Shown one piece after another: positions 1 to 51,707 of a stretch of DNA of 51,707 bases. Location: IMG/VR virus record IMGVR_UViG_3300034272_003143, positions 1 to 51,707 of that record; one strand, given 5' to 3'. This DNA comes from a virus. The notes under the pieces are model-generated. The model made no database searches and was not told where the DNA came from. It saw only the letters and a list, made by a program, of their open reading frames with translations. The position numbers and the translations under genes were made by a program. Numbering within the stretch: the first letter of the stretch is position 1; each line of letters starts with the position of its first letter.

Positions 1-2007
1 GACGCAACTAACACCTGGATCGACGGTGGTTCCATTCAAGGTCCCCAAGGTATCCAAGGTGAGCAAGGACCTGCGGGCGCAGTGGGCCCCCAAGGTGAGA
101 CAGGAGCCACTGGAGCCACAGGCGCAATGGGTCCCCAAGGTGAGCAAGGTCCCACAGGAGCCACGGGAGCCACAGGCGCTGTCGGTCCACAAGGCCCACA
201 AGGTGAGACCGGCGCGACAGGTCCTCAAGGTCCTACTGGTTCCGAAGGTCCTCAAGGTCCACAGGGAGTGACGGGTCAACGAGGACTAACGGGCGCTCAA
301 GGCCCCCAGGGGGACACAGGGGCCCAGGGTCCGGCAGGTCCCCAAGGTCCTATCGGACCGAAAGGCGATATGGGCGACCAAGGCCCTATTGGAGTCACAG
401 GTCCCGCTGGTCCAACAGGCCCTCAGGGTCTCACAGGACCTCAAGGTCTCACGGGTGCAACAGGCGCCACTGGACTCACTGGTCAAGGCGCTCCAGTTGG
501 CACCATCACCTATTTTGCCGCACCAAATCCTCCAGAAGGATGGGTTGTTTGCGATGGACGGTCTCTGTCTCGCACCACTTATTCTAAGCTGTTCGCTGTC
601 ATTGGAACAAGCTACGGATCTAACAGCCCGAATTCATTCCGAGTTCCTAACCTCTTAGGTATGTTCCTCCGAGGTTGGAACCCCAATGCTGGCGGCAACG
701 ATCCAAACAGAGCTTTTGGTACTCCTCAGCTGGATGATTTCAAGTCTCACAACCATGCAGTAGGCGATCCCGGCCACTTCCACAGTATTACGGCATATGC
801 TGGTAACCTTGTTGGTAATCAATACACCCTAGCAACTACAAATGCGAACATCGTCCTAACTTCCTCACTCCTTAGCATTCAGAGGGCTAAAACAAACATT
901 TCAGTAAAATCTACAGGAGGTACAGAAACTCGCCCGGTCAACGTTGCTCTCCTACCTTGTATCTGCGCCTCTCCCACTCCGGGTGTGCTGGTGGAGAATC
1001 CGGCTCTACCCAACAATCTAGGTGCTGTCTACGGTAACGCCACAAACCCTCTAAACACGGTTGTTGGTTACCTATCCGGAGCCAATCTAGACACCACCAG
1101 CAACAACAACGTCATTCTAGGTACCTACGCAGGGGCTAGTCTTACCAGCGGTGATGGAAACATCGCTATTGGAAATGAATCCCTTAACTCCGGAGAAGGC
1201 GTCTCCAACAACATTGGCATCGGGTCGCTGACTCTGAACCTTCTGGAGGGCGGAAGTGAGACCGAGTCAAACATCGCAATCGGTAATGGCGCTCTTTCGA
1301 ACTTAACAACTGGCAGAAGCAACATCGTCATCGGTCCTGGTGCTGGCGCCTATTTCCAGAATGGCATTGGAAACGTCCTCATCGGCGGTTACGGTGGAGG
1401 GGATATTACCGGGGGAACGTATCCGAACGATGCAATTATTCTATCCTCTGCTGGTTTTGACGGAAGCACAAAACTCATTATCAACCAGTCAGGTTCTCTA
1501 TCTTTCTCAAATGAATACCCGGGAGCTGACTACGGCACTCCAGGCCAAGTCCTTCAATCCAATGGTCCCAACGCTCGCCCGACTTGGGTGAATGCCGGAG
1601 GTTTCCAGACCTACCCAATCTTCCGCACTAGCACTCTCACAGCCACAACTACTGGCAGTTACGGAACAGCAGTGGTCATCTACGATGTTGCGAATACATC
1701 GAACATTGTTGCGCAATACAACGGGGCCAACGGACGTTTCCAGCCCACTCTGGCGGGCTTCTGGACGATCCAAGCTTCCGCACGTTGTTTCGATGACGCT
1801 ACTTTGGAGTCTAATGTTAGAATTGTGAAAAATGGTACCACTCAGGTGGCCATTTGCGGATCTTACGGCCAAGTGGCTGGTAACGTCGCCGCAACAGTTT
1901 ACTTCAATGGGACAACCGACTATGCCACAATAAACATCATCACAGCCACCGCTGCAACAAACGTTCAGACCTCCTCTTACTTCTCCGCGTTCTACGTTGG
2001 TAACTGA
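1..2007 (+). CDS. Collagen-like tail fibre with collar, YadA-like and C1q-like domains (5' end missing)
   Basis: The reading frame is open from base 1, so the gene starts upstream; the first visible in-frame alternative start (GTG at 82) lies inside the collagen region and is not the true start. 668 residues are visible. Order: about 150 residues of Gly-X-Y collagen-like triplets (to about base 490); a phage tail-collar domain ([19 protein letters not shown], then [12 protein letters not shown], two HxH motifs and the closing [14 protein letters not shown]); repeats of the NIAIGNESL type resembling trimeric autotransporter heads; and a C-terminal C1q/TNF-like jelly-roll ending [11 protein letters not shown]. 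All four elements are known to form trimers, so this is an elongated trimeric adhesin at the virion tip. It is followed after 2 bases by a small gene. Function as a fibre is confident; its place in the virion is not known. Confidence 0.9.
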
Positions 2008-2009
2008 CA

Positions 2010-2234
2010 ATGCCTAATTTTAACTTTGTAGTGCCGCCCTCTCCGTTGTATCCTGGCAATACGCCGGGATCGCAGAGAGTTCTCAATCCGAAGGACACCC
2101 CTGATGTTTACACAACAACTGGGCCTTTACCGTTGTCAAACGGACTTGTTACTACAACTGAGTCTTTGAAATTTGATCCAAACAGCGTCACTGAAGGAAC
2201 ATTTGATTGCGGCAGATTCGGTTCGCAGGCCTGA
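2010..2234 (+). CDS. Small fibre-associated protein of unknown function
   Basis: 74 residues, ATG two bases after the fibre stop codon. Proline-rich N-terminus (PPSPLYPGNTPGS). The last third, GPLPLSNGLVTTT through GTFDCGRF, lines up with the end of the small protein at 5829-6005 (GPLALGAGIYIT through GVINCGTF), so the two are probably paralogues. Both follow directly after a collar-domain fibre gene. No signal peptide or membrane segment is visible. It could be a fibre cap, connector or assembly helper; that is inference from position only. Confidence 0.65.
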   Translation: MPNFNFVVPPSPLYPGNTPGSQRVLNPKDTPDVYTTTGPLPLSNGLVTTTESLKFDPNSVTEGTFDCGRFGSQA

Positions 2235-2237
2235 CAA

Positions 2238-4070
2238 ATGACTCTTCACATTCAAAACTTTCGCAGTGAAGTCCCCGGAGAAATCCCCGATTCTTTGCTT
2301 CCAGGTGAGATTGCTTTCAACTTGGCTGACAACTACCAGTTCATCGGTGACGGAAGTAATACGAGAAAAGATGCCGACGGAAACGTAATCCTGCCCATGC
2401 CGCCCTTGGGGCAAGGATTCGGCACATTTGGCGTTGGCGCCGGAACTCCCGGACCTCAAGGTCCTGTCGGGCCTCAAGGACCAGACGGCCCCCAAGGTCA
2501 AGACGGTCAAGACGGAGCGGCAGGTGTGCCGGGTCCTCCCGGTGAAAATGGACCAACAGGGCCACAGGGACCCGCGGGTGTCAAGGGAGACGATGGAGTG
2601 ATGGGACCTGTCGGTCCCGTGGGCCCTCTCGGCCCAGAGGGACCTCCCGGAACCGGCATCTTCCTTCAGGGGACTGTGCCAACTTTTGCTGATTTGCCCG
2701 CATCAAGCACTGAGGGGTTTGCTTATCAGGCCCTTGACACCAAAGACATTTGGGTGTACACTCCGTCCGGCTGGGCGAACTTCGGCCAACTCAGAGGCCC
2801 ACAAGGTCCTCAGGGTCCACAAGGGGTTCGAGGAGTTGCCGGTGCGACTGGCGCAACTGGAGCCACAGGCCCAGCTGGAGCTGATGGCGCCCAGGGTCCG
2901 AGAGGTTCTGACGGTGACCCAGGTCCTGCTGGAGCTGACGGTGACCCAGCAACCGTCCAAGTTGGGACCACCAACACGGGTCTGCCAGGGACGAACGCCA
3001 CGGTTGTCAACAGTGGCACAGTTCAAAATGCTATTCTTAACTTCACTATTCCAAGAGGAGCAGACGCCTTGGGGCTGCCTCCGGGCGGAAATGTTGGACA
3101 GTATCTCGTTGGGGCTCCTGGTACCCCATACCAAAGTCAGTGGGCAACAACGCCTTTAGTTGGGACCAACTTCAACAAGATTAGCTTGGGGGGCAGCACC
3201 ACCGGCGGTTCTTCCCCGTACAAAACCGGCATCTACATCGGCTACAACACCGGGGGAGCCGCGGGCACTGGTGGTGGAGCTTCGAACATAGTAATCGGTA
3301 ACTCCTCTGGCCAAACTCTCACCGCCCCTGCACAAAATAACATAATCATTGGCAATGGGATTGGATCTGGACCGACCAGTCTAAGCAACAGTATCCTTAT
3401 TGGCACAGGTTTTATTGGCAGTAATCTCACCTCCGAGGCTAGGGTCACGATCCTTGGTGGGCACCAGGGTAAAGTGGGCACAAACAATCTGACCATCATC
3501 GGTGACAACTCAGGCTTTATTAGCCTTGACACGGACAGAGGTGGTGTTGGTTTCAATAACTACGACACTGGCGCGGCTGGTCAACAGCTCATGGCAGTGG
3601 GACAAGGGGCTGCACCGGTTTGGGGAAACAAATCGTATGCTTTTGCCATTCTCACTGAAGATCAACGTTTTACAAGTCCCGGAAGTTCCGTAACTTGGAG
3701 TGAAATCTTTATTCGAGGATCCCGCATTAGGCAGGTAGTGGTCGGGGCAAGTCGAAACGTCTATTTTGAGTTAGACCAAGGAATAACTTACAAAATCACA
3801 GTTAACTTGGCAGCGTATGGGTGGGTTTATTTCGGCGGTTATGCCAATTTTAGATGGGACACCGGTGGTAATGCCCCGGCGGAGATTGCTTGTGCGCAAA
3901 CGCTTTTGTTTGCAAACAACAGGGATAACGGCGAGACCCTGGTTAATTCGTTCACCTCAATTTACACTCCAAGACCAACCGTAGTCCGCCACTCTCTTAA
4001 ACTTGTGAACGGGGAAGGATTCTTCGACCTCAGAGGTTCCCTTTGTTCGATGCTCATTGAGGAGTTTTGA
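2238..4070 (+). CDS. Collagen-like tail fibre with LLPGE-type N-terminal docking domain
   Basis: 610 residues. The N-terminus ([19 protein letters not shown]) belongs to a docking type shared with 4153-5820 and, more distantly, 16769-22492 and 22542-24035. Next come collagen triplets (residues about 75-138), a short insert of the type [13 protein letters not shown] to [10 protein letters not shown] (also in 24038-25609), a second collagen stretch (about 187-238), a segment ending [10 protein letters not shown], YadA-like NIVIGNSSG repeats, and a C-terminal jelly-roll resembling C1q that ends CSMLIEEF. This order suggests a trimeric rod with an adhesive tip. Three bases separate it from the previous stop codon. 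Which receptor it binds cannot be told. Confidence 0.9.
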
Positions 4071-4086
4071 TAACGATCACATCACG

Positions 4087-4095
4087 GGGTAAAAC
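4087..4095 (+). promoter_or_regulatory. GGGTAAAAC element 1
   Basis: Seventeen bases after a fibre stop codon and 66 bases before the next ATG (4153). The leader also has short inverted repeats (CTTCA/TGAAG and CTTACGTAAG just before the ATG). Confidence 0.7.
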
Positions 4096-4152
4096 CACTT
4101 TACAACCAAGTCACTGAAACTTCAGATTGAAGCAGTTTTCACTTACGTAAGC

Positions 4153-5820
4153 ATGGCAACAACCATTCAAAACCTCCACAGCTTGACGGCGGGCAACCAA
4201 CCGGGCGACCTTTTGCCTGGTGAAGTTGCTTACAACGTCGCTGATGGTTTCACCTATATCGGTGACGGTACCAACAACTACACCGATACTCTCGGCCAAG
4301 TCATTGGCCCCTCGTCTGAGCCCGGAATGGGCTGGCAGCAAGGCATTTTCAACGCTGCTCCTGTTCCAGGCGCGGTGACCCTGGCTGGCATCTATGACGC
4401 TCAAGCCAATCTCGTCACCTCTGTCACTGCCGCTGGCACAGCAGCTGGTTTCACTGCCGCAGCTGCTCTTCCCGCCGCCGCACCTGGCAACAGCGACTAT
4501 TACGTTCTCGTTCAAATCGGCGGAACTCTGACTCCTCCGGCCCCCACCGGCGACGCCGATCCTGGCGATTGGCTCGTGTCGACCGGCACTGGCTGGGCAC
4601 TTGTCAAGACAAGCCAACAGGTTGTCCCCGCTGAGAACGTCACCGTCACCCCGACAGGTTGGATCACTGGTCCTAACCTGCAACAAGCTCTGAACCAAGT
4701 CGTTCTGAATGCTCTCACCACCGCTGGTGGAGGAATCTCCTACCTCAACGTTAATGGTGACCTGGAAGTTCTTGGTGACACCACGCTTGGCAATGCGAGC
4801 ACCGACAATCTGACTGTTGCGGCCACTTCGGTGTTCCAAGCTCCGGTCACCGTCAACGCGACGATCACCGGCAACTCGAGTCTGATCATTGCCACCACGG
4901 GTGTCTTCGGCACCAACTTGAGCGCCGCTGGTAACCTCACCGTCGGCGGCAACACAACTCTTGGCAACACCGGCACTGACACAGTTCTCGCAGCTGGTCC
5001 TGTCACTCTGCAGAACAACCTGACCGTCACTCAGACGACTCAGCTGAACGGCACGACTCAAGTCAACGGTGCGCTGACAACCACCAACCAAGTCGCCTTC
5101 ACTGGCTCCGGCTCTGCTGTTTCAGTTGACACTGCCACTCTCGCCGTTGCTGGAACCACTGCTGTCAGCACTGAAGTTGGCACGAGCCTCACTGTCAACT
5201 CCGCCAACGTTGGTTTCTCGACCTCTTCGAACGTCACCTTCAACGGCAACGTTACGCTGGCCTCTAACGCCAACTCCCGTACCGTAACGTACTCCCGCAA
5301 TGCCACGGTCACTGAAGTTCTGAACAACTTCCTGGTTGTGCCCGGTACCATCATTTCTTTTGGTGGCGCTACCGCTCCTGCGGGTTATGTTCCTTGTGAC
5401 GGTCGCAGTCTTGCCACCACCGGCCAGTATGCTGATTTGTTCGCAGCTATCGGTTACGCTTGGGGCGGCGCTGGAGCAACTTTCAAGGCTCCAGACCTTC
5501 GAGGTTTGTTCGTTCGTGGCACCGGAGCAAATGGAACAGCGAGAACCGCTGGGGGCGGAGTTCCTGCGACAGGAGCAGTTGGCGGCGTGCAACAGGACAT
5601 GTTTGCACAACACAAACACGACATTCTTGATAAGAATGGCAACGCTCTGGATCCAAATTGGGTCAACTCGTATGACACTCTTGGAACGGGCCAAGGCACC
5701 TCATTGGGCGGTCTAACCAGCGGCGGTTTCCAGTATGGAGGCAAACCGTATACGGGGAATGCGGGTTCTTTCGAAACACGCCCAATCAACGCATCGGTTC
5801 TCTACTGCATCAAATACTGA
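4153..5820 (+). CDS. Tail fibre with docking domain, GTYDA-type module, beta-repeat shaft and collar tip
   Basis: 555 residues. N-terminal docking type with PGDLLPGEVAYNVADGF. Residues about 75-165 hold a module (LAGIYDAQANLVTSVTAAG, then DYYVLVQIGG and PGDWLVSTGTGW) that recurs seven more times in this window. Residues about 195-395 are Thr/Asn/Val-rich beta repeats (GNLTVGGNTTLGN type) that suit a trimeric beta-helical shaft. The C-terminus is a tail-collar domain (APAGYVPCDGRSLATTGQY, DLRGLFVRG, FETRPINASVLYCIKY). The gene follows an 82-base leader holding a GGGTAAAAC element and starts a new unit. The codon pattern is more GC-rich than in some neighbours. A fibre role is well supported. 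Confidence 0.9.
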   Translation: MATTIQNLHSLTAGNQPGDLLPGEVAYNVADGFTYIGDGTNNYTDTLGQVIGPSSEPGMGWQQGIFNAAPVPGAVTLAGIYDAQANLVTSVTAAGTAAGFTAAAALPAAAPGNSDYYVLVQIGGTLTPPAPTGDADPGDWLVSTGTGWALVKTSQQVVPAENVTVTPTGWITGPNLQQALNQVVLNALTTAGGGISYLNVNGDLEVLGDTTLGNASTDNLTVAATSVFQAPVTVNATITGNSSLIIATTGVFGTNLSAAGNLTVGGNTTLGNTGTDTVLAAGPVTLQNNLTVTQTTQLNGTTQVNGALTTTNQVAFTGSGSAVSVDTATLAVAGTTAVSTEVGTSLTVNSANVGFSTSSNVTFNGNVTLASNANSRTVTYSRNATVTEVLNNFLVVPGTIISFGGATAPAGYVPCDGRSLATTGQYADLFAAIGYAWGGAGATFKAPDLRGLFVRGTGANGTARTAGGGVPATGAVGGVQQDMFAQHKHDILDKNGNALDPNWVNSYDTLGTGQGTSLGGLTSGGFQYGGKPYTGNAGSFETRPINASVLYCIKY

Positions 5821-5828
5821 GGTAAATC

Positions 5829-6005
5829 ATGACTGTATCCGTTTTCGCCCCGACACCTGCTCCGGCACCCTCCATCGTCCAGTACGAGCTCTATTCTCAG
5901 AATGGACCTCTGGCTCTTGGCGCTGGAATCTACATCACACGAGACGGTCGCATTGCCGTTGACGCCTCTGCCATCCCAGGCGTCATCAACTGCGGAACCT
6001 TTTAA
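5829..6005 (+). CDS. Small fibre-associated protein, paralogue of 2010-2234
   Basis: 58 residues, eight bases after the preceding fibre stop. N-terminal Pro/Ala stretch (APTPAPAPS), then GPLALGAGIYITRDGRIAVD and the ending GVINCGTF. This ending matches the last third of the small protein at 2010-2234, including the single Cys before the last Phe. It sits directly after a collar-tipped fibre, as that one does. No known domain is recognised; a role in fibre assembly or capping is a guess from context. Confidence 0.65.
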   Translation: MTVSVFAPTPAPAPSIVQYELYSQNGPLALGAGIYITRDGRIAVDASAIPGVINCGTF

Positions 6006-6011
6006 GTTACT

Positions 6012-6029
6012 TGGGGGCCTCGGCCCCCA
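6012..6029 (+). terminator. GC-rich hairpin between a fibre unit and the 6039 gene
   Basis: Seven base pairs (TGGGGGC with GCCCCCA) around a CTCG loop, followed by only TTTC. It lies seven bases after the stop of the small gene and ten bases before the next ATG. The stem is strong but the T-tract is short, so it may be a weak intrinsic terminator or an element that shields the 3' end of the fibre mRNA. Confidence 0.5.
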
Positions 6030-6038
6030 TTTCAAACT

Positions 6039-7277
6039 ATGCAACTCTACACCATCTCTCGCATTGAACAGTATATTTGTGACGCTCTGATCGCGTCACC
6101 CGAAATACCTCTCAGTGTGAATATTCTGCGCCTAGCGGATGCTATTGATAAAGAGGGGGTGGTACAAAACACCAACAATATTGTGGTGCGATACGTAAGT
6201 TCATTCTTCAATGTGAAGTCCAGAATTCCACTCGTGTATGAGAGGATAATCACATTTGAACTGAACTTCAGCACCCAAAATTATCTCTCAAGTAGCGGAC
6301 ATGACTTCGCCACTCAACTTTTGGCGGGAGCGTACACTACGCTCGTGAGCGGCGTTCCCTCCGACACCGGGGTTTCTTTCTCTGAACCCTTCACCCTTCA
6401 GTCCGAAAACTTCACCGGAATCACCGAGAATTCTCAGTACACGTACACGCAGGTGTGGGGCATCACCGCCTCTGAAACATCCCCGTACGTGGCACTCGAT
6501 CCATGTGTTCAACGCGGTGACTGCTCACAGATTTTTCCAGGAAGATACACTCGCACGAATCTTCCACTCGCTGGCGTCATTGACGGTGAGTATCGCATCT
6601 ACGTACCCGCCTTTCCCGACGGTTCCTGCGCTGACGTTGTCGACGCTGACGGTGGAAATGGCGGAAGTATCATTTGGGAGAATGAGATTGCCAGGTCAGG
6701 GAACATGGTGTATTTCGCTGATCCCTCCATTGTTTTCCTTCCTGCACAGCTTATTAACAAGGTCCGTCTCACATGGACCGGGCAGTACCTTGGTGACAAC
6801 AAGGACAAGATCATGGTCGCCATCACAGACTTGGAGACCAATGAGACCATTGCTGAGGTTATTTACTGTAGTCTCAATGACATTGACGGTTTCCCACAAT
6901 ACTTAATGCGCTACACAGTTGGATTGTGGAAATCCAAGGTTGATCAACTCACCAACGAGAACTACTCTCGGTCCGCATTTGATGATGATTGGAATCAAAG
7001 CACTTCCACTGGTGTTTTGGCGATCGTTCTCAGCAATGCTCAGGCCATTTACACTGACCCAACTAACCCCCAAGCCACACAACGGATGGTTGATGGAGGA
7101 ATCGTGGTTGGGGTTGAGCCAGATGTGTTCATTCAGGTGGGACCGGAACGGTTCATCATGGTCCAACAGTCGCCAGTCGGACGCGGATGGATTAAACAGA
7201 CGGGAATCGAATATACGTCAGAGAACGAACTCTGGAAGTTGGGCTGCCCGGGATGCCGCCCATCTATTCGGTCGTAA
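6039..7277 (+). CDS. Probable virion structural protein, unknown role
   Basis: 412 residues. No family is recognised with confidence. The protein is rich in beta-prone stretches with few charged clusters, has no signal peptide or membrane helix, and carries scattered Cys residues, including a CxxC at the end (LGCPGCRPSIRS). The segment from GHDFATQLLAGAYTTLV resembles baseplate or tail-completion proteins only in general character. It sits between fibre genes and the packaging genes and ends just before a GGGTAAAAC element. A structural role is inferred from position and composition. Confidence 0.6.
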   Translation: MQLYTISRIEQYICDALIASPEIPLSVNILRLADAIDKEGVVQNTNNIVVRYVSSFFNVKSRIPLVYERIITFELNFSTQNYLSSSGHDFATQLLAGAYTTLVSGVPSDTGVSFSEPFTLQSENFTGITENSQYTYTQVWGITASETSPYVALDPCVQRGDCSQIFPGRYTRTNLPLAGVIDGEYRIYVPAFPDGSCADVVDADGGNGGSIIWENEIARSGNMVYFADPSIVFLPAQLINKVRLTWTGQYLGDNKDKIMVAITDLETNETIAEVIYCSLNDIDGFPQYLMRYTVGLWKSKVDQLTNENYSRSAFDDDWNQSTSTGVLAIVLSNAQAIYTDPTNPQATQRMVDGGIVVGVEPDVFIQVGPERFIMVQQSPVGRGWIKQTGIEYTSENELWKLGCPGCRPSIRS

Positions 7278-7278
7278 C

Positions 7279-7287
7279 GGGTAAAAC
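7279..7287 (+). promoter_or_regulatory. GGGTAAAAC element 2
   Basis: Two bases after a stop codon and only three bases before an ATG (7291). If the true first start is 7394, the leader would be of usual length. Confidence 0.7.
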
Positions 7288-7290
7288 TCT

Positions 7291-7464
7291 ATGAAAAAGC
7301 AGAAACCGCCACTCTGTTTCTCATTCTTTTTTGCTGAAAACAGTGACGAAGAGTGGGAGGAAACATTCGAAGCTCTATTAGAGTCAGAGAACTATGAAAG
7401 AGAATCCCCAACTCTGGTCACAGTACTATCAAGCACTAGCCCAAGGCGATCCCTCGCGAGCTAG
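7291..7464 (+). CDS. Small acidic ORF of unknown function
   Basis: 57 residues from the ATG three bases after the GGGTAAAAC element. The middle is acidic (SDEEWEETFEALLESENYE) and the N-terminus basic and aromatic (MKKQKPPLCFSFFF). Its last 71 bases overlap, in another frame, the start of the next small ORF. If the upstream element is a promoter, this message would be almost leaderless, so its translation is uncertain. Confidence 0.4.
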   Translation: MKKQKPPLCFSFFFAENSDEEWEETFEALLESENYERESPTLVTVLSSTSPRRSLAS

Positions 7465-7555
7465 GCAAATTCTTGCAATGATTAACCAACGCCCACAGCA
7501 GTCACACCCAATTCCGGGTGCCGGCGGCTGCTGCAATCGGAGATTCCCACGATGA
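7394..7555 (+). CDS. Small conserved-looking phage protein upstream of terminase
   Basis: 53 residues. The N-terminal half (NPQLWSQYYQALAQGDPSRA) reads as an amphipathic helical pair; the end is GGCCNRRFPR, a double Cys with basic residues. Its TGA overlaps the ATG of the next gene (ATGA), the same coupling used throughout this block, which supports it being real. A short Gly/Cys/Arg-ended protein placed just before terminase genes fits an accessory packaging protein, but no function is known from the sequence. Confidence 0.55.
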   Translation: MKENPQLWSQYYQALAQGDPSRARQILAMINQRPQQSHPIPGAGGCCNRRFPR

Positions 7556-7830
7556 AAAAATCACACGAAGACATTATTCGAACTAAAGAAGTTCTTGCTC
7601 AAGACGCACTCAAGGTCGCCACTGAGGCTCTCGGCTACATTGAAGATGCGATGCCTGATGCCGGCATCCGTGATCTCATCACCATTTTCAATTCCGCTAT
7701 CAAAACCCACCGCGACCTTGTGGGCGACATCGTAGATCTTACAGCGCCCAAGGAGGGAGCTGCTGAGAAGGAGCTGGCTAAAGAGTACACCTCAAAAGTT
7801 GACGATCTGCTGAAGAAACTATCGTCATGA
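7552..7830 (+). CDS. Possible small terminase subunit
   Basis: 92 residues, strongly helical and charged, beginning KKSHEDIIRTKEVLAQDA and ending YTSKVDDLLKKLSS. Its stop overlaps the start of the large terminase (ATGA), the usual place for a small subunit that recognises phage DNA and feeds it to the motor. It is shorter than many small terminases and shows no clear helix-turn-helix, so the call rests on position, size and helical character. Confidence 0.5.
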   Translation: MKKSHEDIIRTKEVLAQDALKVATEALGYIEDAMPDAGIRDLITIFNSAIKTHRDLVGDIVDLTAPKEGAAEKELAKEYTSKVDDLLKKLSS

Positions 7831-9551
7831 GGCCAATCATCGAGCACGTCTCTCAGCTTGAAGAGCACTCGAGTTGGCGGAAATACCAACGCGGAATCCG
7901 AGAACTTGAGTTGCTCGAAGCGCCGAAAAGCATCATTCACGAGTTTAAGCACAAGGCTGCTCGTGACTGCTTTTTGGCATTCTGCGATATCATGAAAGCG
8001 GGTGACTTGCAGGTTGCAGAATTCCATGAGATTATCGGCTCCGCCTTCGAAGACTTAGCCACACGCAGACAGCGTCGTCTCATCGTTTCCTGTCCTCCAC
8101 GCTCAGGAAAGTCGATGTTGGCGACCATGTTCGTGGCATGGTTATTAGGACGCGATCAAAAAACCCAACACGTTATCGCATCATACGGCGCACAACTCTC
8201 GAGTAAGTTCCACAGAGAGGTGTGTCTGATGATGAAGTCAGCGGGTTTCAAAAAGGTTTTCCCTGAGTTTTTGGGTTTCAACCCAGACTCAAAATATGAC
8301 ATGATGGGTGGTGGCTACATTCTGGCCACGTCCGTGGGAGGCGTGCTGACTGGATTCACTGCTGGAACCACCGACATGGAGTCGCCAGGTGTTGGCGCCA
8401 TGGTGATTGACGACCCGTTGAAATCCTCCGACTCGAAGACGGCGATGGACACGCTGGCGAGTTGGTGGGAGGAACAGGCGTCCACTCGACGAACGAACCA
8501 TTGGTGTCAGATGGTGATCGCCACCCGATTCCACGAGAAGGACCTTCACGGCATTCTCATGGAGAAGGATGGGCTCTTCGATGAGGAGGAGAATAAGTTT
8601 GGTTGGAGGTGGCTGAACATTCAGGGGTTGTGTGAAGATGTCGTCAATGATCCGCTAGGGAGAAAACAGGGAGAATCACACTGGCCGACAAACTCGGCCT
8701 TCACAGTTGACATGCTTCTCTCTCAGAAGAGAGCGATGGGAAGCTTCAAGTTTGCCGCTCTCTATCAGGGAGTGCCATCATCTGACGAGGGTCAGATCAT
8801 CAAGCCCGGTTGGATTCACCGAATCGAAGAGGAAGACTGCCCAGAGTTTGACGTGACATGGCTGGCAGTTGACTGCGCGTTCTCAGAACGTGAAATGGCG
8901 GACGAGACCGCGGTGTGTGTCTGCGGAATCAACAAGGAGAACCCGGAAATTGTTTACGTCATCGACATTGTGACAGGACGGTGGGCGTTCCCTGACCTCA
9001 TCGAGGCGGTTAAGCACCTCTACCGTCTGTACAAAGCTCGAGTCCTCTGCATTGAGAAAGCCGCATCTGGTCAGTCCCTCATTCAAGTGTTGAGGCGAGA
9101 AGCAAAAATTCCCATCGAAGAGTTCAAGCCATTGAAGTCGAAGACCACGCGCCTCCAAGCTGTGTCTCCGCTCTTTGAGCAAGGTCGAATAAAGTTTGTG
9201 GTGGCACCTTACACTGACCCTTTTATTCGTGAACTCACGCAGTTTCCATATGTGGCGCATGACGACCGTACTGACTCAGTGGTCTGGGCACTACACTATT
9301 ATATTGAGCACATGGACGCAGGAAATCGAATGCTTGCGGAATCTATCATCACCCACCGCAAGTTTTTGGGATCAACAAGACGTGCTGAGGTTGATGATTC
9401 TGGAATTTTCACCACATTAGGGAAAACTCCAACTCGAACACTCAAACCAGAAGGCTGGGGTTTAGAAACTGCCGACATTGTAGAAACTACTAGCGAAAGG
9501 ATCATTCGTGGCAGACGCAGTCGAGGGCGGGGCGTTGGCTGGGATGGTTGA
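7827..9551 (+). CDS. terL: Terminase large subunit (packaging ATPase and nuclease)
   Basis: 574 residues. It cuts concatemeric DNA and pumps it into the procapsid. Walker A is at residues 88-96 (SCPPRSGKS), Walker B at about 188-197 (VGAMVIDDP), followed by a coupling-type motif (MVIATRFHEKDLHG). The C-terminal RNase H-like nuclease shows the first Asp in LAVDCAFSE (about 347) and the closing acidic motif DDRTDSVVWALHY (about 478-490). The length is normal for the family. The sequence does not read like T4 gp17; it looks closer to the terminase_6 type with a fused C-terminal nuclease. Start by ATGA coupling to the upstream gene. Confidence 0.95.
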   Translation: MRPIIEHVSQLEEHSSWRKYQRGIRELELLEAPKSIIHEFKHKAARDCFLAFCDIMKAGDLQVAEFHEIIGSAFEDLATRRQRRLIVSCPPRSGKSMLATMFVAWLLGRDQKTQHVIASYGAQLSSKFHREVCLMMKSAGFKKVFPEFLGFNPDSKYDMMGGGYILATSVGGVLTGFTAGTTDMESPGVGAMVIDDPLKSSDSKTAMDTLASWWEEQASTRRTNHWCQMVIATRFHEKDLHGILMEKDGLFDEEENKFGWRWLNIQGLCEDVVNDPLGRKQGESHWPTNSAFTVDMLLSQKRAMGSFKFAALYQGVPSSDEGQIIKPGWIHRIEEEDCPEFDVTWLAVDCAFSEREMADETAVCVCGINKENPEIVYVIDIVTGRWAFPDLIEAVKHLYRLYKARVLCIEKAASGQSLIQVLRREAKIPIEEFKPLKSKTTRLQAVSPLFEQGRIKFVVAPYTDPFIRELTQFPYVAHDDRTDSVVWALHYYIEHMDAGNRMLAESIITHRKFLGSTRRAEVDDSGIFTTLGKTPTRTLKPEGWGLETADIVETTSERIIRGRRSRGRGVGWDG

Positions 9552-9555
9552 ACTC

Positions 9556-9564
9556 GGGTAAAAC
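9556..9564 (+). promoter_or_regulatory. GGGTAAAAC element 3 (phoH unit)
   Basis: Five bases after the terL stop and 38 bases before the ATG at 9594. Confidence 0.7.
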
Positions 9565-9593
9565 TATTTGACCGCAGGTTTGGTTTATGCACC

Positions 9594-10406
9594 ATGACCT
9601 TATACAGCGGGCCATTTGGAGGTTATAATGTAGTCTGTCATTACAACATCAAAGCGATAAATTATCCCACCGATGCTACTCACTTCTTTATGGCTATTGC
9701 TGCAAGAGACAAGCGCAAATTGCGTCGTCAAGTTCAAGAGTTCGAGGCCCAATCTCGAGGAATGGACGTCCTGCCTTTTTACTCAAAGACGGACTCTCAG
9801 GAAAATCTCTGGAACTCCCTTAATCGCAACACTGTTACAATCGCAGTCGGACCGGCAGGTGTCGGTAAGACTATAGTCGCCCTTTGGTGGGGACTACAAG
9901 CGATTAAAGAAAACAAGATCCAAAAAATCTACTATCTCCGAAGCGATGTCGGATGCGCTCACCAACGTGGACGCGGCGCTTTACCAGGTACAATGGAAGA
10001 AAAAATGGCCCCGCTTGTGGGACCAGTGTATGATAACTTAGCGGTCATGACAAGATCGCAAGGTGCAAGTGAGTACCTGCTCAGCAAAAAAGTCATCGAG
10101 CCAATCCTTTTAGAGGATGTTCGAGGAAGAAGTTTTAATGACTGCTTAATCATCTTTGATGAAGCCCAAAACTCTCTGCCTGGAAATGTCAAAACCGCGC
10201 TGTCCAGGGTAGGCGAAAACGCTAAAATCATTGTAACGGGAGACACCAGACAAATTGATCTGGATGTATTCCGCTCTGACAACGGTTTGCTTGATAGCTA
10301 CCTTAGACTGGCAAACATCCCTTCCGTCGGAAGGGTTCAGTTTACTAAAGAAGACATCGTTCGTAACGGTGTCATTGCTGACATACTTTCTGCTTACGAC
10401 GACTAA
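9594..10406 (+). CDS. phoH: PhoH-like P-loop ATPase
   Basis: 270 residues from ATG 9594. Walker A GPAGVGKT is at residues 86-93, Walker B with LIIFDEAQN at about 185-193, and a sensor-like VTGDTRQIDLD follows; these define the PhoH family, which is very common in phages of cyanobacteria and other marine bacteria. Its role in phages is unsettled; a link to RNA metabolism or phosphate stress has been proposed. The start is uncertain: an in-frame ATG at 9691 (MAIAARDKRKLRRQVQEF) gives a more typical PhoH N-terminus, and a TATAAT lies between the two at 9624-9629. The gene follows a GGGTAAAAC element and leads a four-gene unit. Confidence 0.93.
   Translation: MTLYSGPFGGYNVVCHYNIKAINYPTDATHFFMAIAARDKRKLRRQVQEFEAQSRGMDVLPFYSKTDSQENLWNSLNRNTVTIAVGPAGVGKTIVALWWGLQAIKENKIQKIYYLRSDVGCAHQRGRGALPGTMEEKMAPLVGPVYDNLAVMTRSQGASEYLLSKKVIEPILLEDVRGRSFNDCLIIFDEAQNSLPGNVKTALSRVGENAKIIVTGDTRQIDLDVFRSDNGLLDSYLRLANIPSVGRVQFTKEDIVRNGVIADILSAYDD
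9624..9629 (+). promoter_or_regulatory. TATAAT near the phoH start
   Basis: Perfect -10-like hexamer between the two candidate phoH starts, with a weak TTATAC 18 bases upstream. A GGAGG at 9618-9622 sits before an ATG-TAG start-stop pair (9628). A promoter serving the 9691 start is possible. Confidence 0.35.
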
Positions 10407-10846
10407 TGCGAAAATCGACACGTTGGAATCGTTCCGCCCCACATGAGTTGGATGCCATGGTCATGGCGCCGGCTCTTCCTAATCTGCGCCCAATGGGAGT
10501 CACAAATCGTGACAACAACCCGTCCCCTTCACAGTCAAAAGTGGACACCGGCGTGTCTTTTTCCGAGTCAACTCGTGTCAATCTCGCAGATCCGCAAACG
10601 CTGGGAGTTTGGAATATGATGAAAAATGCCGATGATCCATCGCACGTGGCTTTCATCTACCGCTCCCAGTGCAACTCAAAACATTGCTCAATCCCAAAGG
10701 AACACCTTCGTCGCATGAGAGACGTGATGATTGCTGATATGCGGGAGAACGAGAAAAACTCCTCCTCTCGCAGAAAACAGACACAGGTCGGACGAAACGC
10801 TCCCACCTGGAATGATCCCCAACTCCAAATTCGTCGAGGAGCCTGA
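10406..10846 (+). CDS. Hypothetical protein
   Basis: 146 residues, start overlapping the phoH stop (TAATG). Low-complexity, Asn/Ser/Arg-rich N-terminus, then a more ordered part (VWNMMKNADDPSHVAFIYRS) containing C-x4-C (SQCNSKHCS) and a basic tail. No family recognised. Tight coupling puts it in the phoH unit; a virion or DNA-associated role is possible but not shown. Confidence 0.65.
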   Translation: MRKSTRWNRSAPHELDAMVMAPALPNLRPMGVTNRDNNPSPSQSKVDTGVSFSESTRVNLADPQTLGVWNMMKNADDPSHVAFIYRSQCNSKHCSIPKEHLRRMRDVMIADMRENEKNSSSRRKQTQVGRNAPTWNDPQLQIRRGA

Positions 10847-11172
10847 TGGATTACACAGTTCCATGCGCCAAATCGAAAGTCCATCCGGACGGGATTTGCA
10901 GAAAGAAACTCCATAAAAACATTCACTCCGGACTCCACAAACTCGTGGAACGTCTCGACAATGAGGCGATGGAGGAACAGCTCCAACAACAGAAGGAGCA
11001 ATTTGACGAGCAGCGCCGCCATCTCGACCTTCAGGAAAAAATGCTGGGTGTGGGAATAGGAACACACCGCGTCATCAAAGACATGCGGAAGAACAAACCC
11101 AAAGTTGAACCCTTCATCCCGGGTGCCGGAAGCGGTAAGCCCGACAAGCCCAAAAACAATAAGCAACAATGA
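10846..11172 (+). CDS. Hypothetical coiled-coil protein
   Basis: 108 residues with TGATG coupling to the gene before. Residues about 25-65 form a Gln/Glu-rich coiled coil (EEQLQQQKEQFDEQRRHLDL). The C-terminus is Lys/Pro-rich and disordered. N-terminal CxxxK and C residues (VPCAKSK, GICRKKLH) are noted but do not make a clear metal site. Possibly a scaffold or head-associated helper; function unknown. Confidence 0.65.
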   Translation: MDYTVPCAKSKVHPDGICRKKLHKNIHSGLHKLVERLDNEAMEEQLQQQKEQFDEQRRHLDLQEKMLGVGIGTHRVIKDMRKNKPKVEPFIPGAGSGKPDKPKNNKQQ

Positions 11173-11510
11173 ACTCTTACTTTTCACCCGAGGCTCTCGA
11201 AGCGCTGCAACAGGCTTACGAGATGCAACTTACGCCTGAGGAACAGGATTTTGATGCCATCACTGGCCTCCCCACAAATGTCGTAAGCGGCACATCTCCC
11301 TGGCACAATTCTGTCGATCTGTGGCGCTATCCCGACGGTAAAAACAAACTCGAGACATCCCCCATCATGTACCGTGCGGATGAGGATGAGTATGACGATG
11401 TTATTTCCGAGTATGAGGGAGAGGATGACGAATACGAAGAGGATGAGACCCTGAGTGATGAAGAGATTGATAATCTGATCGAGGAGCTTCTATACTCCGA
11501 TGAGGAATAA
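11169..11510 (+). CDS. Hypothetical acidic protein
   Basis: 113 residues, ATGA-coupled. The second half is extremely acidic (EYEGEDDEYEEDETLSDEE), ending NLIEELLYSDEE. Strongly acidic short phage proteins can mimic DNA or serve as scaffold parts; nothing here decides between these. It ends the phoH unit one base before a GGGTAAAAC element. Confidence 0.65.
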   Translation: MNSYFSPEALEALQQAYEMQLTPEEQDFDAITGLPTNVVSGTSPWHNSVDLWRYPDGKNKLETSPIMYRADEDEYDDVISEYEGEDDEYEEDETLSDEEIDNLIEELLYSDEE

Positions 11511-11511
11511 A

Positions 11512-11520
11512 GGGTAAAAC
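11512..11520 (+). promoter_or_regulatory. GGGTAAAAC element 4
   Basis: Two bases after a stop and 29 bases from the ATG at 11541. Confidence 0.7.
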
Positions 11521-11540
11521 CAACCAGCTTTGCTGCTCTT

Positions 11541-12233
11541 ATGGACGGTGTTGTTCTCCCCGGTGCGGGCGGGATGATTAACTCATCGAATGCCCAATCG
11601 GGTCCTGGTCTCAAGAAGGAGAACAGGGAGGACCGGAAGTGGGGGCAGGGGACAAATAAGGAAGGTTTTATGACCATCGGGAAAGTTGATCATTCCGACA
11701 AACGTCTGAATGCCCACAAGGAAAATCGTGAAAAGCGGGTGAATCTTATCAACCGATCGATGAACGAGTACGCTGACGGTGGTCAGGCCATGAGTGAGAT
11801 CATGGGACGTAAAACCCTCCGCGCCACTCAGTTCCGCGAGCTGAAGTCCAAAGAGTACAAGTTCTCAGAGGAGGATCTCAACGCTGAGTATCTGGCGATG
11901 GGGTCATACAAGGAGGGCTGCTCATGTGGAACATGCGCTTCCTGCCGAGCCAAGAAAAAAGAGGAGGCTGAGTACCGCGAGTGGTCCACTGAGAAGCGGA
12001 AGGAACTCTCGAAAGGTGACATTAAAGGTCACTTTGCTGGCCCTGACCAGTCATTCCCCATCTCAAACGCCACCGACGTGAAGGCGGCTTGGTCATCTGT
12101 TGGCCGCGCGAAAAACCCTCGCGCTGTCATGAAGAGCATCATTCGCATCGCAAAAGAACTTGGCCTGGAATCAGCACTCCCAGAGTCCGTCAAACAACGT
12201 ATGGAAGAAGGTGGTTCAGGACTCCCAGGATGA
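11541..12233 (+). CDS. Hypothetical protein with CxC zinc-knuckle-like cluster and helical C-terminal domain
   Basis: 230 residues. Residues about 124-136 hold a dense cysteine cluster (CSCGTCASCRAKKKEE) that could bind a metal. The last 70 residues (GHFAGPDQSFPISNATDVKA to KSIIRIAKELGLESALPES) resemble a small helical domain seen in phage and plasmid proteins and described as a domain of unknown function (DUF6582-like, from memory). The gene opens a unit 20 bases after a GGGTAAAAC element. It probably belongs to the head or a virion-internal set; not proven. Confidence 0.65.
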   Translation: MDGVVLPGAGGMINSSNAQSGPGLKKENREDRKWGQGTNKEGFMTIGKVDHSDKRLNAHKENREKRVNLINRSMNEYADGGQAMSEIMGRKTLRATQFRELKSKEYKFSEEDLNAEYLAMGSYKEGCSCGTCASCRAKKKEEAEYREWSTEKRKELSKGDIKGHFAGPDQSFPISNATDVKAAWSSVGRAKNPRAVMKSIIRIAKELGLESALPESVKQRMEEGGSGLPG

Positions 12234-12520
12234 TCTCGATCACTGCACTGTTGGCTGTCGCCGGTCCTGTGACCGGCGTTCTTCTTTCAGTCATTCTGTA
12301 TTTTTCACGGAAGACTCTTGAAGACGTGTCCTCATCATTGAAAAGTGTTGAGTCGACGCTTGTGGAACTTCGTGTGGAAGTTCCTAAGTCTTACGTCACA
12401 AAAGAAGAACTCCTCTCCCACATGAAAGCCGAGGAAACTTGGCACAGCCACATTAATTCCCAACTTCGTGACATTCGCGAAGAAATGTCCGCCCTACGTG
12501 ATTGGAGCCACCACCGATGA
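12230..12520 (+). CDS. Small membrane protein with coiled coil (holin- or spanin-like architecture)
   Basis: 96 residues from ATG 12230, chosen because ATGA overlaps the upstream stop. Residues 2-25 form one clear membrane segment (ITALLAVAGPVTGVLLSVIL), followed by a charged coiled coil (about 27-90). A single N-terminal membrane helix plus a soluble coil fits a holin-associated protein, an inner-membrane spanin or an inner-membrane anchor. No endolysin lies next to it in this window, so the lysis idea is weak. Confidence 0.65.
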   Translation: MISITALLAVAGPVTGVLLSVILYFSRKTLEDVSSSLKSVESTLVELRVEVPKSYVTKEELLSHMKAEETWHSHINSQLRDIREEMSALRDWSHHR

Positions 12521-13272
12521 ACCTTGAAGATTACGACTTTGACCGCCTTCTCGGGTTGGGCTTCACTGAGAAAGCTACAGGGGATTTGAAGGACGCTTGT
12601 TGGAAGGGCTATACTGCCATCGGTACCAAAAAGAAAGGTGGTCGCACAGTACCAAACTGCGTCCCCATCAAAAAGTCGGAGCACTCTGAGTCAGATGACT
12701 TCCGCCAGGTTCAAATGGGCGGCGATTTGCTCGTTGATGTAGAGTGTGATACGAATCTCCCGGTCTCCACACCTGCTGAGCTTCGTGAGGCCAAGATGCG
12801 GAAGCGTGTGGTTGCAGCTCAGAACAAGGCCCAGCGCCAAGAAGCTCGTGAACAGGCCAAGCGCGCTCGTGAGGCGAAGAGGGCGAGTCGCGAAGCGAAG
12901 AAGATGCAGCAAGGATTCGCTGAAGAAATGAAGCGCAAACCACTCATTGCTGGCCCAAGTGCGGGTTCGCCAAGTTTTGCTGAGGGGAAAGGAACTGGAA
13001 AGCCATGCGGCGACTCGCACATCTCCGCAAAGAAGACTTGCAAAGTTGGCCAGGGATCAGTGAAGCGTGATCCAAGCAAAGATGTCAAGCGCGGTAACAC
13101 TCTGATTGGCACCTCTCCGAAGAACATGTCGATTGACAATCTCAATGAGGTGAAGAAGGAATACGAAGACTACAAGAAGAAGTTCGGTCATCGTCCTGAC
13201 CTCAAAAACGTGATGGACGCTTATGAGAAGCGCATCGCAGACGCTGAAAAAGCTATCAAGGAGATGGACTGA
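12517..13272 (+). CDS. Hypothetical charged protein with two cysteine-containing motifs
   Basis: 251 residues from ATG 12517 (ATGA coupling). An N-terminal motif reads CWKGYTAIGTKKKGGRTVPN, followed by CVP; this type of motif is common in phage proteins of unknown function. Residues about 90-140 are an Arg/Lys/Glu/Ala-rich helix. Around residue 160 is GKPCGDSHISAKKTCKVG, a motif repeated at the start of the kinase-fold protein at 14921. The C-terminus is a charged helix pair. Likely a virion-internal or head-associated protein; function unknown. Confidence 0.65.
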   Translation: MNLEDYDFDRLLGLGFTEKATGDLKDACWKGYTAIGTKKKGGRTVPNCVPIKKSEHSESDDFRQVQMGGDLLVDVECDTNLPVSTPAELREAKMRKRVVAAQNKAQRQEAREQAKRAREAKRASREAKKMQQGFAEEMKRKPLIAGPSAGSPSFAEGKGTGKPCGDSHISAKKTCKVGQGSVKRDPSKDVKRGNTLIGTSPKNMSIDNLNEVKKEYEDYKKKFGHRPDLKNVMDAYEKRIADAEKAIKEMD

Positions 13273-13637
13273 TGTTCGGCTCCTTCCCTGACGACCTCCT
13301 CAAGCAATTCAAAGAGGATTACGCTGAGCGCCAGGCTTTTGCCTTAGGTTATCCTCAGCAGACCTACTCTGATAAGGAGTCACTTGAGTGTAATAAGCCA
13401 AAGGCTGAAACCCACAATGGGAAAAGCCATGTGGTAAAAGCTTGCTATGATGGCGCGCCCGAAGGAGGCAAACTCATCCGATTCGGCCAAGCTGGAGCCT
13501 CTACCGCAGGCAAACCCAAAGAGGGCGAGTCAGACCGCATGAAAGCGAGGCGTGCGTCTTTCAAAGCCCGCCACGGCCGAAACATCGCCAAAGGAAAGTC
13601 ATCCGCAGCTTACTGGGCGGACAAGGTTAAATGGTAA
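13272..13637 (+). CDS. Hypothetical basic protein with ARH..SAAYWADKVKW motif
   Basis: 121 residues, TGATG coupled. The C-terminal half (GGKLIRFGQAGAS, then RRASFKARHGRNIAKGKSSA and AYWADKVKW) is a recognisable short module found in head-region proteins of large phages; I know it only as a conserved region of unknown function. Very basic, which would suit binding DNA or acidic partners. Confidence 0.65.
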   Translation: MFGSFPDDLLKQFKEDYAERQAFALGYPQQTYSDKESLECNKPKAETHNGKSHVVKACYDGAPEGGKLIRFGQAGASTAGKPKEGESDRMKARRASFKARHGRNIAKGKSSAAYWADKVKW

Positions 13638-13641
13638 CACA

Positions 13642-14208
13642 ATGAACACTTTCAGTCTCCCCTCAGTCGACCACCTCATCGAAGGTGTTCACTACACAAT
13701 CGTCGATTGGTCCTTTGCCGAAGGCCGCGCACGAGACCGCGGTCTTGAGACCAATATGCCTTCCCGTGGAATGGCTTCTACCTTTGCTGATGGGCAGGAA
13801 TGTCCAGAGGGCGAGAAGATGATTTTTGGCATGTGCCGCAAAACGGGTCAGAAACAAGGCGAAAAGGAATTTGACTCCTCAAAGAAAACCAAACAGGAGG
13901 AGGAAGGCGAAGCCCAAGCGAAGAAGGAAGGTTCCGACTTCAAAAACAACAAAATGATCAAAGACGTCAAAACAGGCAAGAAAATGGGTTGGGCCATGAA
14001 AGATGGTAAACCCGTGCTTGTGGAGTGGGGGTCAGTTGCGGGCGAGAAGAAGGTAGGCCCCAAGCAACCAGCTCCAAAACCCGGAACAAAGCCTAAGGAA
14101 AAGCCTAAGCCAGAACAACCCAAGCCCCAACAGTCAGCCTCTTCAGCGCCCGACAACGCCGACAGCTTGGTGCGGGAAGAGAAAAAGCGTGATCTCCTCC
14201 CAGGGTAA
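13642..14208 (+). CDS. Hypothetical Lys/Pro-rich protein
   Basis: 188 residues from ATG 13642, four bases after the preceding stop; a longer in-frame start exists at 13552 but lies wholly inside the previous gene. A short ordered N-terminus (residues 1-65) contains C-x13-C (ECPEGEKMIFGMCRKTG). The rest is a low-complexity Lys/Glu/Pro/Gln tail (KPKEKPKPEQPKPQQ). Its stop codon TAA is the TAA inside a GGGTAAAAC element. Function unknown; probably disordered. Confidence 0.6.
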   Translation: MNTFSLPSVDHLIEGVHYTIVDWSFAEGRARDRGLETNMPSRGMASTFADGQECPEGEKMIFGMCRKTGQKQGEKEFDSSKKTKQEEEGEAQAKKEGSDFKNNKMIKDVKTGKKMGWAMKDGKPVLVEWGSVAGEKKVGPKQPAPKPGTKPKEKPKPEQPKPQQSASSAPDNADSLVREEKKRDLLPG

Positions 14209-14211
14209 AAC
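14203..14211 (+). promoter_or_regulatory. GGGTAAAAC element 5
   Basis: The TAA of the upstream gene (14206-14208) is part of the element; next ATG 29 bases on. Confidence 0.7.
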
Positions 14212-14231
14212 AGATCTAAAGCTCCCGAACA

Positions 14232-14921
14232 ATGCGTAAAGATTCCATCGCCCCCGGTGCCTACCAAAAGGCGCTGGAAATGTACCAGTTTTCAGAGAAA
14301 GGCTTCCACGGTGCTGGCGTCGACGCTGACGACGTTCCGGTGTTGGCACCTCAAGTGTCCAAACTGAAAAAAGAGGACGAGCCCTGGCAGCCCAACTCCG
14401 CTTTCTACGGCAACCAACCACGTGGCAGTGGCCCCTCGGCTTTCAACTACGGTGAGGAGCAGGGCACTGGTGAGTACAACTCCATGCAGGGCCAACTCAC
14501 TAAGCTCATGGATATGCAGGAAAACCTGAGTGGGCAACTCCGTCGTGCTCGCCAACTCGGCAATTTCAAAGAGGAGCATCGTATTGTTCAAGAGCGCAAT
14601 AACGTTCTGAAAGCCATCTCTGCCATCGAAGCAAAGATGATGGTAAATGACAATGGCCGCTTCCGTCGTGACATGAACGACGGCATGATGTACGAATCGC
14701 AAAATCATCAAGAGGAAGAAAATCCCTTCCGTGATTTTGTTGAGGCCATCGACGAAAACGATCAAAAAATCGCCGCACTTGAGGCTGCGATGTTGGAGTT
14801 TTCAGAAAGCAAGAACCTAAGGTCAGCAGGTGGAGATGATTCTGCAGATCCTGGCCAATCCTACTCCCCTGAGGACGACGAGGAAGACGACGAAGACGAA
14901 GAAACTCTGGACGAAGAGTGA
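14232..14921 (+). CDS. Hypothetical protein with central coiled coil and acidic tail
   Basis: 229 residues. Residues about 80-140 form a coiled coil (MQGQLTKLMDMQENLSGQLR); the last 20 residues are almost all Asp/Glu. This shape (flexible start, coil, acidic tail) is typical of scaffold-like or virion-internal phage proteins. It leads a unit 20 bases after a GGGTAAAAC element, with the kinase-fold gene directly behind it (TGATG). Confidence 0.6.
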   Translation: MRKDSIAPGAYQKALEMYQFSEKGFHGAGVDADDVPVLAPQVSKLKKEDEPWQPNSAFYGNQPRGSGPSAFNYGEEQGTGEYNSMQGQLTKLMDMQENLSGQLRRARQLGNFKEEHRIVQERNNVLKAISAIEAKMMVNDNGRFRRDMNDGMMYESQNHQEEENPFRDFVEAIDENDQKIAALEAAMLEFSESKNLRSAGGDDSADPGQSYSPEDDEEDDEDEETLDEE

Positions 14922-16555
14922 TGGCTAGAGCTGGGAAGGGGAAACCGTGCGGAGATTCGTTTATCTCCGCGAGCAAAAAGTGCAACATCGGCCAACTTTC
15001 CCAGCGCCTGAACAAGGGAATGCTGGCGAAGGCGACGACTGAGAAGCTGAAAGATTATCTCAATCGTGCGCCGTACAAATATCAGAGAGACGTCATTAAG
15101 GCGGAGCTCGACCGTCGTGCTGGGAAGGCTCCGTCAGTTCCCTCAGACTTGAAGAAACAGCTCGCCGCTCTCGCCGGACCTACCAACCGTGGGCTTCAAC
15201 GAGAGAAGATGGACAGTCTGCCGCCACAGAGGGACAGTGAGCCTCCTGGCCTCGCCATCCTACGGAGAATGCGGGAGAAGGGGGAGAATGAACCTTCCGC
15301 GAAGCCTGCCGTCAAAGACGGTGATCTGTCCCGGCAGATCAACGCGGGATTCCTCAAAAACGCGGCGAAGGAGAAACTCGAGGAGTATCTTCAGCGGGCT
15401 CCCTACAAATATCAGCGAGACAAGATTCAGGCTGCGCTCAATGAGCGTGCGAAAATGGATGGCGCAAAACCTGAGGGTGGAAATCTGTCCAAAGGTGGGA
15501 AGTGGGGAAAGTGGACCGACGAGAAACTTCAGGATCAACTTGATGAGGCGAAAAGACGGGCGAAGCTCGATCAGATCGACGAAATTGAGAAAGAACTCAA
15601 GCGTCGTGGAGTGGAGCCGCGTGCGATGGAACCCGCGGGCCGTCCGAAGGGAATGAACAGCTGGGAGCTCCAGAGCGCTGTTAGCATTGATGATCGCATT
15701 GAGAGAGACACGACTAAGGCACTTGGCGACAGCACATTTGTGTGGGGCAACTCGCTGGTGAGAGAAGCGAAAGTGTTGGGTTCCGGTGCGTATGGCACCG
15801 CGATCAAGGACAAGGGAGGTGACGTGGTCAAGCGTGGGACCATCGGCGACAACGAAGCTGACCTCATTGATAAGATCGGGAAAGCTGACCTCGGTCCGAG
15901 ACTCATCGCGGCTCAACTCGATGGTCCAGCTGGTCCTCCGAACACCTCCACGGGCCGTGTGGCCATGACACTCGTTCCAGGAACTCCCATCGGTAGGAGA
16001 GCTGGCGACGCGCCCATCGGAAAGACGGGTAAAGTGGTCTCAGATGCCTACTGGGAAGCTCGTGCCAAACTTCACCGCATGGGCATCGCCCACAACGACA
16101 TGCACATCGAGAACGTCTTCGTCGATCGCAAGGGCAATGGCCGATTCGTGGACATGGGCATGGCTCAGGACAATCCCAAAGCGGCACTCGCCGAGGCAAT
16201 GGGCGCCTTCACCAGGGGACCGATGGGGACCTCCATTGGAAGCGACACTGGCGATTGGCAGGTGAGAAGGTGGGATGGCACTGCTGGACGGGACATGACT
16301 AATGCCGAGAGGTCAAACAGTCCAGTCGTTCGACAGGAGTTCGCCCGGAGATTTCCCACCGCGGCGAAGGTGCTCCAAAACAAAGAAAAGGCTATATCTA
16401 AGATGAAGAGCTTCGGTCTGTCCGATCAGGACGTGGCCGACATCATAGGCCATGGCATCAGAAAGGACAATGACTCCTTCGAGAAGGGTGCCATGGGCAG
16501 GCTCACCAATGACCAAGCCCTGAAAATCATCAACATTCTCTACGATGGCATCTAA
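14921..16555 (+). CDS. Protein kinase-fold virion-type protein with N-terminal helical repeats
   Basis: 544 residues; ATG 14921 is preferred over GTG 14918 because TGATG couples it to the upstream stop. The N-terminus has GKPCGDSFISASKKC. Two copies of a 45-residue helical repeat (EKLKDYLNRAPYKYQRD and EKLEEYLQRAPYKYQRD) and a degenerate third follow. The C-terminal half is kinase-like: glycine loop VLGSGAYGTA (about 286-295), a VVKR candidate lysine (about 305), hinge-like MTLVPGTPIG, catalytic loop GIAHNDMHIENVFVD (about 388-402) and FVDMGMAQD in place of DFG. The key Asp, Asn and second Asp are present, so it may be active, perhaps on host or virion proteins. An atypical, RIO- or aminoglycoside-kinase-like fold is my reading. 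Confidence 0.75.
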   Translation: MARAGKGKPCGDSFISASKKCNIGQLSQRLNKGMLAKATTEKLKDYLNRAPYKYQRDVIKAELDRRAGKAPSVPSDLKKQLAALAGPTNRGLQREKMDSLPPQRDSEPPGLAILRRMREKGENEPSAKPAVKDGDLSRQINAGFLKNAAKEKLEEYLQRAPYKYQRDKIQAALNERAKMDGAKPEGGNLSKGGKWGKWTDEKLQDQLDEAKRRAKLDQIDEIEKELKRRGVEPRAMEPAGRPKGMNSWELQSAVSIDDRIERDTTKALGDSTFVWGNSLVREAKVLGSGAYGTAIKDKGGDVVKRGTIGDNEADLIDKIGKADLGPRLIAAQLDGPAGPPNTSTGRVAMTLVPGTPIGRRAGDAPIGKTGKVVSDAYWEARAKLHRMGIAHNDMHIENVFVDRKGNGRFVDMGMAQDNPKAALAEAMGAFTRGPMGTSIGSDTGDWQVRRWDGTAGRDMTNAERSNSPVVRQEFARRFPTAAKVLQNKEKAISKMKSFGLSDQDVADIIGHGIRKDNDSFEKGAMGRLTNDQALKIINILYDGI

Positions 16556-16712
16556 ATCTGACGACAAGAAGTACATCGCACTGATGGATAAGTACAAGCA
16601 GAATCGTGGAAAGGATCCGCAAGGTGCCATGAAGTACCTTGATGCCGCGATGGAGCTTAGCGCTCGTGGTAATGTGAGTGACGACGCCCGAGTCGGTGCC
16701 GCCTATCTCTGA
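16545..16712 (+). CDS. Small hypothetical helical protein
   Basis: 55 residues, overlapping the last 11 bases of the kinase-fold gene. Sequence begins ASKSDDKKYIALMDKYKQNR and ends SDDARVGAAYL. It reads as a compact helical hairpin with normal amino-acid use. It is followed by two bases and a variant of the GGGTAAAAC element. Function unknown. Confidence 0.5.
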   Translation: MASKSDDKKYIALMDKYKQNRGKDPQGAMKYLDAAMELSARGNVSDDARVGAAYL

Positions 16713-16714
16713 CG

Positions 16715-16723
16715 GGGTAAGAG
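16715..16723 (+). promoter_or_regulatory. Variant element GGGTAAGAG
   Basis: Two mismatches to the common form, placed just after a stop and 54 bases before the giant fibre gene. A small 5-bp hairpin (16732-16747) follows it. Confidence 0.45.
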
Positions 16724-16768
16724 TGTTGAAAGCCCGTCTTCACGGGCACGCACTCGCTCTTCAGCAAC

Positions 16769-19700
16769 ATGGCCGTACGGATCGTTCTCAAGCGTTCAAG
16801 CATCCCGAACAAGCGCCCTAACGCGGATCTACTGGATCCAGGCGAACTTGCTCTTAATACAAACGCTCTCACTCCAGGCCTGTTTTTCGAAGCGGACAAC
16901 AATTCGATTGTCAAGGTTGGTCCGACCGCGGTCGGTGAGAATCCCCCAACATTAACGCCCTCTCTCGGCGAAACTTACTACGACACCGCAAATAACAGTT
17001 TGAGTGTTGGGACAATTGATCCCGAGACCGCGGCTCAGGTGTGGAAAGAGGTTTCGGCCCCATACCTCGGAGGCACAAACGGATACGTGGTGTTTGTTGC
17101 GCCCGAATTCCCCACTTCTTCCGACGCCATCAAGAATGACGGTCAATCGAGTCCTTTCCGCAGCTTAAACCGCGCTGTCATCGAAATCGCAAAGCAGTCA
17201 ATTGCGACTCAGAACGAAAGCGACGCTGGGAAAAACAATCGATTCACCATTGTGGTCTCCAACGGGATCTGTCCCGTCTACAATGGTCCTGGCCTTCCCC
17301 TTCCAGTAGACACAAACGCGGACAATATCCCAGAATTCAATGTGGTTTTTGAGGGCAATTCTGCAAATTTGCCGGACGTTCTCAATCTACAACAATTCAA
17401 CCCAGAAACGGGTGGTCTTCTCGTGCCACGCGGAACGAGCATCATTGGCACAGACCTACGTAAAGTAGAACTCCGCCCCTCTTACGTACCGACATACAAA
17501 AACCCTTCAACTGGCCAAGGAAGCAACCAGCCCATTACGTCGATTCTGAAATGGACCGGAAATTCCTACGTCTCTAGTTTTACAGTACGAGACAAGAGAT
17601 CTCTTGTTAGCATCTCCGAGTTTACAGTAGGACCAGCTGGAGAAGGCGTATTTGTATCAAGTCGCCCGCACTGTTTCAACTTCAATGATCGAGTTTTCTT
17701 CAGTTTCGCGCCAGGAACCAATACTACACCTTTGTCGCCTAACAGCGCGAGTATTTTAAGCGGATATTATTTCGTCAAGCCGCTTGGTGTTGACACCTTT
17801 GAGCTTTCATTCACAGATCTCACTGGTGAACCAAACTATGTTGAGCGCTCACAACTTCCAGCTTCTTCACAAGGCCTTGGATATTTGGCTGAGTGCTATT
17901 GGCAACCATACTCCCACCACCGCCTGCGCTCGATTTACTCGGCTTCGAAAGCAGAACTCGACGAGTTTTACACCAAAGTTCAATTGGCCTTCCCCGAGTT
18001 TTTCCTTGGAAGCATCAATCAAGCTGAAGTTGTTAATCCAGGCGAAACTGAAATTGTAGGACCAGTCCCTAATTCGTTGCTCGATTCTTTCAAAGCAAAT
18101 ACGACAGACAACTCTTCCCCGTACGTGCAAAATGTCTCAGTTCGTTCTAACTATGGACTGTGTGGTTTAGAGAATGACGGTCTGATCACAAGTGGTTTCC
18201 GTTCGGCTTTGGGAATGGCGTTCACCGTGGCGTCAATTCAAAATGATCCCTCGGCGTATGAAATTTACACGACGGTTCAAGATCCGGCTACTTTGAAGCG
18301 AATTACTGATTGGTTTCCGCTTCAATATGCAACTTGGGCCACTCTTCCCTCCGCGCAACGTCCTGCAAATCAATCGCTGGTCCCAATTGAAGCGCAAATT
18401 GAATTGCTCAATGCGACGGACATCATTAACATCCGTTACTACTACTCGACTCTGAAATCCAATGATGGCAAGTCTTTCGGTATTCCCGACTTTGACAATG
18501 ACTTCCGTCACTTCGCAGTCAGGGCAACTAATAATGCGTATATCCAAGTAGAGACCGGGTGGACGATCGGCTGCGCCGTTGGCTTCTGGTCGACGTTTGG
18601 TGGAAGTGTAACGGCTGAAAACTGCGCAAGTAATTTTGGTTCGAATGCGCTTCGATCGGAAGGATTTACGGGAATTGGCGGCGTTAGCAGTTTTGCTGAT
18701 CCAGCGGACAGTGGATTTACATTCGGTGGCATTCGTATGCCTCAGATTGTTCTTCCAAGTGACACAACTCCAAAACTTACTTTAGAACTGGGAGCAAATA
18801 TCCTTTCAGTTATCAATCAAGCAAATGGTGTTCAGGAAATTACAATTGGCAGCGGATTTCTTCCAGTAAACATTTTGCCATTCTCCTTGGAGCCAGGGAC
18901 TGCAGTTTATTCGCAGCTTGGAAGCATTGAATTTCGGGCTTTCTTTGTGAAAGATAAAACTGTGAAGTTTTTGGAGAATGGCGAAGCCGTTTTGTACGTA
19001 CGCTCAATTGACTCAACATTCCCTCTAGGCAACTTGAGCACAATTCCTCAAATGAAGAATTGGACTCCTCCATTCATCAAAAGGTGGAATGACCCACGGT
19101 CAATTGGCGAAACTGCATACTCACTCATTCTTGAGAACTCGCAGGCAACCCACAGAAATCCACAGTTGGGCAGCGTTCTTCGTTTGAACCAAAACAATGC
19201 TCTTGCCTCATCTCTTCTTCGTCCGAATGTCCAATTTGACCCAGGTCCTAATGGCGGATGGGGCAAAGTATTTAGCGTGGCCATTGCAGATAGCGAAGTA
19301 AGTGGAATTGCTCCGCAATACAATGAAGTCTTGCTAAATCGAAATAGTAGCAATACTTATTTTGTAAGCCTTATTTTGTGCGATTCTGGGCGGCCGTGGA
19401 TTGAGGAAAAGAACACGGCACACGGTGAGTATGTAACTTACAACAACAGGAACTGGTACGCAGCATCAAACGATGAGTGGAGTTCAATCTACTACACTGC
19501 TGAAGGCGCAGTGACCGGGGGCATAAAATTGCCACCCACAAACTTTGACTCATCTTATGCTGTAACATACTGCATTGAAAATCAAGAACCTGTTGAAGAT
19601 GCTTATCAAGGGGAGTATGCACCAGATTCATTGATTTCACTGTATCCAAATGGCACTTATTTTAGGGGATCACAGCCAAATCGCGACAACTATGGATTTG

Positions 19701-22492
19701 ATTTCGTTGCCAACATCGATAACGGAACGCCTGACTTTGGCTTGTTGCGCCATAATGTGTCCACGGGTCTATCGTTTACTCCCGAGGAAGAAATCAAGCC
19801 AGAAACCACGGTAATTCGCCTCACATCTGTCGCCAACATTCCCAATCCGCTCACCAATTTTGTGGTGATGAGCATCACTGACGGAACCGCTGGTAGAAAG
19901 GAATTTGTTCAAGTACTTAAGGTAGACACCCCCAACCTTTCAATCACGGTCATTCGAGGAGTTTATGACACTCTACAGACTTCTTCTTGGCCTTTGAGCG
20001 GCACAGTGCTGTATCTTCAAAAAGCCGCTGATGAAGTGTTGGCCTCAGACTACGACTTTGATTGGTCACCTAGCAAATCAGCGATGATTCGCTTCCTCGA
20101 GGTGATGGGATACCCAATCGCGGACATTCAAAAAGTCCTGAGTCCCAAGGCCGCTTCTAGGCGCTCGCTCACCCTGAGTGGAATTTCTGCTTCGCCTAAA
20201 GACGGCTTTGCCTTGGCAACTGGGCCATGGCCATTTGAGTTTAGTACTTCATCTCAGACCGACGCTCTTTCACACGGCTTTCATAGTGTTGGCCGTCTTA
20301 ATTACGCAAAAGGCCTTCCAAAATACCTAAAGTCGGAAATCTCTACAAAACAATACTACGATTTCCTGTCTACTCAAATTTGGTCAGGCGCTGGTTCCAT
20401 CACCGGCGGCGACGAACTCGGAAACCTGCCCACATCGGGAGTTTACACTCAAACCGCCACTGGCCGACCCTACGGTACATACACCTCTTCAATCACTGAC
20501 TACAGCCGCACCGGCCCTACTTCTGGAAGCAGCGATGGTGGTGGTGGTGGTACCGGTGATGGTACCGTGCAAGCCGTATACACTGGTGAAGGTTTAGTTG
20601 GTGGGCCGATCACAATTCAGGGAACGATCTCCCTTCTTCCCCCTGTTGACGATAAAATCGGTGGTGTTAAAGCCGGCAAAAACATTCAGATCCAGACAGA
20701 CGGGACAATTGATGCGACTGGTGGAACCGTTGAGTCCATTGATTTCACAACAGGTCTGGCGGTGTTCTCTAATGACCAAAATGGGGGAACAATCACCACT
20801 TCAGGTACAGTAGCACTCAAAGTCGCCACTGACACTGAAATTGGTGGGATTATCCCGGGAATTGGTTTCGAGTTCGATCCTGATACCGGTGTAACCGATC
20901 TTAAAATCACATCGGATCTCAACGGGCAGAGCAAGGATACTGCCATCAGCCAGTTTGCCGCTAACATTCTAGACAAGAGCATTGAGGCCCTCACTGGTGC
21001 CAACGTTCTCGCTGGAACTTACGACGCTCGAGCTGGACAAATTGTCAGTGTCACTCCGATCGGCGCATCGAAGGGATTTGTGATCGGGCAGACTCCTCCG
21101 CCCCCATCTATCTCAATCGATAACTACTATTTGATCGTCACGGTTGGCGGCCCGAATCCCAAACCTCCCCTTCCCCCAGGTTTTGCGGGAGCAGGCGATT
21201 GGTTCATTTGCCAGGCGGAGGCGGGTGTCAATCCGGCGTGGATTCTGATTGATTTTGAGAATATTTCCGCGGCCGCTGACAACATCTCAGTGAGGCTGAT
21301 CCCAGGGATCGACACCGCGGGTAACGTTCAGTCGGCACTTGAAGCCATCGAGCTCCAAGTTCAGGACAGGATCGAATTTGCCGCAGTCGATCCCACCACA
21401 GGAAATGACGCTCTCAATGTTTCAATCAGCGCGCCAGTCCCAACCTCAAATGACGGAACAACACTGAGCCTGAGCCTCAAAACCGCAAGCGAAACTGATT
21501 GGGGAGCAACCAAGCTCACCTCAGACTTCACTGGAACTTCAAAGTCACTCGCACTGACCCAATTTGCTGCGAATCAGCTCAACACAAAAGTTGATGCCCT
21601 CACCGGATCTAACGTTTTGGCCGGTACCTACAGCGCGTTGAATGGTACTGTTCTTACAGTCACACCTGCTGGTTCTCCTTATCTGACGGTTGGACAGAAT
21701 TGTCCGCCTGCAGACCAGGTTCCGGACAACTACTACGTTCTTGTGACGAAATCAGGAACACAGGGTCCTCCCGGAGCCGTGGTTCCTTCGACCGGAATTC
21801 AGTCCAGCGACTGGTTTATCGTACAGCGAGATGGCGCCACGCCAACTTGGATAACGATTGACTTTGAGAATGACCGTACAGTCACGGCAAGTCAAGTCAT
21901 TCTCCAACCTTCCATTCCTGGCCTCAACTCAGGAAATGTTCAAGGGGCACTTCAGGAGCTCGAAACGAAAGCCGAACAGTCAATCTACGATATCGTTTCT
22001 TCGACCTCGAACACAAGCGGAATTCGCGTTCAAAACTCTGCCGAGACTCCACAAGGTCGAACAACGACTCTGAGCCTACTTCCTGCCACTGGTTCGGACT
22101 TGGGAGGAGTCTTTGTTATTCCCGGCACAGGCCTCAATCTCTCGCCATCAAATGGAGCTTTGGGTCTGTCTATTGCGACAACAAATCTACTTGGTGGCAT
22201 CAAAGTTGGTGGTGGCCTTGATATAGCGGCCGACGGAACCCTCTCAGTTGCTGGTTTGGGCGGAATTCGCGTTCTTGACGATCTGTCTTCTAAGTTTGAT
22301 GGTATCACAACCCAATTCACTTTGTCTTTGGTTGGAACCCCCTTCACCCCAATCGCTTCTCAATACGTTCTTATCGTGGTCGGTGGTGTTGTCCAAGGAA
22401 CACCCACAAACTACTCTGTTACCGGTACCACAATTACCTTTACATCTCCCCCTCCTTCAGGTGCCAGCTTCTACGGCATCACCCTCGGGTAA
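16769..22492 (+). CDS. Giant modular tail fibre / virion structural protein
   Basis: 1907 residues. N-terminal docking type (LLDPGELALNTNALTPGLFF) shared with 22542-24035. Residues about 105-560 resemble a right-handed beta-helix structural protein of cyanophages (SPFRSLNRAVIEIAKQS; LLVPRGTSIIGTDLRKVELR). A long unassigned beta-rich region follows to about 1240, then a Gly-rich linker (DGGGGGTGDG), repeats of the type IGGVKAGKNIQIQTDGTI, and two copies of the GTYDA module (about 1405-1500 and 1610-1700). The tip ends VLIVVGGVVQGTPTNYSV to ASFYGITLG, the same C-terminal module as in four other genes here. Its stop codon lies inside a GGGTAAAAC element. A central baseplate-attached fibre is plausible. 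Confidence 0.88.
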   Translation: MAVRIVLKRSSIPNKRPNADLLDPGELALNTNALTPGLFFEADNNSIVKVGPTAVGENPPTLTPSLGETYYDTANNSLSVGTIDPETAAQVWKEVSAPYLGGTNGYVVFVAPEFPTSSDAIKNDGQSSPFRSLNRAVIEIAKQSIATQNESDAGKNNRFTIVVSNGICPVYNGPGLPLPVDTNADNIPEFNVVFEGNSANLPDVLNLQQFNPETGGLLVPRGTSIIGTDLRKVELRPSYVPTYKNPSTGQGSNQPITSILKWTGNSYVSSFTVRDKRSLVSISEFTVGPAGEGVFVSSRPHCFNFNDRVFFSFAPGTNTTPLSPNSASILSGYYFVKPLGVDTFELSFTDLTGEPNYVERSQLPASSQGLGYLAECYWQPYSHHRLRSIYSASKAELDEFYTKVQLAFPEFFLGSINQAEVVNPGETEIVGPVPNSLLDSFKANTTDNSSPYVQNVSVRSNYGLCGLENDGLITSGFRSALGMAFTVASIQNDPSAYEIYTTVQDPATLKRITDWFPLQYATWATLPSAQRPANQSLVPIEAQIELLNATDIINIRYYYSTLKSNDGKSFGIPDFDNDFRHFAVRATNNAYIQVETGWTIGCAVGFWSTFGGSVTAENCASNFGSNALRSEGFTGIGGVSSFADPADSGFTFGGIRMPQIVLPSDTTPKLTLELGANILSVINQANGVQEITIGSGFLPVNILPFSLEPGTAVYSQLGSIEFRAFFVKDKTVKFLENGEAVLYVRSIDSTFPLGNLSTIPQMKNWTPPFIKRWNDPRSIGETAYSLILENSQATHRNPQLGSVLRLNQNNALASSLLRPNVQFDPGPNGGWGKVFSVAIADSEVSGIAPQYNEVLLNRNSSNTYFVSLILCDSGRPWIEEKNTAHGEYVTYNNRNWYAASNDEWSSIYYTAEGAVTGGIKLPPTNFDSSYAVTYCIENQEPVEDAYQGEYAPDSLISLYPNGTYFRGSQPNRDNYGFDFVANIDNGTPDFGLLRHNVSTGLSFTPEEEIKPETTVIRLTSVANIPNPLTNFVVMSITDGTAGRKEFVQVLKVDTPNLSITVIRGVYDTLQTSSWPLSGTVLYLQKAADEVLASDYDFDWSPSKSAMIRFLEVMGYPIADIQKVLSPKAASRRSLTLSGISASPKDGFALATGPWPFEFSTSSQTDALSHGFHSVGRLNYAKGLPKYLKSEISTKQYYDFLSTQIWSGAGSITGGDELGNLPTSGVYTQTATGRPYGTYTSSITDYSRTGPTSGSSDGGGGGTGDGTVQAVYTGEGLVGGPITIQGTISLLPPVDDKIGGVKAGKNIQIQTDGTIDATGGTVESIDFTTGLAVFSNDQNGGTITTSGTVALKVATDTEIGGIIPGIGFEFDPDTGVTDLKITSDLNGQSKDTAISQFAANILDKSIEALTGANVLAGTYDARAGQIVSVTPIGASKGFVIGQTPPPPSISIDNYYLIVTVGGPNPKPPLPPGFAGAGDWFICQAEAGVNPAWILIDFENISAAADNISVRLIPGIDTAGNVQSALEAIELQVQDRIEFAAVDPTTGNDALNVSISAPVPTSNDGTTLSLSLKTASETDWGATKLTSDFTGTSKSLALTQFAANQLNTKVDALTGSNVLAGTYSALNGTVLTVTPAGSPYLTVGQNCPPADQVPDNYYVLVTKSGTQGPPGAVVPSTGIQSSDWFIVQRDGATPTWITIDFENDRTVTASQVILQPSIPGLNSGNVQGALQELETKAEQSIYDIVSSTSNTSGIRVQNSAETPQGRTTTLSLLPATGSDLGGVFVIPGTGLNLSPSNGALGLSIATTNLLGGIKVGGGLDIAADGTLSVAGLGGIRVLDDLSSKFDGITTQFTLSLVGTPFTPIASQYVLIVVGGVVQGTPTNYSVTGTTITFTSPPPSGASFYGITLG

Positions 22493-22495
22493 AAC
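22487..22495 (+). promoter_or_regulatory. GGGTAAAAC element 6
   Basis: Contains the TAA stop of the giant fibre gene; next ATG 55 bases on. Confidence 0.7.
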
Positions 22496-22541
22496 TAGTT
22501 CAAATGTGATCTCCCTTCGGGGTTAGCGAATAAGTAATTCC

Positions 22542-24035
22542 ATGGCCGTATCTGCTACCCAGATTCAACTCCTTCGGTCGTCAATCCCTAACTGCCGCCC
22601 TGACCCGACCCAACTGCTGCCGGGTCAGCCTGCTGTAAACACGGATGCCGCCCAACCCGGACTTTTCTTCAAGGACACGAACGGTGGACTTGTCAAAGCT
22701 GGTCCGTGCACAGTAAGTGCTGTCGCTCCAAATGTTTCCCCAGCAGGATTTCCTGGTAATACTAAGGGAGAATTTTGGTTTAACGTTAATGAGCAACGTC
22801 TCTACGTTTGGACTGGAGCGGCGTGGGTTCGTTCCGACCCGTCTGAGATTGGCTTCACCAAAGTCATCATTCAAACCACTCCCCCTGATTTGGACATCTA
22901 TCCAAACGGTGCACTGTGGTGGAACGACTACAACGGGGAGATGTACGTTCTGTACGAAGACCCGAACAATCGCCAGTGGGTGCAAGTTGGCGCAGGTGGC
23001 TCAGCAGGTAGCGGTGCAGTAATCATCTCCGATCAGCAGCCTGACCCAGCTATCACGGCCGCTGGAACACTTTGGTGGAATGACTCCACCGGATCCTTGT
23101 TCGTTCTCTACAACGATGGTGGACCTACACGGCTTTGGATCCAAATCGCCGGCGCTGGCGCAATCAATGCCGGACAAGGCGGGTCCGTGTCGAAGATCGA
23201 CACGGGAACTGGTCTCACAACCCTAAATGGTCAACCAATCACCACTCAAGGCACACTTATCCTTAAGCCAGCCTCTGCCAACGAAATTGGTGGTGTGAAG
23301 CCAGGGATCAATGTCACAATCGATCCGGACGGAACAATTAATATGGCTGGCCCCGGAACGGGCACAGTATCTCAAATTCAGACTGGCCCCGGTATCACCG
23401 GCGGTCCAATCACCACAACTGGCACCATCGGTCTTGCCTCAGCCACTTCAAGTCAAATCGGTGGAGTGAAGCCTGGGGCTGGCACTGGGGTCACGGGCGG
23501 CGGCGCTCTCTTCATCGAGGCTGCAACACCTTCTTCGATTGGTGGAGTGATCGTTGGTACGGGCCTGAACGTCTCGTCAAGCGGTGTATTGGCCGTTGAC
23601 CCCGTTCCTCCTGGTTTCCTCCCCGCTGGAACCGTCCAGTGGTATGCCGGCCAAACTGCACCAGCTGGCTGGTTCTATTGCAATGGCGCAGTATTTGACA
23701 CGGCGACATACCCAGCACTTTATGCCGCTATTGGGCGGATTTATACGGGCATTGCCATTCCTTCAACGCAGTTCCAAGTCCCAGATCTTCGTGGTCAGTT
23801 CCTCCGTGGTTGGGACAACCGTTCTTCCGGAGGTACAGATAGCGGACGAGTTTTTGGTTCGTACCAGAATGACGAGTTCAAGAGCCACACTCACACCTAC
23901 ACGGACAACCTAGCCCCAGGTTTTGGTCTGACATTCACAGGTAACTCTGCAGCTCAAGACAATACAACCGGTGCAACTGGCGGCAGTGAGACCCGTCCGA
24001 AAAACTGCGCAATGCTTCCAATCATCAAAGTCTGA
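22542..24035 (+). CDS. Tail fibre with docking domain, LWWND modules and collar tip
   Basis: 497 residues. N-terminus [20 protein letters not shown] matches the docking type of 16769-22492. Then two LWWND modules ([34 protein letters not shown]), three IGGVKPG-type repeats, and a tail-collar domain ([40 protein letters not shown]) ending [18 protein letters not shown]. It opens the unit that also contains the next four fibres. The collar fold forms trimers in T4 short tail fibres; the receptor is unknown. Confidence 0.88.
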
Positions 24036-24037
24036 CC

Positions 24038-25609
24038 ATGCTTCCAGATATCGTCTCTGCAGCGTACGTTTATAGTACGAATCAATCAGCTGTTCAGGTC
24101 ACTTATTCCGACTCTACATCCACAGTTGTCTATCCAAACCAATTTGAAAATCCTCGCACTCAGCAGCTTAACTCGTGGATTCGGGGCGGCGGGCAAATTT
24201 CTGCTTATGTCCCGCCTCCAACTCCAGTAGCGCAACCTCCCGCTTTTATCTCGCTTGCTATGGGGGCAAGTCAAGCGGGAGTCGGATACAATGACGCTCT
24301 CAATGAGTGGGTTGCTCTGACGGCATTCAATTTGGAGACTGATGGAACTTCAGTTGATCTAATTCCTAACCGCGCTTATGAAATCAGCCTCGCTATTGTT
24401 GCGAGTGACTACACTGGGACTGGCGCCGAAACTTTTGGCGTGGTGAACACTGCCAGCGGTCAGCCCATTTACAGTGATAATGCGGGTGCTGTCGTCACGG
24501 TGCCTTCCAGTTCAGGCGACAATTCTTCTGGCACACCAGTTAACACCTTTCTTTTCACCCCAACAAGCGCAATCTCCATCAGCGTGCGCTGTCTGAGCTC
24601 TACGGGTGAATCTTTGACAATCGTTGAGGGAGCTTCCACTTTCACTATCTGTGAAATTCTGAACGGTGGAATTTATGCCTCACAAAAAGGACCTCAGGGA
24701 CCAGCGGGTCCGATTGGTCCTGCCGGACCTGAAGGACCAGCCGGACCAGTTGGTCCCACAGGTTCGCAAGGATCGCAAGGCGTGCCAGGTCCCCAAGGTG
24801 TTCAAGGGCCGGCCGGTCAGCCTGGAACTGGTTTCTACTTCATGGGGACTGTTGCAACCCCAGGCGACCTTCCCACTTCAGCTGGTCAGGGAGACGCTTA
24901 TACAGTTGTGTCAACCAATACTCTTTGGATTTATAACGGCACTGTTTGGACCAATGCCGGCGTTGTTCAAGGACCGCAAGGTGTTGAGGGAGTTCAAGGC
25001 CCTGCGGGGCCCGCTGGAGCGACTGGCCCTGCTGGTCCCCAAGGGCCGAGCGGTTCCCCGGGATCCGCGGGACCGCAAGGATTGACCGGTCCTCAAGGTC
25101 CAATTGGACCGATGGGTCCCACTGGAGCGACAGGACCTCAGGGACCTGTTGGAGCCGCTGGACCCCAAGGTGCAACGGGACCTCAGGGGCCCGCGGGCCC
25201 TCCGGGTTCCGTCGCCAACGTCATCTCCGGATTGTGGACGGGCAACCTCAGCCAAGCGGGTGGAACGCCGGTGACGGTTTATACCGCGACTCTCCCGCCT
25301 GGAGCGACTGGTTTCAGCATCTTTGGTTCTCTTTGGTGGACATCGAATGATGGGTCATCATATGGTACCATGTATCCCGGTATTCAAATAACAAACTCCT
25401 CAAATGGTTACAACCAAGTCGTGTATGGCAGTCAAGCCAACTTCAGGGTCATTAACTATATGAACTACCCAACGACTGGGGTGACTATCGGTGGGAACTC
25501 TGGTCTCCCAGCTGCAGGACAATACGTAATTCAGTTTACTTATGCGGGTAACTACTACAATACCTCTCAAGCCCTGGGTAACTTTCAATACATGGTGACA
25601 TATTGGTAA
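24038..25609 (+). CDS. Collagen-like tail fibre
   Basis: 523 residues, starting two bases after the previous stop. The first 60 residues ([18 protein letters not shown]) resemble the starts of 26423-27358 and 27360-28271, so this is a third docking type. A jelly-roll-like region follows, then collagen triplets (about 219-265), the insert [20 protein letters not shown] to LWIYNGTVW, a second collagen stretch (about 310-392) and a C1q-like end ([19 protein letters not shown] to FQYMVTYW). Trimeric rod with adhesive tip. The last base of its stop codon is the first base of the next ATG. Confidence 0.88.
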
Positions 25610-26421
25610 TGGCCGTCATCCCCCAAAACCTCGGCGTTCCAACTGGGACCATATTGTGGTCAGCTGCACCGGAAGTCCCGGTCGGCTGGCTACTTTGTGA
25701 TGGAAGATCTGTAACAATTTTGGACTATCCGGAACTCGCCATCTATATTGGGAACACATACGGTGGTGATGGTATCACAACAATTGGCCTCCCTGATTTG
25801 GTCGGTCGTTTTGCCATGGGTTTTGGTGATCCCGGCCGTGATGTGTTTACGTATCAAAATGGTGTTAATAAAGAGCACCGCCATGGGATGAACGATACCC
25901 AAACTCACACCCATCGCGTAACCGATCCCGAACACGAGCACCCCACTTCCTCAGGTTCTCACATTCACACTACAACCTCTAACCACGCACATACTAATAC
26001 CACAAACCACATTCATGCCACGGCCTGGGGTGGGCCAAATAGCCTTAACTTTAAAGGTTTTATCACCCTCGACTACGCGTTTGCCCCTGGCGACTGTCGT
26101 TTTCAGACATATGCTCCTAATGACAACACCGTTTACCAGCATTGCGAGCGAGTTCCTCGAGAAGACTTTTTCTACACCGTTTACTTAGCAGTTGACGACC
26201 CAACTTTCACGAATTCCACAGGTAAGACTGGCATCACACAGGTGAATGCCAATGTTACTGGAACAACCGTTGAAATAGCTTTCACTGGAGTTACTTTGGC
26301 CACACAAGTCACTGGAATAACTCTACAGCCAGCTCAAACCGGGATGGTAGTTGACAACTTTGGCGTAGTTGGCGGTCCCCGACCAGAAAACATTGCCTTC
26401 CTGCCGATAATCCGAACCTAA
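25609..26421 (+). CDS. Collar-domain fibre with HxH needle
   Basis: 270 residues; ATG 25609 chosen by TAATG coupling (a TTG six bases upstream also keeps frame). Almost the whole protein is a tail-collar domain: VPVGWLLCDGRSVTILDYPE, GLPDLVGRFAMGFGDPG, and the end PRPENIAFLPIIRT. Between them are six HxH motifs (HRH, HTH, HEH, HIH, HAH, HIH) in about 50 residues. In T4 long tail fibre gp37 such motifs hold iron ions along a needle, so a metal-stabilised trimeric needle is likely. No docking domain is present, so it may join the end of the preceding fibre. Confidence 0.88.
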   Translation: MAVIPQNLGVPTGTILWSAAPEVPVGWLLCDGRSVTILDYPELAIYIGNTYGGDGITTIGLPDLVGRFAMGFGDPGRDVFTYQNGVNKEHRHGMNDTQTHTHRVTDPEHEHPTSSGSHIHTTTSNHAHTNTTNHIHATAWGGPNSLNFKGFITLDYAFAPGDCRFQTYAPNDNTVYQHCERVPREDFFYTVYLAVDDPTFTNSTGKTGITQVNANVTGTTVEIAFTGVTLATQVTGITLQPAQTGMVVDNFGVVGGPRPENIAFLPIIRT

Positions 26422-26422
26422 C

Positions 26423-27358
26423 ATGGCATATAACGTTCGCATCGTATCGGCGCGCTACGCCAACATGGAGAACACCCTGGTGTTTGTCCTGCTCGACACA
26501 GGTGAAGCGTGGCATGTGGTCCCCAACAACGGCTCAGGCCAAGCTAATGTCTTAGCCGCTTGGGTTCAAGGGGGCGGAAATATTGGGCCTTTTGTGCCCG
26601 TGGTCCCAGGCGGCACAGTTCCGGCTGGTTCTATGATTTGGTACGCATCCAGCAAAGTACTTGCCGGTTGGTTAACTTGTGATGGTGCCGCAGTTAAAAG
26701 GCTTCAATACCCTGCACTTTTTTCTGCTATCGGAGTCACTTTTGGTGCTGGCGACAGCTATTCAACTTTCAATCTTCCTGACCTGAGAAGTAAATTTATT
26801 AGAGGTTGGGGAGCGGTTAACTCTTTGGACCCAGGCAGGGTTTTCGGTTCCAGTCAAGAAAGCCTCGTTGGCAGACACCAACACACAATAACAGAGCTTG
26901 GCCATAACCATGGGGTCAATGACCCCGGCCACCTTCATGCCGTTAATGACCCTGGCCACACTCACGTTGGCGATGATCCTGGCCACACACATGCTGTGAC
27001 AGATCCTGGCCATGCGCACAGCATCAAGATGTACGAGGATAATTTGCTTTTTGGGGTTCAATCTGGTATCAACCCCGTGATCCTTTGCCCGTATTCCACG
27101 TATTTTGACGTTCCAGGTGGCATACCTAACTACGGCTCATACTCACCTTTTACTGATACAGCTTCTGCAAACTTAACCGTTGATCAAAGCTCTGCAAATC
27201 TTCAAACTGCAGTCGGTCAGGCAAATGTCTCTGACGAGCTAGATCCAACGTTTATCACAGTGAATCCGTCGGTGACAAATATAACTGAAACTGACTACGA
27301 AGGGGGTCCTGAGACCCGGCCTTACAACTTATCTTTGATCCCCTACATCAAGTACTGA
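26423..27358 (+). CDS. Collar-domain fibre with tandem HxH repeats
   Basis: 311 residues. N-terminal docking segment (LDTGEAWHVVPNNG to VQGGGNIGPFVPV) of the same type as 24038 and 27360. The collar domain follows (VLAGWLTCDGAAVKRLQYPA, NLPDLRSKFIRGWGAV). Six HxH motifs, five of them in a regular nine-residue repeat (GHNHGVNDP, GHLHAVNDP, GHTHVGDDP, GHTHAVTDP, GHAHS), predict a metal-binding needle. The end GPETRPYNLSLIPYIKY is the usual collar close. One base separates it from its neighbours on both sides. Confidence 0.9.
   Translation: MAYNVRIVSARYANMENTLVFVLLDTGEAWHVVPNNGSGQANVLAAWVQGGGNIGPFVPVVPGGTVPAGSMIWYASSKVLAGWLTCDGAAVKRLQYPALFSAIGVTFGAGDSYSTFNLPDLRSKFIRGWGAVNSLDPGRVFGSSQESLVGRHQHTITELGHNHGVNDPGHLHAVNDPGHTHVGDDPGHTHAVTDPGHAHSIKMYEDNLLFGVQSGINPVILCPYSTYFDVPGGIPNYGSYSPFTDTASANLTVDQSSANLQTAVGQANVSDELDPTFITVNPSVTNITETDYEGGPETRPYNLSLIPYIKY
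26900..27022 (+). repeat. 27-base tandem repeat coding the HxH needle
   Basis: Five diverged 27-base units, beginning at 26900, 26927, 26954, 26981 and 27008, each coding GHxH plus five residues ending in DP. The last unit is partial. The strict 27-base spacing suggests growth by unequal recombination. Confidence 0.75.
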
Positions 27359-27359
27359 T

Positions 27360-28271
27360 ATGGTAGACATTAAAGCAGCTCAGTTTGCCGACCAACAGAA
27401 AACCTTGGTGTTCGTACTCTATGTTGACGAAACAAGTAAGTATATCACCCAAGAGGACGGTAGCAGTGAAGCTCACCAGCTAAGCGCTTGGCTTCGTGCT
27501 GGTAATACGATCCAGGAGTTTGTTCCTATTATCTCGGGAGGTATAGTCCCTGCCGGGACTTTGATGTGGTTTTGTGCACAACGTCCGCCTTCGGGCTACC
27601 TTCTTTGTGATGGTTCCGCTGTTCGTCGTGCCCAATATGCTATATTGTTCCGGGCTATTGGCACCATTTACGGTGAGGGTGATGGCTCCACCACTTTTAA
27701 CCTCCCTAACTTGGTTGGGCGGTTTGTTCGTGGTTGGGGACCAGTTAGTCCTTTGGATCCAACTCGTGAGTTCGGTTCCTATCAAGAAAATGAAGTAGGG
27801 AGACACACCCATGGTTTACCTCCGGATGAACATACTCATTCTATTACAGACCCTGGCCACCTTCATGGTGTGACGGATCCTGGACATGTACACGAAATTC
27901 TAGACTTTGGTCACAACCACACGATTACCGATCCCGGACACCAGATGCTAATTACGGAGCCGATTACCCACCAAGGCTGGATTTCAGGCTTCAGTAACCA
28001 AAACGTTGGTTGCATTCGAATGGGCAATCCGCCTTCAGGTTGGTTCAGAATTAAAAACTTTGTTCTAAGCACTGACAAAGTTGACATGGTGGTCTCCACC
28101 AGTCCCTCTAACTTGCGCTTGTTGAATGCTCAGTCCAACGTAACAACTAGTGGTGCTGTCACCGGTGTCACCATTGACACAGCGGATACAAACATTTCTT
28201 CTACTGAATTCGCAGGGGTTGGGGAGACCCGCCCTGAGAACATTGCCCTTCTTCCAGTCATTCGCTACTGA
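27360..28271 (+). CDS. Collar-domain fibre with HxH repeats, paralogue of 26423-27358
   Basis: 303 residues. Same layout as the gene before it: docking start (VFVLYVDETSKYITQEDG to LRAGNTIQEFVPI), collar domain (PPSGYLLCDGSAVRRAQYAI, NLPNLVGRFVRGWGPV), HxH motifs HTH, HTH, HLH, HVH and HNH, and the end GVGETRPENIALLPVIRY. The two look like a tandem duplication whose central tip region has diverged (residues about 200-270 differ), as expected if receptor choice differs. It ends its unit immediately before a GGGTAAAAC element. Confidence 0.9.
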   Translation: MVDIKAAQFADQQKTLVFVLYVDETSKYITQEDGSSEAHQLSAWLRAGNTIQEFVPIISGGIVPAGTLMWFCAQRPPSGYLLCDGSAVRRAQYAILFRAIGTIYGEGDGSTTFNLPNLVGRFVRGWGPVSPLDPTREFGSYQENEVGRHTHGLPPDEHTHSITDPGHLHGVTDPGHVHEILDFGHNHTITDPGHQMLITEPITHQGWISGFSNQNVGCIRMGNPPSGWFRIKNFVLSTDKVDMVVSTSPSNLRLLNAQSNVTTSGAVTGVTIDTADTNISSTEFAGVGETRPENIALLPVIRY

Positions 28272-28280
28272 GGGTAAAAC
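28272..28280 (+). promoter_or_regulatory. GGGTAAAAC element 7
   Basis: Directly after a TGA stop and 41 bases before ATG 28313. Confidence 0.7.
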
Positions 28281-28312
28281 TTACTTAACTCGGCCATCTC
28301 TTAGCCTACAGC

Positions 28313-29410
28313 ATGGCATTTACTCCGTATAATTTCCCAGATCAGCCATTTGATGGTCAGGTGTATCCCAATCCTGCGATCCCTGGGACTTTTCAGTACA
28401 AATGGATACAGGCCAAAGGCGTTTGGGTCATTATTTCGGGAGCCGTTCTGCAGGTTCTAGGTAATGAGCCTATTGTAATTACTGGTACCGCCACAGTCCC
28501 AGTTGTTAACATCCGCCCAGCAACTACTTCTGCCTCTGGTTCACTCTCAGCCACCGACAAACAAAAATTGGATTCCATCCCCACAACGGGAGTCGGTTCT
28601 GTCTCGCGTGTCAACTCCGGCACAGGCCTAACAGGTGGCCCAATCACCGTAAGTGGCACTCTCAGTCTTAAACCTGCTTCTGGAAACGAGATCGGCGGAG
28701 TCAAGCCTGGAGCAGGTGTAACAATCCTCCCTGACGGAACACTCGAAGCGTTTTCTGGAGTAACTCAAGTCACGGCTGGTTTGGGTCTTGGCGGCGGAAC
28801 CATAACAAGCACTGGCACCTTGTTTTTGCGTCCCCCGACTGATGGAAATATCGGTGGCGTTAAGGCAGGAAACAATATCACAATCGCTCCTGATGGCACC
28901 ATTAGTGCCGCTGGGCAGGGTTCGTCTACAGGATCATTTGCGCTGCTCGACGACATCAGCCCTCTCTTTGACGGAACCCGTACACAATTCCCGCTAAAGA
29001 TCGGTGGAAACGCCGCCACAGTTTCACAACCAGCCAACCTCTTCATCGTTCTAGGTGGAATTCTGCAGCCCTCCCCTGCGACTTTCATCGTCATCAACAA
29101 CCAAGAAATCCGTTTCGTTGCTCCCCCACCGATCGGAACCACTTTTAGTGGGCGCTTGTTTGTTCCAAACGGCCAGTCATTCCAGCAAATTGACGACATC
29201 TCCGCTTCTTTCAACGGCGTTCAAACAAACTTCCCAATGAGGGTTGGCGGTCAAGTCTATGCTCCATCCTCTCCAAACTCACTTTTTGTCGCAGTTGGTG
29301 GTATTCTTCAAACACCAAACATTGCGTACTCACTAAGCGGAAGTAATATCGTTTTCTCTTCAGCTCCGCCAGCGGGAGCGACCTTTAACGGGCAGGCTTT
29401 AGGGTTCTAA
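28313..29410 (+). CDS. Modular tail fibre segment with DGQVYP-type docking domain
   Basis: 365 residues. N-terminus (NFPDQPFDGQVYPNPAIPG, then QYKWIQAKGVWVI) is a docking type shared with 29412, 30176 and 34253. A SGSLSATDKQKLDSI segment follows, then two IGGVK(P/A)G-type repeats. The C-terminal module is present twice in tandem (ALLDDISPLFDGTRTQFPLK and QIDDISASFNGVQTNFPMR, each closing with a GGILQ...PP.G.TF.G strand set). The duplicated tip is unusual among its relatives here, which carry one. Virion fibre or connector role inferred. Confidence 0.82.
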   Translation: MAFTPYNFPDQPFDGQVYPNPAIPGTFQYKWIQAKGVWVIISGAVLQVLGNEPIVITGTATVPVVNIRPATTSASGSLSATDKQKLDSIPTTGVGSVSRVNSGTGLTGGPITVSGTLSLKPASGNEIGGVKPGAGVTILPDGTLEAFSGVTQVTAGLGLGGGTITSTGTLFLRPPTDGNIGGVKAGNNITIAPDGTISAAGQGSSTGSFALLDDISPLFDGTRTQFPLKIGGNAATVSQPANLFIVLGGILQPSPATFIVINNQEIRFVAPPPIGTTFSGRLFVPNGQSFQQIDDISASFNGVQTNFPMRVGGQVYAPSSPNSLFVAVGGILQTPNIAYSLSGSNIVFSSAPPAGATFNGQALGF

Positions 29411-29411
29411 T

Positions 29412-30176
29412 ATGGCTCTTAATTTCCCAAACAATCCCATTGATGGCCAGATTTATCCAGACCCTCCGATCCCTGGCGCTCAACAATACACTTACAACGC
29501 CACAAAAGGAACCTGGTTAACCGTAACTAATACGATCCAGAGTGTTAGTGGACAGGCGCCGATCTTCATTGATGGCCCGCCGAGGGATCCCATTGTTGCG
29601 ATACGACCCGCAACAGTCACCCAGTCTGGCTCAATGTCGGCTGAAGACAAGCGGAAAGTTGAGTCTATTCCGCCGTCTGGAGTTGGCTCTGTAACCCGTG
29701 TTACTGCTGGTGTCGGAATTGGCGCCCCAGACGCAAACCAAACTATCACAACAACTGGCACCATCAATCTTCTCCCCGCTACAGATATTTCTCTCGGGGG
29801 AGTTCAACCGGGCGCAGGAACTCAGGTGAGTTCTCAAGGCGTGATCTCTTTGACTCCGCCTAGAAATAACGGTTTAGGGGGAGTTAAAGCCGGAAAGGGG
29901 ATCACCATTGACCCAGATGGAACAATTAACACAGTTAGCACAGGTTTCTTCACAGTTTTGGACACCTTGGCTCCCTTGTTTAACGGGTCCCAACTGTCGT
30001 TTACGATGACCGTCTTAGGTACACCTTACACACCCAATTCCACATCCTCTCTCCTCATTTTTGTTGGAGGCGTTGTTCAAGCCGCCCCAACTAACTTCAC
30101 AACAAACGGTTCCCTCATCCTATTCACAACCGCTCCCCCAGCTGGAGCCACATTTTACGGAGTGTCTCTCGAGTAA
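29412..30176 (+). CDS. Modular tail fibre segment, DGQIYP-type docking domain
   Basis: 254 residues, one base after the previous stop. N-terminus NFPNNPIDGQIYPDPPIPG and QYTYNATKGTWLTV; then SGSMSAEDKRKVESI, two IGGV/LGGV repeats with DPDGTI, and one C-terminal module (VLDTLAPLFNGSQLSFTM, IFVGGVVQAAPTNF, AGATFYGVSLE). It is a shorter copy of the plan of 28313-29410. Probably trimeric; position in the virion unknown. Its stop overlaps the next start (TAATG). Confidence 0.82.
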   Translation: MALNFPNNPIDGQIYPDPPIPGAQQYTYNATKGTWLTVTNTIQSVSGQAPIFIDGPPRDPIVAIRPATVTQSGSMSAEDKRKVESIPPSGVGSVTRVTAGVGIGAPDANQTITTTGTINLLPATDISLGGVQPGAGTQVSSQGVISLTPPRNNGLGGVKAGKGITIDPDGTINTVSTGFFTVLDTLAPLFNGSQLSFTMTVLGTPYTPNSTSSLLIFVGGVVQAAPTNFTTNGSLILFTTAPPAGATFYGVSLE

Positions 30177-31189
30177 TGGCTTACATTTTCCCCCTCAACC
30201 CAGTCGATGGGCAACTCTATCCGGTTCCGGCTCAACCTGGGGCTCTCCAATACATATGGAGCCAGCCCTTTCAAGCTTGGCTGATTTTCTCTCCATTGGG
30301 GGTTCAGTCAGTCACGGGCCTGCTCCCAATTGTGGTGTCAAACGGAACAGAAGATGCCGTTGTTTCCATTCTTCCCGCAACAATCAACGCGGCGGGGAGC
30401 ATGTCTGCTGCAGACAAATCCAAACTTGACAACATTCCCTCCGACGCAAGTTCAGGCACAGTCACTCAAATTCTGACTGGGGCTGGTCTTTCTGGAGGTC
30501 CTATCACCACCACAGGCCGAATCGATCTCGAACCGGCTTCTAAGACCACAGAAGGTGGGGTGATTGTTGGTGATAACATTGACGTTGATGTTGCAGGCGT
30601 CATCTCAATCCCCGCTGCACGATTTGGTGTTCAAAGCATTAACATCGGCCCCGGTTTGATTGGTTCACCCTCTCCAGTCACATCAGTTGGTACCATCAGT
30701 GCTGCTTTGGCCACACGTCTAACAGTCGGTTCAGTTAGGGTTGGTAACGGGCTGAACGTTTCTTTAGACGGCACTTTGTCTCTTGGCGGAACCCTAGGCG
30801 ACATTGGTGTGCTTGCTTGGGGCACTATTGCTGTAGTCCCCAATCAAATTCCCTATCTGTTTTCTCTTACAGAGGGCTACAACATTAGTGCCATAAACTG
30901 GGTGGCAGATGATCAACCACGGGTGCGTGTTTTCTTCCAAAGACCACTTGCCAACTCTCTTTATGGCGTGTTTTTAACACCAAGGGTCCCAACCTACGGT
31001 TCAAGTTTTAGCAAGTACCAAAATAGTGCAACCATAAATTTCTCCTTTAAGACAATCGGTTACGTCGACCTACTGTCTTGCGTCCTTAGCACTTTGAACA
31101 ATACAACTACCACCTCAACCACAAATTGGAATGCTTGGAACGAGATTACTGAGTTCGACATTATGATCGTTGACACTGCTGTTTACTAA
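30176..31189 (+). CDS. Modular tail fibre segment with a unique C-terminal tip
   Basis: 337 residues. N-terminus (FPLNPVDGQLYPVPAQPG, then QYIWSQPFQAWLIF) and SGSMSAADKSKLDNI match its two upstream neighbours, followed by GGVIVGD and VRVGNG repeats. The last 120 residues (from GVLAWGTIAVVPNQIPYLF) differ from every other tip in the window and read as a jelly-roll-like domain ending FDIMIVDTAVY. So a shared base carries a replaced tip, as if exchanged by recombination. Confidence 0.8.
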   Translation: MAYIFPLNPVDGQLYPVPAQPGALQYIWSQPFQAWLIFSPLGVQSVTGLLPIVVSNGTEDAVVSILPATINAAGSMSAADKSKLDNIPSDASSGTVTQILTGAGLSGGPITTTGRIDLEPASKTTEGGVIVGDNIDVDVAGVISIPAARFGVQSINIGPGLIGSPSPVTSVGTISAALATRLTVGSVRVGNGLNVSLDGTLSLGGTLGDIGVLAWGTIAVVPNQIPYLFSLTEGYNISAINWVADDQPRVRVFFQRPLANSLYGVFLTPRVPTYGSSFSKYQNSATINFSFKTIGYVDLLSCVLSTLNNTTTTSTTNWNAWNEITEFDIMIVDTAVY

Positions 31190-31190
31190 A

Positions 31191-31682
31191 ATGAATGTAG
31201 CCGTTTATCCTAGCAATGAGTCCGTCACACCCTTTATTCGTGTGATGTCAGGCGGTCTCGATGATGTCGAAACTGCCGCAGAAAAATACCTGACACCCCT
31301 TGGTATTTCATATCAGATTGTTGAGTCTTCAACAATCACTCCTTCACCTTACATCGCCAACTCACAGACCGTGACTTTGGGTGTTGATGGAGCCCCTCCC
31401 ACTTACGGTTGGGATTTTGCGGCTGCTCAACAAGCCGCGACTGCCTACAACTCAGAATACTGGCAAAAGCAATACAATCAAGGTATTTTGGGCCTGTCTA
31501 TCACTGCTCCTTACCAGCTTTCTCTGGCAATAGCAACTCCTGAAGCAGAAAGAACTGCCGAGCAATTGGCTGCAGTAGAATTCTTAACTGGAATCAATAC
31601 TCTTCAGACTGAAGTTCAAGACAGCATTGATGCTGCCACCACAGGTGAAGAGATCATTCAAATCCTGAGCCAACTCGGGTAA
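31191..31682 (+). CDS. Possible fibre assembly chaperone or accessory protein
   Basis: 163 residues from ATG 31191, one base after the previous stop. It lacks the glycine-rich repeats of its neighbours: the N-terminal half is a small mixed fold (AVYPSNESVTPFIRVMSGG), and the C-terminal half is helical (AAAQQAATAYNSEYWQKQYN; AERTAEQLAAVEFLTGINTL). A compact helical protein behind a set of fibre genes is where tail-fibre assembly proteins often lie. No family match is recognised. Its stop codon TAA lies inside a GGGTAAAAC element. Confidence 0.6.
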   Translation: MNVAVYPSNESVTPFIRVMSGGLDDVETAAEKYLTPLGISYQIVESSTITPSPYIANSQTVTLGVDGAPPTYGWDFAAAQQAATAYNSEYWQKQYNQGILGLSITAPYQLSLAIATPEAERTAEQLAAVEFLTGINTLQTEVQDSIDAATTGEEIIQILSQLG

Positions 31683-31685
31683 AAC
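31677..31685 (+). promoter_or_regulatory. GGGTAAAAC element 8
   Basis: Contains the TAA stop of the small gene before it; next ATG 29 bases on. Confidence 0.7.
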
Positions 31686-31705
31686 TGTATTAACTGGTTG
31701 AAGAG

Positions 31706-34246
31706 ATGACAAACGCTTTTACTAAAGCCCAATTCATGGCTGCGCCATCTGGCGCTGTAGGACCGGTCCCCATCGGTGCTGTAAAAGCGGGGACCGGCGT
31801 CGCAATTTCCGCCGACGGAACGATCAGTCTCACTGGGGGTGGCGGAACTGTCTCCGACATTGTCGCAACAAATGGTCTTCAGGGTGGTGGACAGGGACCT
31901 CAAGTGTTCTTGGGCCTTCTTCCTCCGACTTCAACCACTATCGGTGGCGTCAGGACCGTTGACGGATCTGGTGTTTCAATTGACAGCGACGGTGTAATTC
32001 GAGCGGTCAACAGTGTCCAAGTTACTGGTGGACTTGGCATCGTTGTCACAGCATTTGGAGGAGGCTCGTTCAACGTTGCTCTGCGACCAAGTGGTAGCGC
32101 AAGCAATCAATTAGGCGGCGTCTACGTTCCCACAGCATCATTTTCAGGGCTTTCTCTAGCCTCAGATGGCCAATTGAAGTTGTCTCCACCCGTTGCTAGC
32201 GGCATTGGTGGTGTAAAAGCTGGAGTTGGTTGTACAATTGCTGCAGATGGCACAATCAGTGCCACAGGAAGTGGCGGAACGATTGTGGGTGTCCTTCCCG
32301 GAGTAGGTTTGGTTGGTGGTGGCACAAGTGGAACTGTCACATTGTCCGCAGCGATTGCAAGTGCAGGTTCCCTTGGAAGCATCAAAGTTGGGACGAATTT
32401 GTCCGTTGACCCTGACGGGACTCTCAACGCTCTTGGAGGAACCCTACAAAGTGTCACAACTGCTGGCGCAACCACAAATAAGCTTCTTACTTTTAACTCA
32501 GACCCTGCTGGAACAGTAAAGACCACTCTCGATTATCAGGGGCTGACTGGTCTTGTTAATAACGTTCCGACCATCGGCTTTGAAACGGCCTCCGGTCGTC
32601 TTCGCATTTTTAGTCAGACCGGCCCAGGCACTCTCGTTCTCTCGATGGGCGCCAACGGCATTGACGGTGTGGTGACCACACCTGCCTCAGGGCAACGCCT
32701 GTTTCTGACAGGAGACGCGGGGGTTACACTCAGCACAGGTGCTACTGAGCAGTGTGTAATTTCTACTATTGGCGTCAACATCCCAAATCGATTGACTGCA
32801 TCGGGATTCTCGTATCCCACGGCTGACGGTATTGCCGGACAAGTACTGACAACAAATGGATCAAAAAACCTAACATTTACAAGTGTTCTGCCGGCGTCAG
32901 GCGGAACAATGACGGGCAACATCACATTTGCTAGTTCCCAAACTTTCCCCGCCGCCACACTTTTAACCACAGGGGTAGTTAAACCTGATGGAACTTCAAT
33001 AAGTGTTGACAGTGCTGGGACTATTTCTGCTGTGACCACAGTTGGCTCTCTACAGCAAGTCACAAGTGTTGGAGCGACGACGAATAACAGTATCGCGGTT
33101 CTTCTGAATTCTGCTGCAGTTGGACTTTCCGTAGCTAATACAGCTTCAACGAGTTTATTACAATTAAGCCCTGACAAACTAACTATCGACAACGGTAGTG
33201 GGGATCCTGGCATCAACATCGTTGGATTTGGAACTCCCAGCGCAACTGTAACGGGAGGTGGATTCATCAGTGTTGGCTTAGGTGGTGGTGCCGCCTATGT
33301 AGAAAAAATAAGGCTCAACGGCACCACGGGCGCAGCCACGGTCGGTCAAATCATTGCTGGAGGGATCACGTATCCCACTACTGACGGCGCCGCGGGTCAA
33401 GTTCTAACCACAAACGGGTCAGGAGTTGTAACATTCCAAAACGCGGGAGCCTCCAACGCCCTACTTCTGACAGGCGGCACAATGACCGGCAATATCGTAT
33501 TTGCCGGCACTCAGACCTTCCCCACCGCTACGACTCTGGCTCTCGGTGTTGTTCGACCCGACGGAACGACGATTACCATCAATGGTTCTGGCGTGATCAG
33601 TGCAGCTGGTGGTGCTGCTTCACTGCCACTCACGGGCGGCACAATGACTGGCAACATCGTGTTCGCTGGGACTCAAACATTCGCAGGAACACTGCCACTC
33701 ACGGGCGGTACGATGACTGGCGATATTGTGTTCTCTGGGACTCAAACATTTGCCGGAACATTACCACTTTCTGGTGGCACAATGACCGGCGCCATCACAT
33801 TCGCTGCTGGTCAGACTTTCCCCGGAACAATCTCCGCTACACTACTTGATGTTACTGGGGACATTGTTTACGCCTCAGCTGCCAACACACCGGCGTCTTT
33901 GCCTATTGGCACAGCGGGTTCTATTTTAGCTGTTAACGGCGGCCTTCCGGCTTGGAGAACCGCAACACAACTTGGTCTGCTGACTACTGCCTCTGCAGCC
34001 ACTACGTATGCTCCACTAAACAGCCCAACTCTAACTGGTGCCGTTGTCATTAACTCTGGAGGAAGTGCTGGTTCCAACGCTTTGACTGTTAGTGGCGGCT
34101 CCCTCGTTCTTTCAACCTCATTTACTCCCGCCACTAGCGGAGATCCTGGAAGTACGGGCGAAATCACTTGGGATGGCGGCTATTTATACATCTGCACAGC
34201 TCCAAACACTTGGGGACGCATTGCAATTGACACGACTCCATTCTGA
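31706..34246 (+). CDS. Long repetitive tail fibre with GGTMTGNI repeats
   Basis: 846 residues. N-terminus (FTKAQFMAAPSGAVGPVPIG, then AVKAGTGVAISADGTI) is a docking type shared with 37117 and 38820. Five IGGV/GGVKAG-type repeats follow, then YPTADGIAGQVLTTNGS segments and five or six copies of a 23-residue repeat (LPLTGGTMTGNIVFAGTQTF) typical of phage fibre shafts. The C-terminus (GDPGSTGEITWDGGYLYICT, ending WGRIAIDTTPF) is a common terminal module. Ser/Thr/Gly-rich beta structure throughout; a long trimeric shaft is expected. It opens a unit with 34253 and 37117. Confidence 0.87.
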   Translation: MTNAFTKAQFMAAPSGAVGPVPIGAVKAGTGVAISADGTISLTGGGGTVSDIVATNGLQGGGQGPQVFLGLLPPTSTTIGGVRTVDGSGVSIDSDGVIRAVNSVQVTGGLGIVVTAFGGGSFNVALRPSGSASNQLGGVYVPTASFSGLSLASDGQLKLSPPVASGIGGVKAGVGCTIAADGTISATGSGGTIVGVLPGVGLVGGGTSGTVTLSAAIASAGSLGSIKVGTNLSVDPDGTLNALGGTLQSVTTAGATTNKLLTFNSDPAGTVKTTLDYQGLTGLVNNVPTIGFETASGRLRIFSQTGPGTLVLSMGANGIDGVVTTPASGQRLFLTGDAGVTLSTGATEQCVISTIGVNIPNRLTASGFSYPTADGIAGQVLTTNGSKNLTFTSVLPASGGTMTGNITFASSQTFPAATLLTTGVVKPDGTSISVDSAGTISAVTTVGSLQQVTSVGATTNNSIAVLLNSAAVGLSVANTASTSLLQLSPDKLTIDNGSGDPGINIVGFGTPSATVTGGGFISVGLGGGAAYVEKIRLNGTTGAATVGQIIAGGITYPTTDGAAGQVLTTNGSGVVTFQNAGASNALLLTGGTMTGNIVFAGTQTFPTATTLALGVVRPDGTTITINGSGVISAAGGAASLPLTGGTMTGNIVFAGTQTFAGTLPLTGGTMTGDIVFSGTQTFAGTLPLSGGTMTGAITFAAGQTFPGTISATLLDVTGDIVYASAANTPASLPIGTAGSILAVNGGLPAWRTATQLGLLTTASAATTYAPLNSPTLTGAVVINSGGSAGSNALTVSGGSLVLSTSFTPATSGDPGSTGEITWDGGYLYICTAPNTWGRIAIDTTPF
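33623..33829 (+). repeat. 69-base tandem repeat in a fibre shaft
   Basis: Three units of 69 bases starting at 33623, 33692 and 33761, each coding LPL(T/S)GGTMTG plus (N/D/A)I.F..(T/Q)QTF.GT. The first two are nearly identical in bases, which points to recent duplication; more diverged single copies lie at about 32900 and 33469. Confidence 0.8.
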
Positions 34247-34252
34247 TAACTA

Positions 34253-37117
34253 ATGGCTCTCCTTAATTTTCCAGACAACCCCCTAAACGGACAGCTGTAT
34301 CCGAATCCATGCCCTGAAGGGGTCACTCAATACAAATGGGAGTCAAGTACCGGAATGTGGCGTATTGTCGGGGTGGCCACAGGAGTCACCCCCGGACGAT
34401 ACGGTGACAGTATCACAGTCGGACAATTTACGGTTGATGTAGCCGGTCGGGTAACTGATGCGGCGAACATCCCCATTCGTGATGCCACAGTTTTTCTACC
34501 AGGCTTAGTCCAGCTTAACGACACTACAACAAGCATCAGCTCCACGCAGGCATTAACGGCAAAAGCTGGTAAATCACTTCAAGATCAAATTGGTAACCTC
34601 GCAAATTGCACGGTTCAGGACCGTACAAATGTTGTTGCCGCTCTAAACGACCTTCAAGCTCAGACATCTCAACTTCAAACAGACGCTCTGATCTGGTGTG
34701 GATACTACAATGCCGCTGAAGGTGACATTTCTTATGTGAGTATCACTGGTCAAAGGCTAGGATACCAAATTGGACAGGAGCTTCCAGATCCTGGACCAAA
34801 AAATGGTGGGGACTTTTTTATAGTCACTGTTTCTGGTAATCCTTATATTGCCGGAGACTACAACGCACCAGATGCCAATATTGAGGTAGGAAACTGGATC
34901 GTCTCAGAAGGTTCTCGTTGGTCTGAGGTAAATGCGGCGAGTGAACTTCAAGCGAAAGACATTAAGTATATTCCATCGGCTCCGCTGACGGCGACAAATG
35001 TCCAAAACGCCCTCTTCCAGGTAACCCAACTCTTCAGAACTCCGATTGGTGGCGCATCAATCTCTGAAACAAAACCGAATAATCCGTATCCTGGCCAACT
35101 TTGGTGGGATTCGGATGATGGACTGTTCTACATCTTCTATCAAGACCTGAATGGGTCTCAATGGGTTGAAACTGGCGGTGGCGGGTCCAATCTTCTTGGT
35201 GGTGGAAGTGGCGGAATCTATCTCCTCGACACCGGAGTTGGACTCACAGGCGGTCCTATCACAACTCGTGGAGAAATCAGTCTCGTCCCCGCTTTTCTCG
35301 ATCCGGCCGATATCGGCAATAGCACGATCGGCGGTGTTGTTCCTGGCATCGGACTCAACTATGAGAACGGCACCGGCGTCTTCAGCGTTCGTTTAACTAG
35401 CGATCCCCAAGGAACAGATGAAACTGTAGCCCTCAACCAAGTCGGCGCAAACATCCTGAATAACAAGATCGCCGCTCTCACAGGAAGCAATATCTTGGCG
35501 GGAACTTATGATGCACGTCAGGGTGTGGTGGTTTACGCTACGCCGGCTGGTGTATCGAAGGGACTCGTTGTTGGTCAAAATCTGCCCGCACCTTCGGCGG
35601 CTCTAGATAACTACTACGTCATCGTAACAGTCGGTGGTGATCAGGGACCGAATGGCCCTCAAAAGGCCGGTGCAGGAGACTGGTACATCTGCCAATCCGA
35701 TCAGGTGCCCGCTGTATGGTTCCTGATTGATTTCGAAAATATCGGCGCTCAAGCCGAGAACGTCTCAGTAACAGAAATCCCTGGAATCGAATTCGTTTCG
35801 AACGTTCAACGTGCGCTTGAGGCGATCGAGCTTCAAGTTCAAGATCGAATTGAGTTCGTTAAAACTACCAGTGGGGGAATTCAGGTTGATGTTACCGCAC
35901 CGGGTTTAACCTCATATGATGGTACGACCCTGAGTATTGGACTCGACAACGCGACTCTCGCGAATCGCGGTATTGTCCAACTCACAAATGACGTCACTGG
36001 CAATTCCGAAGATCTCGCCATAACCCAGTTGGCGGTGAGTAGGCTCAACACAAAAGTTGATGCACTTACTGGTGCAAACATTCTGGCTGGAACGTACAAC
36101 TCCAACACGGGAACTGTTTCCGCGGTCACACCCGCTGGAACAGCTGCTGGTTTGGTTCCCGGTCAACAGGCTCCTCCAGCTGGACGAGTTCCTGATAACT
36201 ACTATCTCATCGTTATTGTCGGTGGTGGATTTGGACCTCCCGGCGCCGTAATTCCGGCCACTGGCGTTCAGTCAGGAGACTGGTTCATTGTTGAAAATGA
36301 GGGTGGAGTCGCGGCGTGGATCACAATTGACTACGAAAACCGCGTCGTTGATGCAACGCAAGTCAATGTTTCCCCTATTCCCGGCCTCACTGCGACAAAT
36401 GCCCAAACTGCACTTGAGCAAATTGAGGCACAAGTCGATCAGTGCATCACTGACATCAACAGCAGCAATAATGGAATCAGCATCGCCACTCTTCCCAATA
36501 ACGCCACATTTGGGAACAATGTTGGACTGACCCTCAACCCCGCAAATTCCACAGACATCGGTGGTGTTTTTGTCACGCCAAACAATGGCCTGGTTCTCGC
36601 CCCTGCTGGAGGATTAGCCGCGGCTATTGCATCGAACAGCGTTCTTGGCTCCGTTAAGATTGGCACCGGAATCAGTGTGGATTTGACTGGAACGATTTCG
36701 GTCGATATCCCTGATATTGGCGTTTCAAAAATTTCGTCAAGTCCAGGAGTCAGCGTTGAACCTACAACTGGGGTCGGAGACGTCACAATTGGCCTCACAC
36801 CGGCGACCGCTGGTCAAATCGGTGGGGTTAAGGTGGGAAGCGGAATCAGCGTCACTGCTGATGGCACAATTTCAACCGTTCCCGCCGCCCCTCCTCAAAA
36901 ACTCGACAGCTTGAAGACACAATTTGACGGCTCACGTGTCTCCTACACTTTGGCAATCGGCGGAACAGCGGTGACACCGGCAAACGACGCCGCCGTATTA
37001 ATTGTTCTTGGAGGTGTGGTTCAAACCGCTGGTGATGCCTACTCAGTAGCAGGAAGCACCATCACTTTCACAGGCCCTCCCGCTGTAAACACGGAGTTCT
37101 ACGGAGTTCTCTTCTGA
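34253..37117 (+). CDS. Long modular tail fibre with three GTYDA-type modules
   Basis: 954 residues. N-terminus (NFPDNPLNGQLYPNPCPEG, then QYKWESSTGMWRIV) is the DGQ-YP docking type. Next come a GRYGDSITVGQFTVDVAGRV segment, an early diverged module (WCGYYNAAEGDISYVSITG, about 150-225), one LWWDSDDGLFYIFYQD segment, and two full GTYDA modules (about 415-500 and 610-690) separated by IQVDVTAPGLTSYDGTTLSI. IGGV repeats follow, and the C-terminal module (FDGSRVSYTLAIGGTAV, VLIVLGGVVQTAG, FYGVLF) closes it. It therefore combines a docking domain from one set with internal modules seen in 16769 and 37117. Confidence 0.87.
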   Translation: MALLNFPDNPLNGQLYPNPCPEGVTQYKWESSTGMWRIVGVATGVTPGRYGDSITVGQFTVDVAGRVTDAANIPIRDATVFLPGLVQLNDTTTSISSTQALTAKAGKSLQDQIGNLANCTVQDRTNVVAALNDLQAQTSQLQTDALIWCGYYNAAEGDISYVSITGQRLGYQIGQELPDPGPKNGGDFFIVTVSGNPYIAGDYNAPDANIEVGNWIVSEGSRWSEVNAASELQAKDIKYIPSAPLTATNVQNALFQVTQLFRTPIGGASISETKPNNPYPGQLWWDSDDGLFYIFYQDLNGSQWVETGGGGSNLLGGGSGGIYLLDTGVGLTGGPITTRGEISLVPAFLDPADIGNSTIGGVVPGIGLNYENGTGVFSVRLTSDPQGTDETVALNQVGANILNNKIAALTGSNILAGTYDARQGVVVYATPAGVSKGLVVGQNLPAPSAALDNYYVIVTVGGDQGPNGPQKAGAGDWYICQSDQVPAVWFLIDFENIGAQAENVSVTEIPGIEFVSNVQRALEAIELQVQDRIEFVKTTSGGIQVDVTAPGLTSYDGTTLSIGLDNATLANRGIVQLTNDVTGNSEDLAITQLAVSRLNTKVDALTGANILAGTYNSNTGTVSAVTPAGTAAGLVPGQQAPPAGRVPDNYYLIVIVGGGFGPPGAVIPATGVQSGDWFIVENEGGVAAWITIDYENRVVDATQVNVSPIPGLTATNAQTALEQIEAQVDQCITDINSSNNGISIATLPNNATFGNNVGLTLNPANSTDIGGVFVTPNNGLVLAPAGGLAAAIASNSVLGSVKIGTGISVDLTGTISVDIPDIGVSKISSSPGVSVEPTTGVGDVTIGLTPATAGQIGGVKVGSGISVTADGTISTVPAAPPQKLDSLKTQFDGSRVSYTLAIGGTAVTPANDAAVLIVLGGVVQTAGDAYSVAGSTITFTGPPAVNTEFYGVLF

Positions 37118-38775
37118 TGGCTTTAACAAGAGCTCAGTACATGGATCCACCCGGAGGTCCGGGTTCTATTGGAGCTATTCGGGAAGGTTCGTACATTACC
37201 ATAACTGCTGATGGCGTTATCAGCTGGCCCGGTGCTCCTGCGACAACTGTTTCCATTTCGCCTGTTTCCGGAATTTCTGCTTCTAACGTCCAAGAAGCGA
37301 TTTCTCAACTTGAAGCGCAGATTCAAAGTTTGAGCGGAAGCACCATTCTGGCAGGCTTGTACAACGCTAATCTGGGCGTCCTGAGTTATGCCACCGCAGC
37401 TGGATCCTCAGCGGGATTTTCTGTTGGTCAAAACCTACCTGCTCCATCGCCAGCAATTGACAACTACTATGTCATTGTAACGATAGGCGGAAACATCGGG
37501 CCGAGCTCTTCTCAACCGTCTTCTCCTGGGGATTGGTGGATTTGTGAATCCAATGGGCCCCAGTCAGTCTGGTTCCTAATCGCGTTTGACGATCGGTACA
37601 TTCCAGCTCAGAATGTGCTAGTTTCGACCATTCCTGGTATCCCTCTAGCCTCAAACGCCCAAGAAGCGCTTACTCAACTCGAGGCGCAAACGAATGATCG
37701 AGTTCAAAAAGCCGTTAACTCCGGGTCGGGAACGGGTGTAAGCCTAAATGTTTCGGCGGCTCAGCCAGTCTACGAGGGGACCACACTTACACTCAATGTG
37801 GATCCCGCCTCTCTTTCCGGTGCGGGTACGGTTCAACTCACAAATTCTGTTGCGGGGCAGTCAGAATCACTTGCCATTACGCAGAAAGCAGGAAACGATC
37901 TTAGCAATAGAATTGATCAGCTGTCTGGACAGCAAGTTCTTGCGGGGACCTACAATTGTTTGACTGGAACACTGGTCTATGTAACGCCTTCCGCTCAGGG
38001 GAAGGGTTTTGTGGTGGGCTCAAACTGTCCAAATCCTTCAGTCAGTATCGACAACTATTACGTCATCGTTGTCACCGGTGGATCGCAAAGTCCCCCAGGA
38101 TTGGCACCCCCGGCAAACCCGTACAAACCAGGCGACTGGTTCATTTGCGAGGGAACAACCTCTTCCGTCTGGGTTCCCATCGCGTTTGACAATACCACAA
38201 CAAGTGCGGCAAATGTGTCCCTTAATCCGGCCGTCAATGGAAGAACGAATGTTCAAGACAGCAACCAGGACTTGAACGCTCGTCTGATTCAGTGCGTCTC
38301 CAACCTTGTCAGTGATGTTGGTCTGTCAATTTCTGTGAGATCGTCGACATCCGATGGCAGAACGCTTGTTGCGAACCTGAATCCTTCAAACCCGAGCAAC
38401 CTTGGTGGTGTCATCGTTCCTGGAGGAAACGGCCTTCGTGTCGACGGTTCTGGTGTGCTGGATCTCACAGCGGCAACGTCGATTCAAATTGGGGGCGTAA
38501 AAATTGGCAAAGGCATCACAGTCGATCAAACAGGACTGATCACGGTTAATCCGCCAAGAGTGATTGACCAAATTAGTTTTAATGGCACCTCATCCTCATT
38601 CGCACTAACAACTGCAGGAGCACCTCTTACAAATCCACTTCCAAGTGACCTTCTAATTTTCGTAGGTGGTGTAGCCCAACCGCCAAACTCATACACGCTC
38701 TCTAACAACTTGATAACTTTCTCGGAGATACCTCCGGCTGGCGCGACATTCTACGGGATTTTGCTGTACTCGTGA
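37117..38775 (+). CDS. Modular tail fibre with two GTYDA-type modules
   Basis: 552 residues, TGATG coupled. N-terminus (LTRAQYMDPPGGPGSIGAIR) is the third docking type. GTYDA modules lie at about 80-160 (LAGLYNANLGVLSYATAAG) and 270-355 (LAGTYNCLTGTLVYVTPSAQ), each closing with NYYVIV..GG and GDW.IC. IGGVKIGKGITVDQTG follows, then the shared C-terminal module (QISFNGTSSSFALTTAG, LLIFVGGVAQPPNSYTL, ATFYGILLYS). Internal sections between the two modules are diverged, so copies are old enough to be distinguished. It closes a three-gene unit. Confidence 0.87.
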   Translation: MALTRAQYMDPPGGPGSIGAIREGSYITITADGVISWPGAPATTVSISPVSGISASNVQEAISQLEAQIQSLSGSTILAGLYNANLGVLSYATAAGSSAGFSVGQNLPAPSPAIDNYYVIVTIGGNIGPSSSQPSSPGDWWICESNGPQSVWFLIAFDDRYIPAQNVLVSTIPGIPLASNAQEALTQLEAQTNDRVQKAVNSGSGTGVSLNVSAAQPVYEGTTLTLNVDPASLSGAGTVQLTNSVAGQSESLAITQKAGNDLSNRIDQLSGQQVLAGTYNCLTGTLVYVTPSAQGKGFVVGSNCPNPSVSIDNYYVIVVTGGSQSPPGLAPPANPYKPGDWFICEGTTSSVWVPIAFDNTTTSAANVSLNPAVNGRTNVQDSNQDLNARLIQCVSNLVSDVGLSISVRSSTSDGRTLVANLNPSNPSNLGGVIVPGGNGLRVDGSGVLDLTAATSIQIGGVKIGKGITVDQTGLITVNPPRVIDQISFNGTSSSFALTTAGAPLTNPLPSDLLIFVGGVAQPPNSYTLSNNLITFSEIPPAGATFYGILLYS

Positions 38776-38779
38776 CAAA

Positions 38780-38788
38780 GGGTAAAAC
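38780..38788 (+). promoter_or_regulatory. GGGTAAAAC element 9
   Basis: Five bases after a stop and 40 bases before ATG 38820. Confidence 0.7.
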
Positions 38789-38819
38789 TGTTTCAATCAG
38801 GTCTTTTCAATAGCTGAAT

Positions 38820-39281
38820 ATGGCTCTCAATAAAGCTCAGCTGATGGAAGTCCCCGGAGGTCCCGGGGTTGTTGGTGCCATTAAAGCCGGAACTAACATT
38901 TCCATTACGCCAGATGGCACAATTTCGGCCAGCGCCGGTGGACTGCCCATCGGTACAGTAACTTCAGTGGGCGTCTCCGGTGGTTCAACTGGTTTGGTCT
39001 TTTCAGACAGTCCAGTGACCCAAACTGGGACCATGACCATGAGTGGCGTGCTTGGTGTCGCAAACGGCGGAACTGGCGCAACTTCTCAAGCAGCCGCTGC
39101 TGCAGCTATTCTCCCTAACCAAAGTGGGCAGTCAGGGAAATTTCTTCGGACAAATGGGTCAGCTACTCAATGGGTCAATGCTATCACCGGAGTTACAGCT
39201 GGGTCTGGACTTGCAGGGGGCGGACTCTCAGGCGGTGTAACTCTTAGCATCGATATCAGTTCTCTCCCCGCTCTCCCCTAA
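38820..39281 (+). CDS. Short fibre segment with AQ-M-PGGPG docking domain
   Basis: 153 residues. Docking start (LNKAQLMEVPGGPGVVGAIK, AGTNISITPDGTISA) matches 31706 and 37117, then a NGGTGATSQAAAAAAILPNQ segment with GKFLRTNGSATQWVN, which is common in phage fibres. It stops there with LAGGGLSGGVTLSIDISSLP and lacks any tip. The next gene begins on its last stop base (TAATG), so it may act as the base to which the following adhesin attaches. Confidence 0.8.
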   Translation: MALNKAQLMEVPGGPGVVGAIKAGTNISITPDGTISASAGGLPIGTVTSVGVSGGSTGLVFSDSPVTQTGTMTMSGVLGVANGGTGATSQAAAAAAILPNQSGQSGKFLRTNGSATQWVNAITGVTAGSGLAGGGLSGGVTLSIDISSLPALP

Positions 39282-40369
39282 TGGCAATTCAAGGCAGCGA
39301 TCTGTTCATCGTTAGTCAAGGTGGGCAGAATTATCAACTCACCGCCTCCAGTTTGGCAGCAAGAATCCAAACAATGAATGGAGGAAATCTATTCATTACT
39401 TCTAGGGGAGGCACTTCATCGAAAGTAACTGCTACTGCATTTAAGGAGTACCTTCTTGGAAATGCGAGTAATGTTTTAGGCACAGATACTTATCTCATCG
39501 CAAGGGCTGGTGCAAACTACCAGGTAACAGCTGCAGAGATTAAGGCGTATACCAATATCGACGCCGAAACTGTCGTCATTAGCAGCAACGTAAATAACGT
39601 TAACGTTTCCACACTGTTCACAACATGGGGTCAGAATCGAAATAAGAGACTTGTAATCAACTCCGGCGTAACCGTTGGCTCCCTTAGTTCCGGAACCGCT
39701 TCACTTACCATCCCGGCTGGTGCTGGTGGTGGCTCATTCCAGGTGGAAAACCGAGGCTCCATCATTGGCGCCGGCGGAACTGCCAACAGTGGAGTAGGCG
39801 GGACGGCGATGGTGGTGCAAAACGCCATTGCCATGTTTAACTACGGCACCATCGGTGGTGGTGGTGGCGGCGGTGGAGTCGGTGGTGTAGGCGGTGGTGG
39901 TTCATACACCACGACAGAGGGTCTTGGCGCAGGTAACCAGGTAAGTCAGATTCAGAGTAACTGCGATAACTCCTGTAATACAAAGTTCGGCGCTGGCGCA
40001 TTTTGCCGTAGTAACTGTGTTGGTGTCCCAGGACCGTTCCTCCTTCTGATTTGTAACGACTGTGCTAGGACCACAACGGTGTTCACCGGTGGTGGTGCTG
40101 GTGGTTCAGGTGGCCGTGGAGCCGGATCTGATGGGACAAATCAGACGGGCCAAGCTGGCGCGGCTGGTGGCATAAACGCTGGTGCCGGTGGTACCGGTGG
40201 ATCAGGTGGAGCGATTGGCGTGAACGGTGATACGGGCGGCACAGGCGCAAACGGAAACAATGGCGCAGGAGCTGCTGGTGCTGGTGGCGGCGCCGCTGGA
40301 TTCTACGTTGTTGGTGGTGCAAACGTGAACTTCGTCGTTGCTGGAAATCTACTCGGTCGCGCTGGATAG
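39281..40369 (+). CDS. Glycine-rich distal adhesin with cysteine-rich insert
   Basis: 362 residues. The N-terminus holds three copies of a short repeat (DLFIVSQGGQNYQLTASSLA; NLFITSRGGTSSKVTATAFK; TYLIARAGANYQVTAAEIKA), about 45 residues apart. A beta region follows, then glycine-rich sequence (GGGGGGGGVGGVGGGGS and many GAGGTGGSGG runs) ending AAGFYVVGGANVNFVVAG and LLGRAG. Gly-rich ends of this kind form polyglycine-II sandwiches in T-even-like gp38 adhesins that contact the receptor. Between residues about 228 and 265 sits an insert with six Cys as C-x3-C, C-x3-C and C-x2-C. Likely a receptor-binding tip. Confidence 0.83.
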   Translation: MAIQGSDLFIVSQGGQNYQLTASSLAARIQTMNGGNLFITSRGGTSSKVTATAFKEYLLGNASNVLGTDTYLIARAGANYQVTAAEIKAYTNIDAETVVISSNVNNVNVSTLFTTWGQNRNKRLVINSGVTVGSLSSGTASLTIPAGAGGGSFQVENRGSIIGAGGTANSGVGGTAMVVQNAIAMFNYGTIGGGGGGGGVGGVGGGGSYTTTEGLGAGNQVSQIQSNCDNSCNTKFGAGAFCRSNCVGVPGPFLLLICNDCARTTTVFTGGGAGGSGGRGAGSDGTNQTGQAGAAGGINAGAGGTGGSGGAIGVNGDTGGTGANGNNGAGAAGAGGGAAGFYVVGGANVNFVVAGNLLGRAG

Positions 40370-40385
40370 TTTACTCAATAACTGG

Positions 40386-40405
40386 GGCACTATGATAGTA
40401 GTGCC
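40386..40405 (+). terminator. Hairpin after the adhesin gene
   Basis: A perfect 7-bp stem (GGCACTA with TAGTGCC) and six-base loop lie 16 bases after the stop at 40369 and before the ATG at 40418. It is followed by TCTCTTAG rather than a long T-run. It marks the end of the fibre array and may be a terminator or an RNA 3'-end stabiliser. Confidence 0.5.
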
Positions 40406-40417
40406 TCTCTTAGCTCC

Positions 40418-40879
40418 ATGGAATACACAGTAAAGCGGGTGATGCCCGGTCAGATTGAAGTTGAGTTTTCAGATGGCTCTTGGGCCGCCGTGCCCGTTCA
40501 GTCGGATTTCTCTCTCGACCAAATTGACGAAGAGGTCGCCAAGTACGATCCGGAGTTTTTTACTGCTGCCTCGATTCCTTCAAATGCTGTGAATCCTCTC
40601 ATCGAGGCCGGCAGCAAACGAGTCTCCAAACTTGCCGATATTCCCGCTCCTGATCAATCTGAGACAAATATTCTAGGAAAGATCACCGCAAGCATACTTT
40701 TGGTCGCGCTGTACCTCGCGGAAAATGGGGATCCCACGCTCAGGGACGCTATCTATAGTCAGGTTAAACCAGTCGTTGAGGGTTCGGATTTTGATCTGGG
40801 CGCGATTTTGTCTTATGTGTCTATCGAAGACGACGATATTTTCAATCAAGCTCTAGAAGAACTTAAAAATGGAGTCTAA
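40418..40879 (+). CDS. Hypothetical protein
   Basis: 153 residues. N-terminus (QIEVEFSDGSWAAVPV) reads as a small beta domain; the middle has one possible membrane or buried helix (ILGKITASILLVALYLAENG), and the end is acidic and helical (DIFNQALEELKNGV). Not a fibre: no glycine repeats. It is the first gene after the fibre array and overlaps the zinc mini-protein by 11 bases. Function unknown; a chaperone for fibres is possible from position only. Confidence 0.6.
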   Translation: MEYTVKRVMPGQIEVEFSDGSWAAVPVQSDFSLDQIDEEVAKYDPEFFTAASIPSNAVNPLIEAGSKRVSKLADIPAPDQSETNILGKITASILLVALYLAENGDPTLRDAIYSQVKPVVEGSDFDLGAILSYVSIEDDDIFNQALEELKNGV

Positions 40880-41021
40880 TAGAAGCGCCATTGACAAGAT
40901 GAAGACATGCCTGCAATGCGAGCATTTCTTCGAATTAACTCGTCAGTGCAAAAAGTGCGGGTGCTTTATGCCCTTGAAAGTAAGACTCCCCAATCAGCAG
41001 TGCCCGGTTGGCAAGTGGTGA
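40869..41021 (+). CDS. Small four-cysteine zinc-ribbon-like protein (DUF6171-like)
   Basis: 50 residues from ATG 40869, or 40 from ATG 40899; the longer start overlaps the preceding gene by 11 bases. The pattern CLQCEHFFELTRQCKKCGCF and MPLKVRLPNQQCPVGKW contains C-x2-C, C-x2-C-x-C and a last Cys, which fits a small zinc-binding fold widely seen in cyanophages (DUF6171-like, from memory). Function is unknown. It is convergent with, and directly touches, the minus-strand gene. Confidence 0.75.
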   Translation: MESNRSAIDKMKTCLQCEHFFELTRQCKKCGCFMPLKVRLPNQQCPVGKW

Positions 41022-41771
41022 TCAAAAATCAAGATCGATCTCATCCTCAGCTTGAGGTTTGAAAGAACCGATTAACTCCACAGGCGTTGCGTAACCCGCG
41101 GCGCCTTTTGATCTATTTGCTTTCGCACACACCACAGCAAGTCGGGCGTGCTCCCTGTGCCACTCCTGCCACGATGCCCACAGAGCATCATCCTTGATTC
41201 GCTTCCCCGTTGGTGGCCCGCACAGAACAATATCACAGTAGGTGAGCATGTTATGTTGCACCCACTCGTCGGCGATCTGCGCGAACGGCTTCCCGTAGTG
41301 ATCGATATCCACTCGCACTCCCTTCCTTAGGAGTTTCCCCGTCACCATACACTCGATCGGGTAGCTCGTCGTGGCCTTATAATCCTTCATCTGCTTTTCC
41401 ACTCCCCTCCGCATGGCCGCTTTCACCGTGTTGAAGTGTTTCTCCTCGAGAGTGGCGGTCGTGGCGATTTTCTTGGTGGGGTAGAGTGCTTCCACCAACT
41501 TCGCTTTTGGAATGGGTTGCTTGCTGCCGCCACCCTCAAGCGACAGCATCTTCACTTTTCTCCCACCTGCCATTTCAAAATAGCGGAGATAAACGACAGT
41601 GTCGGGCTTCTGCGCCAGCTTCTCCCATCGCGAGGAAAGTCGGCAGACGCGGAGAATAAAATCTCGTGGTTCCCCAATCAGACGGGAGTTCGCACGGTTG
41701 TTGTCGATGATACGACCGACCTTCTTCGTGAATTCGCCTTTATTAAGACCTAGGGTTTCTTTCGCGTCCAT
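41022..41771 (-). CDS. HNH-like endonuclease (DUF3223-type HNH fold)
   Basis: 249 residues from ATG at 41771 (a longer frame reaches 41855, into the divergent gene). The only minus-strand gene in the window. The C-terminal half has YPIECMVTGKLLRKG, VDIDHYGKPFAQIADEWVQ and WQEWHREHARLAVVCAKANR followed by SKG; this C..TG, DxDH, WxxWH..HA.L and AN.SKG layout fits HNH-fold nucleases, with DH as the likely catalytic pair. The N-terminal half is helical and basic and may bind DNA. It could be a free-standing homing nuclease or a phage DNA-processing enzyme. A degenerate GGGTAACAAC sits on its own strand 22 bases upstream of the start. Confidence 0.7.
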   Translation of the reverse strand: MDAKETLGLNKGEFTKKVGRIIDNNRANSRLIGEPRDFILRVCRLSSRWEKLAQKPDTVVYLRYFEMAGGRKVKMLSLEGGGSKQPIPKAKLVEALYPTKKIATTATLEEKHFNTVKAAMRRGVEKQMKDYKATTSYPIECMVTGKLLRKGVRVDIDHYGKPFAQIADEWVQHNMLTYCDIVLCGPPTGKRIKDDALWASWQEWHREHARLAVVCAKANRSKGAAGYATPVELIGSFKPQAEDEIDLDF

Positions 41772-41793
41772 TGTGGTATACTGGTTCTGTAGA

Positions 41794-41803
41794 GTTGTTA
41801 CCC
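41794..41803 (-). promoter_or_regulatory. Degenerate element GGGTAACAAC on the minus strand
   Basis: Reads GGGTAACAAC on the minus strand; its first base is 32 bases before the HNH-like gene's ATG, the same distance as many plus-strand copies. It differs from the common form by one inserted base, so it may be chance. Confidence 0.35.
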
Positions 41804-41809
41804 ACGTAT

Positions 41810-42190
41810 GTGAGCCACAAGTCGTCCGTGCCCGCAGAGGACCGGATTTACTCACCTGATTTTAGGGCTGAGTTGGCGCCTCTGGAGGACCAACTCGTTG
41901 AAGTCACAGGGAGAATCAAGGAGTTTCGTCACCACCCACGAAAGAAACATTTAGAGACCGTCCTCCTTGTGAATCTCATTGTGACACCTCTGCCTTTGGG
42001 GGAATCTGTGCCGTTGACCCACCTATGGTGTTTGACGCGGCACTTGAAGCGTTTAGGCATCCCCCTTGAGCAGAACGAGCGTGTGCGGTTCACCGGAACC
42101 GTTTACGCATACCACCGTCTCGGTGGCAAAAGCAAGTCACGCGGACTGAAAGGAACGCATGATTTTTCTATTCTCCCAGTTGGGACATGA
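41810..42190 (+). CDS. Hypothetical OB-fold-like protein
   Basis: 126 residues from GTG 41810; no ATG is available, and TTG 41771 is an alternative. The body (EDQLVEVTGRIKEFRHHPRK to VRFTGTVYAYHRLGGKSKSR) alternates beta strands with basic loops in the manner of an OB-fold nucleic-acid-binding domain, and contains LTHLWCLTRHLK. A single-strand-binding or RNA-binding role is possible. It is divergent from the HNH gene with 38 bases between, which include a TATACT at 41777-41782 that could serve as its -10. Confidence 0.55.
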   Translation: MSHKSSVPAEDRIYSPDFRAELAPLEDQLVEVTGRIKEFRHHPRKKHLETVLLVNLIVTPLPLGESVPLTHLWCLTRHLKRLGIPLEQNERVRFTGTVYAYHRLGGKSKSRGLKGTHDFSILPVGT

Positions 42191-42411
42191 AGATCGAAAT
42201 CTACGACCTTTGGCGTGGAGGGAACACCGTCTACTTCTGGACATTGTATGATGGCCCAGATGGCATCGACAAGGTGTCCGGCTACGCCACCAGCCTCGAG
42301 GAGGCTGTGACCAAAATACTTGATTGGAGACAGCGCATTGCAAACGACTACATTGGATCCCTCAGCGAAGAAGAGCGCGGCGAAACAGTGGGCGATCGAG
42401 AGGTTGGCTGA
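42187..42411 (+). CDS. Hypothetical protein
   Basis: 74 residues, ATGA coupled to the gene before. Starts KIEIYDLWRGGNTVYFWTLY and has an acidic end. Small alpha/beta protein of unknown function. Its last 59 bases overlap the start region of the exonuclease. Confidence 0.55.
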   Translation: MKIEIYDLWRGGNTVYFWTLYDGPDGIDKVSGYATSLEEAVTKILDWRQRIANDYIGSLSEEERGETVGDREVG

Positions 42412-42958
42412 TCCCAACACCGTCATCATTGACCTCGAAAGCACCGGCATCCTCCGTCAGGATCCAAATACCGAGATTGTTCAACTCTGCGCCATCAACA
42501 CCGCGGGACGCCCTATTCTCACGATGATGTTGAAGCCTGACCGGCCCATGTCGGCAGAAGTTCAGGGAATTCACGGCATCACCAACGAAATGGTGGAGGA
42601 CAAACCGTTCTTCCTTCAAGTGGCAAAAATCATCGCCAAATATCTTGAAGGTAGGCATGTGATTGCTTACAATGCTGATTTTGATATTGCTCTTTTGGTT
42701 CATATGTTCCAAAAGTATGGTGAGACGGCGCCTAAATTTGCTGGCGCTTCATGCGCCATGGATCAATATTCAGCATGGGCTGGTGAGTGGTCAAAGAAAA
42801 AGAACGATGTGAAGTGGCAAAAATTGCCAAACCTTAGCGGGATGGCAAGCCACGACGCCCTTAGTGATTGTCTGAGCACCCTCAAAGTAATGCAAAAGAT
42901 GGCGGGCCTTTTTGATGAAGCTGCTCAAAACGCCGATCTTATCGACATCGATTTTTGA
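42353..42958 (+). CDS. DnaQ-like 3'-5' exonuclease
   Basis: 201 residues from TTG 42353; there is no ATG before the first catalytic motif, and TTG at 42320 or 42404 are alternatives. The conserved lead-in AAKQWAIERLADPNTVIIDL argues for 42353 or earlier. DEDD motifs: ExoI DLESTG, ExoII HVIAYNADFDIALL, ExoIII SHDALSDCLST. An HxxxxD arrangement in ExoIII fits the DEDDh group (epsilon-like). Expected role: proofreading or trimming of phage DNA. It overlaps the gene before by about 59 bases. Confidence 0.85.
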   Translation: MDPSAKKSAAKQWAIERLADPNTVIIDLESTGILRQDPNTEIVQLCAINTAGRPILTMMLKPDRPMSAEVQGIHGITNEMVEDKPFFLQVAKIIAKYLEGRHVIAYNADFDIALLVHMFQKYGETAPKFAGASCAMDQYSAWAGEWSKKKNDVKWQKLPNLSGMASHDALSDCLSTLKVMQKMAGLFDEAAQNADLIDIDF

Positions 42959-42961
42959 GCC

Positions 42962-43231
42962 ATGCAAACCAAAATAACCTTTCGCTACTCTGAGACTCAG
43001 GACCTTGAGCCACCATTCGAAGTCGTAATGGATGTTCCTGAGCGCTCTATTGAGGAGATGTGCGAGTATTTTCAGCGATTTCTGGTGGCTTGCGGCTACC
43101 TCTTTGAGGATGGCGAGAACATCCGGTCAGTAAAACGTAAAGAAGAATCGTATTACCCGGGCTGTGGTGGTGATATACTAACATTCAATGAGGACGGTTC
43201 GCCGTTCTGCTACGACTTTGGTAACAAATGA
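42962..43231 (+). CDS. Hypothetical protein
   Basis: 89 residues, three bases after the exonuclease stop. Acidic alpha/beta protein (PFEVVMDVPERSIEEMCEYF) of a size and type common in phage DNA-metabolism blocks; Cys residues at about 36, 47 and 70 are not arranged as a clear metal site. The stop overlaps the thyX start (ATGA). Confidence 0.6.
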   Translation: MQTKITFRYSETQDLEPPFEVVMDVPERSIEEMCEYFQRFLVACGYLFEDGENIRSVKRKEESYYPGCGGDILTFNEDGSPFCYDFGNK

Positions 43232-44046
43232 TGGAAAATAGCAATCCCTGGTTTATCGAAGGCTCCAGCAAGGCCCGCCTCGTTAGTCACACCCCAGATC
43301 CAGAAGCCATGATGGGCTACATCGCCCGTGTGACTTCGAAGGATCAGACCAATCCAAATATCAAAGGTCTTCTGAAATATTGCGCCAAACACGGTCACTG
43401 GTCTGTGTTCGAACAGGCGAGCATGACAGTGGAGGTGGTGACCCCACTGGCCATTGCTGTGCAGCTTTTGCGCCATCGAAGTTTTTGCTTCCAGCAGTTT
43501 TCTGGGCGCTACGAAGATCAGCAGTTCATGAAGAACTACACTGGCGATTTGTCAGCGCATTTCAACCTCTTTTACGTTCCTGAGGAGGCTCGAGTCCAAG
43601 ACGAGAAGAATCGTCAAAACAGCATTCCTACCACCGAGGGGAGTCTCACTGACGCCATGTGGAACACCATGGCAACCACGTACACAGTCGCTCTTCACGC
43701 TTATGAAGACCTCCTCAAGCGAGGGATCGCTAAAGAGATCGCTCGTTTCGTTCTGCCGCAAGGTGTGTATTCTCGAGTCTACGTTACTGGTAGTTGCCGG
43801 AGTTGGATACATTACATTGGTGTTCGCGATGACATCGGGGTTGCTCAGTACGAACACGTCGAACTCGCCCGAGCCTGCAAGCAAGTCTTCGCAGGAGTGT
43901 TTCCAACGGTGTACAACTCACTCGACTGGAGCTACAATACAGAAGTGAATGAAACTGATCGTCTCAAGAAGGAAGTCATCGAACTTCAAGCAGAGATTGC
44001 CACCATCAAAGCAATGAAGAATGACCGTACGAGCACTTCCGACTAG
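43228..44046 (+). CDS. thyX: Flavin-dependent thymidylate synthase ThyX
   Basis: 272 residues, usual length. It makes dTMP from dUMP with FAD, methylene-tetrahydrofolate and NADPH. The signature RHR-x7-S is present as RHRSFCFQQFSGRY (residues 82-95), and the second conserved region reads PQGVYSRVYVTGSCRSWIHY. ATG 43228 overlaps the stop of the gene before; ATG 43231 would also work. The 3' end overlaps the flap-type nuclease gene by 26 bases. ThyX is frequent in cyanophages, where it raises thymidine supply for phage DNA. Confidence 0.96.
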   Translation: MMENSNPWFIEGSSKARLVSHTPDPEAMMGYIARVTSKDQTNPNIKGLLKYCAKHGHWSVFEQASMTVEVVTPLAIAVQLLRHRSFCFQQFSGRYEDQQFMKNYTGDLSAHFNLFYVPEEARVQDEKNRQNSIPTTEGSLTDAMWNTMATTYTVALHAYEDLLKRGIAKEIARFVLPQGVYSRVYVTGSCRSWIHYIGVRDDIGVAQYEHVELARACKQVFAGVFPTVYNSLDWSYNTEVNETDRLKKEVIELQAEIATIKAMKNDRTSTSD

Positions 44047-45004
44047 GACCAAACTGGAAGAGATCTTCGAGCTGGAGCGGACACCTGCTCCTCTCGTTGT
44101 GGTCGATTTCCACGTGTACGCCCACGACATCATGAGGTGGTACACCGATAAGGTGGCCAAACTTGTATCCGAGGAGGTGGCAAAAAAGCTTCTTCGTGCT
44201 GCGTGGGCTGCAAAAATTCAGCGTGGTCCGGACATGTTGCCACGCCATACTTACCGTTACGTTATCGTGGCCGACTCACGCTACCGTGACACTGGCAACT
44301 ACTGGCGTGACAAGTTTATGTCAGATAGTAAAGTAGTGGCGCAAGCGTGGGATAACTACGCTGAGGCTCAGAAAGTTCCGCGTGAGTCTCTGAAGACGAA
44401 CTACAAAGGCACACGTGGCGAGAAGACAGATGACTTCTGGTTGGTGTTCAACGCTGGAATGGATTACTGTCAAGAATACTACGGGGTCTTCACACATGAG
44501 GGGTACGAAGCTGACGACTTCGCGGGTGCTATCTATCGTGCATCGAGGGACAAAACGGGTGAAGTCGTGCAAAAGCGTCAGATACTTCTCTCCACGCTTG
44601 ATCGCGACTGGTCGCAACTTGTCGATGAGTCCCATCGAGTCTACTTTGCGAACACGCGAGTGCCGTTCCCATCAGAAAAAATCCAAGAGCGTTTTGTTGG
44701 TGAGCTGGGTGTTAAAGAACACACTCTACACAAAATGGGTTACGAACTCGATCACCCTAAGAATCTTGCTGAGTATAAGGTCCTACACGGTGACATGGGC
44801 GATAATCTTCCGCCCGGTTCACCTAAATGCCTATTTGATCTATGTGACGCCAACCCTGACTGGAACATCGAGGCGGTATTTCCGGACTTTCCTTCCCTTC
44901 TAGAGACCTTAAACAATCCCGGGGCCAACGACCGTCCCGATCATTACGAGAAGGCACTTCGCGCTTTCGCCGCAATTGGAATTGAGGCTCCCGTTAAATT
45001 GTGA
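44021..45004 (+). CDS. 5'-3' exonuclease / flap-type nuclease
   Basis: 327 residues. Fits the FEN/T4 RNase H superfamily: PLVVVDFHVYAHD (first Asp), YKGTRGEKTDDF, the acidic cluster GYEADDFAGA, STLDRDWSQLVD, and a helix-three-turn-helix-like HGDMGDNLPPGSPK. These hold the acidic residues that bind two metal ions. The role would be removing RNA primers or flaps in lagging-strand synthesis. It overlaps thyX by 26 bases and its stop overlaps the oxygenase start (GTGA). Together with the exonuclease upstream it forms a replication-associated set. Confidence 0.88.
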   Translation: MTVRALPTRTKLEEIFELERTPAPLVVVDFHVYAHDIMRWYTDKVAKLVSEEVAKKLLRAAWAAKIQRGPDMLPRHTYRYVIVADSRYRDTGNYWRDKFMSDSKVVAQAWDNYAEAQKVPRESLKTNYKGTRGEKTDDFWLVFNAGMDYCQEYYGVFTHEGYEADDFAGAIYRASRDKTGEVVQKRQILLSTLDRDWSQLVDESHRVYFANTRVPFPSEKIQERFVGELGVKEHTLHKMGYELDHPKNLAEYKVLHGDMGDNLPPGSPKCLFDLCDANPDWNIEAVFPDFPSLLETLNNPGANDRPDHYEKALRAFAAIGIEAPVKL

Positions 45005-45606
45005 GAAAGGAAATCATTTCAGAATGGATTTACGAGTTTGGCATTAGTGATGAGCTTTTAGAAACAACTCTTTCCATTGTGGATGATCTGGCATACGAGA
45101 ACAATTCAAGGCACGCTGATCAAAGCGAGGATCGATTCCTTCATCTGAGGCCCGAATTGTCGGGTCTCTTCGAGTGGTTCCACTCCTGCCTTAACGAGGC
45201 TGGAACCGATCTCGGACTTAGGCGAAGTGAGTTTAAGATCGTCATGTCATGGGCGAATAAGTCGTCCATTGGCAACGGTCACCACCCCCACACCCACCCG
45301 AACTCCTGGATCTCGGGAATCCTTTATCTAACGAACTCGAATTCCTCAACTCATTTTAGCAAACCCACAATATGGGCAGACATGTCAACTTCTGACGTAT
45401 TGCTGCCAATGAACTTCTCACATAATTTCTACCAGAACAGAACTGAGAAAGGAAAACTCATCTTATTTCCTTCATCGCTTCTTCACTGCGTGAATCCCCA
45501 TCAGTTAGAAAGTGATCGTAAAACCTTGTCATTCGACGCGGTTCCTTGGGGAATTACAGGTGATCCTGAATCGTTGTCGTGGATAGATCTGTCTAAATTG
45601 GGGTAA
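45001..45606 (+). CDS. Putative 2-oxoglutarate/Fe(II) oxygenase
   Basis: 201 residues from GTG 45001. The iron ligands are probably in GHHPHTHPNSWISGILYLTN (HxH..N type) and FPSSLLHCVNPHQ, with the 2-oxoglutarate arginine in SDRKTLSFDAVPWG. This matches the phage-type family of putative 2OG oxygenases that is frequent in cyanophages. Substrate unknown; DNA bases, proteins or sugars are possible. Its stop lies inside GGGTAAAAG, a one-base variant of the GGGTAAAAC element. Confidence 0.85.
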   Translation: MRKEIISEWIYEFGISDELLETTLSIVDDLAYENNSRHADQSEDRFLHLRPELSGLFEWFHSCLNEAGTDLGLRRSEFKIVMSWANKSSIGNGHHPHTHPNSWISGILYLTNSNSSTHFSKPTIWADMSTSDVLLPMNFSHNFYQNRTEKGKLILFPSSLLHCVNPHQLESDRKTLSFDAVPWGITGDPESLSWIDLSKLG

Positions 45607-45609
45607 AAG
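45601..45609 (+). promoter_or_regulatory. Variant element GGGTAAAAG
   Basis: One mismatch; contains the TAA stop of the oxygenase gene and lies 34 bases before ATG 45635. Confidence 0.55.
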
Positions 45610-45634
45610 ATACACAAAGCATAATCAGTCTAGG

Positions 45635-46273
45635 ATGCACAGTCTAGACAGTCAGTATCAGACTCAGGCCTTGCGCGCTGTCCAAACCCTCCTTCAGGGT
45701 TCGGGCGGCATTTTTGCGCGTATTCCTGAGTCATACGCAAAGCATCTCGCTCATAACTATAGTGACGGTTCTATCTCACTGTTGAGCAAAATTGACACCT
45801 TCACATTTTCCCCCGAACTTGAAGATTGGCAGATTGAGGAGGCGATTGAAACGCTTTCGAAAGCGGATCCCGCCGATTGGCCAACTCTCAACGACATAGA
45901 GTCGATCGATCTTGATTCAGTGTACTATGGCGATCGCGGAACGCCTCGCTTCGACAACTTCGAGGATTTTGCTGAAGTGTCGGATATGGAGTATGGAAAT
46001 CGCGTCGCAAAAATGTTCAAAGCGGCGATAGAATCTGTGTTTGGTCAGGAAGTAGACAGTGTCGGTACATCAAAAGGTGAGCCGCCTTCAAAAAATAATC
46101 AGTATTGCAAAGACGGTGATTGTTTTCGTGGGACGTTTGATCATGACGGAAAAAAATTCACTTTTGAGCTTGTAAGAGATGAAAATGATGAGTGGCACTT
46201 GGCCTACAGGCTAGACAAAGCATCGCGAGATAAACTCTTTAAACCCGCAGCTGAAACAAAGAGGAAAAAATAA
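45635..46273 (+). CDS. Hypothetical protein at the head of the tail block
   Basis: 212 residues. N-terminal helical region (QTQALRAVQTLLQGSGGIFA), an acidic middle, and a C-terminal beta part (KNNQYCKDGDCFRGTFDHDG and FTFELVRDENDEWHLAYRLD) with C-x4-C. No family recognised. It opens the unit that leads to the tape measure, with TAATG coupling to the next gene. A tail-assembly helper is plausible but unproven. Confidence 0.6.
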   Translation: MHSLDSQYQTQALRAVQTLLQGSGGIFARIPESYAKHLAHNYSDGSISLLSKIDTFTFSPELEDWQIEEAIETLSKADPADWPTLNDIESIDLDSVYYGDRGTPRFDNFEDFAEVSDMEYGNRVAKMFKAAIESVFGQEVDSVGTSKGEPPSKNNQYCKDGDCFRGTFDHDGKKFTFELVRDENDEWHLAYRLDKASRDKLFKPAAETKRKK

Positions 46274-47010
46274 TGGCACAAAGGTTTAACTCGATAAATG
46301 GAGGCGTTGTTGATAGCGTTATTGCTGGTCTTGGGAACAACGTTTCTACCAACATCCTAAACATTGGAAGCGGGCAAAATGCCAGTTTTGGCATTAATTC
46401 TGTCCTTGGCGGAGTTGTTCAGGACACTACGGGATATTATCTTAACGAAGGACAAAACTATCTTCTCAGCCAACTTGGGTCGACCCTTGGCAACTCGGCA
46501 CAAAGTGCTCTTGTCAACGCTGTTACGACACAAATCGCTACAGCCGGCATCAATCAGGCAATTAGTTTTGTCAGTCAGGTTATCCCAAACCCGTTTCTTG
46601 GCGGCAGCAATGTCACACTGGCAGGACTTGGAGCACAAGCTGCTCGATCAACCATTAGTATTCCAGATAGTGTGGCTTCCCAACTGGAGGATGCTGACTA
46701 TGGCGGTTCAGCCTACACTCTTGAGGATATTGTCTTTACTCTTGTCCCAGCAAATGCAGGTGCCCAAACTCAGCTGCCGCCACAAACTGCACCCACCACT
46801 TCTTGGGATGTTGGGTTTGATGCTGAAGCGTCAAAGTCTATTCCCGCCATTGACGGTTTCAAAACGGTGATCGCCAATGAAGGGTTTGCAAAAGGCCAAA
46901 CTGTGGGCGGTAGAAACTTCGGTGCTGCTTACACCACTCTTGGCGGTAGAGCTTCACAAGTAAAGCCAGTTGGCAGCTCAATTGGTACTCCCATGAAGGT
47001 AAATTGGTGA
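46273..47010 (+). CDS. Tail or baseplate structural protein
   Basis: 245 residues. Repetitive Gly/Asn/Ser/Ala-rich N-terminal half (NGGVVDSVIAGLGNNVSTN; GSTLGNSAQSALVNAVTTQI) resembling self-associating tail proteins; the second half is more ordered (AYTLEDIVFTLVPANAGAQ). Two genes upstream of the tape measure, and shares the low-charge, beta-prone make-up of tail-tube and hub proteins. Exact role not determined. Confidence 0.6.
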   Translation: MAQRFNSINGGVVDSVIAGLGNNVSTNILNIGSGQNASFGINSVLGGVVQDTTGYYLNEGQNYLLSQLGSTLGNSAQSALVNAVTTQIATAGINQAISFVSQVIPNPFLGGSNVTLAGLGAQAARSTISIPDSVASQLEDADYGGSAYTLEDIVFTLVPANAGAQTQLPPQTAPTTSWDVGFDAEASKSIPAIDGFKTVIANEGFAKGQTVGGRNFGAAYTTLGGRASQVKPVGSSIGTPMKVNW

Positions 47011-47888
47011 TGGCACTTAGTTTCTCGGGAATTTCTGCTTCTGACGCTTCGTACGCCAGTCTAAGGAATTACTCACAGGCTGCCGGCATTGGAAACATCA
47101 GCCTAAGTGATGCGGCCAAAAATAAGTTTGATACCGCTGCTATTGCAAGCGACACTCCATTTTCTACATCACCCAATGTTCCTGATTATGGCGGTGATCT
47201 TCTTTCGGCTTCTCCGACATCAAGTAATTCTAGTGCGTGGACATTTATCACTGCTCCACAATCAGTAAACTATAGCGTTTCGTCTGATGTTCAGCGTGTG
47301 GAGATTTTTGGTACAAACGCACCACCTGTGATAGCTGCAGGACGCGGAATGCGTGATCTCACCCTTAGTGAGGCTCTTATGGAGGGGTTTACTTTGGGAA
47401 AGTCTGTTCAGAAGAACCTTGACGACCTTGAAAAATTGATGGACGTAGAGGTCAACTCAGAAAGTGGGTTTGTCAACGTCCCAGTTTACAACGCATTTGC
47501 CGGTGGAAAAGACTACGGTCTGTACATCATTGAACAAATTGAAGTTGACGAGCAAATGAGAGACCTTCAAGGTCGTGCCACACGGGCAATGGTTGGCGTG
47601 TCTTTGAAACAAGTTCCCAAATATCAGGTTGGGACAGGCGTCGATCAGGCAGGAGCATCCACAGGTGGCCAAGCGCTTGACGCTTCAAAGTTCAACACAG
47701 AAGTGGAAAAACAAGGTAAGAACATCGCGAAAAATGCAGCCAACACCCCCGCTGCAGCTGCTCAAAAAATAAGCGGAGTGGATGTCCCTGCTGGAGCCAC
47801 AAACGTTTCCTCTAAGCAACTTGCAAACGGAAAAACACAAGTTAGTTACAGACTTAACGGTGTGAATTATACCAAGCAAGGTTCATAA
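47010..47888 (+). CDS. Tail protein, GpU-like or hub-associated
   Basis: 292 residues from ATG 47010 (TGATG coupling; TTG and GTG lie just upstream in frame). The middle (SSDVQRVEIFGTNAPPVIAA to DYGLYIIEQIEVDEQMRDLQ, then GRATRAMVGVSLKQVPKYQ) has the look of the GpU-type tail family. That family is a tail-tube or completion protein near the baseplate. The C-terminal 80 residues are Ala/Lys-rich and end in a small beta module. It directly precedes the tape measure, which fits. Confidence 0.55.
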   Translation: MALSFSGISASDASYASLRNYSQAAGIGNISLSDAAKNKFDTAAIASDTPFSTSPNVPDYGGDLLSASPTSSNSSAWTFITAPQSVNYSVSSDVQRVEIFGTNAPPVIAAGRGMRDLTLSEALMEGFTLGKSVQKNLDDLEKLMDVEVNSESGFVNVPVYNAFAGGKDYGLYIIEQIEVDEQMRDLQGRATRAMVGVSLKQVPKYQVGTGVDQAGASTGGQALDASKFNTEVEKQGKNIAKNAANTPAAAAQKISGVDVPAGATNVSSKQLANGKTQVSYRLNGVNYTKQGS

Positions 47889-47889
47889 A

Positions 47890-50800
47890 ATGTCACAGAG
47901 CACCCAAACATTCATCCTTGTTGGTGATTTTAAAGACAACATCACGCCAAAGCTGCGCAAGCTAAATCGTGAGCTTACCAAGTTTTCAAAGGATCTTAAC
48001 AAATCTCTTTCGTCGGCGACAAAGGGGATTGATCGTGACTTTGAAAGACTGTCCAAAAATGCCTCAAAGTCATTTGACCAAGTGGGGCGCAATGCCTCCA
48101 AATCCATTTCAGGAATTGAGAAAAGTCTTGATGCGGCAGGAAGAGCAGCAGGAAAGGTCGCTGACAGGGTGTCTCAGATTGGTGAGGGTGTCAAGGGTCT
48201 TGACGGCATCGGCGAATCGCTTGAAGCGGCAGCTCGTGCTGCGGGTCGAGCACAGGATGAGGTCATGGGCATCGGTGAAGCAGCAGGCCGAGCCAACCGT
48301 CAAGCTGACGACTTGATGAACACACTGCTCAAAGCTGAAGGCTTGAGCAAGTTTGGTGATGCGATGGCCCAGGGCTTCAGCCGTGGCATGGGCTCTGTCA
48401 TCGGCATGGCTCAGAAGGGAGCCGGGGTCGTCGCAAAGCTTTTCAAAGACGCAATGGACGATGAGCTCGCCGACATCAAGGCGGCTTCGGGCATCCAGGG
48501 TTCATTTGGAATGGCTGGCTTCAAAGGAGACTTCAGAGACTCCGAGAAGATGTACAAAAAGTACGACCAAGTCGTATCAGAAATGATTCGACAGTCGTCG
48601 GCTCCCACGGCAAAAGTTGTGGAGCTTCAGAGGTACACTCTCGACACCATGGGCCCGCTGATGCTTGCGGCGCAGGGCGTGAAGAAGGGTACCGCGATGA
48701 AGGACATCGATCCCAAAAAGATCGAAGCTTCAGCGACACAGTATGGTCAGTTCTTGGAGAAAGCGGCACTATTCTCCCAAGGAACGGGCTCTGCGGGATT
48801 TCGTGTTGCTGCGGGTATCGAAGGTCTGGTGACTCGAGGGAAAATCGACACCACGATCGACTTCTTCACCGACAACATCATGTTGATGAAGAATCTCGAG
48901 GAAGCTGGATTCGCCGGTCGGGGGATGAAGTCGGCGAAGATGATGACCGCCACAGACGCCCAGAGAATGGCGGCTATGATGGAGGCGTTCAACAAGTCGA
49001 TGTCGAGTGAGTCGACTGCCGCGATGGCGCAAAGTCTCACGGGTTCACTTCAGGGACTCCAAGACACCATCTTTAACCCGTCTGTGGGTATCCTCGGTAT
49101 GTCAGTGACATACTCGAAAGAGGAACAGAAGAAAGCAAACGCCTCGATCAAGAGAATCCAAGACGCTCGAATTGCTGGATACAAGAAAGAACTTGAGAAC
49201 ACTAATACCTCAATTGAACGCAGAAAGCAATTAGAAAACAACATCAAACAGGCGGAAATCACCCGCGACAAACTGATCAATGAAGACAGAATTAGCACCC
49301 CATTCAAAGCGTTCAGTTACGCATTCACTAGCCTTGTCCAGGGTCTCACCAATGCGCTGAACGCCATCGGTCCGGTGTGGACCCAGTTGTCCCTCACCAT
49401 GATCGATGTCACCAACAAGGTGTTCGGTCCTCTCACAGAGACGCTACAAAACGTCGCGTCTGACATGCGTGGTGGGAAATACACGCAAATGGAGGGCTTT
49501 GGCCGCATCCTCGGCGAAATCTTTAAGACGATTGGTGAGATATTTGCTGATTTGGCGAAAATGATCACCGACCCGAACTCCGCAATGGGGAGAGCCCAAT
49601 CAGAGTTCATGAAAGGTTTCATGGATGCTTTTAAGGAACCTGGAAGTCTTGAGAAGGCAAAGAAAGGTTTGACAGACGGCATCAATGCCCTGATCACAAA
49701 ACTCTTCAGTGTTTTGACATCGATCATCACCTCTGAGGCGATGCGCCCGATCGTCATTCCATTCATCGCATTGATGTTTGGACCACCGCTTATCAGCGCA
49801 GTCATTGCTGGGGCTACTCCACTCATCATCAATGCTATTTTGGGGATGTTCACCGGGATCGCCGGTAAAGCCGCCCCAGGAGTGGCTGGTGCTGCTGCAG
49901 CTCGTGGTGGTGGTGGCCTATTGGCTGGTGCTGGTAAGGCACTTGTTGGCAACTTTGGCACCCTAGGGGGAATGGCTCCGAAAGGCGTCGGAAAGGCGGC
50001 GGGTGCCGCGAAGATGAAGGGCATCGGCGTGGCCGCTGCTGGAATGGTTACTTTGGCCACGCACGCTCCTGCTTTGGGCAAGGCTGGAAAAGCGATCATG
50101 AGTATCGGTAAGAAGATCCCTCTGCTGAGTGTTGGCTTCGCTGGTCTCGACTTCATGATGCGAAAGGACAAGGAGGGAGTGGCAAAAGCTGGTGGTGGTG
50201 CTCTCGGTGGTCTCGCTGGTGGTGCTGTTGGTGCGGCGATTGGCACAGCGATTTTGCCGGGCATTGGAACAGCGGTTGGCGGCGTTCTTGGCACAGTTTT
50301 GGGTGACAAGCTTGGAACTGGACTTGGCGGGTTGCTGACAACCACAACTCAGCAACAAAACGCTGCAGCTGACAAACAACTCGCCGCCGCCGCTGAGCAA
50401 CAGCGCGCGGCATCTGAGAGGATGCGCCAGATTGGCATTCAAAATGTCAATCCGGCAGGTGTCGCTGACCCAATGAAGCTCAGTCAGACTATCAAAGCTC
50501 TGGGTCTCGAGGGTGACAAGTCGGTCCAAGCCTACGCAAACGCCACCTACCAAACACGGCAATTCACAGACAGTGCAGCCGCTGCAAAGGACAAACTGTT
50601 TGGGTTGGTGGAAAATCTCAAGGCGATGGGGTATTCCAGCCAACAGATTTGGTCCCAAGCTGATGTCAAAGCAGCAGCTGCCAACTACAATGCTTTGCAA
50701 AGGAAAGCTGGCGAAGCTGCCAAGGCAATGGACACAACGTTCAAAGCCATGCCTCAGACTGCATCGCGTGGAATCATGACGGCGATGTCAAAGATGTCGA

Positions 50801-51707
50801 CCACACAGATCGAGGCGGCGATCGCGGCGAAGATCAATCTAATGAAGCCACCTCAGATCAACTGGCAAATGAACATGCCTGCCGGTCCTACTGGCACATC
50901 AACCTTGTTCACCCCACCCTCAACTAGACCACCCAATAAAAACAAACCTCATAGCATGTTCTCATTCGCAAAAGGTTCTGCCAATCCTTTCAAAGGAAGC
51001 TTGGGTGAAGCACTTAACTATGAAATGGCGCACAAGCCCAAAGGTTCTAATCTCGTCATCGCCAATTCCAGTGAGACAATCATCCCAGCTGCTGACGGAC
51101 TTGGTAGTATGAAAGGTGTCATCAACGCCATTTGGGCAAGTAGCGCGGACACGGTAGCGGTGATGGCCAAGGGTTTTGCAGCTCTTACAAAGGCCACAGT
51201 GTCTGGCGACAATCGCCTTGCAGCTGCTGTTGCCACGGGGGATGCAAAAATCATGGGAGCAATTAAAGCAGTGTCCGCTGCTGGTGGTTTGGGTGGAGGT
51301 TTTGGTGGTGCACTTGGAGGTGCCTCAGGGAACCTTCAATCCGCGGCGGCGATGGCCAAAGGGATGGGATTGACAATGACGTCCTACAAACGCAATGGCC
51401 CTCCAAATGCCTCCTATCATAATGTGGGCCGCGCGATGGATTTCTCCAATTCCACTGGCCCCACCCCACAAATGATGCAGTTCGCCCAGGGCATGGCTGC
51501 AAAATATGGCTCGTCAATGGCAGAACTCATCTATACTCCTCTTGGCTTCAGCATCAAGAATGGAAAGAGGGTGGCGCCTTATGCTCAGGCAGGCCACTAC
51601 AACCACGTTCACGTTGCGTTTGCTCACGGCTTCAGCAATCCTCGTCTTTTCACATCAGCTCGTGCAGCCGCTGCCTATGAGGGAATGATGGCTCCAGCAG
51701 GAGCGCA
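47890..51707 (+). CDS. Tape measure protein with C-terminal peptidase-like domain (3' end missing)
   Basis: At least 1272 residues; the gene runs off the window edge. It sets tail length and is ejected during infection. N-terminal coiled coil (residues about 1-140), a long helical middle, two hydrophobic stretches (about 617-660 and 764-812, AGGGALGGLAGGAVGAAIGT), and a tape-measure C-terminal motif (ANPFKGSLGEALNYEMAHKP, GSNLVIANSSETIIPA). Residues about 1166-1250 carry YHNVGRAMDFS, LIYTPLGFSIKNGKR and HYNHVHVAF, which match zinc peptidase-like (M15-type) domains of tape measures that cut cell-wall peptidoglycan. Starts one base after the preceding stop. Confidence 0.92.
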   Translation, partial: MSQSTQTFILVGDFKDNITPKLRKLNRELTKFSKDLNKSLSSATKGIDRDFERLSKNASKSFDQVGRNASKSISGIEKSLDAAGRAAGKVADRVSQIGEGVKGLDGIGESLEAAARAAGRAQDEVMGIGEAAGRANRQADDLMNTLLKAEGLSKFGDAMAQGFSRGMGSVIGMAQKGAGVVAKLFKDAMDDELADIKAASGIQGSFGMAGFKGDFRDSEKMYKKYDQVVSEMIRQSSAPTAKVVELQRYTLDTMGPLMLAAQGVKKGTAMKDIDPKKIEASATQYGQFLEKAALFSQGTGSAGFRVAAGIEGLVTRGKIDTTIDFFTDNIMLMKNLEEAGFAGRGMKSAKMMTATDAQRMAAMMEAFNKSMSSESTAAMAQSLTGSLQGLQDTIFNPSVGILGMSVTYSKEEQKKANASIKRIQDARIAGYKKELENTNTSIERRKQLENNIKQAEITRDKLINEDRISTPFKAFSYAFTSLVQGLTNALNAIGPVWTQLSLTMIDVTNKVFGPLTETLQNVASDMRGGKYTQMEGFGRILGEIFKTIGEIFADLAKMITDPNSAMGRAQSEFMKGFMDAFKEPGSLEKAKKGLTDGINALITKLFSVLTSIITSEAMRPIVIPFIALMFGPPLISAVIAGATPLIINAILGMFTGIAGKAAPGVAGAAAARGGGGLLAGAGKALVGNFGTLGGMAPKGVGKAAGAAKMKGIGVAAAGMVTLATHAPALGKAGKAIMSIGKKIPLLSVGFAGLDFMMRKDKEGVAKAGGGALGGLAGGAVGAAIGTAILPGIGTAVGGVLGTVLGDKLGTGLGGLLTTTTQQQNAAADKQLAAAAEQQRAASERMRQIGIQNVNPAGVADPMKLSQTIKALGLEGDKSVQAYANATYQTRQFTDSAAAAKDKLFGLVENLKAMGYSSQQIWSQADVKAAAANYNALQRKAGEAAKAMDTTFKAMPQTASRGIMTAMSKMSTTQIEAAIAAKINLMKPPQINWQMNMPAGPTGTSTLFTPPSTRPPNKNKPHSMFSFAKGSANPFKGSLGEALNYEMAHKPKGSNLVIANSSETIIPAADGLGSMKGVINAIWASSADTVAVMAKGFAALTKATVSGDNRLAAAVATGDAKIMGAIKAVSAAGGLGGGFGGALGGASGNLQSAAAMAKGMGLTMTSYKRNGPPNASYHNVGRAMDFSNSTGPTPQMMQFAQGMAAKYGSSMAELIYTPLGFSIKNGKRVAPYAQAGHYNHVHVAFAHGFSNPRLFTSARAAAAYEGMMAPAGA

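Follow-up and report, generated by a model that had tools for sequence, protein, structure and literature searches.

A candidate virion-carried kinase with an N-terminal cysteine tag and a small partner gene in an uncultured virus related to cyanophage S-CBWM1

Organization of the kinase locus

The window analysed here is the whole 51,707-nucleotide stretch of IMG/VR record IMGVR_UViG_3300034272_003143. An earlier note on this DNA had placed a kinase-fold protein at positions 15776-16160. Its motifs do lie there in frame, but the interval holds only the motif core of an ORF that starts at 14918 or 14921 and ends at 16555, and both an N-terminal tag and a small partner gene, here called S, lie outside it. 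The GTG at 14918 would give 545 aa with the same stop; the ATG at 14921, which lies within a TGATG overlap with the stop of an acidic upstream gene, is the more likely start. The features used below are:

12502..13272, + strand: second tag-bearing ORF of the block (GKPCGDSHISAKKTCKVG and CWKGYTAIGTKKKGGRTVPNCVP)
14232..14921, + strand: acidic helical protein, whose stop TGA overlaps the kinase ATG (TGATG)
14921..16555, + strand: kinase gene, 544 aa from the ATG
14936..14992, + strand: N-terminal Cys tag KGKPCGDSFISASKKCNIG, a two-Cys variant of tag A, modelled by AlphaFold2 (AF2) as a short hairpin with modest confidence
14996..15121, + strand: helical repeat module 1 (..EKLKDYLNRAPYKYQRDVIKAELDRRA), AF2 helices 33-67
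15326..15460, + strand: helical repeat module 2 (..EKLEEYLQRAPYKYQRDKIQAALNERA), AF2 helices 143-182
15641..16552, + strand: kinase domain, residues 242-545, from alignment, AF2, Foldseek and VIA-align
16545..16712, + strand: S, a 55-aa three-helix partner, whose first 11 nt lie within the 3' end of the kinase gene
16769..22492, + strand: baseplate wedge/tail fibre-like protein following the kinase-S pair, homologue of S-CBWM1 gp116

Because the gene ends overlap (TGATG; 11 nt), the acidic protein, the kinase and S are probably co-translated; the order of acidic protein and kinase recurs in the four closest relatives of the window (L003-L006). The setting in a block of virion-protein genes, behind an acidic protein, had been described correctly: TerL (7827) and PhoH (9594) are followed by small ORFs, by the acidic gene at 14232-14921 and, after the kinase-S pair, by the large protein matching baseplate wedge and tail fibre proteins.

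The kinase domain

The window kinase carries in frame the motifs GSGAYG (residues 288-293), HNDMHIEN (392-399) and FVDMG (410-414), and its catalytic features comprise the G-loop at 288-293, K305, E313, HND 392-394, N399 and DMG 412-414. Across 82 aligned domain rows, D394 and D412 were each conserved in 81, H392 in 80, and N399 and E313 each in 78, and K305 was found in 73 with 7 rows gapped. The middle residue of DMG (413) is F in 41, M in 20, L in 14, Y in 4 and W in 2 of the 81 rows that have a letter there. Because of this variety DMG is normal in the family, and the earlier reading of DMG in place of DFG as a notable deviation was rejected.

Two PHROG kinase families matched the protein with modest scores (phrog_18305, 'kinase', E 1.8e-5; another, E 9.6e-4), as did Pfam Pkinase (E 2.6e-4, below Pfam's cut-off). 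In the AF2 model, built on 46 sequences, most of the kinase domain (the C-terminal 300 residues) has pLDDT values of about 94-99, and the C-lobe helices are modelled at 374-541. In Foldseek, 905 PDB chains matched at E<=1e-3, with kinases accounting for all 50 of the 50 matches listed, and the nonsynonymous/synonymous ratio of the domain against four relatives was 0.11-0.27. Given these PHROG and Pfam scores, the model confidence, the Foldseek matches and the ratios, we do not regard the kinase match as due to chance. The fold, G-loop, K, E, HxD, N and D-x-G that define the protein kinase superfamily were all present, and the kinase fold with its catalytic residues, already proposed in the earlier note, is supported by AF2, Foldseek, VIA-align and alignment alike; judged by modelled fold and motifs, the protein is near certainly a kinase.

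Among the VIA-align matches listed, YabT and the archaeal RIO-type TkArkI had Z 10.0 and Rio2 had 9.2, and many other kinases at Z 8.6-9.5 tied with the RIO-type ones. The RIO1 profile, which is above cut-off for S-CBWM1 gp113, was not listed at E<=1 for the window kinase, and HipA was absent among its listed Pfam, Foldseek and VIA-align matches. The modelled domain appears to fit the kinase superfamily at large, and its best structural matches listed include both RIO-type and bacterial kinases. We also considered a small-molecule kinase, similar to APH or choline kinase and phosphorylating a metabolite. Relatives are annotated as APH- or ChoK-like, and the APH profile, above cut-off in S-CBWM1 gp113, matched the window kinase at E 0.0095 (16.1 bits against a cut-off of 23.2). 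This reading is nevertheless unlikely, as protein kinases make up most of the structural matches listed and the best PDB profile matches are GCN2-type kinases and WbdD. Two further candidates were rejected: an anti-phage defence kinase, for which PADLOC gave just weak catalytic-core matches, mostly to PD-T4-6 (best 1.1e-4), and a cellular origin of the kinase, for which one scan of genome contigs yielded two weak loci.

Relationship to cyanophage kinases

TerL of the window has its nearest match in cyanophage S-CBWM1 (55% identical, with 92% of the query covered), followed by S-TIM5-like phages at 32%, and because of this relationship to a cyanophage the host is probably cyanobacterial. We compared the window ORFs of 6039-16769 with S-CBWM1 gp90-gp118 and found the matches to be collinear: the kinase corresponds to gp113 (E 6e-12), S to gp114 (E 0.001) and the large protein to gp116, with some small window ORFs lacking a clear counterpart. 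On sequence and gene order the window kinase is a positional orthologue of gp113. The latter (MG450654, 'RIO-like putative serine/threonine kinase') is 32% identical to it over 142 aa (E as above). Like the window kinase, it sits after the TerL-PhoH block of small ORFs and ahead of the baseplate wedge gene, and it has a small partner (gp114) and, if an upstream start is used, an N-terminal Cys tag. It differs in its length (annotated at 286 aa, or 316 aa if that start is taken), in the lack of the two helical repeats, and in having the four-Cys tag A and DWG where the window kinase has the two-Cys variant and DMG.

The kinase domain is homologous to a cyanophage virion kinase family exemplified by S-CBWM1 gp113 and S-CREM2 gp14 and, as in that family, S comes next on the 3' side. 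In the T4-like cluster C phages S-CREM2 (gp14/gp13) and S-CRM01 (g130, 'PKN8') a homologous kinase is followed by a homologous S as in the window, but these phages are T4-like, hold the pair at another genomic place, and have T4-type N-termini and no Cys tags. S-TIM5 encodes a kinase-like gp208 without a tag or virion note, and the kinases of S-N03 and S-H34 are named PknB, with no virion claim in the available portion of the source (PMC7472177).

These gene neighbourhoods bear on whether the kinase might instead act during assembly, in the prohead or baseplate pathway, phosphorylating virion proteins such as the acidic neighbour or the tail fibre and not host proteins. It does adjoin a baseplate/tail-fibre gene in the window, in S-CBWM1 and in L003-L006, which also have the coupled acidic protein. 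In T4-like cluster C, however, the kinase-S pair lies away from structural genes and near recombination and replication genes, and the several kinase copies of some phages suit effectors better than an assembly role, which we consider improbable. One such array, L034:2049-9377, has five family kinases, each with tag A, plus two S genes.

The partner S

A tblastn search with the 55-aa S returned 12 phage records, all from T4-like cluster C Synechococcus phages and all also among the 14 kinase-positive phage records; wherever such a record was inspected, S immediately followed the kinase on its 3' side. With an S profile run over all collected loci, S was found in 91, of which 89 also have a family kinase, and reversed-sequence controls gave 0 hits. 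It lies directly 3' of 52 of the 98 distinct family kinase ORFs, and for the other 46 it is elsewhere or was not found. S is predicted to form three helices (pLDDT 92.8), and a known fold was rejected for it, as the PDB gave no match at E<=1e-3 and 9 at E<=10. The nonsynonymous/synonymous ratio of S against four relatives was 0.04-0.21. Over 24 pairs, kinase and S distances correlated with r 0.72 (0/5000 permutations), a correlation confounded by shared descent, which alone could give it.

A small, downstream gene co-diverging with the kinase would also be expected if S were an immunity protein guarding the producing cell from a polymorphic-toxin-like kinase effector, and family members do occur as C-terminal domains of MuF proteins, one of them with Zeta, a layout of phage-delivered effectors (PMC5512222). 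Such a toxin-immunity pair seems doubtful to us: S has a T4-type N-terminus in 8/8 T4-like phages and one virion peptide in S-CREM2, and a cell protector need not be packaged.

Virion association in relatives

That cyanophages package kinases is a known idea, because such kinases have been reported in virions of S-CREM2, S-CRM01, S-TIM5 and S-CBWM1, and the window gene is a new member of it. In S-CREM2 virions gp14 was identified by 21 unique peptides, at 23.6% coverage (PMC10665884, Table 3), along with gp12, gp13 (that is, S, on one peptide) and gp15 (PMC10665884). The same paper cites the kinases in S-CRM01, S-TIM5 and S-CBWM1 virions, those of S-CBWM1 being APH, ChoK and Rio2, and NMNAT is also reported from S-CBWM1 virions (PMC10665884; PMC9602691). 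The packaging suggested in the earlier note is therefore backed by virion homologues (S-CREM2 gp14; the S-CBWM1 kinases by citation) and by many virion-linked forms of the family, whereas for the window virus, an uncultured 51.7-kb record, we infer it, as we do the substrate. By orthology the window kinase is a probable virion protein.

In phage T4, internal proteins are directed to the head by the capsid targeting sequence, a short peptide at their N-terminus (PMC9026906); the window tag is a different sequence with two cysteines, and no cleavage of it is known. We defined a T4-type motif as [FYLIMVW]xxF[ILM]xE within the first 20 residues. It was found in 4 of 219 S-CREM2 proteins, namely a SAM hydrolase, S, the kinase and a cytidylyltransferase, all of them virion-detected, and in none of the 167 virion-undetected proteins (Fisher 0.003), the expression having been written after three of the four cases had been seen. 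Shuffled N-termini gave a mean of 0.6 motifs per genome with a maximum of 4 in 500 shuffles, and a relaxed form was not specific (6/52 vs 6/167). Among T4-like phages the motif is present in S in all eight (7 distinct N-termini) and strictly in the kinase in 2/8. Outside these phages S lacked it in 10/10 cases, and it is absent from the window S and, by reading, from the N-terminus of the window kinase.

The S-CREM2 authors themselves raise the possibility that virion enzymes might be carry-over in CsCl fractions (PMC10665884), in which case the window protein could be an ordinary late cytoplasmic kinase and virion detection in relatives contamination only. Against this, every S-CREM2 protein with a T4-type N-terminus was virion-detected, and MuF fusions put the same kinase domain in heads; we regard contamination as a highly improbable explanation.

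Nine long family proteins were scanned for fusions: six have a MuF domain (PF04233, above Pfam cut-off), one has a portal-like region and one is in a tape-measure-like protein (weaker, PHROG E 1.7e-5). MuF proteins with a C-terminal family kinase were seen in L043, L050, L052, L055, L056 and L064, and in that of L052 a Zeta domain separates the two. Enzymes carried in the head and injected with DNA have been described as MuF effector fusions and polyvalent proteins (PMC5512222); the family of the window kinase includes MuF fusions, although the window kinase itself is not MuF-fused. The polyvalent-protein kinases of that description are without the C-terminal subdomain, whereas the AF2 model of the window kinase keeps the C-lobe helices. 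One kinase family thus appears to be attached to virions in diverse ways, through T4-type N-termini, MuF, portal or tape-measure fusions, and short Cys tags.

Cysteine tags

At the same position of the kinase, the window and L005 have a tag of GKPCGxSFI type and L003, L004 and L006 have tag B (RCVRPNGTAYGTGGKCRKG). Since a short-peptide search of phages for the window-type tag found just two weak records, we turned to pattern scans. Over the full 139,069 bases of S-CBWM1 these found tag A five times, always forward and inside a gene (gp106, gp113, gp161, gp162 and gp174), and tag B twice, in gp39 (NMNAT) and gp165, with 0 hits in the backward controls. Only seven proteins are tagged, and they include all three virion-reported kinases and the virion-reported NMNAT. 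The gp113, gp161 and gp162 products are RIO-, ChoK- and APH-like kinases respectively, gp174 is annotated as a virion structural protein, and gp106 has HNH_5 at 0.03 as its sole Pfam match. The virion kinases named for S-CBWM1 (PMC10665884) do not include gp173, which is PknB-like and untagged. For gp113 and gp161, in-frame upstream starts (L014:15375-15465 and L010:14683-14740) add the N-terminal Cys tag; the deposited starts are probably too far downstream.

For a wider count we took 335 distinct ORFs of at least 150 aa with their N-terminus in the locus, from loci picked by kinase homology (L016-L065). Tag A was found in 15/54 kinases and 2/281 other ORFs, and tag B in 17/54 and 23/281, against 0/335 in the reversed-sequence control; because many of these sequences are closely related, the counts are not independent events. 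Twenty-one of the 54 kinases match no tag or targeting expression, several of them MuF fusions, and two (in L018 and L020) carry the two-Cys variant of the window, which the tag A expression misses.

Of the 111 tag A stretches 80 were listed, and 47 of their ORFs, each at least 140 aa long, were scanned with Pfam. Pkinase matched in 8 and APH in 8 (overlapping), HNH_4 matched in 3 and ART-PolyVal in 2, and Zeta, nuclease and portal matches came up once each. Many short tag A ORFs have no kinase, nuclease or other such domain and no obvious cargo role, ruling out tag A as a cargo-only signal. In tag B ORFs (106, of which 83 distinct) the median distance between the longest start and the tag is 36 residues, and the tag is preceded by a stretch like FSEEAL..F(S/A)E. 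Tag B contigs overlapped kinase contigs in 21 of 57 cases (input: 80/111 tag A stretches, 73/73 tag B stretches and all 60 kinase loci), an overlap that is not independent because several kinases carry tag B themselves.

Three further resemblances were noted in the window. The N-terminus MRKDSIAPGAYQKALEMYQFSE of the acidic protein (14232-14921) resembles tag B proteins (MRKDRFTDEAL..FSE) without the tag. Several PHROGs of unknown function match 12502-13272 through the motif CWKGYTAIGTKKKGGRTVPNCVP. A CPEG..C motif, perhaps another tag type, is shared by 13630-14208 and the virion-detected S-CREM2 gp15 (ECPEGEKMIFGMC / ECPEGYKWNKKLGKC).

Proposed role of the kinase

We think it fairly probable that the product of the window gene is a kinase carried in the virion, a member of the S-CBWM1 gp113 / S-CREM2 gp14 family that is loaded through its tag and acts on the host early. 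The kinase would be produced late, alongside virion proteins, and be loaded into particles via the N-terminal tag and the helical repeats; S may accompany the kinase or keep it quiet; and at infection the kinase would enter the cell and phosphorylate host targets ahead of new phage proteins. Ejection, the roles of tag and S, and protein substrates are steps that we infer, and a function as an early effector is plausible. This explanation is supported by the gp103-gp116 synteny with S-CBWM1, virion-detected homologues, conserved catalytic residues, T4-type N-termini, MuF fusions and the kinase-S correlation. Weighing against it are the uncultured 51.7-kb record, possible CsCl carry-over, the single peptide for S in S-CREM2, the 46/98 kinases with S not adjacent, the strict motif in only 2/8 T4-like kinases, and tag A on non-cargo.

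A broader and more tentative possibility is that the kinase-S pair is a mobile cargo unit re-addressed in each lineage, by T4-type peptides in T4-like phages, by Cys tags in the S-CBWM1-like lineage and by MuF, portal or tape-measure fusion elsewhere. Cys tags A and B would then serve as a virion-loading code, portable and swappable, that kinases, NMNAT, nuclease-like and many unknown proteins share and that is the non-T4 equivalent of the T4 capsid targeting sequence. We found no prior description of the partner S or of swapped virion addresses in the open-access literature searched. That cyanophage particles contain kinases has been observed repeatedly, with no loading route, partner or target named in the portions of that literature examined. 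A conserved partner and a tag that marks reported virion enzymes make the loader, the function of S and the first host proteins hit testable, and should the tags prove to load cargo, the contents of particles of uncultured phages could be foreseen from sequence.

Other ORFs

The S-CREM2 gp12 entry (OR473000 gp12) is annotated as CRISPR-Cas9, a name that looks doubtful because no Pfam domain matched at E<=0.05. In the window, the C-terminal part of 13272-13637 is related to phrog_7595, which covers roseophages, cyanophages and others (48 records). Positions 22542-40366 hold a long series of tail-fibre and collar-like ORFs, many matching the same fibre families, and after this block, at 43228-45606, lie thymidylate synthase, exonuclease/polymerase-like and 2OG-Fe(II) oxygenase genes.

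Follow-up and report, generated by a model that had tools for sequence, protein, structure and literature searches.

Introduction

Myoviruses that encode many different fibres have been described. The Klebsiella jumbo phage phiKp24 has fourteen fibres in a branched arrangement, for which depolymerase beta-helices and docking domains of the T4 gp10 type are described (PMC9700779), and CBA120 has four tailspikes (PMC7506556). Fibres can also move between phages together with a chaperone. In the Alteromonas phages V22 (gp26/gp27) and A5 (gp8/gp9), fibre and chaperone were jointly transferred between distant phages (PMC7289586; PMC10579305), and V22 gp27, which carries DUF4376, is an experimentally shown fibre chaperone (PMC7289586). 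In the Synechococcus phage S-CBP42 (Autographiviridae), the small gene gp13 overlaps the end of gp12, which encodes a tail fibre; no second pair of this kind was seen. The Synechococcus myovirus S-CBWM1 (Aokuangvirus, NC_048106) has a fibre locus of about six genes (71.8-82.7 kb).

Here we analyse a 51.7-kb virus fragment from IMG/VR, an incomplete contig of 51,707 nucleotides that we refer to as the window. Its fibre array was read in an initial annotation as a combinatorial adhesin system. Comparison with metagenomic relatives points instead to an ordered operon in which a few tips vary between phages.

Results

Affiliation of the phage and surroundings of the array

The TerL protein of the window is 55% identical over 92% to that of S-CBWM1, and the two share the gene order TerL, PhoH, kinase, fibre genes, Pol III epsilon, ThyX, exonuclease, tape measure. 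The phage is thus a relative of S-CBWM1, and the TerL identity and the common order make a cyanobacterial host probable. The array had no DNA match among isolated phages. psbA, sought as evidence of the host, is present in S-CBWM1 and was not seen in the metagenomic fragments. The S-CBWM1 match to psbA (111309-112992) falls into two pieces with about 780 bases between them, suggesting an intron or insertion.

A kinase-like protein encoded immediately upstream of the array (14918-16555) has the RIO-like kinase of S-CBWM1 as its syntenic counterpart. On the right the array is bordered by a minus-strand gene (41022-41855) without a Pfam or PHROG match, and relatives have minus-strand genes of similar size at the matching place. 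Genes for 2OG-Fe(II) oxygenases or DUF6445 proteins are grouped where fibre arrays end on the right, one relative having as many as three (window 45001-45606; L055 14780-16644; L056 13793-14404; L044 14171-15335). Because these phages have collagen-like fibres, it is conceivable that the products modify fibre residues. In agreement with the initial annotation, the scanned ORFs of the window, itself a fragment, contained no reverse transcriptase, invertase or integrase; nor did they show, near the fibres of this incomplete contig, a reverse transcriptase or site-specific invertase that would point to programmed fibre variation by a DGR or an invertible segment.

The fibre array

Positions 16769-40369 hold 15 ORFs, located where the initial annotation had placed them and nearly all abutting or overlapping. 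They make up one compact operon in which 14 genes are of fibre type, as judged by Pfam, PHROGs or shared modules, and one small gene (31191-31682) is not. The latter had been listed at 31170 (its conserved start is 31191) and counted as the fifteenth fibre. Three more fibres do lie at the left edge (1-5820), as noted, but the array contributes 14 rather than 15 genes to the estimated total of about seventeen. The view that several kinds of fibre are encoded is supported, the genes belonging to a paralogous modular family. Parts detected in the array are the collar (PF07484), collagen (PF01391), the LLPGE, DGQ-YP and AQxM-PGGPG bases, GDW shaft modules and FYG tips. All genes described in this section are on the plus strand and are named by their start.

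In the left cluster, the first fibre (1-2007), whose 5' end is off the contig, has Pfam matches to collagen and collar and ends in the supposed C1q-like tip, a weak match (E 0.22). The second (2238-4070) combines an LLPGE base with collagen, and the third (4153-5820) an LLPGE base with a GDW module and a collar tip. The cluster is larger in two relatives, studied as oriented contigs (G001 29901-55179, from L051/L071/L078; G006 17622-35219, from L053/L073), where it takes up about 18-25 kb upstream of the terminase and has five to seven LLPGE-base genes. A complete genome of the group may therefore devote about 45 kb to fibres.

The first gene of the array, 16769 (16769-22492, 1907 aa), has an LLPGE base, a tail-fibre domain (phrog_529), two GDW modules and an FYG tip. 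Its orthologue in S-CBWM1 is gp81, which carries a baseplate wedge annotation; in relatives the product of 16769 measures 1500-3164 aa, depending on the GDW copy number. It is followed by 22542 (22542-24035; LLPGE base, shaft, collar tip) and by the collagen-like fibre 24038 (24038-25609) with a hypervariable tip (25211-25609). The collar-domain protein 25603 (25603-26421), which has no base domain, overlaps the end of 24038 and is kept in all relatives covering that place. The paralogues 26423 (26423-27358) and 27360 (27360-28271), 41% identical, each join a VFVL-D base to a collar, that of 26423 resembling T4 gp12 (PDB 1ocy, E 4e-8). A peptide-pattern scan for relatives of 26423 returned nothing, the patterns probably being too strict; orthologues do exist in relatives.

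Three genes with a DGQ base and a shaft come next: 28313 (28313-29410), with two conserved FYG tips (mean 74%), 29412 (29412-30176), with one FYG tip, and 30176 (30176-31189), a candidate for the main receptor-binding fibre, in which the conserved base and shaft (aa 1-200) carry a hypervariable beta-sandwich tip (aa ~201-337). The small gene 31191 (31191-31682, 163 aa) is a candidate for the cognate chaperone of this fibre. Further downstream, the long fibre 31706 (31706-34246) contains 69-bp repeat units, with conserved ends and a variable middle, and 34253 (34253-37117; 311-1146 aa in relatives) has a DGQ base, three GDW modules and an FYG tip that is exchanged. Gene 37117 (37117-38775; AQxM-PGGPG base, GDW modules, FYG tip) has a full-length match in G019 only. 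The array ends with a short PGGPG-base fibre, 38820 (38820-39281), and the glycine-rich tip protein 39281 (39281-40369; phrog_10745). Behind it stands a gene for a small protein, 40418 (40418-40879), found only in G019 (98%), possibly a second accessory protein or chaperone.

The claim that genes with different bases share modules was confirmed: 49 gene pairs matched at E<=1e-4, versus 0 in five local shuffles and 4 with reversed sequences, the last probably due to collagen. Examples are 16769 aa 1339-1904 versus 34253 aa 333-952 (46%) and 34253 aa 402-954 versus 37117 aa 65-550 (37%). Identities between paralogues (about 30-46%) are below most of those between orthologues (45-98%), so that most module mixing appears to predate the group. 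End-to-end stacking, in which an FYG tip docks on the base of the next gene's product, fits several neighbours, but the kind of base in the next gene is unchanged in relatives where 34253 is without its FYG tip, and we leave it as speculation.

Order and descent of the array genes

For comparison we took relatives from IMG/VR and extended those contigs that were informative; they represent only about eight distinct lineages, mutually related. From 16769, or the first gene on the contig, to 34253, gene order is unchanged in eight contigs (G007, G009, G011, G017, G018, G019, G020 and G021), and the best match of each gene is its positional counterpart. The DGQ bases of 28313, 29412, 30176 and 34253 form one clade for each position (4 position changes in the tree, the minimum being 4). 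The FYG tips come close to this, with 9 changes against a minimum of 7 and a shuffled mean of 30.5. A single clade was not rejected for the tips of 29412 (p=0.41) and 16769 (p=0.315), but it was for those of 34253 (AU p=0.016, about 0.05 after correction for the three positions tested). The GDW shaft modules of 16769 and 34253 interleave in their tree. Six such modules were detected in the 16769 of G011 and G018, in which 34253 is only 311 aa long; the window has two, and G007 and G021 have none.

Clear cross-position traffic is confined to the 34253 tip, which has two origins, and to the GDW modules. With bases in one clade per position and tips nearly so, the mixing of bases and tips between genes would be mostly ancient, older than the group. 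Combinatorial shuffling accordingly describes the deep past of the array and a limited traffic of modules, but not the present-day array, the order and positional orthology of which are held from 16769 to 34253 in diverged relatives.

Present variation is local, affecting the tips of 24038, 30176 and 34253, the copy number of shaft modules, and the genes downstream of 34253. When the first 60 residues were compared with the last 100 across lineages, conservation fell by 49 points in 34253 (77 vs 28%), 46 in 24038 (78 vs 32%) and 37 in 30176 (75 vs 38%); the gap was less marked in 16769 (27 points) and smaller in the other genes. The N-terminal part of 24038 is 72-88% identical in all relatives and its C-terminal 135 aa 14-90%. 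The window shares this tip at 90% identity with G017, distantly related and the one other contig with a near-identical copy, yet at 26% with G019. In 31706 the repeat units vary, and in 34253 a shaft unit near 36784-36889. The genes after 34253 are mostly dissimilar between lineages beyond their common AQxM-PGGPG base. Ordinary recombination, which had been proposed as the shuffling force, is supported in the form of homologous recombination, and most of the change is same-position replacement between phages.

A tip and its accessory gene

The window and G019 share a block from 28240, a gene boundary, to about 41800, mostly at 85-99% DNA identity. Its main break (30640-31640, plus strand, with DNA breakpoints near either coordinate) covers the 30176 tip and most of 31191, at about 30-70% identity between flanks of 88-98%, and the two versions differ in length by about 10 aa; inside it, the DNA for the C-terminal part of 31191 shows moderate divergence as well (60-72%). 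At the protein level, identity is 98% in the 30176 base, 27-29% in its tip, 58% in 31191 and 98% in the next base. The 31191 of G019 is nearest to that of G021 (65%) and not to that of the window, and the same holds for its tip (42% to G021, 29% to the window). The best reading is that homologous recombination between phages exchanged the tip of 30176 and 31191 as one cassette. The tip had been called unique, which is true inside the window, but the same hypervariable domain stands at that place in every relative covering it. The predicted fold of the tip had no significant match in the PDB, Pam1 tailspike and TNF-like folds being weak matches.

31191 begins 2 bases past the end of 30176, a neighbourhood kept in all relatives that hold it. 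Its distances between lineages follow those of the 30176 tip (rho 0.91, Mantel p 0.0005) more closely than those of the base (0.52), and with the outlier G017 dropped the values are 0.82 and 0.12. The N-terminal half tracks the tip (partial correlation 0.87 given the base) and the C-terminal half tracks the backbone (0.61 with the base given the tip). With about eight kindred lineages the test is small, and these numbers are guides rather than proofs.

31191 had no Pfam (DUF4376 and chaperones included), PHROG or isolate match and no homologues in bacterial genomes. Its fold model (pLDDT 87), in which a small alpha/beta part at the N-terminus is followed by long helices at the C-terminus, gave no significant match in the PDB. 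Among predicted viral structures the sole match with E <0.001 is a 160-aa protein of S-CBP42 (BFVD entry G8EYC3; E 8e-6, TM 0.66), which is probably gp13, the only one of the listed S-CBP42 genes that fits this length (160 aa). A profile comparison of 31191 with gp13 is suggestive but weak (E 0.0012, probability 19%), and DUF4376 proteins occur lower in the fold list as weak matches (E 7e-3). Together with the published cases of fibre and chaperone transfer, these matches lead us to take 31191 as the putative cognate chaperone, or a transient cap, of the 30176 fibre. Profile comparison linked 31191 significantly neither with S-CBWM1 gp77 nor with 40418 or the right-end proteins described next.

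The right-end fibres with a PGGPG base have, in relatives, His-rich or glycine-rich tips and are followed by a 231-267 aa protein. Two types of this protein occur, whose C-terminal 150 aa are homologous (prob 99.7) and whose N-termini are unlike, and the type matches the class of the preceding tip. The pattern of 31191 is repeated here by proteins that share no detectable similarity with it. In the window their place is occupied by 40418, which is unrelated to them by profile and shows no profile similarity to 31191. We suggest tentatively that such accessory proteins are two-part, with a swappable N-terminal half for each tip class and a constant, phage-specific C-terminal half, such that a tip plus half a chaperone might be the natural unit of host-range exchange.

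Discussion

We consider it likely that the array is an ordered fibre operon inherited by position, the tips of which are exchanged between phages, with 30176 as main receptor-binding fibre and 31191 as its cognate chaperone. A few modules would have been duplicated and recombined before the split of the phage group, and the genes inherited position by position since then, probably because each has a fixed structural place. Co-infecting phages would recombine homologously at the same position, replacing three tips (those of 24038, 30176 and 34253) as well as the genes downstream of 34253 and thereby changing host range, and repeat copy number would alter shaft length. 31191 may fold or cap 30176, with its N-terminal half facing the tip; that half and the tip would change jointly because they must fit.

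One alternative is that neighbouring genes continually reshuffle bases and tips into new fibres. Paralogues do mix bases and tips, and the two origins of the 34253 tip and the interleaved GDW modules are in its favour, but the position-specific clades, the order kept in all relatives and the lower identity of paralogues than of most orthologues largely contradict it, and we regard it as improbable. Fast diversifying selection in place, without exchange, would account for tips that are hypervariable in all lineages. It is very improbable as the source of the difference between the window and G019, in which both the tip and 31191 of G019 are nearer to G021 and a sharply bounded, diverged cassette of different length sits between well-conserved flanks.

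The role of 31191 can be read in another way: instead of a chaperone it would be an adhesin or a cap at the tip, remaining attached to the 30176 fibre in the virion and making the contact with the receptor. Divergence and exchange in step with the tip agree with this role just as well, and Mu Tfa is reported to stay bound to its own fibre (PMC10579305). The conserved helical C-terminal half and the likeness to the post-fibre protein of S-CBP42 resemble assembly proteins and, although not decisive, make an adhesin rather unlikely. It is quite possible, if short of probable, that most array genes encode baseplate or structural parts and that host recognition is confined to a few variable tips, which is compatible with the ordered operon that we favour. 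The conserved ends of 28313, 31706 and the collar genes, and the orthology of 16769 with a protein annotated as baseplate wedge, agree with this; the S-CBWM1 annotation is itself unproven, however, and collar tips are typical of short tail fibres.

What was seen as a jumble of seventeen adhesins becomes a map of conserved, probably structural positions with a few tips varying between phages, which are therefore likely host-range determinants. Metagenomic relatives can in this way locate receptor-binding ends without a cultured host, and they single out a specific pair of fibre and accessory protein, 30176 and 31191.

The fibre locus of S-CBWM1 occupies the same slot as the array, with the same flanking genes and orthologues of the first gene, but a BNR-repeat protein replaces the set from 24038 to 34253, and S-CBWM1 is without a sequence homologue of 31191. 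As in phiKp24 and CBA120, one myovirus encodes many different fibres, here presumably carried on the virion. No Pfam match to T4 gp10-like branching domains was found in the array proteins, and no beta-helical depolymerase tips were detected, the tips being collar, FYG, glycine-rich or beta-sandwich. S-CBP42 gp12/gp13 is similar in having a small gene at the end of a fibre gene, the product of which is the best structural match to 31191, at 15% sequence identity. The likeness to V22 and A5 is that 31191 is a small gene directly downstream of the putative receptor-binding fibre and matched to the fibre tip, as seen in the co-divergence of the whole protein and of its N-terminal half and in the G019 cassette. 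The differences are that Pfam gives no DUF4376 in 31191 and that what is exchanged, within an operon of many fibres, would be a tip and chiefly one half of the accessory gene. Transfer of a fibre with its chaperone (V22/A5) and phages with many fibres (phiKp24) were thus already known; new is a large, ordered fibre operon that appears to exchange few tips, one of them with half its accessory protein.
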